DNA of 39,847 nucleotides from a virus, in IMG/VR virus record IMGVR_UViG_3300019888_000010, positions 1-39,847 of that record; one strand, written 5' to 3'. This document shows positions 1 to 39,847 of the stretch, piece after piece (the stretch's first letter is position 1; every line of letters begins with the position of its first letter). The translations under genes were made by a program, and so were the position numbers. The notes beneath the pieces are model-generated. The model saw only the letters and a program-made list of their open reading frames with translations, searched no databases and had not been told where the DNA came from.

Positions 1-809
1 CCCTCATCCGCCAGCGGCTGTTCATTCGGGACTTGGTCTCGGTGCAGCCGACCGGTCTGACGCACATCCCGTACCTCCAGGAGACGGCGAACGCGGCTGA
101 CGACGCCCTCATGACCAACGTCGCTGAGGGCGCGGCCAAGCCTGAAGTCCAGATGAGCTTCCTGCTGGCCGACTCGATGGTCCGCAAGATCGCCGGCTGG
201 ATTCCGGTCACCACCGAGCTGCTGGCGGACTCCACCACGATCCGGGGCTACATCGATGGCCGCCTGGAGTACATGGTCGCGTTGCGCGAAGAGGGCCAGA
301 TCCTCAACGGCAACGGCACCGCCCCGAACCTGCGGGGAATTCGGCAGACCTCGGGTCTCCAGCACCAGACCGACGTGGCCGGTACCGTCACGCTGGACCC
401 GATCCAGCGGATCGGGCTGTCCCTGGGCCTCATCGAGGTTGTCGGCGGCGAAGCAGATGGCGTCGCGATGAACCCGGCCGACTACTGGTCGATGGTGACC
501 ACTCGGTTCGCCAACCAGATGGATGGCGGTTTCTCCACCGGTTCCCCGTTCAACGCCCCGACCCCCACCGTGTGGGGCGTACCGGTCGTTCGCACCCCTA
601 GCATTCCGGTCGGCATCGCGCTGTCCGGTTCGTACAGCCAGGGCGCCACGATTTTCGACCGGGAGCAGACCACGATCCGTGTCGGCGACCAGCACAGCGA
701 CTACTTCACCAACAACAAGGTCGTCATCCTGGCGGAGAAGCGTGAAGCCCTGGCCGTGTTCCGGCCGGACTTTTTCTGCGAGGTCGACCTGACCGCCGTG
801 GTCGCGTAA
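1..809 (+). CDS. Major capsid protein, C-terminal part (gene continues from 39300)
   Basis: This is the C-terminal 269 or so residues of an HK97-fold major capsid protein, the main building block of the icosahedral head. The reading frame is open from the first bases of the window and ends with TAA at 807-809. It joins in frame with the start at 39300 through the repeat shared by both window ends, giving one protein of 409 residues. Typical features are the capsid-type segment on activity to a preformed shell (VPVVRTPSIPVG, then VVILAEKREALAVFRPDFF near the C-terminus) and the position after portal and protease genes. An internal ATG at 33 is not the start; the frame is open before it. A strong hairpin follows the stop. 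The family call is from sequence pattern and gene order and is firm. Confidence 0.93.
   Translation, partial: LIRQRLFIRDLVSVQPTGLTHIPYLQETANAADDALMTNVAEGAAKPEVQMSFLLADSMVRKIAGWIPVTTELLADSTTIRGYIDGRLEYMVALREEGQILNGNGTAPNLRGIRQTSGLQHQTDVAGTVTLDPIQRIGLSLGLIEVVGGEADGVAMNPADYWSMVTTRFANQMDGGFSTGSPFNAPTPTVWGVPVVRTPSIPVGIALSGSYSQGATIFDREQTTIRVGDQHSDYFTNNKVVILAEKREALAVFRPDFFCEVDLTAVVA
2..127. repeat. 126-bp exact terminal direct repeat, left copy
   Basis: These bases are identical to 39722-39847. The match stops at base 1 (c here, g at 39721). The repeat lies inside the capsid gene and restores its frame when the ends are merged, so it is most simply the overlap left by assembling a circular or circularly permuted molecule, rather than a true phage terminal repeat. 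Confidence 0.95.
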
Positions 810-825
810 CTCTCACCCGTAGGCA

Positions 826-859
826 CCGCCCCCGGCCGGCTCACGGCGGCCGGGGGCGG
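826..859 (+). terminator. Hairpin after the capsid gene (terminator-like)
   Basis: A perfect 12-bp GC-only stem (826-837 with 848-859) with a 10-nt loop lies 17 bases after the capsid stop codon. There is no clear T-run. In phages such hairpins often lower transcription after the abundantly needed capsid gene; here that is inferred. Confidence 0.6.
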
Positions 860-879
860 CTTACCAAGGAAGAATCGCC

Positions 880-1290
880 ATGCTGAAGAAAACGGCTGAG
901 GGCAAGTGCCCCGTCTGCGGGCAGGCGCAGTGTGGCGAGCTTGAACAGGCCTACGGAGTGGCCGCCTTCAGCTCATCGTTCGACCCAGGCAAGACCGTCG
1001 CTGCCGATCGCGTCGACAAGGTCACCGTCACCGATCGGGTGTTCTACGGCGGCCACCTGGTCTACACGTCCGGTGATCGGGTGGACCGGTTCCACGCCGA
1101 CGAGATGGGTGCGATGTACGCGTCCGACGAGGAGTTGACCGAGGTGTCCCTAGAAGAGTTCATCAAGGCCCGGGACAACGAGGACAAGCGCGAGGGTCGC
1201 GATCGGCCACGACGAGAGGTCGGCAAAAAGACCCCGCCACGTCGCAGGCCCAAGGCCAAGGGTTCCGAAACCCCCAACGAGACGGGCTGA
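880..1290 (+). CDS. Hypothetical protein after capsid, N-terminal Cys pair and basic tail
   Basis: This encodes 136 residues. The ATG is preceded by AAGGA at a good distance. Near the N-terminus there is a CPVCGQAQCG segment (residues about 10-19), which could bind zinc. The middle is acidic, and the C-terminal third is rich in Arg, Lys and Pro. It lies between the capsid gene and the first head-tail connector gene, so a structural or head-assembly role is likely. I do not recognise the family. The gene ends 3 bases before the next start, indicating one operon. Confidence 0.7.
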   Translation: MLKKTAEGKCPVCGQAQCGELEQAYGVAAFSSSFDPGKTVAADRVDKVTVTDRVFYGGHLVYTSGDRVDRFHADEMGAMYASDEELTEVSLEEFIKARDNEDKREGRDRPRREVGKKTPPRRRPKAKGSETPNETG

Positions 1291-1293
1291 TCG

Positions 1294-1881
1294 ATGTCCC
1301 AGACCCTCGTCACAGAAGAGCGCTACCGGGCGCTGACCGGCGACCTGACCACCAGCCAGGTCGACGTGCTGCGCAACCTGGATCGGGCCGTACGGGCCTG
1401 CTGCGGCAAGCTCAACCGGCCGGAGGGCGGGATGGAGTCGGCCGTACGCACCGAGACCGGTTACGAGTACGGCCACCGGCTATCCCCGATCTGCACTCCC
1501 GTCACCGACGGCCCGACCGTCATCCCCACCCCGGGCCAGCCGAACAACGATTTTGACGACGCCTGGATTTGGGCCGGTTTCGCCAACCCGGAGCTGCACC
1601 GTCGCCGGAAGGTGACCTTCACCTACACGGGCGGCTGGACGGCGTACGACGGCGTGACCCCGCTGCCCGCCGACATCGAGGACGCGATCGTTGCGGCCGC
1701 CTCGTACCTCAGCTTCCCGGTGGCCCGTACGCCTGGCCTTCAGCTGACCGGCGCCAAGAGCGCCGCCGTCGGCGACGTGTCCGTGTCATACGGTTCGCCC
1801 ATCGCCCAGCCCGGCCAGATCCCGGCTGGGACGTTCGACTGCATCCTGAGCTACCGCAACCGAGGATTGGGGGCCGTGTGA
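1294..1881 (+). CDS. Head-tail connector protein (gp6-like adaptor)
   Basis: This encodes 195 residues. The pattern of an N-terminal 'ERYRALTGD' helical segment, a central strand 'VTFTYTGGW' and the segment 'LPADIEDAIVAAASY' (residues about 125-139) is characteristic of phage head-tail connector proteins of the HK97 gp6 / SPP1 gp15 type. These form the ring below the portal that opens the way to the tail. The position directly after the capsid block fits. The stop overlaps the next start by one base (TGATG), suggesting coupled translation. The family call rests on pattern and order, not on a search. Confidence 0.75.
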   Translation: MSQTLVTEERYRALTGDLTTSQVDVLRNLDRAVRACCGKLNRPEGGMESAVRTETGYEYGHRLSPICTPVTDGPTVIPTPGQPNNDFDDAWIWAGFANPELHRRRKVTFTYTGGWTAYDGVTPLPADIEDAIVAAASYLSFPVARTPGLQLTGAKSAAVGDVSVSYGSPIAQPGQIPAGTFDCILSYRNRGLGAV

Positions 1882-2189
1882 TGGCCGAGGAAACGCCTGT
1901 GGCGGACGATGTCGCGGACTACGTGAAGAGCGTCCAGGACCGCCAGGACATGCGCAACGAGGCGGCGGGAGTTGCCACACCCGACAACCTCCCGGAGCGC
2001 CTGGAGGTCGCTGAGGCGGCCGCCGACGGCCCGACCTCCGTCACGATCACGGCGCCGGTCGGCACCGAGCACCACCACTTGCTCACCGAGCTGATCGAGC
2101 ACCTGAAGGCGTTCCCCACCCACGTCCAGATCACCGAGCACGTGGGGCGTGGCGTTGAGGCGACCGCCACCGAAGAGGTGGCCGAGTAA
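1881..2189 (+). CDS. Small hypothetical head-tail region protein
   Basis: This encodes 102 residues starting at the ATG that overlaps the previous stop (TGATG at 1879-1883); the frame is open further upstream but that part is a shadow of the connector gene. The protein is acidic. It contains 'SVTITAPVGTEHHHLLTELIEHLKAFPTHVQI', a likely strand followed by an amphipathic helix. I do not recognise the family. Its place between two connector genes suggests a minor head or neck role, which is inferred only from position. Confidence 0.65.
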   Translation: MAEETPVADDVADYVKSVQDRQDMRNEAAGVATPDNLPERLEVAEAAADGPTSVTITAPVGTEHHHLLTELIEHLKAFPTHVQITEHVGRGVEATATEEVAE

Positions 2190-2191
2190 CC

Positions 2192-2584
2192 ATGGCGCTC
2201 CCGCTGGCGACAACGACGTTCACCATCCACCGGTTGGTGGCCCTGGTGAGCCTTGCCGATCCGCTGCGGGACCCGGACGGCGCCGGCTACGGCACCGAGA
2301 GCGACGGCCCCGGCCCGCTGGACACGTCGGCGTACGAGGACGTGGCGTCCGGCGTACGAGGCACGGTGAGCGGGCCGGGGGGCGGCGAACAGGACGTTGG
2401 CGGGTCGCAGGAATTGGTCAGCTGGCGTATCGACCTGGACCCGTGCGACCTGCGCCATGACGACGAGATCACCGACGAACAGACCGGCGTCCGTTACCGT
2501 GTGACCTGGGCGGTTCCCCGTAACGGGCTGGGGCTGGACCACATGACCGGCGCCGTCCGGACAGTGAAGGGGGCAGCTCAGTGA
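2192..2584 (+). CDS. Putative head-closure / head-tail joining protein
   Basis: This encodes 130 residues and begins two bases after the previous stop. The C-terminal half ('DEITDEQTGVRYRVTWAVP' and 'GLDHMTGAVRTVKG', residues about 92-127) has the beta-rich 'D-x-I-x-D...G..Y.V' pattern typical of head-closure or head-tail joining proteins (HK97 gp7 / SPP1 gp16 type). These proteins seal the portal after packaging. The order connector, closure protein, then tail-terminator-type proteins matches siphoviruses. It overlaps the next gene by four bases (GTGA). Confidence 0.65.
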   Translation: MALPLATTTFTIHRLVALVSLADPLRDPDGAGYGTESDGPGPLDTSAYEDVASGVRGTVSGPGGGEQDVGGSQELVSWRIDLDPCDLRHDDEITDEQTGVRYRVTWAVPRNGLGLDHMTGAVRTVKGAAQ

Positions 2585-3006
2585 CCACTGTCTTCCCCGA
2601 CATCGAGGGAGCCGTTCGGACCTGGCTGCGTAACCATCCGGTGGTCGGTCCGATGATCGCCAACAAACACGCCTATTTCGCGGTGCCGGCGGGGGACAAA
2701 CCGCCGTCGCCGATGATCATCGTTTCCCGGTTGGGCGGTGCTCCCCAGGTCGGGGAGGCTCCGCTGGACAACGGCAGGATCGAATTCGCCGTTTGGGCCG
2801 ACACGAAACACGCGTCATCTCAGGTCGAGTTGGCGCTGTGCGCGGCCTTGTTCGACATGGCCACAGAGCAGCTTGACGCTGGTGTGGTCGGGCACGGGGC
2901 CCAAATCGAGTCACGGGTCTGGCTTCCAGATCCCGGCTCGACGTTGGGCCGGTATTTGGTGACCGCCATGGTCATCGCCGTTGCTGGCCAGCTCGGGCCA
3001 GCGTAA
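2581..3006 (+). CDS. Putative tail terminator / tail completion protein
   Basis: This encodes 141 residues from a GTG start that overlaps the preceding stop. The start 'DIEGAVRTWLRNHPVVGPMIANKHAYFAVPAGDKP' followed by 'PMIIVSRLGG', 'RIEFAVWADTK' and a helical region 'ELALCAALFDM' resembles small tail-completion proteins that cap the tail tube where it meets the head. Gene order (just before a gp10-like gene and the major tail protein) supports this. The exact family is uncertain; the neck gene order is slightly unusual because the gp10-like gene follows instead of precedes. Confidence 0.6.
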   Translation: MTTVFPDIEGAVRTWLRNHPVVGPMIANKHAYFAVPAGDKPPSPMIIVSRLGGAPQVGEAPLDNGRIEFAVWADTKHASSQVELALCAALFDMATEQLDAGVVGHGAQIESRVWLPDPGSTLGRYLVTAMVIAVAGQLGPA

Positions 3007-3009
3007 AGA

Positions 3010-3063
3010 ATGGAGCCCATCGTGGAACTTTCTAACAGGCGCAGACCACTCGACGGTATGTAG
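3010..3063 (+). CDS. 17-residue mini-ORF overlapping the next start
   Basis: An ATG at 3010 opens a 17-codon frame (MEPIVELSNRRRPLDGM) ending in TAG at 3061-3063. The last base of the stop is the first base of the GTG start of the next gene (TAGTG). It could be a translation-coupling leader for the gp10-like gene. It could also be chance; there is no independent evidence that the peptide is made. Confidence 0.3.
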   Translation: MEPIVELSNRRRPLDGM

Positions 3064-3344
3064 TGACTACCGTCCGGGTGTATCCCGGCGCTATCACCGA
3101 GCTGATCCGTTCCCCCGGCTGCCAGGGCGACCTGGACCGTCGGGCGCGCAACGTTGAGCGCTACCAGGTTGACCGCGTCGCGGTGGACACCGGCCGGCTG
3201 AAGGCCAGCATCCACACGGAGAAGATTGCCGACGGCCGGCGCATCGGGACCAGCCTCTACTACGGCATTTACGTCGAGCTGGGGACCCGTCACATGCACG
3301 CACAGCCGTTCGTGCGGCCGTCGGCGGACGCCGCCCGCTTGTAA
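3063..3344 (+). CDS. HK97 gp10-like neck/tail component
   Basis: This encodes 93 residues from a GTG. It carries the hallmark pattern of the HK97 gp10-like family: 'DTGRLKASIH' (residues about 43-52), then 'YYGIYVELGTRHMHAQPFVRPS' at the C-terminus. Members sit at the head-tail interface or help tail assembly. At 93 residues it is shorter than usual for the family (often 110-150). The start GTG is preceded by no obvious strong ribosome site; translation is probably coupled to the upstream mini-ORF. A hairpin follows the stop. Confidence 0.8.
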   Translation: MTTVRVYPGAITELIRSPGCQGDLDRRARNVERYQVDRVAVDTGRLKASIHTEKIADGRRIGTSLYYGIYVELGTRHMHAQPFVRPSADAARL

Positions 3345-3349
3345 GGATT

Positions 3350-3370
3350 CCCCCGGCCGCCGGCCGGGGG
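3350..3370 (+). terminator. GC-rich hairpin before the major tail protein gene
   Basis: A 9-bp perfect stem (3350-3358 with 3362-3370) with a 3-nt loop lies 5 bases after the gp10-like stop. There is no T-run. It may be a weak terminator or an mRNA processing/stability element that sets the level of the major tail protein message. Confidence 0.45.
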
Positions 3371-3395
3371 TGAGCCCGAACGAAAGGGGGCAGTC

Positions 3396-4190
3396 GTGGG
3401 TACTGCTCAGAATGTCAAGCTCGGCCCGGGGCTGCTCTATCTGGCCCCGGTAGGGACGGCCGAACCGGCCGACCTGTCCACCCCCTGGGCGACGGTATCG
3501 CCGCTCTGGACGCCGCTCGGTTACACCGACGCCGGCAGCACGTTCAAGTACGCGCTGGCGACCAGCACCGTCGACGTGGCCGAAGAGCTGCTCCCGATCC
3601 GCAACGAGACGACCGGCGTCGATGTGTCGGTGGCGTTCGACGCGGCCGAGATCACCGCGACGAACCTGTCGCGGGCGCTCAACGGTGGCACCATCTCGAC
3701 CAGCGCGACGCTGATCGGGACAGCCACCATCGTGGCGACCACGGACACGATCACCAGCTCGGTGGCGCACTCGCTGGCCATCGGTGACAAGGTTGTGTTC
3801 GGCGCGATGACGGCCGGGGCCCCGATCGTGGCGGGCACCATCTACTACGTCAAGACGGTGCCCACCTCGACCACGCTGACCATCTCGGCCAGCCTTGGTG
3901 GTGTCGTCCTGGACATCACCACCGACGGTTCGAGCGCGTCGATCAGCAAGTCCCTGGGCGTGGTGACGTTCCTGCCGCCAGTCCCGGGCACCGAGGTCCG
4001 CACGGCTCTCGGCTGGGAGAGCCAGGACCACTTTGAGCGCTGGGTGTGGCGCAAGTGCCTGAACACGGGAGATGTCACCATCAACCGCAAAAAGGCGCCC
4101 GACAAGTCCACCATCCCGATGGAATTCCACGCTGAAGTGGTCACGGGCGCGCTGCCGTTCGTGTCGTTGTTCGCCGACACGTTCAAGTAA
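3396..4190 (+). CDS. Major tail tube protein with an inserted beta domain
   Basis: This encodes 264 residues from a GTG preceded by a strong purine-rich site (GAAAGGGGGC). The start 'NVKLGPGLLYLAPVGTAEP', the segment 'GYTDAGSTFKYA' and the C-terminal 'IPMEFHAEV...PFVSLFAD' are typical of actinophage major tail proteins, which stack as rings to form the tail tube. Residues about 110-178 ('TDTITSSVAHSLAIGDKVVFGAM' through 'STTLTISASLGG') look like a separate beta domain of the FCCH/Ig-like type inserted into the fold, probably on the tube surface. The position directly before the tail chaperone genes fits well. Confidence 0.85.
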   Translation: MGTAQNVKLGPGLLYLAPVGTAEPADLSTPWATVSPLWTPLGYTDAGSTFKYALATSTVDVAEELLPIRNETTGVDVSVAFDAAEITATNLSRALNGGTISTSATLIGTATIVATTDTITSSVAHSLAIGDKVVFGAMTAGAPIVAGTIYYVKTVPTSTTLTISASLGGVVLDITTDGSSASISKSLGVVTFLPPVPGTEVRTALGWESQDHFERWVWRKCLNTGDVTINRKKAPDKSTIPMEFHAEVVTGALPFVSLFADTFK

Positions 4191-4235
4191 TTCCCTGTAA
4201 CACCAACGAAAACCCAACAAGAGGAAGGGTCAACC

Positions 4236-4706
4236 GTGAGTGACTCTGTGACACTGACGATCGCCGGCAGGGAATTCCCCTGCCGGCGAACGTTGCCGAT
4301 GTGGCAGCTGATGAAGATGACCAAGGCGATGAAGTCGTCGGACATGTCCAAGCAGATGATCGGGATGTACGACGCCGTTCTTTCCTTGGTCACTCCCGAT
4401 GTTCGGGAAGACCTGGACGAATACCTGTCCGATGTGGATGTCGACCCGGAGGAATTCGCCAAGGTCATCGGCGAGGCCCTGCAAAAACTGGCCGGCCGCC
4501 CAAAGGACAGCGAGACGCCCTCCTCCTCCTCACCGTTCTTGGAGAATCCGAGTCCGTCATCTCAGGTCGTCTCGTTGCAGCCGGACATCAGCCCCCAGCC
4601 CATCCCCGAAACTCCGACCATGGACAAAGTCCTGACTCCGGAGGAATACCGGGCGATGACGATGAAATTCGAATCGGCGAGGAAGGCCGGTATTCAGCCA
4701 GGCTAG
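4236..4706 (+). CDS. Tail assembly chaperone, short form (gpG-like)
   Basis: This encodes 156 residues from a GTG with GGAAGG upstream. The first 90 or so residues ('LTIAGREFPCRRTLPMWQLMKMTKAMKS...DPEEFAKVIGEALQKLAGRPK') match the helical domain of tail assembly chaperones; a low-complexity Ser/Pro linker and a short helix ('LTPEEYRAMTMKFESARKAG') follow. These proteins coat the tape measure during tail building and are not in the mature virion. The position between the major tail protein and the tape measure is diagnostic. A second, longer product by frameshifting is likely (see the entry 4236-4876). Confidence 0.85.
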   Translation: MSDSVTLTIAGREFPCRRTLPMWQLMKMTKAMKSSDMSKQMIGMYDAVLSLVTPDVREDLDEYLSDVDVDPEEFAKVIGEALQKLAGRPKDSETPSSSSPFLENPSPSSQVVSLQPDISPQPIPETPTMDKVLTPEEYRAMTMKFESARKAGIQPG

Positions 4707-4876
4707 CCATGTTCGACGCGATCGGCCTCGAGTTGATCTTGGACTACATGTACTGGGTCCTGGTAGAAGGCAAGACGGCGGACGAGCGCATCGAGCTGGA
4801 CGACATGTTGAATGGCACCAGCGAAGAGAACGACCGACAGGCACGGCGAGAGTTTGTTCGTTCGATGGGTGGATAA
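4236..4876 (+). CDS. Tail assembly chaperone, long form by candidate -1 frameshift (gpGT-like)
   Basis: The frame at -1 relative to the gpG-like gene is open through this region and ends at 4876 with 'MFDAIGLELILDYMYWVLVEGK...ARREFVRSMGG', a helical segment that looks like a genuine T domain. A canonical slippery heptamer C-CCA-AAG occurs at 4499-4505 in the correct phase; slipping there gives 90 residues of G plus 123 residues of the -1 frame, 213 in total. An alternative is that the T part is translated independently from the ATG at 4709, two bases after the G stop (55 residues). Between 4506 and 4708 the zero frame looks more protein-like than the -1 frame, which keeps the second option open. 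Confidence 0.55.
4499..4505 (+). other. Candidate -1 ribosomal slippery site CCCAAAG
   Basis: The heptamer reads C|CCA|AAG in the gpG frame, fitting X-XXY-YYZ. It lies in the C-terminal part of the chaperone domain, directly before the Ser/Pro linker. No strong pseudoknot was identified by eye. Confidence 0.55.
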
Positions 4877-4891
4877 GGGAGGTGGTCGACA

Positions 4892-7570
4892 ATGACTAGT
4901 GTCGCCGAGGCATTCGTGGATCTGAAGTTCCAGCAGAATTTGGAGCGGGATTTGCATGCGATCATGGCGTCCATTGGCGACCAGACGGTGACCCTGGACG
5001 GCGACACGACGAAGCTGCGTGACGCCATCCGGGCCGCCACCCTGCACAACATCAAGGTGACCGTCGACGGCGACACCACGGCGCTGAAAGACTCCATCCG
5101 CAACGTCCTGACTGAGATCCACTCCATCACCATCAACGTCGACGGAGACACCACGGCGCTGCGTGAGGCCATCCGGGTGGCGTCCAGGGATCTGCTGGGC
5201 AGCATCAAAATCAAGCTGGAGCTGGACAACGCGTCGGTGGCCAACATCCGAGCGCAGGCGACGATTCTGCACCGGTATCTGGTGGCCCTGTTCAACAACA
5301 TCCCGATCCGGTTCGAGATAAACGACCTGGCGGGCTTGCTGGCACAGCTGGCGGCCATCCAGGCGCTGATCGCTTCCATCGGGGCTGGGGGCGGAGGTGG
5401 TGGACCAGGCGGTGCTAGCAGCAGCGTTCCCGGGTTGATCAAATTCCTTGGTGTGCTGGACGCCATCCTGATCATCCTCCCGCAAGTGGTGGCGGCCATG
5501 GGATGGCTGATCGGCAACTTCGCTGAGCTGCTTCCTATCGTTCTCACCGCAGCCCCGGCCATGCTGGAGCTTGTCGGGGTCTTTGGCGTGGTAGCTCTGG
5601 CCACCCAGGGAATGGGTGCGGCCCTGTCCGCTGCGGCGACGGGGAACGTCAAGGCGTTCGACAAGGCGATGAAACAGCTCACGCCGTCGGCGCAGGCGTT
5701 CGTGCGGGAGCTGCTCAAATTCGGACCGGCGTTCAAGGACATCCAGAAGTCCATCCAACAGGTGCTGTTCGCTGGCCTGGACAAGTGGATTGACAAGGCA
5801 GTCAAGACCAGCCTGCCGGCGCTCAAAAAGAGCCTGGACATCGTCGCCGGACAGCTGAACCTGGTCGCCGGCACGGTCTTGCACGCGCTCTCCATCCCCG
5901 CGACCGCCCATGACTTGCTGGCCACCTTCGTCGGGCTCAACGGCGGGGCCAAGTCACTGTCTGGGGAGATGGGTCACCTCGTTGAGACGTTCCTGCGGGT
6001 GTCCAACGTGGCCAGCGGCCCGCTGGGCGGCATCCTCCAGGGCTTCGCCACCGACCTGGACAACCTGTGGAAGTCCACCAAGGCGGCGTCAGAGGACGGG
6101 TCCCTGGGCATATTCATCCAGCGGGCGGCGGACCGGTTCACCGAGCTGTGGAACACCGTCAAACAGGTCATCTCCATCCTGAACTCGTTCGGTTCGGCGG
6201 CCGGGGATGCCGGTGTCAACTTCAAGCCGCTACTGGGGCTGATCACCGACTGGGCCAACTATTTCAAGTCGCCAGAGGGACAAGCCAAGCTCAAAGAGTT
6301 TTTTGCCAACGCTCAGACGGCAATCCAGAACCTGAAGCCGCTTGTCGAACAGTTGGCCACTGCGATGGGTCACCTGATCGACTTTCTCGGCCAGATGGCC
6401 GCACACCAGGACTGGTCGAGCATCACCGAGCTGATAGGACACCTAAACGACCTGTGGACCACGGTGGACAAGCAGCCGAACACCAGCAACGTCATCCAGA
6501 CAGTGTTGAATCCACTGGGGTGGGTCATCGCTGTTTCGTTCATCACCAACCAAATAATCAATTTCTACAACTGGCTGGGAACGCCGTCGGTCCAGGGCAA
6601 CCCCTGGGGTCGTACATTGCAGGCCGTGTTGAACCCCTTGGGTTGGGCCCAGGGTATCCAGTACGTAGTCCAGCAGATCACCGCGTTCTACAACTGGCTG
6701 GCAACGCCGTCGGTCCAGGGCAACCCCTGGGGCCGTACCTTGCAGGCCGTGGTGAATCCACTGGGATGGGTGCAAGCCCTGAAGTGGGTGGCTGATCAAC
6801 TGACGGCTTTTGGTACATGGCTTGGAAACTGGGCGGTTGGGTTGTTCCCGAACCTGGGCAGCGCATTTCTGACAGCGGGAACAAACGCCATCTCTGGATT
6901 CAAGAACGCGATATCCATCGGCCTGAACAACACAGACTCACTCCTGTCTGGATTCCCCGGCCGGGCGTCCGGCGCCGTGTCACCCACTAGCGGTGCGATG
7001 GGTAAGCGTGCCCAGGAAGCGATGGATTCCTTAAGGGCCGGTTTCACCAATGGCCTGAACAACGCGGTGTCGGTACTGCGGTCGGTGGCCAGCCGAGCGC
7101 AGTCAGCCGTCGGCTACCTGGGAAACGTGCTGTTCGGGGCCGGGGCGACGTTGATGGACGGTTTGCGGGCCGGCATCCAGCAAGGGGTGGACCAAATCAG
7201 GTCCATTCTTGCCCAGGTCACCAGCATGCTGCCCAGCTGGAAAGGCCCGCTCGACCTGGACAGGGTGTTGCTGACGCCCAACGGCGTGGCCCTCATGCAG
7301 GGATTCATGGCCGGTATCGAAAACCAGGTACCGGCGTTGCAGTCCCAGCTGTCGGGGATCACTGGCGGGCTGTCTCTGGCGGCCGGGGGACTGACGACGC
7401 CGTCCGTGCTGGGCGGTCAGTTGACCGTACGGGCCAGCGACAACGCCAACCGGGACATCCAGACCTTGCTCAACAAGCTCATCGATGCCGTCAAGTCCGT
7501 CGGCCCGGAAGTGGGAGACACCATCAACGGCCAAGGCCGCAACCTCACTCAGTCCCGTAGGGGGTCGTGA
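4892..7570 (+). CDS. Tape measure protein
   Basis: This 892-residue protein is the longest in the genome and follows the chaperone gene. GGGAGGTGGTCG precedes the ATG. It sets tail length; at the usual 1.5 Angstrom per residue it predicts a tail of about 130 nm. The N-terminus has three related segments around 'DGDTTxLRDAIR' (residues about 30-85). A Gly run and hydrophobic stretches follow (residues about 165-255), typical of tape measures that contact membrane. Residues 536-650 hold nearly three copies of a 41-residue repeat with 'NPLGW' and 'TPSVQGNPWGRTL'. No lytic domain was recognised. The stop overlaps the next ATG by one base. Confidence 0.9.
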   Translation: MTSVAEAFVDLKFQQNLERDLHAIMASIGDQTVTLDGDTTKLRDAIRAATLHNIKVTVDGDTTALKDSIRNVLTEIHSITINVDGDTTALREAIRVASRDLLGSIKIKLELDNASVANIRAQATILHRYLVALFNNIPIRFEINDLAGLLAQLAAIQALIASIGAGGGGGGPGGASSSVPGLIKFLGVLDAILIILPQVVAAMGWLIGNFAELLPIVLTAAPAMLELVGVFGVVALATQGMGAALSAAATGNVKAFDKAMKQLTPSAQAFVRELLKFGPAFKDIQKSIQQVLFAGLDKWIDKAVKTSLPALKKSLDIVAGQLNLVAGTVLHALSIPATAHDLLATFVGLNGGAKSLSGEMGHLVETFLRVSNVASGPLGGILQGFATDLDNLWKSTKAASEDGSLGIFIQRAADRFTELWNTVKQVISILNSFGSAAGDAGVNFKPLLGLITDWANYFKSPEGQAKLKEFFANAQTAIQNLKPLVEQLATAMGHLIDFLGQMAAHQDWSSITELIGHLNDLWTTVDKQPNTSNVIQTVLNPLGWVIAVSFITNQIINFYNWLGTPSVQGNPWGRTLQAVLNPLGWAQGIQYVVQQITAFYNWLATPSVQGNPWGRTLQAVVNPLGWVQALKWVADQLTAFGTWLGNWAVGLFPNLGSAFLTAGTNAISGFKNAISIGLNNTDSLLSGFPGRASGAVSPTSGAMGKRAQEAMDSLRAGFTNGLNNAVSVLRSVASRAQSAVGYLGNVLFGAGATLMDGLRAGIQQGVDQIRSILAQVTSMLPSWKGPLDLDRVLLTPNGVALMQGFMAGIENQVPALQSQLSGITGGLSLAAGGLTTPSVLGGQLTVRASDNANRDIQTLLNKLIDAVKSVGPEVGDTINGQGRNLTQSRRGS
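6497..6841 (+). repeat. 123-bp tandem repeat in the tape measure gene
   Basis: Nearly three units with a period of 123 bp (6497-6619, 6620-6742, 6743 to about 6841). Each encodes 41 residues with Q-x-V-x-NPLGW at the start and FYNWL in the middle; the first two also share the end TPSVQGNPWGRTL. Units one and two are nearly identical in DNA over their second half, so the duplication is fairly recent. Confidence 0.85.
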
Positions 7571-7983
7571 TGCCCACACCCGTGTTCAACTCCGTGGTGA
7601 TCACCGCAGCGAACGACCCGCTGACGCCAGTCGTCTGCTACTCGGCCAACCGCACCGAGAACAACTCGGTAGCAGGTCAGATCCAGACGTACGCCAATGG
7701 CCGCCAGCGGGCCGTTTCCCAGATCGGCGTCATCCACCAATTCGTGCTCACGCTGAAAGAGATCAGCGACATCCCTGTCGCGCTCCCCAGCCCCGGAGTA
7801 GGCACAATCAACCCTCTGGAGCTGATTCAGACGGAGTGGCTAGGGGTCCGGATCGTGATCCGGGATCACAAGGGCAGGTATTTCGAGGGCGTCTATTTCG
7901 GCGCCGGTATCGCCGAACGCAAGGCCCCGCACCTGTATGAGATCGCGCTCACGATCAATGAACTCACGCCGGCAGGCCCGTGA
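7570..7983 (+). CDS. Minor tail protein (tail tip, small)
   Basis: This encodes 137 residues; the ATG overlaps the tape-measure stop (TGATG) and is preferred over an in-frame GTG three bases upstream. The protein is beta-rich ('ELIQTEWLGVRIVIRDHKGRYFEGVYFGAGI'). It has no recognised catalytic motif. Its position directly after the tape measure is where distal tail or tail-tip proteins lie, but it is short for a classic Dit protein. It overlaps the next gene by one base. Function is inferred from position only. Confidence 0.7.
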   Translation: MPTPVFNSVVITAANDPLTPVVCYSANRTENNSVAGQIQTYANGRQRAVSQIGVIHQFVLTLKEISDIPVALPSPGVGTINPLELIQTEWLGVRIVIRDHKGRYFEGVYFGAGIAERKAPHLYEIALTINELTPAGP

Positions 7984-9113
7984 TGCAGCCACGTACGGAC
8001 GCGCTCTACCGCCCCGGCCTGACCAACACCGACGTGTTCAACCTGATCACCGCGTCCAACCTGTGGGTGGGATCTGGTTGTGAACTGGTAACTCGCAACC
8101 TGGACGTGGTCGCGGATATCAGTGACGGTTTCGCGGGCGGGACGATACGACGGGGCAACCTGGACACCATCCACGGGACCTGCGATGTGACCCTGGAGAC
8201 GGAACTGGACTGGGGGACGGCCCTCATCCGGCCGTACGTCGTCCTGAAGGTCCCCGGCCCCGGCGGGCTGACGGGGCGGTTCAACCAGGGCGCCTATTTC
8301 ACCTCCACCCCGCAGTACGTCGCCGGCACCACCCCGCGCCAATTCTCCGTGCAGGGTTACGACCAGCTGGAGGCCCTCACCAGCCCCGTGGGCGACTCGT
8401 ACGTGTCGCCCGCTGGTGTCACCTACCTGTCGGTGATCCAGTCGATTCTGGTCGCCCAGGGCTACACCCAGTACGTGTTGGACCCGGCGCGGGCGGGCAC
8501 GATCATCAATCAGCCGCGCGCGTGGCCCATCGACCAGAATACGACCTGGCTGAGCATCATTAACGACCTGTTGGCGGCCATCGGATATCAGGGCCTGTGG
8601 GCTGACTGGGACGGCCGACTGCGGGCCAACCCGTACACGCCGCCGTCCGGCCGGGCGAGTGAGTGGTTCTACGACACCACCCAGTCCGACACGATTATGG
8701 ACACCCGCAAACGCAGCTTTGACTACTTCGCCGCACCCAACCGGTGGGTGTCCATTCGCAGCAACATCGGTGACGGCGTCGTCCCAGTTGAGGGAAACGG
8801 CGTGTACACGTTCATCAACCAGTCCGATGGCAAGACCAGCGTCGACGCACGCGGCCGGGTGATCACCAAGGTGCTGAGCATCGACGCGGCCGACCAGTCG
8901 GCGCTCCAGACAACGGCGTCTGTCACGATCAACGCTGACCTGCGTATCGACCAGGTTTTCGACGTGACGACGGGCATCAACCCGCTGCACTGGCATTTCG
9001 ATCGTGTCACTCTGGCTGACTCCGAATTCGGGGCGGCTGTCGAGCTTCAGGAAACCTCGTGGACCCTCGCTCTCAGTGGCGGGTCGATGAGTCATTCCTG
9101 GACGAGTGTTTAG
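7983..9113 (+). CDS. Minor tail protein, probable tail hub component
   Basis: This encodes 376 residues; the ATG overlaps the previous stop. It has a beta-rich N-terminal half ('GTCDVTLETELDWGTALIRPYVVLKV'), a segment 'QFSVQGYDQLEALTSPVGDSYV' and a helical region 'YLSVIQSILVAQGY...TTWLSIINDLLAAIGYQGLWADWDG' that recalls hub proteins (gp27/gpD-like), where this helical part packs between barrel domains. The place in the tail operon supports a baseplate hub role. No enzymatic motif was seen. The call of hub is inference; minor tail protein is firm. Confidence 0.7.
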   Translation: MQPRTDALYRPGLTNTDVFNLITASNLWVGSGCELVTRNLDVVADISDGFAGGTIRRGNLDTIHGTCDVTLETELDWGTALIRPYVVLKVPGPGGLTGRFNQGAYFTSTPQYVAGTTPRQFSVQGYDQLEALTSPVGDSYVSPAGVTYLSVIQSILVAQGYTQYVLDPARAGTIINQPRAWPIDQNTTWLSIINDLLAAIGYQGLWADWDGRLRANPYTPPSGRASEWFYDTTQSDTIMDTRKRSFDYFAAPNRWVSIRSNIGDGVVPVEGNGVYTFINQSDGKTSVDARGRVITKVLSIDAADQSALQTTASVTINADLRIDQVFDVTTGINPLHWHFDRVTLADSEFGAAVELQETSWTLALSGGSMSHSWTSV

Positions 9114-9122
9114 GGGCTGGGG

Positions 9123-9872
9123 ATGGCGCTGTCCGATGAGATCTTGCAGACGATTCAGGCGGAGATAGCTTCCCAGCTGCGGCCGACCACCTTCGCAGGC
9201 GCTGTCCTGGACATCAAGCCCGTCACGGTGCTGATCGATGGTTCCTACCAGCCGGTTCCGGTGATGGTGGACGACGAGTACGTTCCGGTGTCCGGCGAGC
9301 GCGTATACGTGATCCAGCTGGGAACGGTGTACGTCCTGGTGGGCAAGATCATCCCGTTCGGTGGACTCACCCGACCCAGCTTGAACGGCGGTTTCGCGTC
9401 GGCGTACGTGAATGGCGATCAGTCTTATCCGGCTGGACTATGGCAATCCCCGCTGTTGGTGACCCCGAACAGTGACCCCGGGTGGACCATCCAGGCTTCC
9501 GCCCCGGGGTATTTTCTCGTCCCCCCGCCCGGCGTCACCGGGATCTGGCGGATGAGCTGTTCCATGCGCTGGGGGACGTCAGCGGCCAGCTTGGCCACGT
9601 CCTGGCGGTGGGTGGAGGGAGTGAGTTTCACCCTTGCTGGTGGCGGATTCTTCACCCGTCAATGTGCGGCTGAAACCCACGGGCATCTCCTGGGGCAGGA
9701 ACAGGATTTGCACGCTATAAGTCCAGAATTCGACATCACCCAGATGAACTACTTCGGTCTGGACTTCAATGCCAGCACTGCCGGCAACACGTCCTATCAG
9801 CAGACTTTTGCCGCTGTCGCTGGATATCACACCACGTATGCCTCATACATCTCAGTCTGGAGGGTCCGCTAA
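9123..9872 (+). CDS. Minor tail protein with C-terminal jelly-roll-like domain
   Basis: This encodes 249 residues. Residues about 15-80 ('VLDIKPVTVLIDGSYQPVPVMVDDEYVPVSGERVYVIQLGTVYVLVGKI') look like a small beta barrel (OB-like) used to attach to the tail hub. The C-terminal half is a run of strands ending 'TTYASYISVWRVR', like the compact beta-sandwich of tail-tip receptor-binding proteins. It precedes and overlaps (TAATG) the large tail fibre gene, as a tip adaptor or receptor-binding protein would. The exact fold is not confirmed. Confidence 0.65.
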   Translation: MALSDEILQTIQAEIASQLRPTTFAGAVLDIKPVTVLIDGSYQPVPVMVDDEYVPVSGERVYVIQLGTVYVLVGKIIPFGGLTRPSLNGGFASAYVNGDQSYPAGLWQSPLLVTPNSDPGWTIQASAPGYFLVPPPGVTGIWRMSCSMRWGTSAASLATSWRWVEGVSFTLAGGGFFTRQCAAETHGHLLGQEQDLHAISPEFDITQMNYFGLDFNASTAGNTSYQQTFAAVAGYHTTYASYISVWRVR

Positions 9873-12013
9873 TGGCCACCATTACCACGACCACAACGGC
9901 CACTCTCCTATCCCCGACCCAGGCGCGCATCGAGCGCTCTCCGGACGGGACGCTGATCGCTGGTATCCGTCGGGCCAACGGCAACCTTGGTTTCTGGTAT
10001 TCGAAAAACAACGGCACGTCCTGGACGGACATGGGTACCGGCAGCGATGTCGCTGGCGGAGCGGCCGCACTGGAATACGCGTTTTTCGTTGACCAGGGCG
10101 GATACATCACCGCCGTATACCGCACGTTCACCTCACTGAAAGACGTTCTGCATTTCAAGTACGGCGCCCCAGCCGGCGCCACCACGTCCTGGAGTTGGTT
10201 CAACGACGTGTCGGTGAACACCCTCTGGAACACGGCCGCCACTGTCGCTGGTGGTGCGTGGCAGGGGCTGGACATCATCACGGTGGCCAACCCGGCCGGG
10301 GGTGCGGCGGCGGCCATGGCGTTCATCATCGCGGGGGCAGGCTCGGACACGGTGGCCGCCGGTTTCGACGGCTTTGTTGCCTGGACCATCACCATGACGA
10401 CGGCCGGCGCGTACGCCGACCGGTCCAGCTCATGGCTGAACTCCGGCGGCGACTACCGCAACCTGGGAGCCAGCCCCGTGCCTGTGCCCTGCTGGCCTTC
10501 CCTGGACTTCAAACACACGGGGGACGGAAAGCACACGTCCGGCACGCTGGACATCGCCCTGGTGGCGATAGCCGGAGACGGCAACACGTACGAGCGCAAC
10601 CGGTTCGTCTGGAACGGGTCCGGGTTCACCTCGTTTTTCGCCTATGTCACCACCGGCACGGCGTACGGGCAGCCGACCAACCCTGCGAACCAGGTTCGCA
10701 GGCAGTGCCGGATTGACGGGCAGGGGCGGCTGCTCATTCCCCAGCTCACCGGTTCGGACACGATGGTGGTCATCGAGTTTGACTCGTCGTACACCACCCG
10801 AACCACTCGAACCTGTTTGCCTCACCCAAAAGGCGTGGTCGTGTCATCTGCGTTGACGTACGACACGAACGGGAACATCTACCTGTTCGCGGTGGGCACG
10901 ACGGACAACACGCTCTATTCATCGACGTATGCCAGGGCGGCGAACACCTGGGGAGCTTGGGCCGTCGTCAACGCCACCGTGTTGACCAATTCCGCCTCGT
11001 ACGCGGTGCGGCGGGGGACGCTGGGTAGCCGGCTGGACTCGATGACGCAGACGGCTACGGGCACCTTCACCCTCGCCCACCAGACCACGCTGATCACTGG
11101 CAACCCGCTGGCACCGACCTGGAACGGGCCGCCGAACAACAGCGCTCAGAACGTGTCGGCCGCCCTGTTGCTGGACTGGAACTTCATTGACCCCGATCCG
11201 TCGGACACCCAAGGCTCGTACGCGGTGAGCCGGCAGATCGGGGCTGGGGCGTTGGCCTACTGGCGTGCGTCCGACTCGACGTGGCAACCGGCCGAGGTCC
11301 AGAACACCAGCACGGTCGACCAGCTGTCGCTGGCTTCCGGATGGGCGGCCGCTACGGACGCGAACTACACGTTCAAGGCCAAGGTGTGGGATTCCACGGG
11401 GCTCCCCAGCGCCTACTCAACGGGTCTGGTGATCACGCCGTCGGCTCTGGTGAACCCGACGGTGACCGCACCGACCCCGGCCCAGGTAGTCGCCTCCACC
11501 TCCATCAACGTGACTTGGACGGTGGCCGAACAGACCGCCTACACGTTGCTGGTAGAGCTGAACACGGGCGGCGTGTTCACCACGTTGTTCAACGGGGTCG
11601 GGACGACGGGGCTGTCCCGGCTGGTGTCCGGGCTGACCAACGGCAGCGCGTACCGGCTGACGCTGACCACCAAGAACAACGAGGGGCTTGCCTCGACGCC
11701 GGTCCAGGTGTCGTTCACGGCGGCGTTCACCCCGCCATCGACGCCGACAGTAACTTTTCCTGTTATGGCCAGTTTGTACAAATACGTCGTTGGCGTCACG
11801 GTGGCCAATCCGGCCGGCTCGCCCGTCCCCGTGTCCAACACCATCGAGCGCCGGACCGGCACCGATGACACCACGATCGTGCTGCTGAGCAGCAACGTTG
11901 CGGTGAACGGGACGTACTATGACGCGACCGTCCGGTCCGGGACGACGTATCAGTACCGGGCCACCGCGTTCACCGCCGCCGGCGCGTCCGCCGTCGGCGC
12001 CTGGACAGCCTGA
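9872..12013 (+). CDS. Large tail fibre: propeller-like N-terminal part plus Fn3-like modules
   Basis: This encodes 713 residues. Residues 1-400 are beta-rich and contain a sialidase-type Asp-box pattern (SKNNGTSW, residues 44-51) near the start, suggesting a beta-propeller. Only one clear Asp-box is visible and no catalytic sialidase residues were identified, so binding rather than cleavage is likely. Residues about 415-713 hold fibronectin-III/Ig-like modules (for example 'TSINVTWTVAEQTAYTLLVEL' and 'GLTNGSAYRLTLTTKNNEGL'). Such proteins bind host surface sugars at the tail tip. It is the last gene of the tail operon; the next gene has its own likely promoter. Confidence 0.75.
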   Translation: MATITTTTTATLLSPTQARIERSPDGTLIAGIRRANGNLGFWYSKNNGTSWTDMGTGSDVAGGAAALEYAFFVDQGGYITAVYRTFTSLKDVLHFKYGAPAGATTSWSWFNDVSVNTLWNTAATVAGGAWQGLDIITVANPAGGAAAAMAFIIAGAGSDTVAAGFDGFVAWTITMTTAGAYADRSSSWLNSGGDYRNLGASPVPVPCWPSLDFKHTGDGKHTSGTLDIALVAIAGDGNTYERNRFVWNGSGFTSFFAYVTTGTAYGQPTNPANQVRRQCRIDGQGRLLIPQLTGSDTMVVIEFDSSYTTRTTRTCLPHPKGVVVSSALTYDTNGNIYLFAVGTTDNTLYSSTYARAANTWGAWAVVNATVLTNSASYAVRRGTLGSRLDSMTQTATGTFTLAHQTTLITGNPLAPTWNGPPNNSAQNVSAALLLDWNFIDPDPSDTQGSYAVSRQIGAGALAYWRASDSTWQPAEVQNTSTVDQLSLASGWAAATDANYTFKAKVWDSTGLPSAYSTGLVITPSALVNPTVTAPTPAQVVASTSINVTWTVAEQTAYTLLVELNTGGVFTTLFNGVGTTGLSRLVSGLTNGSAYRLTLTTKNNEGLASTPVQVSFTAAFTPPSTPTVTFPVMASLYKYVVGVTVANPAGSPVPVSNTIERRTGTDDTTIVLLSSNVAVNGTYYDATVRSGTTYQYRATAFTAAGASAVGAWTA

Positions 12014-12039
12014 CGGAAGATCTTTTGTCAGGTTACGAT
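12010..12039 (+). promoter_or_regulatory. Possible promoter before the lysis-region genes
   Basis: CTGACG at 12010-12015 and TACGAT at 12034-12039 are separated by 18 bp, resembling -35 and -10 boxes of the main vegetative sigma factor. A GGGGGTGAGC ribosome site follows before the ATG at 12071. The -35 box overlaps the stop of the tail fibre gene. The match is moderate and untested. Confidence 0.35.
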
Positions 12040-12070
12040 GCGTGCTACGGGCATTAACAGGGGGTGAGCA

Positions 12071-12445
12071 ATGACAGAGCCGAGTAATGCGGAGCTGGCT
12101 GCACGCGTACAAGACCTGAAGACCGACAACCGATCATATTTTGATCGATTGGAGATAGCACTTTCCAAGGCTGTCAACAATGACGTGTACACGCTCCAGG
12201 TTTCGGAGCTGTCAAAGAACATTGGGAATTTGGCCAATGCTTTAGACGCTGAGCGCAGGGAAAGAAAACAGGACAAGAAAGATTCTGACAAAGCCATAAG
12301 CGAGATGATCAAGGCTCAAAAGGACTTCCAGGAGGAGACGGCCCGCAAACGAGCGGCTACGCTGCGGTGGGTAGTGGCAACTGTCCTGTTGCCGGTGGCG
12401 CTGTTCGCCGCTCAGCTGTACGCGGCGTTCAAGGGGGTTAGTTGA
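12071..12445 (+). CDS. Coiled-coil protein with C-terminal membrane segment (holin-like or lysis accessory)
   Basis: This encodes 124 residues. Residues about 5-95 are charged and predicted helical ('[24 protein letters not shown]...[27 protein letters not shown]'), a probable coiled coil. A single membrane segment ('[21 protein letters not shown]', residues about 99-119) lies at the C-terminus. Such small tail-anchored proteins next to lysis genes are often annotated as holins or antiholins in actinophages. The stop overlaps the next ATG by one base. Local base composition is a little more A/T-rich than its neighbours. Function is inferred. Confidence 0.6.
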
Positions 12446-13161
12446 TGTTCCGCAACGAGCGCGTACGCAGCGTCCTTTTCGCTCTCGGTGCTCTGGCCGG
12501 CGTCTGCGTGCTCGCCTGGGTGTTTTTCGGCCAGCTGGAAACCAACGCCCAGAACCGGGCGCTGCACGACGGCTATGGCCAGCTCTACCAGCAGGTGCAA
12601 CAGCTGGGCGAGACACCCGTCGCTCCCCCGCCCGCCAGCGTCCTTCAGAAGCCGTCCATCGTAGCCACGCCGGTCCCTGGCGAGAACGGCCAGCCGGGGA
12701 CTAATGGTCAGGTGGGAGCTTCAGGACCTGCTGGTGTCGCTGGTTCCCCCGGGCCGGCGGGATCGCCCGGACCGCAAGGTATCCAGGGTGCCCAGGGCGA
12801 TCAGGGTGATCCTGGACCGACGGGGACGCCTGGACCGCAAGGCCTTCAGGGCAGCACCGGCCCGCCGGGCGACACGGGCGGGACGGGCCCGGCCGGGGCC
12901 AGCTGCCCGGACGGTTACACGTTCCAGTCCGAGACGGTGAACGGGAACCCGGCCATGATCTGCGAGGTCACCCCGACACCCTCGCCGTCGGCGGCCCCGC
13001 TGAGTGCCCGCCGTACGGCCGTCAAACCGCCGGCGGTTACGCCGACACCCGCTCGTACCCCCGCAGCGCTCCCAGACCCTCCAGCGCCGGCTGGGGGCCA
13101 GGACGGCGTGCTCCCGTTGCTGATGAACGTGATGGGCCTCTACCCGCTGCGCCGGTCGTAG
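12445..13161 (+). CDS. Membrane-anchored collagen-like protein
   Basis: This encodes 238 residues from an ATG overlapping the previous stop (TGATG); AAGGGGG lies upstream. Residues about 9-29 form a membrane segment ('[20 protein letters not shown]') at the N-terminus. Residues 79-153 are 25 uninterrupted Gly-X-Y triplets, a collagen-like triple-helix stretch. A short domain with two Cys ('[23 protein letters not shown]') and a Pro/Thr/Ala-rich tail follow. Collagen-like segments occur in phage fibres, but the membrane anchor and place in the lysis region point to an envelope protein, perhaps a spanin-like or trimeric lysis accessory. Its job is unknown. Confidence 0.7.
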
Positions 13162-13163
13162 GA

Positions 13164-13198
13164 CCCCGGCCCCAACACGGGGGCGAGCGGGGCCGGGG
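13164..13198 (+). terminator. GC-rich hairpin after the rightward late operon
   Basis: A perfect 10-bp stem (13164-13173 with 13189-13198) with a 15-nt loop begins three bases after the stop at 13161. With the larger hairpin that follows it separates convergent operons. Confidence 0.5.
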
Positions 13199-13220
13199 CG
13201 GATACCAATCGTAGGACACG

Positions 13221-13259
13221 GCAACGGCCCATGCTGGATTGCTCAGCATGGGCCGTTGC
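13221..13259. terminator. Strong bidirectional terminator between convergent operons
   Basis: A perfect 16-bp stem (13221-13236 with 13244-13259) with a 7-nt loop lies between the rightward gene ending at 13161 and the leftward gene ending at 13281. Its position between two converging transcripts is what a bidirectional terminator needs. Confidence 0.75.
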
Positions 13260-13280
13260 GGTTACCAGGGCCTGTTCAGA

Positions 13281-13544
13281 CTACGGCAGGGTTACCTGAC
13301 CCTGCCCGCCCGGCAGATCCTTCACCGGAGTGACCTTCCCGCGTGCGATGTAGCCGACCACGACCGGGAGCACCGTCGCCACCATGCCGGCTACCGCCGT
13401 CACGACCAGCGCGGCGCTGTCCCCCAGCCCCGCCGGTACCACCACGCCGAACGTGACCACCAGGGCCAACACGGCGTTGATCACGCCAACGACCGCTCCG
13501 CCGACGAGAACCGGCTCCGGAGTCTTTCCTACAGGCACCGTCAT
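13281..13544 (-). CDS. Holin-like two-TM membrane protein
   Basis: This encodes 87 residues. Two hydrophobic helices are visible: residues about 12-38 ('VLVGGAVVGVINAVLALVVTFGVVV') and about 44-66 ('AALVVTAVAGMVATVLPVVVGYI'), followed by a short charged tail ('ARGKVTPVKDL'). This size and layout match actinophage holins that form the membrane holes through which the endolysin passes. It lies directly downstream of the endolysin gene on the same strand. GAAAGGGGGCAACC precedes the ATG. The family call is by topology and neighbourhood. Confidence 0.75.
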   Translation of the reverse strand: MTVPVGKTPEPVLVGGAVVGVINAVLALVVTFGVVVPAGLGDSAALVVTAVAGMVATVLPVVVGYIARGKVTPVKDLPGGQGQVTLP

Positions 13545-13597
13545 GGTTGCCCCCTTTCGTCAGCGGGCCGATCCCGCTGAAGTGAGTATGCACGCGG

Positions 13598-14539
13598 CTA
13601 CGCCGCGCGGCCGGCCAGCTTCCGCCATCCGGTGGACGCGCCGGTCGTTGGTAGAAGCAGCATGTACGGCGCACCAAAGTCGGACGCCAGGGTGGACTTG
13701 CCGTAGAACTGCAGGGTCTTGTCCGGCAGCACGGTCAAGCTGACGGGGCCGGCGCTGGTCCCGCCCATCGGCTGGACCGTCAGACCGGCGGCCGGGGCCG
13801 TGGTGAGCGCGTTCGGGATGTGCAGCATCTGGACGCCCCGGTTGGAATCCCGGACGCCGGCCAGCAGACCACCGTTCCAGTTCACCAGCGACATCCCCGG
13901 CGCGTAAGCCTTGGAGGTCGAGAGGGTGGTGTACGTCTTGCCCCTGTCGAACGACAGGACCGGGTGCCCATTCACGTCGATGTAGCCGAGCACGTCCCTG
14001 CCGTCCGGGGTGACGATGCTGTCCATACGGGAATCTCCTGTGTCGCTGTTGGCCCTGGGGTCGAACGTGACCGGGTTGGGCATGCCGGCGCGCACCCAGG
14101 CGATGAAGTCCTGGATGATCGTGACGTGCTTGTGCTCGGCCGAGTTCTGGAAGCTGAAGTGCATGTGATCGGTGCCGTCCGGGCCGACCTGATCGCGTAA
14201 CCCGTACTGCGGCCGCACGTCGTTGAGAACGTCCCCCGTGATGATGTAGAGGACCACGTAGAACTCCCAGGTGTGCGCTCGCAGACGCGGGAGGATGTAG
14301 CGGCGTAGCAGGGCCGGGGTGATGCGGACGCCGTTGATGGTCGGCCCCCAGCCCACGTCGATGGCGTTCACCCACCCGTAGTGGCCGGTGCACGACCACG
14401 GGACGTGGTCACCACAACCGGCCTGGTGCGACAGGTCGCCAATGATGCCAAGGTTTTCGATACCCGCCACCTTCATCTGGGCGGACATGTCCAGGCACGG
14501 CTGGGCGATCTGGTAGGACACGCCATTAATGACCGGCAT
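13598..14539 (-). CDS. Endolysin, metallopeptidase type (M15/LAS-like) with C-terminal domain
   Basis: This encodes 313 residues from the ATG at 14539, chosen because AGGAGG lies directly upstream; the open frame further upstream is a shadow of the 14526-14702 gene. The N-terminal domain has 'GDLSHQAGCGDHVPW' (H38, H45), 'GWVNAIDVG' (D61) and 'GTDHMHFSF' (H125, H127), the His-Asp-His layout of zinc peptidases that cut peptidoglycan stem peptides. Residues about 165-310 form a second, beta-rich domain ('IVTPDGRDVLGYIDVNGHPVLSFDRGKTYTT') that probably binds the cell wall. The holin-like gene is next in the same direction. The exact bond cut is not known. Confidence 0.8.
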   Translation of the reverse strand: MPVINGVSYQIAQPCLDMSAQMKVAGIENLGIIGDLSHQAGCGDHVPWSCTGHYGWVNAIDVGWGPTINGVRITPALLRRYILPRLRAHTWEFYVVLYIITGDVLNDVRPQYGLRDQVGPDGTDHMHFSFQNSAEHKHVTIIQDFIAWVRAGMPNPVTFDPRANSDTGDSRMDSIVTPDGRDVLGYIDVNGHPVLSFDRGKTYTTLSTSKAYAPGMSLVNWNGGLLAGVRDSNRGVQMLHIPNALTTAPAAGLTVQPMGGTSAGPVSLTVLPDKTLQFYGKSTLASDFGAPYMLLLPTTGASTGWRKLAGRAA

Positions 14540-14702
14540 CGGTGGGGCCCTCCTGAATCCGGTGGTCGGAGTCGTGCAGAGCCATGCTGAACTGCACGGA
14601 GGGCGTACGGGCCGGACAGGTGGCGGTGGGGACCTCGTCACCGTCGTCCCAGTCAGGGCCGTCGTACGGCGGCGGCTGGGGGATGTCTTGCGGGTCGGTC
14701 AT
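14526..14702 (-). CDS. 58-residue acidic hypothetical protein overlapping the endolysin start
   Basis: The ATG at 14702 has AGAAAGG upstream. The peptide begins 'MTDPQDIPQPPPYDGPDWDDGDEVP', rich in Pro and Asp, and ends 'HDSDHRIQEGPTDAGH'. It overlaps the first 14 bases of the endolysin gene in another frame. No family is recognised. It may be a small lysis-cassette or late-control protein, or a translated leader that couples to the endolysin. Confidence 0.5.
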   Translation of the reverse strand: MTDPQDIPQPPPYDGPDWDDGDEVPTATCPARTPSVQFSMALHDSDHRIQEGPTDAGH

Positions 14703-14732
14703 GGGGAGCCTTTCTGTGTCGGGAAACAGAAT

Positions 14733-14766
14733 GGCTCCCGCGAGGATTACCGTCCTCACGGGAGCC
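14733..14766 (-). terminator. Long hairpin downstream of the tRNA-like element
   Basis: An 8-bp stem (14733-14740 with 14759-14766) is extended by five more pairs after one mismatch, with a 6-nt loop. On the - strand it lies after the tRNA-like element and before the 58-residue gene. It may terminate or process the leftward early transcript. Confidence 0.55.
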
Positions 14767-14826
14767 GTTGTCGGTGGCGGTAACCACCTGCCGATCCTCC
14801 GGTAAACAGCCTTGCGGATCGGTTTG

Positions 14827-14897
14827 TGGAGCTGGGCGGAATCGAACCGCCTCGACGGTGTCCGGGTGCACCCGTAACCGACCAATCCATTAGCCCC
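14827..14897 (-). tRNA. tRNA-like element with irregular anticodon arm
   Basis: Read on the - strand, this 71-nt element has a perfect 5-bp T stem with a canonical TTCGATT loop, an acceptor stem with six of seven pairs (GGGGCTA against CAGCTCC, one G-T and one terminal mismatch), T8, A14 and GG in the D loop, and discriminator A; CCA is not encoded. The anticodon arm does not fold normally: the best stem is four pairs (GGTG with CACC) around an 8-nt loop CACCCGGA with no T at position 33. The D stem is also weak. An amino acid cannot be assigned. It may be a degenerate or unusual phage tRNA, or a tRNA mimic. Confidence 0.45.
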
Positions 14898-14901
14898 TGA
14901 A

Positions 14902-14938
14902 ACCACCGGCTGCCACTTCCCAGAAAACAGCCGGTGGT
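14902..14938 (-). terminator. Hairpin between the 138-residue gene and the tRNA-like element
   Basis: An 11-bp perfect stem (14902-14912 with 14928-14938) with a 15-nt loop starts 11 bases after the stop of the leftward gene at 14950. It could be a terminator or the upstream processing signal for the tRNA-like element. Confidence 0.5.
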
Positions 14939-14949
14939 CGTCACAGATG

Positions 14950-15366
14950 TTACTCGGTCGCGAACGGATCGGCCGGCGCCGGCTGCTTCGCCAGATACGC
15001 GCGAGCGATCGCCTTGTCCGCGTCGTCCGGCGTGTTGAACACCCACACCGGTTTGGCGTTCTTGGACTTGTCCTTCTGGTTAGGGACGGTGCCCAGGCGG
15101 CCGAGCGTCATGTTCACCTCACGGCCGATGTTCTTTTTGAACATCGGGACCAGCCGCTGTGCGAAAATGCGGGTGCACTGGAACTCCCGACCCGCTTCGC
15201 TGCCGGTGAGCATCACCGCGTCCACGTCGATGGCGGCGGTTTTTCCGTGCACGGTGGTCAGTTCCGCGTGGTACTCGGTGGGCGTGACGAGGAACAGCTC
15301 ACCCACGAAGTCGGGATCGCAGATTGTCTCGAAACTGTTCTGTGGGTCGGCAAACGGGTCGGTCAT
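14950..15366 (-). CDS. Conserved-type hypothetical protein, possible nucleic-acid-binding beta barrel
   Basis: This encodes 138 residues; AACGAAAGGC precedes the ATG. The central region ('GELFLVTPTEYHAELTTVHGKTAAIDVDAVMLTG', 'RIFAQRLVPMFKKNIGREVNMTLGRLGTVPN') is strand-rich, and the C-terminus has 'PVWVFNTPDDADKAIARAYLAKQ'. Proteins of this type, with FADP at the start and the W...AD..A..YL ending, are commonly found beside the RecB/Cas4-like nuclease in actinophages. An OB-like single-strand-binding role would fit the replication context but is inference; I cannot name the family with certainty. Confidence 0.65.
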   Translation of the reverse strand: MTDPFADPQNSFETICDPDFVGELFLVTPTEYHAELTTVHGKTAAIDVDAVMLTGSEAGREFQCTRIFAQRLVPMFKKNIGREVNMTLGRLGTVPNQKDKSKNAKPVWVFNTPDDADKAIARAYLAKQPAPADPFATE

Positions 15367-15441
15367 GGTCGTGCCTTTCGTTGTGGGGACTGGACTTTCC
15401 TAACAGGTCGTGTCATTTATAGCATGCGCTGTCAAGTCCGG

Positions 15442-15618
15442 CTAGTTCAAATGCCGAAACCCTTTGTGCTGGTGATTCCACATATGCGTGAAAACTCCAC
15501 ACCCAGTGCACAGCCGATACGGGTGGTGATTCCCGCACAGAGGATTCCCACACAGCGACCAGATCACCATCGACGCCGGTTGCGTGCAGTTGTCGCAGCT
15601 CTTCACCAAGGTGATCAT
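15442..15618 (-). CDS. Small zinc-ribbon-like protein
   Basis: This encodes 58 residues starting at the ATG that overlaps the nuclease stop (ATGA, 15615-15618). Cys and His are abundant: 'CDNC' (8-11), 'CGNPLCGNHH' (23-32), 'CTGCGVFTH' (37-45) and 'HQH'. This fits a small two-site zinc-binding protein. Expression is probably coupled to the nuclease gene. Its function is unknown. Confidence 0.6.
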   Translation of the reverse strand: MITLVKSCDNCTQPASMVIWSLCGNPLCGNHHPYRLCTGCGVFTHMWNHQHKGFRHLN

Positions 15619-16913
15619 TTCTGGCTGGGCTGCATCTTCGCGATTTGCTCTTTGCCCAGGGCGGTGAGCGCGTCGGTCCATTCCCCGGCTGCCTGTCCGG
15701 CCTTCCAGAGGTCCGACAACTCTTCCTTGGTGGTAGCCGCCTTCACCTTGTCCGTCCAGGACGCCGGCCGTACGCGAGTAGGCGGCTGGGCCTCCACTTC
15801 CTCCAGGGCGGCTATGGCGGCGGCTGATGCTGCGGCCTTGGCCGCCGCCAGGGCCTCGTCCAGGCCGGGGGCGACCTCGCTGCGGACCTTGGCCGCAGCT
15901 GCGGCCGAAGCTTCCAGGAGGGCCTCTGTCTCCTCCACCGGCCGGGATTCCGGTTTCTTCAGCTCAGCCATGACCAGTGGAGATTCCGCCACGCCGATGG
16001 AGTGGGTGATGGTCCGGTGCCGGCGCCACTCCCTGGCGTCGTAGCAGAGCTGAGCGCCCGTAGCGACCCCGGAGAGGTCCAGGGCGATGAGTTCCGCCCG
16101 AGCCTTCCCTACCGGGAGGTGGACCACCAGAGCCCAGTCCTGGGACACCTGGGGCATGGCTTCGTACCGCCATGAGTCCGGGTTCCAGATCGCGTCAGCG
16201 ACCGCGTAAAGGTACAGCTGAATGGATATCTCATTCCATCCGTATGACAGGTCCCGCCCGGTTTTCAGGTCCAGGATCACCCAGGTGTCTTTGGGGATCG
16301 TGACGGTGTGGTGTTCGTCCACCGAAAACTCGATGTCTCGGGTGAGCTGGGCGATCCGGTCGAACGTGCCTGCGACCCGGAATTTGTTCACCACCACGAT
16401 GCGTTCGATGGCCTTGGCCGGGATGCGTAGCCCGTATTCCTTCAGCAAGGCGCTGTAGGCGGTCGTGTCGCGCTTCCAGGCCTTGGGCACCTGGATCTCT
16501 TCCCCACGGTCCAACGACTCCGTGAAGCTGTGCAGCGCCGTGCCCAGGCTGGCCGCCACCTTGGCCCCGGCCGCCTTTTTCGCTTCCTCCACGATCTCAT
16601 CGAGTTCCTTGCGGTTCTCAATCGGCGTGGCCGCCGTCAGCGCGTAGAGGTCCTCGCGCATCGTGACGCCCTTGATCGCCATCCGCTGCATCCACGCGTT
16701 GAGCGCGAACGTGTCGGCGATCGCCTTCGCGAACGTGGTGGCCCGGGTCCAGGGAACCTCGCCCTTGGCCGGTGCGGCGAACGCACCTTTGGCGGTCTTT
16801 TTCTGGGGGAGCACCGGAAGCATGTACCGCCCCCACCGGTCCCGCTTCACCTTGTCCTCGTCCACCACCGTCGTCTCGGCGCTGGCGAACACGTCCACCT
16901 CTTCGTCACTCAT
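15615..16913 (-). CDS. RecB/Cas4-like PD-(D/E)XK exonuclease
   Basis: This encodes 432 residues. The full nuclease motif set is visible: 'GTALHSFTE' (H128), 'AGTFDR' (D185), 'VILDLKTG' (D215, K217) and 'QLYLY' (Q232, Y236). The N-terminus ('RDRWGRYMLP', 'TRATTFAKAIADTFALNAWMQRM') is typical of actinophage proteins of this family. The enzyme probably works with the phage polymerase and helicase in replication-associated recombination or DNA processing. Residues about 330-385 are an Ala-rich helical segment not needed for the nuclease. It overlaps the upstream zinc-ribbon gene by 8 bases and the downstream one by 4. Confidence 0.85.
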   Translation of the reverse strand: MSDEEVDVFASAETTVVDEDKVKRDRWGRYMLPVLPQKKTAKGAFAAPAKGEVPWTRATTFAKAIADTFALNAWMQRMAIKGVTMREDLYALTAATPIENRKELDEIVEEAKKAAGAKVAASLGTALHSFTESLDRGEEIQVPKAWKRDTTAYSALLKEYGLRIPAKAIERIVVVNKFRVAGTFDRIAQLTRDIEFSVDEHHTVTIPKDTWVILDLKTGRDLSYGWNEISIQLYLYAVADAIWNPDSWRYEAMPQVSQDWALVVHLPVGKARAELIALDLSGVATGAQLCYDAREWRRHRTITHSIGVAESPLVMAELKKPESRPVEETEALLEASAAAAAKVRSEVAPGLDEALAAAKAAASAAAIAALEEVEAQPPTRVRPASWTDKVKAATTKEELSDLWKAGQAAGEWTDALTALGKEQIAKMQPSQK

Positions 16914-17100
16914 CCTCGTACCCTTCTGGCCAGCACTGGTCGCAGCACACTTCCCCCTCGACGTACCGAACGCGGTCCCCTTCCATCATCAACGACCCGC
17001 AGTCGCCGCAGTCGCTGTTCCAGCCGGGCTCAACGGCGGCCCGGAACACGGGACCCACGTCGGCCCTATCCTCTGGTGTGGTGAACGGGTCCTTGCTCAT
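16906..17100 (-). CDS. Small zinc-ribbon protein
   Basis: This encodes 64 residues. 'CGDCGSLMMEGDRVRYVEGEVCCDQCW' (residues about 31-57) is a classic treble-clef/zinc-ribbon layout with CxxC pairs. It overlaps the nuclease gene by 8 bases and the upstream gene by 4 (ATGA). A DNA-binding or nuclease-partner role would fit but is not shown. Confidence 0.65.
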   Translation of the reverse strand: MSKDPFTTPEDRADVGPVFRAAVEPGWNSDCGDCGSLMMEGDRVRYVEGEVCCDQCWPEGYEDE

Positions 17101-17366
17101 TTCGGCCGCTTGGCGTTCTCGACCATCGCGTGCATCTCGTCCTTGTCCACTTCCGTCGGATCGTCGTTCGGGAAATAGATTTTGTCCGCTTCCTCTCCTG
17201 CCTTTTCCAATTCAGCGTTGCTCCGGAGCTTCTCCTCCAAATACTCGATGTGATCCCGCATGGCGGCGTTCTCAGTGATTAATAGGCGGATCTTCAGGAT
17301 GACGGCAAAGTCACGCGTCGACGGTGGGAGCCCGAACAGGCTTTTGAGCTGGATGAGGAATTCCAT
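17097..17366 (-). CDS. Hypothetical coiled-coil protein
   Basis: This encodes 89 residues with a strong AAAGGAAAT ribosome site before the ATG. Residues about 20-62 ('AVILKIRLLITENAAMRDHIEYLEEKLRSNAELEKAGEEA') form a likely coiled coil, and the C-terminus is acidic. No family is recognised. It lies at the head of the zinc-ribbon/nuclease cluster and overlaps the next gene by 4 bases. Confidence 0.6.
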   Translation of the reverse strand: MEFLIQLKSLFGLPPSTRDFAVILKIRLLITENAAMRDHIEYLEEKLRSNAELEKAGEEADKIYFPNDDPTEVDKDEMHAMVENAKRPK

Positions 17367-17456
17367 GATATTTCCTTTGATCGTAACGGATGTTGGTGAA
17401 CCGAGCGGCCAGCGGGGCCAGGTGTCGTCGCCGCGTGGCCGCCCGGCGGCTGGGGG

Positions 17457-17960
17457 TTAATCCAGGTAGTTCTCATACCAGTTGTTCAGCTCACTGATCA
17501 CATCGGTGAAAGCGTCCACCCGACCCTGCCAGTAGGCGACGGTATCCGTGATGGTGGCATCGTCACGGGCCTGGATAGCGAAATCCAGCCGGGCCTGCCA
17601 CAGGTCTTTCCACTCGTCGACTTTCTTCCCCAGCCCGCCGTGAGGGCCCATCTCGGTGGCGTATCTGGGACCGTCGACAGAGGGTTTATCAAAATCAAGC
17701 CCAGTGAAGTCCAGGGAACCTAACGGTTTCTTCGCGCTGAAGACAAGGAAAGACTGCCCTCTTGTGGTAGGACGGACTTGGACGTTGTACTTGGATTCCA
17801 TCACTCCAACAACCAAGTGGGCGAACGGGGTCGGCATGCTCTGCGTGACGTATTCGTCCGATCCAGCGATGAGTCCGTAGGAAGTATTGTTACCCAACCG
17901 GTGACACGTATCGTCCAGATCGTGTCCCAGTTCGGTTATGCCGTAATTAGGAAGAGCCAT
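17457..17960 (-). CDS. Hypothetical protein
   Basis: This encodes 167 residues. The ATG at 17960 is chosen over the one at 17966 because AAGGA lies 8 bases before it but too close to the other. The protein has no recognised motif; it looks like a soluble mixed fold with an aromatic, acidic C-terminal helix ('YWQGRVDAFTDVISELNNWYENYLD'). About 90 bases without a gene follow it on the - strand, holding only a small GC-rich hairpin (17438-17450). Confidence 0.6.
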   Translation of the reverse strand: MALPNYGITELGHDLDDTCHRLGNNTSYGLIAGSDEYVTQSMPTPFAHLVVGVMESKYNVQVRPTTRGQSFLVFSAKKPLGSLDFTGLDFDKPSVDGPRYATEMGPHGGLGKKVDEWKDLWQARLDFAIQARDDATITDTVAYWQGRVDAFTDVISELNNWYENYLD

Positions 17961-17988
17961 GATCATTTTCCTTACGTGACGGTGAAGT

Positions 17989-18014
17989 AGCCGGCCGCCT
18001 GGTGGCGGCCGGCT
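17989..18014 (-). terminator. Hairpin between two leftward hypothetical genes
   Basis: A perfect 11-bp stem (17989-17999 with 18004-18014) with a 4-nt loop lies between the stop at 18020 and the start at 17960. It has no T-run and may only reduce read-through, since no clear promoter follows. Confidence 0.55.
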
Positions 18015-18019
18015 GAGGA

Positions 18020-18400
18020 CTACCGGGTGGGTCGGATGTCCAGATCGTTGAACATCTTGATGTCTGCTTCGCGTAGGACGGCGTTGTCGAAAGCCTCTTC
18101 CCACGGGGTGGTGGCTTCCGGGAGGGCGGCCGCAACGGTCTTCTCAGTGGTCAGGGTCTTGGTCTCGACGATGTCCAACACGCCACCGTGGGTGCTGAAC
18201 CAACCCTCTGGGACCAGGGCGACCGACTGGGAGGTGACACCGGCCGGGGTCATGTACCGGATCGGGCCGTAGAGCTTGCCGTTGCGCAATCCGTGCACGC
18301 AGACCTTGCCGTCGCTCAGCGGACTCGGGTCCGTCACGACGTATTCCTTGCCGGACTTGCTGAGAACGATCTGGCCCTGGTGGTATTCGAAAGCGGTCAT
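18020..18400 (-). CDS. Hypothetical protein under a 10-bp-repeat array
   Basis: This encodes 126 residues from the ATG at 18400, preceded by AGGGAGCC. The N-terminal part ('YHQGQIVLSKSGKEYVVTDPSPLSDGKVCVHGLRNGKLYGPIRYMTP') is beta-rich, reminiscent of small barrel folds; the C-terminus is helical. No family is recognised. It is the first gene after the repeat array at 18453-18486, so that array probably controls it and the genes downstream. Confidence 0.6.
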   Translation of the reverse strand: MTAFEYHQGQIVLSKSGKEYVVTDPSPLSDGKVCVHGLRNGKLYGPIRYMTPAGVTSQSVALVPEGWFSTHGGVLDIVETKTLTTEKTVAAALPEATTPWEEAFDNAVLREADIKMFNDLDIRPTR

Positions 18401-18447
18401 GTCTGGCTCCCTGGGAAGTGGGCGTGTGCCGTGCAAGGACAAGTCTC

Positions 18448-18768
18448 TCACAGTAGACAAGGGTCGTCAAGGATAGACAAGGCTAGACGCCGCTTTGCCC
18501 CAAGATGCCCACCTTCCGACGCATTACAACGTGAGCACGCCGGCTGGATGTTTTCCCGCACGTACCGGCCGCCCTCGCACCCCGGAACGATCCGGTCCGC
18601 CGTCACCGTGTCGACGGTGAGGATGCGCAGGCACCCCTCAGCCGTCCCCAGACAGCACAGGACGGTGACGCCGTTACCCCACTCGGCCACCAGCCACTCA
18701 CGCCGCTTACGGCGGTCGGACGACGAACCGCGAGCGTTGCGGTTCGTCGTCCCCCTCTTCACCGTCAC
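18448..18768 (-). CDS. HNH endonuclease
   Basis: This encodes 106 residues from a GTG overlapping the helicase stop (GTGA). The segment 'DTVTADRIVPGCEGGRYVRENIQPACSRCNASEGG' (residues about 53-87) is the HNH core: D-R-I/V-P-G, then N-I-Q-P-A-C-x-x-C-N. The start 'RGTTNRNARGSSSDRRKRREWL' is typical of actinophage HNH proteins. A Cys pair upstream ('CCLGTAEGC') may be a worn zinc site. Free-standing phage HNH proteins act in DNA nicking or packaging or are mobile; here it lies far from the terminase. The last codons overlap the 10-bp-repeat array. Confidence 0.8.
   Translation of the reverse strand: MTVKRGTTNRNARGSSSDRRKRREWLVAEWGNGVTVLCCLGTAEGCLRILTVDTVTADRIVPGCEGGRYVRENIQPACSRCNASEGGHLGAKRRLALSILDDPCLL
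18453..18486 (-). promoter_or_regulatory. 10-bp direct-repeat array A (- orientation)
   Basis: On the - strand three tandem units CTAGCCTTGT, CTATCCTTGA, CGACCCTTGT are followed by CTAC. The array lies 53 bases before the ATG at 18400 and overlaps the 3' end of the HNH gene. TTGTCT and TCTACT boxes 17 bp apart within it could act as -35 and -10 elements, but the repeat could equally be an operator. Confidence 0.7.
18718..18752 (-). terminator. Strong hairpin inside the 5' end of the HNH gene
   Basis: A perfect 14-bp stem (18718-18731 with 18739-18752) with a 7-nt loop lies 16-50 bases inside the HNH reading frame, just after the helicase stop. It may terminate part of the helicase transcripts and so limit HNH expression, or be an RNA processing site. 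A protein-coding coincidence is possible, since the Arg-rich start of this family is variable. Confidence 0.45.
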
Positions 18769-20420
18769 CGCTTGGCCACCTTGTCCAGGAACCGGCTGGC
18801 GATGTGGATGCTGATTTGGTCGCTCAGCTCACCTCGCGTCTGCCCGTTCATCTCGATGTTGTACCGGGCCGCCATCCCCAGCTGGGCGTCCGACGGCTTG
18901 CGGGACTTGGCCCGCCAGCTGGACGACTTGCTGGACACCGACGGGTCGATCTCCTGGGCTTCCTGCTCGCCCCAACTCATCGCCATCTCGACCCCCAGCC
19001 CCTTGTGCAGCCAGGTCCCGCCGACCGTCGAGTACGGGCCGCACTTGCCTACGTCGTACGTCCCGTCCGTGCGGGGCCAGAGGAAGATCGTGGCGCCCTT
19101 GACCGGCACGAACCACTTACCGCCGTACGTTCGCAGCCAGACGCTGGGCGATGATTCGAACAGCTGGACCTCCACCCCAGCCCGATCACCCTCGATGCGC
19201 TCCCGGGCGCCCTCCAGGATCGTGATGGCTTCCTCTTCCCGGGCCAGAGCCTCCATGAGGCTCTCGCCGGGCAGGGGCTTGGTCTCGGTGACGGTGAGGT
19301 CCGCGATGGTCGCCAGGGGCAGCCTGCCGGCCACGCCGACAACGTCCAGCACCAGCGCGCCGGTCTTCCCGGACCACGGCGCCGGCCGCAGCACGCGTCC
19401 GACCATCTGGACGTAGAGGGCGGCGTTGGTAGTCGGCCGGGCGATGATCGCGACCTCGACCTCTGGCAGATCGAAACCCTCCGTCAGCACCATGCACGAC
19501 GCGATGATCTTCGTCTCCCCAGCCCGTACCCGCTTGTAGATCAGCTGGCGGTCTTCGGTTGGGGTGTCGCCCGTGACCACCTCGGTGACGATGCCGGCCT
19601 CGTTGAGATCATCGGTGAACGCGATGGCGGACGCGACCGACGGGGCGAACAGGATGCCGGGCCGGGGAATGGCGTTGTCGTGGTGGCCGTCGTCAATGCT
19701 GGCGTGCTCCCAGTACGCGTCGGCGATCTCTTTGCCGGCGCCGGACGCGACCATCGCATCCCCGAGCTTGCCCTCCTGGTAGTCGCCATGACTGCGGGCG
19801 ACGGTGGCCAGGTCCAGGCCGTCAACGGTGACCCGGATGCCGCGCACGTCGCTCAGGTGCCCGTGCGCGATGCCGTACGTGATGTCCTTGCGGTAGGCGA
19901 TCTTCTCCCAGACCCGGCCCAGCTGCTTCTCGTCGGCCCGGCTCATGGTGGCGGTGAAACCGACGGCGCGCGTGGTCAGGAAGGGGTTCATCACCCCGAA
20001 CCACTCCAGGGTGTCGACGTAGCTCTTGGCGCTGGCGTGGTGGCACTCATCGACGATGATCAGGTCGTACGTGTCGGCCGGGATCACCATCCGGCGCTGC
20101 GATCGGCCGAGAGTCTGGACGCTGGCCACCACCACATCGGCGTACGGCTGATTCAGCTCTGCCTTGATGACCCCCGTCAGCGCGCCGGGGGCGGCCGCCT
20201 CGACCTTGGCCAGCGTCTGGCGGACGAGCTCGTCACGGTGGACGAGGATGAGGGTGCGGTGCCCGGCGGCGTGCTCTCGGGCAACCATGTCGGCGAAGAT
20301 CACCGTCTTGCCCATGCCGGTCGGTAGGACGACGGCCGGCCGGCGAACGTCGTCAGCCCACGCCTTGTTGACGGCGTCGACTGCTCCGGTCTGGTAGTCG
20401 CGTAGGGCGAGGGTTTTCAC
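18765..20420 (-). CDS. SF2 DEAD/DEAH-type DNA helicase
   Basis: This encodes 551 residues. Motifs are clear: Q-type start 'LRDYQTGAVDAV', Walker A 'PTGMGKT' (33-39), DEAH-box variant 'DECHH' (124-128), motif III 'FTATMS' (155-160) and motif VI 'QMVGRVLRP' (338-346). This places it with the UvrB/RecG/XPB-like helicases found in many phages. It probably remodels forks or recombination intermediates. Residues beyond about 400 form an extra domain of unknown role. The start at 20420 follows a 10-bp-repeat array by about 50 bases, and the stop overlaps the HNH start. Confidence 0.88.
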   Translation of the reverse strand: MKTLALRDYQTGAVDAVNKAWADDVRRPAVVLPTGMGKTVIFADMVAREHAAGHRTLILVHRDELVRQTLAKVEAAAPGALTGVIKAELNQPYADVVVASVQTLGRSQRRMVIPADTYDLIIVDECHHASAKSYVDTLEWFGVMNPFLTTRAVGFTATMSRADEKQLGRVWEKIAYRKDITYGIAHGHLSDVRGIRVTVDGLDLATVARSHGDYQEGKLGDAMVASGAGKEIADAYWEHASIDDGHHDNAIPRPGILFAPSVASAIAFTDDLNEAGIVTEVVTGDTPTEDRQLIYKRVRAGETKIIASCMVLTEGFDLPEVEVAIIARPTTNAALYVQMVGRVLRPAPWSGKTGALVLDVVGVAGRLPLATIADLTVTETKPLPGESLMEALAREEEAITILEGARERIEGDRAGVEVQLFESSPSVWLRTYGGKWFVPVKGATIFLWPRTDGTYDVGKCGPYSTVGGTWLHKGLGVEMAMSWGEQEAQEIDPSVSSKSSSWRAKSRKPSDAQLGMAARYNIEMNGQTRGELSDQISIHIASRFLDKVAKR

Positions 20421-20464
20421 TGGGTGTCTCCTGGGTGACGGGGAAACGCTTGCGAGCGGAGCCT

Positions 20465-20494
20465 ATCGGACTAGTCAAGGATAGACAAGGGTAG
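20465..20494 (-). promoter_or_regulatory. 10-bp direct-repeat array B (- orientation)
   Basis: On the - strand two good units CTACCCTTGT and CTATCCTTGA are followed by a worn third (CTAGTCCGAT). It lies between a strong terminator and the helicase start at 20420. TTGTCT followed 17 bp later by TAGGCT fits a -35/-10 pair. The order terminator, array, gene argues that the array is a promoter region. Confidence 0.72.
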
Positions 20495-20501
20495 ACAGAG
20501 A

Positions 20502-20533
20502 AATGACCCCATATCCGAAGACATGGGGTCATT
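20502..20533 (-). terminator. Terminator after the 103-residue gene
   Basis: A perfect 11-bp stem (20502-20512 with 20523-20533) with a 10-nt loop, followed on the - strand by a short T-rich stretch. It lies 20 bases after the stop at 20554. Confidence 0.75.
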
Positions 20534-20553
20534 ATCCTGATTATCTGAATCGA

Positions 20554-20865
20554 TCAATGAGGCATGGCACTCATCGCTGCGATCTCTCGGTAGTTGATCG
20601 ACTGAACCTGTGACCGGAGCGACCCCATCACGTCGCCCTTGGCGTACCGCGCCACCATCACAGCCTCACACAGCTCGGCCATCTCGATACGCCATGCCGC
20701 CGGACCCTGTTGCTCAATCTCGTCAACGATCAGGACGCAGCAGGCGCACTCGCACTCGAATCCGGTGCCCTTGTGCGGGCCGTGGGTGGGGGTTTGCATG
20801 CAGGTGCACGTGTACTCAGTGACCTGGAGCGTGATCGGGAACAGGACCTGTTGGGCTGAGCGCAT
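20554..20865 (-). CDS. Hypothetical Cys-rich small protein
   Basis: This encodes 103 residues; the ATG overlaps the stop of the upstream gene (TGATG). The stretch 'YTCTCMQTPTHGPHKGTGFECECACC' (residues about 18-43) has six Cys and two His and may bind metal. The rest is helical ('AAWRIEMAELCEAVMVARYAKGDVMGSLRSQVQ'). No family is recognised. It forms a two-gene unit with the preceding gene, closed by the terminator at 20502-20533. Confidence 0.6.
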   Translation of the reverse strand: MRSAQQVLFPITLQVTEYTCTCMQTPTHGPHKGTGFECECACCVLIVDEIEQQGPAAWRIEMAELCEAVMVARYAKGDVMGSLRSQVQSINYREIAAMSAMPH

Positions 20866-21194
20866 CACGCCACCGCCGGATCGAACACGAAACCGGAGTC
20901 CGAGACCGGCATCCCGTCCGGCGTCTTTGGGGTGAAGGCGGCCAGGTCGTCACCCTTGTCGGTGAACAGGTCCACCACCTGCATCACCGCCGTCCCGCCC
21001 CGTAGGGCGATGTTGCGGGCCATGATCTCGGCCTCAGCGGTGTCCCGCTGGCGGTAGAGGGTGAACCGGCCGGTCGCCGGCCGGGCGAAGTCCCGCAGCC
21101 ACTGGTTGGCGGCGTTCAGGTGGACGGTGAAGGGGTAGGCGTAGACCACACGCAAGATCACTCCGGGGGCGACGGCGGCGCTAGATTTGGCCAT
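20865..21194 (-). CDS. Hypothetical early protein
   Basis: This encodes 109 residues from the ATG at 21194, chosen because AGAAAGG precedes it; the open frame before it covers the promoter region. Strands ('VILRVVYAYPFTVHLNAANQWL', 'RFTLYRQRDTAEAEIMARNIALRGGTAVMQVVDLF') dominate. No family is recognised. It is the first gene after array C and is divergent from the HTH gene, so it may be the first leftward early gene. Confidence 0.62.
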   Translation of the reverse strand: MAKSSAAVAPGVILRVVYAYPFTVHLNAANQWLRDFARPATGRFTLYRQRDTAEAEIMARNIALRGGTAVMQVVDLFTDKGDDLAAFTPKTPDGMPVSDSGFVFDPAVA

Positions 21195-21246
21195 GACGGG
21201 CCTTTCTGAGGACGTTTCGGGGACGAGGAACACGCTCGCAGACTCG

Positions 21247-21266
21247 CCAAGGATAGTCAAGGGTAG
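21247..21266 (-). promoter_or_regulatory. 10-bp direct-repeat array C in the divergent control region (- orientation)
   Basis: On the - strand CTACCCTTGA and CTATCCTTGG are in tandem, flanked by weaker copies. The array sits between the leftward gene starting at 21194 and the rightward HTH gene starting at 21291. It may serve both directions; for the HTH gene a -10-like TATGGT at 21278-21283 is only 7 bases from the ATG, which would give a leaderless mRNA. Confidence 0.65.
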
Positions 21267-21290
21267 ACAAAATCGGGTATGGTCAGCCGC

Positions 21291-21494
21291 ATGGACAACA
21301 CCTTGTACGCCACCAGAGCAGAGGCCGCTACGTTCCTGGGCGTTTCGCTGCGGACCATCGACCGCTACATCGAGGATGGCACCCTGACCGCCTTCCGAAT
21401 CAGGGGCATCCAGTCGGTGCGGGTCAAGGTCGCTGACCTTGACAACATCCTGGAGCGCAAAGCCGCCAAGAACGCCGACGTGGGAGCACAGTAA
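21291..21494 (+). CDS. HTH DNA-binding protein, excisionase/MerR-like
   Basis: This encodes 67 residues. 'YATRAEAATFLGVSLRTIDRYIEDGTLTAFRIRGIQSVRVKVADLDNIL' (residues 6-54) is the winged helix of the excisionase/MerR-like family (HTH_17). An in-frame ATG at 21279 would add four residues but has no better ribosome site; the 21291 start would suit a leaderless transcript. No integrase is present, so it is more likely a transcription regulator than an excisionase. It lies beside array C, which makes it the best candidate to read the 10-bp repeats. A strong terminator follows. Confidence 0.82.
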   Translation: MDNTLYATRAEAATFLGVSLRTIDRYIEDGTLTAFRIRGIQSVRVKVADLDNILERKAAKNADVGAQ

Positions 21495-21526
21495 AGAGAC
21501 CGGACGCTTGATAGCGTCCGGTCTCT
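21495..21526 (+). terminator. Strong terminator after the HTH gene
   Basis: A perfect 13-bp stem (21495-21507 with 21514-21526) with a 6-nt loop begins directly after the stop codon. It isolates the regulator from the polymerase gene, which starts at 21594; a smaller hairpin near 21538-21556 follows. Confidence 0.78.
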
Positions 21527-21593
21527 CGACAACCCCCGAGGTAGTCCCCTTACCTCACCGTTTCCCGTCACAGAAACATGAGGCAACACTAGC

Positions 21594-23483
21594 ATGCCTA
21601 CGTTCCCCGCCCTGGTCAGAGCAACGACCACTGTTGACCCTCCGTGCGTACCCGCTGTCACAGGTACCCACCACATCGCACCGCTGCGGGCCGACTACAC
21701 CGCCGGCGATTACGACACCGTCCGGCAGGCCTGCCGCCCGTTGCTCGCCGACGGCCAGCCGGTCGCCGTCGACATCGAGACGTTCGGGCTGGGGTCGGAC
21801 GCGCGCCGGCTGAAGTGCGTCGCGCTCGCCGACAAGAACCAAGCCGTCGTCCTGGACCCGCGTGAGGAGGGGCACGCGTTCCTGCTGCGCCGATTCTTCG
21901 CCCAGGCCCCCCGCCTGATCTTCCACAACAGCCCGTTCGACGTGCCCAACCTGCACGTCAACGGCCTGTTCGACCTGGACTGGTGCGCCAAGATCACCGA
22001 CACGTTGATCTACGCCCGGCTGGCCTATCCCGCCATCACCGTCCGCAAGACCCTGGAGGCCCTGTCGGCCCGGCACCTGGGCATCGACACCAAGGTCACC
22101 ATCGAGAAAATCTTCCGGATGCTCGGCCTGACCAAGACCGAAGGTTTCCGGCGGATGGACATCGACACCCCGATCTACCTGATGAGCAACGCCGCTGACG
22201 CCGTCGCCACCGCCCGGCTGCTCCCGTTCGTCCGACAGGCCGCGTACGACAAGCTCACCACCGGCCACCCGTTCACCGCCATGGGCGTATCCGGCGACGA
22301 GGCCTGGCGGTTGGTGGAGCGCGAGCAGCGCATCAACCGGATGATGCTGCGCCGGGCGTGCGTCGGGCTGAAGGTTGACTTTGATTTTCTTGACCAGTAC
22401 CGCGAGACGAACAACGCCGACCGATACGCCGCTGAAGCGGGATTGACCGAGGCGGGAGTGCGGCCGGGGAACGCGGGTGACCTGATCACCGCGTTACAGC
22501 AACGCGACGCGCTTCCCCCCAGCCACCCGCTGACGCCGGGCGGCAAGGACGGCAAGAACAAGAAACCCTCCACCAAGGCCGAGCACCTGGAGCTTCTGTC
22601 CGACCCGATCGCCCAACTTTTCGTGCGGGCAAAGGAAATAGCCAAGATTGAGGACGACTACCTCCAGAAAGTGATCGACCTGGAGACCGGTGGCCGCATT
22701 CATCCGGTGCTGAAGCTGTTGGCCGCCACCCACGGGCGCGCGTCGATGGCCGATCCGCCGGTCCAACAGTTCCCTGAGCTGGCACGCGGCATCGTGCTGT
22801 TCGACGAGGACCACACGTCGTTGGACTGGAAGCAGATTGAGCCAGTGTTCGGGGCCAACGTCGCCCAGGACTCCGCCGTGTTGGGCGGGTACGACTCGGG
22901 AATGAGCGACCTGTATGACGACGTTGCCCGGCTGGCCGTGGTGCCACGCAAGGTCGCCAAGGTGATCGTGCTGGCGTTGATGTACGGCGAAGGCCTGGAC
23001 AAGATGGCCGCCGCCCTGGGACTGGACTACGAGGGCGCCAAGGCACTGCGGGGCAAGGTGTGGCGGGCGATGCCGAAAACCACTCAGCTGTTGTTTCGGC
23101 TGAAGGATATCGCCGGCAATCACGGGATGGTGTTCACCATGGCCGGCCGCATCGTGGATGTCCCGATGGGGCCGGGGTTCAAGGACAAGGACACCGGACT
23201 GGTCGGGCCGCCCACCCGGCAGACGCACAAGGGACCCAACTATTTCTGCTGCGGTGGGGCCTACGATATTTTGGCTGAAACATTGATAAGTATCGACGAG
23301 GCAGGGCTTGGTGACGCTGTTTCTATTACCATGCACGACGAAATTGTGTGCGCAACGTCGGCCGCACACGACATCGACAAGATAATGCAGACCCCACCGG
23401 AGCGTTTTTGCTTGCTGGCAAAGAGAACTCCGGTGCTGCGTACCGACAGGGCTGACCTAGGCACAAGGTGGGACGTCGCATGA
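21594..23483 (+). CDS. DNA polymerase, family A (PolA-like) with 3'-5' exonuclease domain
   Basis: This encodes 629 residues. The exonuclease domain shows 'DIETFG' (D60, E62) and 'FHNSPFD'. The polymerase domain shows motif A 'SLDWKQIEPVF' (D411), motif B R452-x3-K456-x7-Y464-G and motif C 'MHDEIV' (H581, D582, E583). Motif A has Trp where most PolA enzymes have Tyr/Phe-Ser. There is no 5'-3' exonuclease domain, as usual in phage enzymes. It replicates the phage genome. A GAGGC site precedes the ATG. It overlaps the next gene by 4 bases. Confidence 0.92.
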   Translation: MPTFPALVRATTTVDPPCVPAVTGTHHIAPLRADYTAGDYDTVRQACRPLLADGQPVAVDIETFGLGSDARRLKCVALADKNQAVVLDPREEGHAFLLRRFFAQAPRLIFHNSPFDVPNLHVNGLFDLDWCAKITDTLIYARLAYPAITVRKTLEALSARHLGIDTKVTIEKIFRMLGLTKTEGFRRMDIDTPIYLMSNAADAVATARLLPFVRQAAYDKLTTGHPFTAMGVSGDEAWRLVEREQRINRMMLRRACVGLKVDFDFLDQYRETNNADRYAAEAGLTEAGVRPGNAGDLITALQQRDALPPSHPLTPGGKDGKNKKPSTKAEHLELLSDPIAQLFVRAKEIAKIEDDYLQKVIDLETGGRIHPVLKLLAATHGRASMADPPVQQFPELARGIVLFDEDHTSLDWKQIEPVFGANVAQDSAVLGGYDSGMSDLYDDVARLAVVPRKVAKVIVLALMYGEGLDKMAAALGLDYEGAKALRGKVWRAMPKTTQLLFRLKDIAGNHGMVFTMAGRIVDVPMGPGFKDKDTGLVGPPTRQTHKGPNYFCCGGAYDILAETLISIDEAGLGDAVSITMHDEIVCATSAAHDIDKIMQTPPERFCLLAKRTPVLRTDRADLGTRWDVA

Positions 23484-23659
23484 CCCCGACACGAATAGTC
23501 AAAGCATCTGACCGTGATTTGCTGGACAGGCTGGAAGACCTACGAGTGCTCATCAGTCCGCTGTCCGACGCTGTTTCGGGTGACGTAAAGGAAAAAGCTA
23601 GAGCAGAGCGAATCAAAGTCCGGGACCAGATCCTCATCCGTATGGCTGGCCGCTCATGA
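23480..23659 (+). CDS. Small helical hypothetical protein between polymerase and primase
   Basis: This encodes 59 residues from an ATG overlapping the polymerase stop (ATGA). It is charged and helical ('RDLLDRLEDLRVLISPLSDAVSGDVKEKARAERIKVRDQILIRMAG'). No family is recognised. A GTG at 23468 could add four residues. It overlaps the next start by 4 bases, so polymerase, this protein and the primase-helicase are translationally linked; a small replication cofactor is plausible. Confidence 0.6.
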   Translation: MTPTRIVKASDRDLLDRLEDLRVLISPLSDAVSGDVKEKARAERIKVRDQILIRMAGRS

Positions 23660-26016
23660 TGGGCACCGAGGCTTTCCGCAGCATTTTCGGTTCAGTCCCC
23701 GCCGGGGACGAGGAATCCACGGTCCGGATCGTGCTGGGCGGCGTCCGCGCTGGATTCTCCGTCGTCCTGGTCAAGCCCGGTCTCAAATCGCCCATGTGCA
23801 CGCTGTCCGCCCAGCAAGCAAAGGCGGCCGACACGGCCGCCCGAGAACAGGCGTTGGCCGAGGGACGCCCCCGGCCCGGTAAGGCGCGTCACTACTGCGG
23901 GATCGGGCACGCCCTGTTCCTGACCGGCGACCCGGAGCTGAAGGCCAAAGAGGAAGGCGCGATCACCCGTACGGTCCGCCGGGTGTTGAAGCAGTCCGGC
24001 GGGGCGGTCAACCTGGGGGTCGAGCTCGGCCGTAGCCGGATGGTGGTCGTTGATGTGGACACCGCCGAAGAGAACGCCGCGTTCCTGGCCGACCGAATCG
24101 ACGCGGAGGGCCCGGAAGCCGCCCGCCAGACGTACACCGTGCAGTCCCCCGGCGCCCGTAACGCCGCTGGGGAGCTGGTGCACTCCGATGGCGGCCACTA
24201 CTGGTTTACCGTCCCGGAGGGCGTCACGCTGCCGGACGGGGCCGACGGGGCCCTGAAGACGCCCACCGGCTGGACGGTGATGTGGAACAACCGCCAGGTC
24301 CTCGTCCCGCCGTCGTCCCGCCCGGAAGGCCCGTACCGGATGGTGGGGGCCGCATCCCCGGCCCCGGCCTGGATCACCGACCTGATCACCGCCGGGGCGG
24401 CCGCCAAGCTGGACCGCAAGGTCAGCCAGGCGGACAGGATTTTCGACATCGATGACCCGATCGACCGTTGGTCGGCTGAAACGCCCTGGTCAGAGCTTCT
24501 CGACCCGGACGACTGGACGGACACCGGCCTGGTCGACAACTGCTCTTGCCCGATCTGGACGGCCCCGGGCGACCACTCCTCTCCCAAGTCCGCGACCGCG
24601 CATGAGCTGGGTTGTTCGATCTGGGACTCGTCGACCGGCTGGGCCCCGCTGCGGGTGTGGACGGACTCGCCGCCGTCCTGGCTGACGGGCGCCGGCCGCA
24701 ACATCACCAAGCTGCGCTACGTGGCCCTACGGGATCACGACGGCGTTGACCGGCTGGCGATGAGCGCGCTGGGGCTGCTGTCCGGTGGGGTGCTGGATGA
24801 CCAGTTCCCCGGTTTCACGGACACCGCCTTTGACATCCGGCAACCCTCTGACCAGCAGAGGGACAAGAATCCGGACACGAGGGACAAGAATCCGGACAAC
24901 GTCCCCGCTGTTGTCCGTGACCCGTTCGCCGCCGCATCAGAAGAGGAGGATGGCGACGAAACGGACGATTCTCCCCCAGCCCTGGACGACGTTGACCAGC
25001 TCATAGCCAGGATGCGCTCCAGCGCTCAGCTGGACGACATCCAGGACCCTGAACCGCTGGTAGCGGGGATGCTGGACCTGGACAGCCTCACCCGGATGAC
25101 GGGTAAGTCCGGGCACGGCAAGACGTTCGTCATGATCGACTTGTCGTGCTGCGTCGCCACCGGTCGCCCCTGGCACGGGCATGAGGTCACTGAGGGGATG
25201 GTGGTCTACATGGTGGCTGAGGGCATCAGGGGCTACAAAAAGCGCGTTCGTGCCTGGGAAGCTCGGTACAACGAGGGTGAGCGCATCCCCCCAGACCGCC
25301 TACTGATCTACGGCGAGCCCATCCAGGTCACGGACTCCGCCGGTTGGGCCAACTGGATAGCCGCCATGAAGCGGCTGGGGGCGACTCTGGTGGTGATGGA
25401 CACACAGGCCCGGATCACCGTTGGTGTGGAAGAGAACTCCGCAACCGACATGGGAAAGGTCATCCACCAGATGGACCGCATCAAACTGGCCACCAAGGCC
25501 TGTGTGTGCGTGGTCCACCACCTCGGCCACCAGGGGGAACAGGGAAGAGGGTCCAGCGCCATGCTGGGCGCCCTGGAGACGGAGATACGGGTCAGCAAGG
25601 TGGGCGCCAAGGTGACGGTGGTCAACGAGAAACAGAAGGATGCCGAGAGCTTCGAGACCATCGAGCTGACCTTGAACCCGGAAGGGACCAGCGCCGTCCT
25701 GGAGTCCCCGGCCCGCGAGGACCCGTGGGTGACGCCGCTGGTGGACGCTCACTCGCATCCGCTGGATCGGATGCTGCGGCTGATGTTCGAAACGATGCCG
25801 ATGCTCGGTGCGACCGAGGCGGCAGCTCGGAAGCTGATCAGGACCAGCGACAAGGACAAGGACGGCCGGCCGATGATCGACCGGATGTTCTCGCGCTGTT
25901 TCGACAAGGCGGCCGGGTGTGGGGACCTCATCAAGGTGGAGGGGTCACAGCGGTGGAAAGTGAGCGCCAACGCCATTGAACGGTTGGCTCTTCGTCCCCC
26001 TCAGAATGAGGCATGA
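23656..26016 (+). CDS. Bifunctional primase-polymerase / replicative helicase
   Basis: This encodes 786 residues. The N-terminal region (about 30-230) resembles the archaeo-eukaryotic-type Prim-Pol domain: 'VNLGVELGRSRMVVVDVDT' with D133 and D135, then 'GGHYWFTVP' with H181. A linker (about 395-445) has two copies of RDKNPD. The C-terminal part is a RepA/AAA_25-like ATPase: Walker A 'GKSGHGKT' (483-490), Walker B 'TLVVMDTQA' (D582), and 'VVHHLGHQGEQGRGSSAMLGA' (H621, H622). A winged-helix-like end follows. It would prime and unwind DNA for the phage polymerase. The repeat-rich segment just after it is a candidate origin. Confidence 0.85.
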   Translation: MMGTEAFRSIFGSVPAGDEESTVRIVLGGVRAGFSVVLVKPGLKSPMCTLSAQQAKAADTAAREQALAEGRPRPGKARHYCGIGHALFLTGDPELKAKEEGAITRTVRRVLKQSGGAVNLGVELGRSRMVVVDVDTAEENAAFLADRIDAEGPEAARQTYTVQSPGARNAAGELVHSDGGHYWFTVPEGVTLPDGADGALKTPTGWTVMWNNRQVLVPPSSRPEGPYRMVGAASPAPAWITDLITAGAAAKLDRKVSQADRIFDIDDPIDRWSAETPWSELLDPDDWTDTGLVDNCSCPIWTAPGDHSSPKSATAHELGCSIWDSSTGWAPLRVWTDSPPSWLTGAGRNITKLRYVALRDHDGVDRLAMSALGLLSGGVLDDQFPGFTDTAFDIRQPSDQQRDKNPDTRDKNPDNVPAVVRDPFAAASEEEDGDETDDSPPALDDVDQLIARMRSSAQLDDIQDPEPLVAGMLDLDSLTRMTGKSGHGKTFVMIDLSCCVATGRPWHGHEVTEGMVVYMVAEGIRGYKKRVRAWEARYNEGERIPPDRLLIYGEPIQVTDSAGWANWIAAMKRLGATLVVMDTQARITVGVEENSATDMGKVIHQMDRIKLATKACVCVVHHLGHQGEQGRGSSAMLGALETEIRVSKVGAKVTVVNEKQKDAESFETIELTLNPEGTSAVLESPAREDPWVTPLVDAHSHPLDRMLRLMFETMPMLGATEAAARKLIRTSDKDKDGRPMIDRMFSRCFDKAAGCGDLIKVEGSQRWKVSANAIERLALRPPQNEA
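24859..24898 (+). repeat. 21-bp direct repeat in the primase-helicase linker
   Basis: Two copies of a 19-bp identical core (24859-24877 and 24880-24898) with a period of 21 bp encode RDKNPDT and RDKNPDN. Each copy carries GGGACA and CGGACA, the same GGACA motif that fills the segment after the gene. Confidence 0.8.
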
Positions 26017-26029
26017 CAGCGGTGCGAAA

Positions 26030-26248
26030 TGTCCGAAAGGTTGTCCTTATCCCGTCCAAATCTTGTCCGGATGTTGTCCATAGCCATTTGGCTATGGACA
26101 ACGTGTCCGAAAATTGGGACACGTCTGACCTGCGAAAAGGACAAGCACGGACAGGAGACGGACAGAGGGACAAAAGGCAGGGACATGTCCGTCTCTAGGG
26201 AGACGGACAGGGCCATGTCAGCCGACCATCCGGACAAGGATCTGGACA
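26030..26248 (+). repeat. Phased TGTCC / GGACA iteron-like array (candidate origin or control site)
   Basis: The 268-base segment between the primase-helicase stop (26016) and the next ATG (26285) has no convincing gene. TGTCC or CGTCC starts at 26030, 26042, 26053, 26064 and 26075 (spacing 12, 11, 11, 11). Then comes a 13-bp hairpin, and then GGACA starts at 26096, 26117, 26139, 26149, 26160, 26168, 26181, 26205, 26232 and 26244, many at multiples of about 10-11 bp. A few TGTCC copies also lie in the right part. The arrangement resembles an iteron origin, a partition site or a dense operator. Confidence 0.75.
26073..26102. other. 13-bp hairpin at the centre of the iteron-like array
   Basis: A perfect 13-bp stem (26073-26085 with 26090-26102) with loop ATTT lies where the motif orientation flips. 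It could be a cruciform element of an origin, or a terminator for the replication operon; there is no T-run. Confidence 0.7.
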
Positions 26249-26284
26249 AGGTTTTTCAAGATCAACTACAGGGAGAAAACGATC

Positions 26285-26503
26285 ATGAATCCGTACGTGA
26301 GCATTGTCGGACAGAAGCGGATCGACATCGCCGCCCAGGAAGTAGATACCTACCTGGAGGCACTCAGCCTGGGCAAGGACGCGGAGGAACAGCCGGTCGA
26401 CAGGGACGAGATGGCCGCCTGGGCATTGGTCTCGTCCATCGAGCATCTGACGGCGGTACTGGACGTGCGGCTGGGGGAGATCAGGGACCGTCCGAACGGG
26501 TGA
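26285..26503 (+). CDS. Small hypothetical protein
   Basis: This encodes 72 residues; GGGAGAAAACGATC precedes the ATG. It is acidic and helical ('IDIAAQEVDTYLEALSLGKDAEEQPVDRDEMAAWALVSSIEHLTAVLDVRLGEI'). No family is recognised. It lies alone between the iteron-like array and 10-bp-repeat array D. Confidence 0.6.
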   Translation: MNPYVSIVGQKRIDIAAQEVDTYLEALSLGKDAEEQPVDRDEMAAWALVSSIEHLTAVLDVRLGEIRDRPNG

Positions 26504-26507
26504 GTGT

Positions 26508-26541
26508 CTAGCCTTGACTATCCTTGTCTAGCGTTGTCTAC
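26508..26541 (+). promoter_or_regulatory. 10-bp direct-repeat array D (+ orientation)
   Basis: Three tandem units CTAGCCTTGA, CTATCCTTGT, CTAGCGTTGT are followed by CTAC. It lies 44 bases before the ATG at 26586. TTGACT and TCTACT, 17 bp apart within the array, could be -35 and -10 boxes. Confidence 0.72.
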
Positions 26542-26585
26542 TGGATGGGCACCGAATACAGCTTCAAACCAGGAGGAACCCGGAC

Positions 26586-26720
26586 ATGTTGAACCTTTGG
26601 ATCGAATGCCCCGACTGCGGCCACGAGGACGAGGTTGAGGCGGAGGTCATCGGTTCGGTGGTCATCACCACGTGCCCGAGCTGCGGCCTGGATGAGCAGT
26701 TCGAGGCCAGCTACGCCTGA
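26586..26720 (+). CDS. 44-residue zinc-ribbon protein
   Basis: The ATG follows a perfect AGGAGG. The peptide has two CxxCG knuckles ('CPDCG' at 9-13 and 'CPSCG' at 30-34), a textbook zinc ribbon. Its function is unknown; small zinc ribbons of this kind in phages often touch host transcription or DNA-binding proteins. It is the first gene after array D, with a strong hairpin after the stop, so it can be expressed strongly and on its own. Confidence 0.7.
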   Translation: MLNLWIECPDCGHEDEVEAEVIGSVVITTCPSCGLDEQFEASYA

Positions 26721-26739
26721 TCGACCCGTACGTCCCCCA

Positions 26740-26763
26740 GCGGCCGGGGGCATCCCCGGCCGC
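26740..26763 (+). terminator. GC-rich hairpin after the zinc-ribbon gene
   Basis: A perfect 10-bp stem (26740-26749 with 26754-26763) with loop GCAT lies 19 bases after the stop. There is no T-run. Confidence 0.55.
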
Positions 26764-26792
26764 ATCGCACCACCCTCAGCCAGGAGCCAGCC

Positions 26793-27008
26793 ATGCACCG
26801 CCACAGCACCTACACCGTCGGTCGCGCGTTCTTCGCCGCCCTCGCTCTCATCGCGTTCGTCGTCCTGGCGGTAGCCGCCTCGTTCGGGCTGGGGGTGGCG
26901 ACGCTGAACCACGAGGGGTCGTCCGTCGGCGTCAACGTCGGCGACTGCGGCGTCTACGTCAACGTGGTGACCGCACCGCACGCCGGCGCTTTCTGCGGCG
27001 ACTACTGA
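26793..27008 (+). CDS. Small membrane or exported protein
   Basis: This encodes 71 residues; CAGGAGCC precedes the ATG. A hydrophobic stretch ('AFFAALALIAFVVLAVAASFGLGVA', residues about 12-36) is a membrane segment or uncleaved signal. The C-terminal part outside or inside carries two Cys ('GDCGVYVNVVTAPHAGAFCGDY') that could form a disulphide if exported. No family is recognised. A superinfection or envelope role is possible but not shown. Confidence 0.6.
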   Translation: MHRHSTYTVGRAFFAALALIAFVVLAVAASFGLGVATLNHEGSSVGVNVGDCGVYVNVVTAPHAGAFCGDY

Positions 27009-27059
27009 GCCGGCCGAGTTTCCTGATACCGCCCGTCACACCCACGAGAGGAACCGATC

Positions 27060-27212
27060 ATGGCCCGCAAGCCCGACAGTGCAGCCAGCCAGCGAGCACA
27101 GGCCGAAGCCGTCAAGGCGATGCAGCAGCAGCGCAAGCGTGAGCAGGACATCGAGCGCGCCAAGGCAGCGCAGCGCGTCACCGACTACGACCGTCGCCGG
27201 CGGGGCCAGTGA
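27060..27212 (+). CDS. 50-residue basic helical protein
   Basis: The ATG is preceded by GAGAGGAACCGATC. The peptide ('MARKPDSAASQRAQAEAVK...RRRRGQ') is a single long helix rich in Gln, Arg, Lys and Ala. It is a likely nucleic-acid-associated small protein of unknown role. The stop overlaps the next ATG by one base. Confidence 0.55.
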   Translation: MARKPDSAASQRAQAEAVKAMQQQRKREQDIERAKAAQRVTDYDRRRRGQ

Positions 27213-27577
27213 TGCCCGAGAGCGGGCTGGGGGACGACTACCCCGAGGAGGTGCGAGCCTTCCTCTGGGCGTTGGACCTGGAGACGGCCGCAATGGCATC
27301 TGAGAGCGATTCTCAGCGCATCGAGGGCGTTCCGGTGTCATCGCTATGGCGGATCGATCGGATACACGCCCAGGAAGCACTGGCGGCCCGGTACGCGGCC
27401 GAGCAGCACGGGGCGGTCGTGATGCGGCTGGCGTACGACCTGGTGGCGATGGAGATGGCGTCGGTGCGGGTCGGTGGGACCGCACCGAGGAAGGCACGGT
27501 CGATGCGGCTGGCGTTGATCGCGATCAGTGGAGTGCTGCTGCCGATCCGGGAATCGTCGCCTGAAACGCCTGCCTGA
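27212..27577 (+). CDS. Hypothetical helical protein
   Basis: This encodes 121 residues from the ATG overlapping the previous stop (TGATG). It is mainly helical ('WRIDRIHAQEALAARYAAEQHGAVVMRLAYDLVAMEMASVRV', 'SMRLALIAISGVLLPI'). No family is recognised. It is the last gene before array E and the terminase block. Confidence 0.6.
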   Translation: MPESGLGDDYPEEVRAFLWALDLETAAMASESDSQRIEGVPVSSLWRIDRIHAQEALAARYAAEQHGAVVMRLAYDLVAMEMASVRVGGTAPRKARSMRLALIAISGVLLPIRESSPETPA

Positions 27578-27595
27578 AACGTCGTGATATTGTGT

Positions 27596-27629
27596 CTATC
27601 GATGTCGATCCTTGTCTGTCCTTGTCTAC
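27596..27629 (+). promoter_or_regulatory. 10-bp direct-repeat array E (+ orientation) before the terminase block
   Basis: Units CTATCGATGT (worn), CGATCCTTGT and CTGTCCTTGT are followed by CTAC. It lies 23 bases before the ATG at 27653, closer than the other arrays. TAGGAG follows directly, so a transcript starting within or just after the array would have a short leader. Confidence 0.7.
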
Positions 27630-27652
27630 CCGAATGAGCTTAGGAGTTGATC

Positions 27653-28162
27653 ATGGCCGGTAAACCATTAACCAAACCACGGCTAGAATTGACACCTGAG
27701 CAACGCGCTGTTCAGACCGCCAAAGTGCTGGAGCTGAAGCTCGCCGGATGGCGTCAGGACCAGATCGCCACCGAGCTGGGACTGTCCGAGCAGGTCGTCT
27801 CCGTGCGCATCAAGGCAGCGCTCAACGCGATGGTTCAGCCGGCGTCCGAAGAGCTTCGTAAGGAAGAGATCGCCCGGCTGGACAAGTACCTGAAGGCGCT
27901 GGACGACCAGATCGAGAACGGCGCGCTGACGCATGATCAGCGGGGCAACGAGTACGTCGACGAGTCCAAGCGTGCTCAGGCGATCGCGACGGCCGTACGG
28001 GTCGCTGAGCGCCGGGCGAAGCTGCTCGGTATCGACATGCCCAGCCAGCTGGAAGTCAAGCACGAGCACGTGGGCAGCATCGAGGCTGAGATCGCCAAGC
28101 TGGCGGCCGAGCTGGCGATGGACGTCACTGCCAGTGACGAGAGTGAGAAGGAAGATGCTTAA
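27653..28162 (+). CDS. Putative small terminase subunit (HTH DNA-binding)
   Basis: This encodes 169 residues; TAGGAG sits well before the ATG. Residues about 10-50 ('LTPEQRAVQTAKVLELKLAGWRQDQIATELGLSEQVVSVRIKAAL') form a helix-turn-helix. A helical middle follows ('LDKYLKALDDQIENGALTHDQRG...RAQAIATAVRVAERRAKLLGIDMP'), which is typical of small terminases, and then an acidic C-terminus. It would recognise phage DNA and start packaging. The large terminase is 2 kb downstream on the same strand with only very small genes between. A general HTH regulator is the alternative. Confidence 0.65.
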   Translation: MAGKPLTKPRLELTPEQRAVQTAKVLELKLAGWRQDQIATELGLSEQVVSVRIKAALNAMVQPASEELRKEEIARLDKYLKALDDQIENGALTHDQRGNEYVDESKRAQAIATAVRVAERRAKLLGIDMPSQLEVKHEHVGSIEAEIAKLAAELAMDVTASDESEKEDA

Positions 28163-28265
28163 GCGCTTTTTGGTCCAGTGGGCCAAAACAATGACCTGGT
28201 GTGTCATCGGGTCTGCGTCGTTGTCCGGCGTCGGAATGATGGTGCTGGGATTTTACAATGGTTAA
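28155..28265 (+). CDS. 36-residue membrane peptide
   Basis: The ATG at 28155 lies inside the end of the previous gene with GGAAG upstream. The peptide has one hydrophobic stretch ('WCVIGSASLSGVGMMVLGFY') after a basic N-terminus. It overlaps the next ATG by 8 bases. Function is unknown. Confidence 0.45.
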   Translation: MLKRFLVQWAKTMTWCVIGSASLSGVGMMVLGFYNG

Positions 28266-28368
28266 AGGAAAAGAAAACGCCGCCAAGAAAGCGGCGAAAC
28301 TTTTGGCTGATCTAGCCAAAAAGGCCGCAAAGTCCGTCCCCAAAGGCCGCATTCAAGGAAGGTTCTGA
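28258..28368 (+). CDS. 36-residue Lys/Ala-rich basic peptide
   Basis: The sequence 'MVKGKENAAKKAAKLLADL' through 'KKAAKSVPKGRIQGRF' is a strongly basic amphipathic helix similar to small nucleic-acid-binding or antimicrobial-like peptides. It overlaps both neighbours. Translation is supported by tight packing and lack of alternative frames, not by family. Confidence 0.45.
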   Translation: MVKGKENAAKKAAKLLADLAKKAAKSVPKGRIQGRF

Positions 28369-28544
28369 TGTCCCCCGTCACGAAACTGTACGACCTGATC
28401 ATGGTGTTTCTCGGACTGCGATCACGGCACGCGTCACGCCTGGTCGCCAGTACCCCGCGTACGTACCGAGCCCGACACGCCTGGGACGCCGCATTCCAGC
28501 TGCCCAACACCAGCATCCAGAACCCGTGGAGGATGGCCGCATGA
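28368..28544 (+). CDS. 58-residue hypothetical protein
   Basis: The ATG overlaps the previous stop (TGATG). The peptide begins with a short hydrophobic helix ('LYDLIMVFLGL') followed by an Arg/His-rich part ('RSRHASRLVASTPRTYRARHAW'). No family is recognised. It overlaps the next gene by 4 bases (ATGA). Confidence 0.45.
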   Translation: MSPVTKLYDLIMVFLGLRSRHASRLVASTPRTYRARHAWDAAFQLPNTSIQNPWRMAA

Positions 28545-28753
28545 GCAGCTATGCCGGCGTCCGATCCACCCGTGAGTCCATCGCCGTGTTGTCCAACACC
28601 AGCGCCCGCACCAGCGCCACGCTCCAGACCATGATCAGCGCCATCGAGTCGCTGAACACGTCGGTGACGGCGCTGGCCGATGAGCTGGACAAGCTGAAGG
28701 CGGACATCGAGACGTTGAAGGCCAAGGCAGCCCAAGGGTTGTGGACGCCGTGA
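28541..28753 (+). CDS. 70-residue coiled-coil protein
   Basis: The ATG at 28541 is chosen because GGAGG precedes it and it overlaps the previous stop. The body ('SATLQTMISAIESLNTSVTALADELDKLKADIETLKAKAA') has heptad spacing typical of a coiled coil. No family is recognised. A small oligomeric scaffold or packaging accessory is possible. Confidence 0.55.
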   Translation: MSSYAGVRSTRESIAVLSNTSARTSATLQTMISAIESLNTSVTALADELDKLKADIETLKAKAAQGLWTP

Positions 28754-29139
28754 CTGAGTGGCTCATCCCGCATCAGCACGAACCATGCGCTCGAACGGTG
28801 TCGCCCAGACAGTGCCCGCACTGTCCTCATCTCATCGTCAGCATCCACGGTGCTGAGCGCATCTTGTGCTGCTGGTGCGGAAAGGACATGACCGATGCCT
28901 ACTGCCCCGTCGAAACCGAAGCCGCCGGACAAGCCCCGGCCGCCGGACCCGCCACCGTTGCGGCCGGTGAAGAAACCTTTGCCGAAGTGGCCGAAGTAAC
29001 GCTCGGTCAGGTGGCCCGCAAGGCGTTCCAGGACGGTGGTGGTCCGTTTGCCCCGTCGGACGATACGTGGGAAGCGGTCGCGCAAGCCGTCGCGCTGGCC
29101 TACCTGGAGCAACTGCGTGAAGGGCTGGCAGGCCTGTGA
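28750..29139 (+). CDS. Hypothetical protein with N-terminal zinc-binding motif
   Basis: This encodes 129 residues from a GTG overlapping the previous stop (GTGA). 'CPHCPHLIVSIHGAERILCCWCG' (residues about 21-43) has CxxC pairs of a zinc ribbon. The middle is Ala/Pro-rich and the C-terminus helical ('DDTWEAVAQAVALAYLEQLREGL'). No family is recognised. An in-frame GTG at 28741 is an alternative start. Confidence 0.58.
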   Translation: MTEWLIPHQHEPCARTVSPRQCPHCPHLIVSIHGAERILCCWCGKDMTDAYCPVETEAAGQAPAAGPATVAAGEETFAEVAEVTLGQVARKAFQDGGGPFAPSDDTWEAVAQAVALAYLEQLREGLAGL

Positions 29140-29444
29140 CCATCAACGACCGGCTCGGGGAGATCGCCTACCTCACGTGGCAGCAATCCGGCTCACCTGG
29201 TCGCGTCGTGCCGTGGGGATCGCTGTCGCAGCGGACACGGGAACGGTGGATGCAGACGGCGTTGGCGGTCCGTACGTGGGTGCAGCCGGCGGCGGTGGAG
29301 ATGTGCTGCGGTGCGCTGAAGGGCACCCACACGTTCGACTGCAAGTCACGGCGCTTCGCACCTTGCTGCGGTGCTCCGTACGACGGACGCGACGTAGCGC
29401 ACTTCGCCACTTGTCCGACACTTGCGAGTCGTGTCACGCCGTGA
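29136..29444 (+). CDS. Hypothetical Cys-rich protein
   Basis: This encodes 102 residues from a GTG overlapping the previous stop. The first half is helical ('DRLGEIAYLTWQQSG...RTRERWMQTALAV'). The second half has Cys and His spaced for metal binding ('MCCGALKGTHTFDCKSRRFAPCCGAPYDGRDVAHFATC'). No family is recognised. It overlaps the next small ORF by 4 bases. Confidence 0.55.
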   Translation: MTINDRLGEIAYLTWQQSGSPGRVVPWGSLSQRTRERWMQTALAVRTWVQPAAVEMCCGALKGTHTFDCKSRRFAPCCGAPYDGRDVAHFATCPTLASRVTP

Positions 29445-29503
29445 GGGCGCTGATGTGGCTCACGGCGGCCGGGGTCTTCCTCGGCGTGGTGCTGGCGTGG
29501 TGA
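29441..29503 (+). CDS. 20-residue membrane micro-peptide
   Basis: A GTG overlapping the previous stop opens 20 codons ('MRALMWLTAAGVFLGVVLAW'), almost entirely a membrane helix. It overlaps the next start. It may be real, given the consistent overlap pattern here, but the evidence is limited. Confidence 0.35.
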   Translation: MRALMWLTAAGVFLGVVLAW

Positions 29504-29505
29504 TC

Positions 29506-29786
29506 ATGCTGTTCAAGGTCTGGTGCTGGGAGTGCGGCCGGCGCCGGTTGCCAGGTTGCCAGGTTGGCCGGCGTCGGCGTGCGCCTGCGGCCACCACGCC
29601 GTTGTCACCCAGCGTCGTCACGTGGGACTGTTCGGTAAGACCTACCAAGATCGTGAGCGAAAGGCAGCAGCCCATGGCGAGCAAACTCCAGGCGGTAGCG
29701 CCGCAGCTCTGGTCGTACTGGACACACGGGAAGGGGCTGGCACGGTGGGGCGGGTCAGCGACGCCGTACCGGACGTTGCTGGCTGA
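29506..29786 (+). pseudogene. Small zinc-ribbon ORF apparently frameshifted by an 8-bp tandem duplication
   Basis: From the ATG at 29506 the frame reads 'MLFKVWCWECGRRRLPG' and then meets GGTTGCCA repeated twice in tandem (29546-29561). Removing one 8-bp copy would join it to the other frame, which reads 'WPASACACGHHAVVTQRRHVGLFGKTYQ', so that CWECG and CACGHH would form a zinc knuckle pair. As it stands the first frame runs on without stop into the next gene. The joined frame would end at 29786 and overlap the next gene by 113 bases, which weakens the idea. A real zinc-ribbon gene broken by slippage is the preferred reading. Confidence 0.45.
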
Positions 29787-30039
29787 GCTGACCAGCGAGA
29801 GCGTCCCGCCGACGATGGTGAAGGGGCTGGCAGCGCGCATCTACCACGCCGCCAAGGGCGTCTGGCCGGGGAAGTCCAAGGGACGCTCACGAGCCGACTG
29901 GACCGGCTACGAGCACCGTGCGGCCATCGTCCCTGACGAGGACGTGCGGTGCGTACGCTGCGGCCGGATCGCTGTCGAGTCGATCCCGTCCGGCCACTCC
30001 TCGTTCGAGCTGTTGGTGTGTGCTGGGCATGCGGAGTGA
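29674..30039 (+). CDS. Hypothetical protein, common type near actinophage terminases
   Basis: This encodes 121 residues from the ATG at 29674 (CGAAAGG upstream); the frame is open before it, but that part belongs to the disrupted zinc-ribbon ORF. The protein has 'APQLWSYWTHGKGLARWGGSATPYRTLLAEL' and 'MVKGLAARIYHAAKGVWPGK', a pattern typical of small actinophage proteins near the packaging genes. A C-terminal 'CVRCGRIAVES...LLVCAGH' may bind zinc. Function is unknown. Confidence 0.65.
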   Translation: MASKLQAVAPQLWSYWTHGKGLARWGGSATPYRTLLAELTSESVPPTMVKGLAARIYHAAKGVWPGKSKGRSRADWTGYEHRAAIVPDEDVRCVRCGRIAVESIPSGHSSFELLVCAGHAE

Positions 30040-30143
30040 ACGCCGCCCTCCAGCTGGCGGCATTCCTGTTCGGTGCGTTCGTAACGATCATCGGTGCCGT
30101 TTATCTGATTCAGTTGTTTAGCGGTAAAGGAATCCGCAAATGA
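30036..30143 (+). CDS. 35-residue membrane peptide before the large terminase
   Basis: A GTG overlaps the previous stop (GTGA) and the stop overlaps the terminase ATG (ATGA). The peptide has one long membrane helix ('LQLAAFLFGAFVTIIGAVYLIQLF') and a basic end. Function is unknown; translational coupling to the terminase is likely. Confidence 0.5.
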   Translation: MNAALQLAAFLFGAFVTIIGAVYLIQLFSGKGIRK

Positions 30144-31495
30144 TGGACAACTACGATCGTTTAAGAGCGCTACAAAAGATAAAAGAGCTGCGCAAGTTCC
30201 AATGGAAATGCGAGCTGATCAAATGCGACGGTGGCCCTCACGCAGGGTTACCGTTCAAGCATGCCCGGCCCAACCAACTGGCCCCCGACGGTGACTGGCT
30301 GACGTGGTTCATCATGGCCGGCCGGGGCTTCGGCAAGACTCGCACCGGAGCGCAGTGGTCGATCCTGCGCATGCTGGCCGAGCCCAAGCACCGCCTCGCG
30401 ATCATCGTCCCCAGATTCGCTGACGGACGAGATGTCTGCGTGGAGGGCGAGAGCGGCATCCTTAGCTGCATCCCAAAGAACCGCGTCAAGTCTTGGAACC
30501 GCAGCCAGGGCCAGCTCACCTTTACCAACGGGTCGCAGGCCAAGATCTTCGGAACCGAGACCGAGAAAGACGCGGAGACGCTACGCGGGCCGCAGCACCA
30601 CTCCGTGTGGGTGGAGGAGCTGGCCAAGATGCGGTACGGCTCGCTGGCCTGGGACATGGCCATGTTCGGGTTGCGGCTGGGGGATGACCCACGAGCCGTC
30701 GTCACCACCACGCCCAAGCCCATCAAGATCGTTCGAGAGCTGATCGGTGACCCCACCACGATCGTGGTGCGGGGCCGGACGGTGGACAACGCGGCCAATC
30801 TGCCGCCGAAGCAGATCGCCTACCTGAAGGGCAAGTACGACGGGACCAAGCTCGGCCGGCAGGAGTTGGACGCGGAGTTGCTGGATGACACCGAGGGCGC
30901 GCTCTGGTCGCAGGCGATGATCAACCAGGCCCGCATCAGTGAGAAGGAACTGCCGACGCTGATCAGGACGGTGACGGCGGTCGACCCTGCGGTGACCAGC
31001 AAGCTGACCAGCGACGAGACCGGCATCGTGGTCGCCGGCATGGCCAAGGACTCAGCCGGCGTTCACCACTTCTACGTGCTGGCTGACTACAGCGAGTTAC
31101 TTTCCCCTGGTGAATGGGCAGCGAATATCGTCCATACCCACTTCAAACACCATGGCGATCGGATCGTGGCCGAGGTCAACAACGGCGGTGACCTGGTGGA
31201 GATGGCGCTGCGCAGCGCCGTCACCAAGAAAGGCGACACCGGAAGAAACATTCCGTACCGTAAGATCCACGCGACAAAGGGTAAGGCCCTGCGGGCCGAA
31301 CCTGTGCAGGCTCTTTACGAACAGGGCAGGGTGCACCACGTGGGCATGTTCGGTGCGATGGAAGACGAGATGACGACGTGGGTGCCCGAGTCGAACATGG
31401 ACTCGCCCAACCGCCTCGACGCGCTGGTCTACGCCATCACCGATCTTGCTGGCCTGCGAGGACGTACTCTTAGCTTCACTAACAGTAACAAATAG
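30140..31495 (+). CDS. terL: Large terminase subunit (ATPase and nuclease)
   Basis: This encodes 451 residues. Walker A 'GRGFGKT' (61-67) and Walker B/catalytic 'SVWVEE' (155-160) define the packaging ATPase. The RNase H-like nuclease shows D282 ('AVDPAV'), E345 and D351 ('AEVNNGGD') and D427 ('NRLDALVYA'). It docks on the portal, pumps DNA into the head and cuts it. GGTAAAGGAATCC precedes the ATG. Portal and protease genes follow in the standard order. The packaging style (cos or headful) cannot be told from this alone. Confidence 0.95.
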   Translation: MMDNYDRLRALQKIKELRKFQWKCELIKCDGGPHAGLPFKHARPNQLAPDGDWLTWFIMAGRGFGKTRTGAQWSILRMLAEPKHRLAIIVPRFADGRDVCVEGESGILSCIPKNRVKSWNRSQGQLTFTNGSQAKIFGTETEKDAETLRGPQHHSVWVEELAKMRYGSLAWDMAMFGLRLGDDPRAVVTTTPKPIKIVRELIGDPTTIVVRGRTVDNAANLPPKQIAYLKGKYDGTKLGRQELDAELLDDTEGALWSQAMINQARISEKELPTLIRTVTAVDPAVTSKLTSDETGIVVAGMAKDSAGVHHFYVLADYSELLSPGEWAANIVHTHFKHHGDRIVAEVNNGGDLVEMALRSAVTKKGDTGRNIPYRKIHATKGKALRAEPVQALYEQGRVHHVGMFGAMEDEMTTWVPESNMDSPNRLDALVYAITDLAGLRGRTLSFTNSNK

Positions 31496-31505
31496 GGGGC
31501 GGCCC

Positions 31506-33722
31506 GTGCCGGAATATGTAGTCACCGACCGGCGCCACTCAGCCGGCCCAGCCGAACGACGTGACCCGACCGTCGCGACCACCAACACCGTGTTCGTCAG
31601 CCCCGGCCGCCCGGGAGTCACTGACTGGAACGCCGAACGGGCCATCAAGTTTGGCTACATGTCTCAAATCTATGTCTATCGGTGCGTCCAGAAGATCGCG
31701 ACGGACATCGCCAGCCTGCCCTTTCGAGTAGGGGCGGACCCGGACTCGCCCAGCGACTTCAACAAGAAAGCGCCATTGGCGCGGATGCTCGGCCCGATGC
31801 CCGGCAAACCCAACCCGCAGATCACCGCCAAGACCCTGATTCAGCACTCCGTCGCGATGTACCTGGTCACCGGCCGATGGGCCTGGGAAGCGGATCGGGG
31901 CGGCGACAACTCCCGCACCAGCGGCCCGCCGCTGGCGTTCTGGCCGTTGCCGGTCTGGCTGCTGGAGCCCAACCCAACCAACGGCGGCAACGAGTATTTC
32001 GACGGATTCACCTACTACCGGCGGGGCCGGATGGGGGCCGGAGACGGCAGCACCATGGTGAAGCTGCGCAACGACCAGGTCGTGTACGCCTGGAAGCCCA
32101 GCCTGCTGGACCCCCGCCAGCCCGAGAGCGTGCTGGAGGCGGCAAGGCTCAACGTCGACGTGGCCAGCATGCTGGATCAGTACAGCTCCGCGTTCCTGCG
32201 CAACAACGCCACCCCGGCCACCGCCGTCGTCACCGAAGCGTGGCGCACCCAGGACGACCGAGACCAGTTCCAGGCCCAGTTCAACGGGGCGTACGGCGGC
32301 GTACGCAACGCCGGCCGCACCGCGTTCCTGGAGGCCAACGGGGACGGTGAAAAAGGCGTCACCGGCATGTTCGACATCAAGCCGTTGGGCCTCACCCAGC
32401 GTGACGCCCAGTTCAACGAACAAATGCGTCAGAAGATCAGCGACATCTGCGTTGCTTTTGGTGTACCGCTTAGCAAACTCGGCGACGCGTCCGGCCGCAC
32501 ATTCTCCAATGCCGACCAGGAAGACGAGAACTACTGGCGGGATCTGCTGCCGATCATCGGAGACATGCAGGATCACATCAACCTCAACGTGGCACCGCAG
32601 TACAGCCCGTCTGATGTCGGATGGTTCGACCTTTCGAATGTGAAGGCACTGAAGCCGCACCGCAATCTGCTGCCGCTTTCCGTTGCAGAGGCCAAAAACA
32701 ACGACCTTATTACCCTGGAGGAAGCCAGGGAATACATCGGTGTCATTGGAAAGAACCCGGACATCACAGCGGACGACGAGGCACGCGCGCAATTCGCCAG
32801 CGTCGGGCTGTCCAGGCTGGCGGCGGCCATACCGGCGCTGGTGGCGGCCAAGATCATCAGCGAGAAAGACGCGCACGACTTCCTCGGCCTGCCGGGCGTG
32901 GTCCCGGACAAGCCAGCCACCCCGGCGCCTATCCCCGCAGTGTTCGGCCACCCGATCCCGCCAGCCGACCCGTTGGCGCTCAACGCACCGGACCCGAAGC
33001 CGGCGCTACCGGCCGGCGCGCCCGCAGTGGACGCCAACAATCAGGCCAACGACACCGCCAACCGTGCCGCACCCATCTCCCCGGCCCCCGCCGGCGCGTC
33101 CAGTGCTGACGAGGACTGGGCGGTCAGCTTCCTACGCCGCACGTACGAACAGCAGACCCGCCGGTTGCTGACCAAGCAAGCGGACAGCGTCAAGCGCTGG
33201 CTGTCCGGCAAGCGCGGTGCTCAGCTGGTCGCCCGAGCCGAGACCGAGCGCGTCACGATCTACGACGGGGCGTTCTGGGCCGACGAGACGCGCACCTGGG
33301 CCGCCGACATGTACGCGACCGCCATCGACGTGGCGGGCCGGGGGCTGGGGGCGACGGAACGGGCCACCGAAGCGGCCGCCAACTTCATCACCGTCCGTTC
33401 CACCATGCTTGCGATCGCGGTCACAAACGAGGTGGCCGCCACCGCCCGCAGCGCCTACCTGGCCGCCGTCGGCGACGCGTTCGACCACACCGAGGTGGTG
33501 GACGCCGTAGATGACGCGCTGCGGCAGTACATCGACGCGGCCAGCGTGTCGATAGCCGATCGTGAGGCCCGACTGGCGTACGACGGGGCACGTGAGGTGC
33601 TGGTCAGACACGACGCGGCGGCGTTCCAGCTGATTTTGGCGCAGCTGGCGGAGGGTGACATCGACATCAACGCGGCGTTGGCCGCACTGGGAGCCCAGGG
33701 GGCCACCGATGACCAGGATTGA
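31506..33722 (+). CDS. Portal protein with long C-terminal extension
   Basis: This encodes 738 residues from the GTG at 31506, chosen because AGGGGG precedes it and the upstream frame overlaps the terminase. Residues about 45-460 are an HK97-type portal ('YMSQIYVYRCVQKIATDIASLPFRVG', 'LTQRDAQFNEQMRQKISDICVAFGVPLSKLGD'). This dodecamer is the DNA entry channel. After a Pro/Ala linker (about 480-540), a helical domain of about 190 residues ('VSFLRRTYEQQTRRLL...AYLAAVGDAFDHTEV') extends the protein well past the usual 400-550 residues; it may be a fused head-morphogenesis-type domain. It overlaps the protease gene by 14 bases. Confidence 0.9.
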   Translation: MPEYVVTDRRHSAGPAERRDPTVATTNTVFVSPGRPGVTDWNAERAIKFGYMSQIYVYRCVQKIATDIASLPFRVGADPDSPSDFNKKAPLARMLGPMPGKPNPQITAKTLIQHSVAMYLVTGRWAWEADRGGDNSRTSGPPLAFWPLPVWLLEPNPTNGGNEYFDGFTYYRRGRMGAGDGSTMVKLRNDQVVYAWKPSLLDPRQPESVLEAARLNVDVASMLDQYSSAFLRNNATPATAVVTEAWRTQDDRDQFQAQFNGAYGGVRNAGRTAFLEANGDGEKGVTGMFDIKPLGLTQRDAQFNEQMRQKISDICVAFGVPLSKLGDASGRTFSNADQEDENYWRDLLPIIGDMQDHINLNVAPQYSPSDVGWFDLSNVKALKPHRNLLPLSVAEAKNNDLITLEEAREYIGVIGKNPDITADDEARAQFASVGLSRLAAAIPALVAAKIISEKDAHDFLGLPGVVPDKPATPAPIPAVFGHPIPPADPLALNAPDPKPALPAGAPAVDANNQANDTANRAAPISPAPAGASSADEDWAVSFLRRTYEQQTRRLLTKQADSVKRWLSGKRGAQLVARAETERVTIYDGAFWADETRTWAADMYATAIDVAGRGLGATERATEAAANFITVRSTMLAIAVTNEVAATARSAYLAAVGDAFDHTEVVDAVDDALRQYIDAASVSIADREARLAYDGAREVLVRHDAAAFQLILAQLAEGDIDINAALAALGAQGATDDQD

Positions 33723-34863
33723 ACGACGGGCACTCGCCGGCAAACCGGACGCCAGTGCGTTGGACGAGGAAAAGCGGCAGTTCACCGCCAGGGTGGTCAA
33801 CTACGGCGTCGTAGATTCCTACGGCAGCGTCTGGCAGGCAGGCTGCTTTACCCGCAGCCTCCAGCGCAAGCTGCCCAAGGTCACCTGGGGCCACGACTGG
33901 CTGGACCCGATCGGGGTTGTCATCGGCTACGAAGAGCGCGCCGACGGGCTGGACCTCACCGTCCAGCTTGATGACTTTGACGCCGTCCCACGAGCTCGGC
34001 AGGCGTACGCCCAGCTGAAGTCCGGGTCGATGGACGAGTTCAGCTTTGGGTTTCAGCGGCAGGAGTGGACGGAGAAGCGTGAGGATCTGGCCAAGTACGA
34101 CGGGCAGGAACACCGCGCCGTCGAGCTTATGACCGAGGCCCGGATGGACGAGATGAGCCCGGTCCTGGTCGGGGCCGTGCCGGGCACAAAGACCCTGTCC
34201 GTTCGGTCAGACAAAGACCACTCTTCGGTGGTGGATGTCCTGACCGCCGTATCCCGATCCGAGATGCGCGTACAGGACGCGCTGCGGGCGCTCACCAGCT
34301 CGGTGCCGGACGAGGACGCCGTCGACGCACCGGACGGCGCGATGGTGGCGTTGCTGCCGGACGCGGCTACAGCGACCTACCTGTCCGGGCTGAAGGCACG
34401 CGGCACCAAACCGGCCGACCTGCACCTGTCCCTCACCTACATGGGTAAGGCGGCTGACGTTGACGAGGCCGAGCGCACCAACGTCATCGGGGCCGTCACC
34501 AGCTGGGCGGCCGTCAACGGGCCGGTGAGCGCTCTGGTGGCCGGCACGGCGTACCTGGGACCGGACGCCGCCCGGGTGCTGCTGGTCGAGTCGACGAACC
34601 TCGTAGGCGTGTTCATGGACGTGGCCGAGATGGCGCCGGCCGGGGAACACCACCCGACGTTCATCCCACACATCACGCTGGGGATGAGCGGCCCCCTGCC
34701 GTTGCCGGACGATGACCATGAGCTGGTGTTCGACCGGGTGATGGTGGCGTTCGGGACCGCCCAAACGATCATCGAGTTGGTGGGGCCGGCTGGGGGTCTG
34801 GACGCCGATGACCTGGACGACATGATCAGCGACGCGATGAGCGTCCTCGACTACGGATGGTGA
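33709..34863 (+). CDS. Prohead protease fused to a 2H phosphoesterase-like domain
   Basis: This encodes 384 residues from the ATG at 33709 (CAGGGGG upstream). The N-terminal domain is an HK97-type serine protease: 'FTRSLQRKLPKVTWGHDW' with H62, then 'LKSGSMDEFSFGF' with S112, then 'DEMSPVLVGAVPGT'. It matures the capsid by cleaving the N-terminus of the capsid protein. Residues about 215-370 show the two motifs of 2H phosphoesterases: 'HLSLTY' at H239 and 'HITLGM' at H321, 82 residues apart, as expected for the LigT/2'-5' RNA ligase-like fold. The fused domain may act on RNA ends or cyclic nucleotides, or be structural. Confidence 0.85.
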   Translation: MTRIERRALAGKPDASALDEEKRQFTARVVNYGVVDSYGSVWQAGCFTRSLQRKLPKVTWGHDWLDPIGVVIGYEERADGLDLTVQLDDFDAVPRARQAYAQLKSGSMDEFSFGFQRQEWTEKREDLAKYDGQEHRAVELMTEARMDEMSPVLVGAVPGTKTLSVRSDKDHSSVVDVLTAVSRSEMRVQDALRALTSSVPDEDAVDAPDGAMVALLPDAATATYLSGLKARGTKPADLHLSLTYMGKAADVDEAERTNVIGAVTSWAAVNGPVSALVAGTAYLGPDAARVLLVESTNLVGVFMDVAEMAPAGEHHPTFIPHITLGMSGPLPLPDDDHELVFDRVMVAFGTAQTIIELVGPAGGLDADDLDDMISDAMSVLDYGW

Positions 34864-34866
34864 GCA

Positions 34867-35130
34867 ATGTCTGAGGTATACCACCAAATCAGCGAGTCGG
34901 TGACGGTGGACAACGTCACTGGCGACATCTCTGGGTGTGCGGTCTATCCGCCTTCCGGTGTGAACACCTTATGTCTAGGGGGTGGATGGAACTGGGCGCC
35001 GAACACCAATGACCCCATCGATCCACCTCGGGTGTATCAGGACGGTCCGGCTGGTGGTGCTTGGCAAGTGATGTTCATCGCCAATCAGACCGGCTCCATG
35101 AATGTCTACGCCACTTTTGTGGAGGTATAA
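34867..35130 (+). CDS. Small hypothetical beta-rich protein
   Basis: This encodes 87 residues. No Cys motif or catalytic pattern stands out; the protein is rich in Gly, Asn and aromatic residues ('LCLGGGWNWAPNTNDPIDPPRVYQDGPAGGAWQVMFIANQ'), as in small virion surface proteins. The codon use is slightly less GC-rich than in the flanking protease. GGAGG near its end serves as ribosome site for the next gene. No family is recognised; a virion decoration role is inferred from position. Confidence 0.55.
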   Translation: MSEVYHQISESVTVDNVTGDISGCAVYPPSGVNTLCLGGGWNWAPNTNDPIDPPRVYQDGPAGGAWQVMFIANQTGSMNVYATFVEV

Positions 35131-35133
35131 GCC

Positions 35134-35676
35134 ATGTCTATAGTCGCCACCGACATACTTTTCAAGTATAGTGTGAAAACTGGATCGGCTGGCAATACTT
35201 TGCCGCAGGCAGACAAAAACCAGAGTCTTGGTAAGTACGTCTCCACCACGACCGCCGCAGCCGGCACCAACGGGCTGTTCGACGATGTCTCCGGCGACGA
35301 GAACGCCGCCAGCACTGTCGACTACCGGTGTCTGTTCGTGCTGAACAACCACGCCACGCTCGACCTGGTGAACGCCGTCGTCTACATGTCGGCGGAGGTG
35401 TCCGGCGGGACATCCATCTCCATCGCGACGGACAACGCCGCCGTGTCGGTGAAGGGCGCGTCCGCAGCACAGGCTGACCTGATCGCCACCGAGCTGGTGG
35501 CGCCGACGGTGGTTAGTGCCTTCAGCTCCCCGACCACCAAGGCCGCTGGGCTGGCCCTGGGCACCATCCCCGCAGGGTCGGTCAAGGCGTTCTGGGTGAA
35601 GCGTACGGCCGCCAACACGGTGGCCTTGAACGCCGACGGCGTCACGTTCGCTGTCGCTGGCGACACGGCCGCATAG
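35134..35676 (+). CDS. Putative minor virion structural protein
   Basis: This encodes 180 residues; GGAGGTATAAGCC precedes the ATG. 'LFKYSVKTGSAGNT', 'SLGKYVSTTTAAAGTNGLFDDVSGDENAASTVDYRCLFVLNNHATLDLVNAVVYMSAE' and 'IPAGSVKAFWVKRTAANT' are of a type often found among phage decoration, neck-fibre or tail-fibre genes. The fold is likely a beta sandwich. It precedes the long repeat protein and may be the base that attaches it to the head or neck. Confidence 0.65.
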   Translation: MSIVATDILFKYSVKTGSAGNTLPQADKNQSLGKYVSTTTAAAGTNGLFDDVSGDENAASTVDYRCLFVLNNHATLDLVNAVVYMSAEVSGGTSISIATDNAAVSVKGASAAQADLIATELVAPTVVSAFSSPTTKAAGLALGTIPAGSVKAFWVKRTAANTVALNADGVTFAVAGDTAA

Positions 35677-35685
35677 GGCCCGCTG

Positions 35686-37635
35686 GTGGTCACCAAGGCC
35701 AACTCGGGCGCCGGCACCATCGGCGCCGCTGTCACCGCCGCCGGTTCGTCCAGCGGCGGTGACGCCTTCAGCTTCGTGACCACCAGTTTCACCAGCCCTG
35801 GCTCATCGCTGACATACAACTCCAGTGACGGGCTCTCCATCACCTACACGTTCGGTACCGGCACGGCTCAATCGATCATCACCCGGTACGACGGTCTGTG
35901 GTTCACCACCGCTGGCGACCCAGGCGGGCTGGCTCAATACATGTCGGCCGGCGTCTACTGCCCCAGCCGGTCCGGGCCGCCGCTGGTGATGGGGATGTTG
36001 AATCAGTCGGCCGGCACGTACGCGGCGCTGCAAATCAACGCGGACAGCACCGTGTCCATCATGTGTATCCCCGTGTCCGGGCTGGCGGCCGTCGTCACCA
36101 GCACCGTGACGGTGCCCACCGGGGCGTTTTTCACGGTGGACTGGTATATCAAGTTTTCCTCCACCACGTCCGGTGAGGCACGGCTGAGGCTGTTCGTCAC
36201 GTATCCGGACCGGTCCGGGCCACCGGACGAGGACATCCTGACGACCAGCATCATCACTTCGCTGTCCACCAACCGACCTCGTTACCACTACTGGGGCGAC
36301 GGTAGAGGCCTGCTAAGCAACCAGATCGCCACGTACAACATGAAGATCAACGACGTTGGGTTCCCCACCAACGTCGTCACCTCCACTTTGGCGCAGAGCT
36401 GGAAAGTTCTGGCTCCAGTCAGCCAGACGCTGGCCGAATCGTGGAACGTGAGCGCTCCCGTCGCCCAGACGTTGTCTGAAATTTGGGCGGTCAAGGCTCC
36501 AGTATCCCAGTCACTGGTGGAAAACTGGGCAGTTAAAGCTCCTGTTTCCCAGTCATTGTCTGAAACATGGAATGTGAATACTCCTGTTTCTCAGTCACTG
36601 GTGGAAAACTGGGCAGTTAAAGCTCTTGTTTCCCAGTCATTGGCCGAAACATGGAACGTTAATGCTCCAGTTTCCCAGTCACTGAGCGAAACATGGAACG
36701 TAAACGCTGCTATTTCCCAATCATTGGCCGAGACATGGAACGTATACACCGCCCTTTCCCAGTCATTGTCAGAGACATGGAACGTGAATGCTCCAGTTTC
36801 CCAGTCCCTGGCTGAAACTTGGAACGTATACGCTGCTCTTTCTCAGTCGCTGGTCGAGACATGGAACGTCAACGCACCAGTTTCCCAGTCATTGAGCCAA
36901 ACATGGAACGTCAACGCCCTGGTGGCCAGCACACTGGCCCAGGCCTGGGCTGTCCGGGTCGCCGTCGCGCCCTCGACGCTGGATGAGACGTGGGCAGTCC
37001 GCCAGGGCGTCCTCGAGGGTTTGGTCCAGAGCTGGGCAGTGTCCGCACTGGTGGCAAATACCCTGGCCTCGAGTTGGGCTGTCGCCGCTACCGTGCTGGC
37101 CCAGCTGGACGAGACCTGGGACGTGCTGGTCAACGGTCAGGTCGAGTCCTCGTACGCCACCAGCTGGAACGTGGCGGCCGCCGCCGGCGCGACGCTGAGC
37201 GAAACGTGGGACGTCCGGCTGGCCGTCGCCACCTCTCTGGCCGAGACCTGGGCCGTACGGTCGCTGGCCACCTCGACGCTGGACGAGACATGGGACGTGA
37301 GGTCGCTGGCGGCCGCCTCACTGGTCACGTCATGGGCCGTCCGAGCCTTGGCGGTCGCTGAGCTGGTCGAACGCTGGAATGTGGCGGCCGGGGGCGAGGT
37401 CACACCGGTCATGGTCGAGCTCGCCCAGGCATGGGCCGTACGAGCCCTGGTGCTGCGGACGCTGGCCGAGAGCTGGAACGTCGACGGACCGGCGGCCGTA
37501 CGCGCGCCGGGCAACAACGGCGTCACGTTCCTGGACGACCTGAACTTCGCGACGGCAATGAGCGGCAACAGCGCCCCAGCCGGCGCCGGCTCGAACAACG
37601 CCAGGGCAACGGACAACGGAAATGAGGCAACCTGA
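35686..37635 (+). CDS. Fibre-like protein: lectin-like N-terminal domain plus about 26 14-residue repeats
   Basis: This encodes 649 residues from a GTG. Residues 1-230 are beta-rich with a concanavalin/LamG-like feel ('LSITYTFGTGTAQSIITRYDGLWFTTAGD', 'FFTVDWYIKFSSTTSGEARLRLFV'). Residues 232-603 are about 26 tandem copies of a 14-residue unit, consensus SQSLAETWNVNAPV, with an invariant Trp. This looks like a repetitive fibre or solenoid that projects from the virion. Units 4-13 are the most alike and less GC-rich than the rest, so they probably expanded recently. A short Gly/Asn/Ala-rich tail follows. The stop overlaps the next ATG. The repeat family is not one I recognise. Confidence 0.75.
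   Translation: MVTKANSGAGTIGAAVTAAGSSSGGDAFSFVTTSFTSPGSSLTYNSSDGLSITYTFGTGTAQSIITRYDGLWFTTAGDPGGLAQYMSAGVYCPSRSGPPLVMGMLNQSAGTYAALQINADSTVSIMCIPVSGLAAVVTSTVTVPTGAFFTVDWYIKFSSTTSGEARLRLFVTYPDRSGPPDEDILTTSIITSLSTNRPRYHYWGDGRGLLSNQIATYNMKINDVGFPTNVVTSTLAQSWKVLAPVSQTLAESWNVSAPVAQTLSEIWAVKAPVSQSLVENWAVKAPVSQSLSETWNVNTPVSQSLVENWAVKALVSQSLAETWNVNAPVSQSLSETWNVNAAISQSLAETWNVYTALSQSLSETWNVNAPVSQSLAETWNVYAALSQSLVETWNVNAPVSQSLSQTWNVNALVASTLAQAWAVRVAVAPSTLDETWAVRQGVLEGLVQSWAVSALVANTLASSWAVAATVLAQLDETWDVLVNGQVESSYATSWNVAAAAGATLSETWDVRLAVATSLAETWAVRSLATSTLDETWDVRSLAAASLVTSWAVRALAVAELVERWNVAAGGEVTPVMVELAQAWAVRALVLRTLAESWNVDGPAAVRAPGNNGVTFLDDLNFATAMSGNSAPAGAGSNNARATDNGNEAT
36379..37494 (+). repeat. 42-bp coding repeat array (about 26 units)
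   Basis: The period is 42 bp (14 codons), broken only by a few units with 1-6 extra or missing codons near 36950, 37130 and 37400. DNA identity is high in units 4-13 (about 36500-36925) and low in the GC-rich second half. Confidence 0.88.
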
Positions 37636-37964
37636 TGAGCTACACCTACGTCCGGCCGGGGGACGAACGTCCCACCGTCCAGGCAGTGCTGAGTGACGCG
37701 GCCGGCCAGCCGGTGGACCTCACCGGAGCGACGGTGGAGTTGAAGCTGCGGGGTGCCACCGTGCGGTTCCTGGCGGCCCAGTGGCCAGCGTCGGTGGTGG
37801 ACGCGGCCGGGGGCAAGGTGGAGCTGGTGTGGGGAGATGCGGTTCAGACGCCGACGGCGGCCGGACTGTATTTCGCGCACTGGCTGGTGACGTACTCGGG
37901 AGGGGACAACGAGACGTTCCCGAACGGGAGCAACGGCAGCGTCATCGAGCTGATCTCTGACTGA
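37635..37964 (+). CDS. BppU-N-terminal-like baseplate/fibre adaptor protein
   Basis: This encodes 109 residues; the ATG overlaps the repeat protein stop (TGATG). 'PGDERPTVQAVLSDAAGQPVDLTGATVELKLRG' followed by 'GGKVELVWGDAVQTPTAAGLYFAHWLVTYSGGDNETFPNG' is the pattern of the N-terminal domain of BppU-type upper baseplate proteins, which attach fibres to virions. As a free-standing domain it could fasten the repeat protein. A strong terminator follows. Confidence 0.72.
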   Translation: MSYTYVRPGDERPTVQAVLSDAAGQPVDLTGATVELKLRGATVRFLAAQWPASVVDAAGGKVELVWGDAVQTPTAAGLYFAHWLVTYSGGDNETFPNGSNGSVIELISD

Positions 37965-37977
37965 TTCGCCCTGGGTG

Positions 37978-38011
37978 CTCGCTATCATCGAGCTAGCTCG
38001 ATGATAGCGAG
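37978..38011 (+). terminator. Strong palindromic terminator after the fibre genes
   Basis: A perfect 17-bp inverted repeat (37978-37994 with 37995-38011; 15 pairs if a CTAG loop is allowed) starts 14 bases after the stop at 37964. 10-bp-repeat array F begins six bases after it. Confidence 0.8.
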
Positions 38012-38016
38012 AATGT

Positions 38017-38050
38017 CTAGCCTTGTCAAGCCTTGGCTATCCTTGTCTAC
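38017..38050 (+). promoter_or_regulatory. 10-bp direct-repeat array F (+ orientation)
   Basis: Units CTAGCCTTGT, CAAGCCTTGG and CTATCCTTGT are followed by CTAC. It directly follows the palindromic terminator and lies 69 bases before the ATG at 38120. TTGGCT and CATACT, 18 bp apart, form one possible -35/-10 pair reaching just past the array. Confidence 0.75.
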
Positions 38051-38119
38051 CTGTGGCATACTCCTGGGGACCCCCGGCCCGACTGCGGACCGCTCGACCT
38101 ACCTCCGGGAAGGCGCACC

Positions 38120-38440
38120 ATGCTCCCCCTGATCTCTCGCGAATCCGCCGTCATCGGTTCCCACTACCAGCCATCAACCCGGCAGACTTTTTACTTTGAC
38201 GGGACGCATTGGTGGAAACCCGTCGTCGAAACTGAGCAGTACATGACCCAAGGCATGACCGGCGGAGCAGTTGCGTTGATCATCATCGTAGGTCTGTTCT
38301 TTTGGCCGCTGTGGCTATTTCTCATCGGTTCCGGCCCGAAAATGGCTGTACGGGCTGTCGACACGGGCCGGTACGTGTGGCATTGCGCCGGCACCTCCGA
38401 CCAAGTCCGATGGGCCGAAATAGGCCGAATCGCCGCATGA
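38120..38440 (+). CDS. Hypothetical membrane protein
   Basis: This encodes 106 residues from the ATG at 38120 with GGGAAGG upstream; earlier in-frame starts would lie within the array. A membrane segment is seen at residues about 53-75 ('GGAVALIIIVGLFFWPLWLFLIG'). The N-terminal part is a small soluble region ('HYQPSTRQTFYFDGTHWWKPVVET'). No family is recognised. It is the first gene after array F, so it may be produced early despite lying among late genes; a host-takeover or exclusion role is possible. Confidence 0.58.
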   Translation: MLPLISRESAVIGSHYQPSTRQTFYFDGTHWWKPVVETEQYMTQGMTGGAVALIIIVGLFFWPLWLFLIGSGPKMAVRAVDTGRYVWHCAGTSDQVRWAEIGRIAA

Positions 38441-38462
38441 CAACCCCTAGAGGAGTGTCCCC

Positions 38463-39005
38463 ATGACACAGAGTTACGAAACGGTCGATGGTGAGATGGC
38501 CAGGGCGGCCGGCATCATGGCCCCGCTGAGGTGGGCGCCGGCCGTGCTGATGTTCCACACCTACGGCACCCCGGCCCCGCAGGGCAGCAAGAAAGGCTTC
38601 GGGCTGAAAGGCAGCAACCGCGTACGTATCGTCGACTCGAACGCGTCGACACTGGCCCCCTGGCGGGAGACGGTGAAAAACGGCGCTGTGAAGGCGATGG
38701 GCTCACCGCTGATGCTGGACGAACCTCTCCAGGTCGAGCTGCACTTCACGATGCCCAAGCCAGCGTCGGCGCCGAAGACCCGGCGCATCTTCCCCCGCCG
38801 CAAGCCCGACATCGACAAGCTGATCAGGGCGATCCTGGACAGCCTCACGGACGCCGGCGCTTTCCATGACGACTCGCAGGTCATCAGCCTGATCGCCGCC
38901 AAGCACTTCCCGATTGAGGACGAGGGAGCGCTGTCGGCCCCCGGCGTCATGATCATGGTCCGGCAGCTGGACACGGTCAGTCAGATGGGAGCGCGTCTCC
39001 GATGA
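38463..39005 (+). CDS. RusA-family Holliday junction resolvase
   Basis: This encodes 180 residues; GAGGAG precedes the ATG. The RusA pattern is clear: 'TYGTPAPQGSKKGF' (residues about 33-46), then 'KPDIDKLIRAILDSLTDAGAFHDDSQVISLIAAKHF' with D116, D118, D126, D136 and D137. It cuts branched DNA during replication, recombination or before packaging. RusA is usually near replication genes; here it lies between fibre genes and the capsid gene, in the unit controlled by array F. An internal start at 38547 is possible. Confidence 0.88.
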   Translation: MTQSYETVDGEMARAAGIMAPLRWAPAVLMFHTYGTPAPQGSKKGFGLKGSNRVRIVDSNASTLAPWRETVKNGAVKAMGSPLMLDEPLQVELHFTMPKPASAPKTRRIFPRRKPDIDKLIRAILDSLTDAGAFHDDSQVISLIAAKHFPIEDEGALSAPGVMIMVRQLDTVSQMGARLR

Positions 39006-39175
39006 TCAAAATCCAGATCCGGAAACAGAACACGTCACCGTGGTGGTCGTGGCAGTGCCTCAATCACATCCACGGTTTTGGGACGCCCCTGTTCCCGAAA
39101 GGTGGAGGCTCAATGTGGTCGGTCGCCATGGCCGGCGCGCTGCGGCATCTGAGGGACGAACACAGCGCCAAGTGA
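39002..39175 (+). CDS. 57-residue hypothetical protein
   Basis: The ATG overlaps the RusA stop (ATGA). The peptide is basic and aromatic ('MIKIQIRKQNTSPWWSWQC', 'GALRHLRDEHSAK'). No family is recognised. A terminator follows, so it closes the RusA unit. Confidence 0.5.
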   Translation: MIKIQIRKQNTSPWWSWQCLNHIHGFGTPLFPKGGGSMWSVAMAGALRHLRDEHSAK

Positions 39176-39183
39176 TCTTCAAA

Positions 39184-39215
39184 CGCCCAGGGTAGCCACG
39201 GTGCTACCCTGGGCG
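39184..39215 (+). terminator. Strong terminator before the capsid gene
   Basis: A perfect 13-bp stem (39184-39196 with 39203-39215) with a 6-nt loop lies 8 bases after the stop at 39175. It isolates the capsid gene, whose promoter must then lie in 39216-39290; no convincing -35/-10 pair was found there. Confidence 0.78.
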
Positions 39216-39299
39216 GCAGACCTGAAGTGGGATCGGCAGAGAGCACGCTTCCATGAGCAGGGCGTAACTACTCGCTCACCTCATGTGAAAGGAAGTGCC

Positions 39300-39847
39300 A
39301 TGCCTGACACCCACGTCCTCCCGAAACCGTCCGAGCTGCGTACCGAGCTTGCCGGTCTGGGGGAAAAGCTCAACGGCCTGCGCTCGATGGATCGGAACTC
39401 GGACAACGTCCGGTCCGACATCAAGGGCACCATCGATGACATCGGCATCCTCGACAACATCCTGAAGGCGGCCGAGCGTTCCGCCGAGGTCGCCGAGGAA
39501 CGTCAGTGGGGTGCCGGCCCGTCCGGTGGCCACCAGCCGGCTGAGCAGGCGCTCACGTCCGGCGAGCGGTTCATCCGCAGCGACGAGTTCAAGACCTGGG
39601 AGTCGCGGGGAAACCAGGGCTCAGTCGAGATGGAGGTCCGGACCCTCCTGTCCGAGCTGACCACCCCGGCCGGTCAGGCTGGTGGCCTGTGGCTTCCGGT
39701 CGCCCAGCCACTGGCCCCTCGCCTCATCCGCCAGCGGCTGTTCATTCGGGACTTGGTCTCGGTGCAGCCGACCGGTCTGACGCACATCCCGTACCTCCAG
39801 GAGACGGCGAACGCGGCTGACGACGCCCTCATGACCAACGTCGCTGA
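39300..39847 (+). CDS. Major capsid protein, N-terminal part (continues at the window start)
   Basis: The ATG at 39300 has GAAAGGAAG upstream. The first 60-70 residues ('LPKPSELRTELAGLGEKLNGLRSMDRNSDNVRSDIKGTIDDIGILDN') are a charged helical region like the HK97 delta domain, which guides assembly and is removed by the prohead protease. The capsid domain starts around 'TLLSELTTPAGQAGGLWLPVAQPLAPRLI'. Merged with 3-809 through the shared end repeat, the protein is 409 residues, normal for the family. No separate scaffold gene was found. Confidence 0.92.
   Translation, partial: MPDTHVLPKPSELRTELAGLGEKLNGLRSMDRNSDNVRSDIKGTIDDIGILDNILKAAERSAEVAEERQWGAGPSGGHQPAEQALTSGERFIRSDEFKTWESRGNQGSVEMEVRTLLSELTTPAGQAGGLWLPVAQPLAPRLIRQRLFIRDLVSVQPTGLTHIPYLQETANAADDALMTNVA
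39722..39847. repeat. 126-bp exact terminal direct repeat, right copy
   Basis: Identical to 2-127. See the left copy; the two define a circular unit of about 39,720 bp. Confidence 0.95.

Follow-up and report, generated by a model that had tools for sequence, protein, structure and literature searches.

The 39,847-nucleotide stretch of viral DNA analysed here (IMG/VR record IMGVR_UViG_3300019888_000010; hereafter the window) carries six arrays of a 10-bp direct repeat that are, as judged from sequence, phased to candidate core promoters, with the -35 hexamer itself as one of the repeat units. We propose, with a probability of roughly 0.55, that a small winged helix-turn-helix (HTH) protein encoded beside one of the arrays nucleates filaments on them and so acts as regulator of the promoters, with occlusion of RNA polymerase as the most likely mechanism.

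Results

Six arrays of a 10-bp direct repeat

A sequence-only reading of the window had placed six oriented arrays on its two strands, and their places and strands are correct (Table 1). With one mismatch allowed, the consensus proposed there, CTAKCCTTGW, is matched 16 times in the window, compared with 2.95 +/- 1.57 times in shuffled sequences. A pair scan with a position weight matrix (PWM), trained on the same units that it scanned for, returned exactly six arrays at a lag of 10, none at lags 5-9 and 11-19, and none in 100 dinucleotide shuffles. When no matrix is used, the window holds six TG[TA]C triples at lag 10 versus 0.08 in shuffles, and zero at the control lags 7, 8, 11, 13, 14, 16 and 17. 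These comparisons exclude chance, whether or not the trained matrix is used.

While the 10-bp tandem organization stands, the register of the unit had to be moved: the conserved register is TTGWCTANCC, in which T2, G3 and C5 are invariant in 21/21 array units of the window. It gives 3, 3, 3, 4, 4 and 4 units for A1 to A6, instead of the two to three per array originally counted. Four of the arrays end in CTAC, as had been noted, and the location of all six upstream of a start codon, oriented like the gene, is borne out by measured distances of about 23-69 bases. A1 overlaps the last codons of an HNH gene, the other five being intergenic. Two arrays had been described as following strong terminators: the element before A2 is a strong, terminator-like hairpin, and that before A6 a palindrome devoid of a T run. 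On the minus strand, a promoter-like element (TTGACA-N17-TATCAT, 11/12) is present at 38029-38001, its -35 lying within unit 2 of A6 and its -10 within that palindrome.

Table 1. Arrays, candidate promoter elements and associated features of the window
Feature	Position	Strand	Description
A1	18451-18490	-	Three units, TTGTCTATCC TTGACGACCC TTGTCTACTG, plus a degenerate unit upstream; faces gene 18020-18400; overlaps 3' end of HNH ORF 18448-18768
A1 weak -10 candidate	18447-18442	-	GAGACT
DNA helicase	18765-20420	-	Downstream of A2; anchor gene for finding relatives
A2	20469-20498	-	Three units; after the hairpin; candidate promoter of helicase operon
A2 -10 candidate	20465-20460	-	TAGGCT; 17-bp spacer from -35 candidate TTGTCT
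Hairpin	20502-20533	-	Strong, terminator-like; just upstream of A2
A3	21241-21270	-	Three units, the third TTGGC; between leftward gene 20865-21194 and divergent HTH gene
A3 weak -10 candidate	21237-21232	-	GAGCGT
HTH gene	21279-21494	+	Candidate array-binding protein; 71-aa winged HTH, HTH_17, excisionase/BldC type
A4	26504-26543	+	Four units; upstream of ORF 26586-26720
A5	27592-27631	+	Four units; upstream of HTH-containing gene 27653-28162 (putatively terminase-small-like)
A5 weak -10 candidate	27636-27641	+	GAGCTT
Palindrome	37978-38011		Perfect, 34 bp; just upstream of A6; T run absent
A6	38013-38062	+	Four units plus a fifth, TGGC unit (GTGGCATACT); upstream of 38120-38440 and RusA-like resolvase 38463-39005
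A6 -10 candidate	within fifth unit	+	CATACT; 18 bp after -35 unit TTGGCT

Phasing of the arrays to core promoters

The relation of the arrays to promoters was analysed in 29 non-identical arrays from nine sequences, which do not represent independent events, since they come in part from closely related phages. A strict -10 hexamer was defined as TAnnnT or SATAST, and its offset was counted from the first base of the last TGWC. Seventeen such hexamers are found in the 29 arrays, nine at +3/+4 and eight at +12/+13, with none at any other offset from 0 to 30 after the last unit; about 12 of the arrays have no strict -10. As the hexamers occur in only these two registers, which are one repeat apart, the arrays are in phase with the core promoters and supply the -35 as one of their units, a conclusion that the sequences support well. 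Within the window, strict hexamers accompany A2 and A6, those of A1, A3 and A5, in matching registers, are weak (nAnnnT), and A4 shows no -10-like hexamer at +12/+13. The layout is clearest in three relatives (G008, G021 and G023), where it reads TTGWCA, unit, TGTCATACT and, 6-8 bases further, ATG. Another unit is found inside the 17-18-bp spacer and, in these three relatives, a third lies over the -10. The earlier suggestion of a phage promoter class that needs an activator is thereby upheld as regards the place of the arrays; its activator part is weighed below as an alternative.

In G008 (3938-4830, L110), four successive short ORFs of 93, 59, 57 and 54 aa each have their own leaderless array promoter, two of these promoters being near copies.

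Arrays in related phages

Relatives of the window were collected through the helicase encoded downstream of A2, which yielded 80 viral sequences with 37-57% identity. At lag 10, the counts of TG[TA]C triples are six in the window, four in G003, nine in G008, two each in G021 and G022, one in L043 (the same contig as G025), three in L046 and one in L049, with zero in all of these at seven control lags; G023 has five at lag 10. The unit differs between phages and the 10-bp period is constant: CCTTGTCGTG/CTAGCCTTGTC in G003, TGTCCAnGTnTGTCATACT in G008, G021 and G023, and TTGACAACTC-TGTCTAG in G022/G025 and L046/L049. De novo motif families are clear only for the window, G003, G008 and G021. A start codon lies within 160 bases of the array in 27/27 cases, an uncontrolled figure of little weight. 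Over all 81 sequences, triple counts are also high at lags 8, 13 and 26, which we put down to the tandem repeats of G012 (L105-L107), where 8-bp and 13-bp repeats are abundant.

No TGWC triples occur in the regions fetched from the isolate phages Trine, KYD2, TPA2, SPI1, EmiRose, Dogfish, Marvin and Yavru, and lag-10 triples were seen in 0/28 of the helicase relatives checked in Streptomyces and other actinobacterial genomes. A search for the exact array pattern in viral contigs led to two unrelated contigs of low GC content, whose repeats lie within coding sequence or close to it. A lag scan also detected 10-bp repeats of quite different sequence in relatives such as L019, L025 and L062, which were not counted as members of the group; in L062, 7279-7445 is occupied by three adjacent arrays whose 10-bp repeat is of GGCGCATGC type and differs from TGWC. 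In the Streptomyces-type relatives L059, L065 and L080, the region upstream of the helicase contains GTCCCTGCA-like repeats, in both orientations and with variable spacing, which were set aside as a separate feature.

A winged HTH protein encoded beside A3

An array between the HTH gene and the helicase operon, directed towards the helicase, is present in the window and in G003, G008, G021, G022, G023 and G025. When all window ORFs were compared, the only families common to the window and these six relatives were the helicase, an exonuclease and the HTH protein, the latter recognised by pairwise phmmer in five of them and by profile in G008. Counterparts of the polymerase and the Prim-Pol were not found in G022 and G025, and the HTH-containing protein of 27653-28162 and RusA have counterparts in only three of the array-bearing relatives compared. 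Both the period of 10 bp and the promoter orientation are thus retained in the relatives, whereas the place of the array is kept, among the six, for A3. On these grounds, the idea of a shared, orientation-bound control system is supported, by period and orientation in the relatives and by the HTH-array-helicase arrangement in the window and the six.

The HTH protein would have 67 aa if its start were ATG 21291; the hexamer TATGGT at 21278-21283 could then serve this leaderless start, with A3 over its -35. It matches Pfam HTH_17 (5e-9), and its family profile matches BldC (1e-10), Pukovnik Xis (1e-8) and RdfS (5e-4) in the PDB. A search with the single protein yielded zero relatives. In its AlphaFold model, with a pLDDT of only 79, the top Foldseek matches are again these proteins, the best being 4j2n and 6ama, at E >= 0.003, and structure comparison also points to a resemblance with MerR proteins.

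Upstream of 29 HTH genes, that of the window included, divergent-strand TTGWC/NTGTC pairs are found at distance 10 in 15 cases and at 20 in seven, with two at most at any other distance; generic lag autocorrelation in the upstream regions of HTH genes is noisy. Among the 80 helicase relatives, HTH genes occur in 9/10 of those with arrays versus 20/70 of those without (Fisher p 3e-4, uncorrected for kinship). The association is not strict, because 20 HTH-bearing relatives have no three-unit array. In the few phages seen, the recognition helix RT[IL]DRY goes with TGTCTA, and RTI[AG]RW with TGTCCA/TGTCAT.

Discussion

In the model that we favour, each array would offer a row of binding sites for a protein, with one site to each helical turn, overlying the -35 region of a sigma-70-type promoter whose -35 hexamer (TTGWC) is one of the units. 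By analogy with BldC, Xis and Apl, the HTH protein encoded beside A3 would assemble head to tail on these units into a cooperative filament, which would control six transcription units and its own promoter, A3 providing for autoregulation of the HTH gene. A filament formed on an array would then occlude RNA polymerase and so cause repression. That the HTH protein binds the arrays is probable and, given such binding, repression by occlusion appears the likeliest outcome, since the units overlap the -35 and the spacer and, at some of the promoters, the -10 as well. Several observations weigh against the model: the site of BldC itself, AATTnnnnC, differs from the array unit; strict -10 hexamers are confined to two of the window arrays, with none in register at A4; and the protein is not always accompanied by an array operator, as the 20 relatives mentioned above illustrate.

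A number of known systems share parts of this organization. The excisionase/regulator Apl of phage 186 binds direct repeats one turn apart cooperatively, close to early promoters, and represses pR and pL (PMC7498355). Like Apl and the P2-like Cox proteins, the window combines a small HTH protein with repeats one turn apart near promoters (PMC7498355). Unlike Apl, which has two site clusters (att and pR-pL) in an integrase phage, it has six dispersed arrays, a repeat unit that coincides with the -35 and no integrase that we could find. Streptomyces BldC, the closest PDB profile match of the family, is, like the window protein, a single winged HTH of about 70 aa; it forms head-to-tail oligomers on direct repeats, its smeA footprint reaching from -60 to -10 (PMC5859096). 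It differs in being a cellular developmental regulator with 9-bp repeats and demonstrated binding (PMC5859096). RdfS also forms head-to-tail filaments, with no apparent consensus (PMC11963761), and Xis, in the part of PMC7498355 that cites it, binds one-turn repeats. Pukovnik Xis and RdfS, the second and a related profile match, resemble the window protein as small winged HTH proteins (PMC11963761), and differ in working with a tyrosine integrase at attachment sites. The window protein has the single HTH_17/BldC/Xis winged HTH domain of the BldC/excisionase type, and the arrays are one-turn direct repeats, which would be its sites. No match to a partner integrase, tyrosine (PF00589) or serine (PF00239), was found within the window, and an excisionase role of the protein is therefore unlikely. 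By these analogies, the array system appears to resemble those of Apl, Cox and BldC rather than stoperators.

Stoperators, to which the arrays had originally been likened, are asymmetric sites, occurring singly, at which elongation is stopped by a repressor; in cluster A mycobacteriophages (L5, TipsytheTRex) they are 13-14 bp long, end in TTGTCAAG, number about 20-25 per genome, also at gene ends, and are bound by a monomeric two-domain repressor of about 180 aa (PMC9283540). Like these sites (PMC9283540), the window arrays are asymmetric, oriented with transcription and dispersed over the genome, and stoperator consensus sites include TGTC. The stoperator reading is largely refuted, in that the arrays are tandem 10-bp units, each array precedes the start of a gene, in phase with -10 hexamers, and TTGTCAAG is not enriched (twice in the window against 0.49 expected). 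Among the proteins scanned with Pfam/PHROGs, which represent part of the ORFs, no cluster-A-type repressor was recognised. It is also very improbable that the arrays serve only to strengthen promoters, as duplicated -35 hexamers with no regulator involved. Each unit is indeed -35-like and one of them stands at the -35, but others are found at -45, within the spacer and over the -10, positions in which a -35 would be useless, bases beyond the hexamer (TANCC) are conserved, and the motif varies among phages while the period remains 10.

The same arrays and the same HTH protein might instead serve activation, the filament bending or unwinding the promoter and so aiding polymerase at weak -10s; the HTH gene, expressed early, would then switch on the other units. 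Consistent with this are the weakness of most window -10 candidates (GAGACT, GAGCGT, GAGCTT), the position of arrays upstream of replication-type and packaging genes alike, and the resemblance of the fold to MerR proteins, which act from the spacer. MerR promoters, however, typically have a spacer of 19-20 bp, together with a palindromic site, whereas the array promoters have direct repeats and ordinary spacers of 17-18 bp. Moreover, in G008, G021 and G023 the units span -35, spacer and -10, so that a bound filament should exclude polymerase. We consider activation less likely than repression, though a serious alternative. Finally, the arrays could be regulator sites in promoters bound by another protein, either an unrecognised phage protein, for which the unannotated small proteins of the window (20554-20868, 20865-21194 and 18020-18400) offer candidates, or a host regulator. 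This seems quite improbable, given that the HTH protein is the only regulator-like family common to the window and all six array-bearing relatives compared, and that one array always adjoins its gene.

Returning to the HTH filament, a wider and more tentative reading, to which we give slightly less than even odds, is that a filament protein of excisionase-like type has become the phage-wide transcription regulator in a group of uncultured actinophages that apparently lack an integrase, with an operator that includes the -35, promoters that act as nucleation sites, and units that drift while period and phase stay fixed. In the open-licence papers searched, no description of such a system was found. 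What seems new is that a single phage has six such promoters, that the -35 serves as a repeat unit, that no integrase accompanies the system and that the unit sequence drifts at a constant period. If this is true, a whole regulon could be read from sequence alone in phages that have no cultured member, by a signature of TGWC repeats with a 10-bp period phased to the -10. It would also represent an excisionase-type protein freed from recombination and serving as a global regulator. The diverged protein-operator pairs would, in addition, provide natural sets for the study of site choice by BldC/Xis-type proteins, which is poorly understood, as RdfS has no apparent consensus (PMC11963761).

Additional features of the genome

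The ends of the record overlap by about 125 bases (1-125 versus 39722-39847), though it is classed as linear, and the capsid gene crosses the junction of the overlapping ends, for which reasons the actinophage genome is probably complete, at about 39.7 kb. GGACA/TGTCC motifs are abundant within and after the Prim-Pol gene (24840-24930 and 26010-26270); together with the GTCCCTGCA-like repeats of the Streptomyces-type relatives, they possibly point to an origin. Between the resolvase and the capsid gene, a strong stem-loop (39185-39225, -27 kcal/mol), which has no T run, is probably a terminator.
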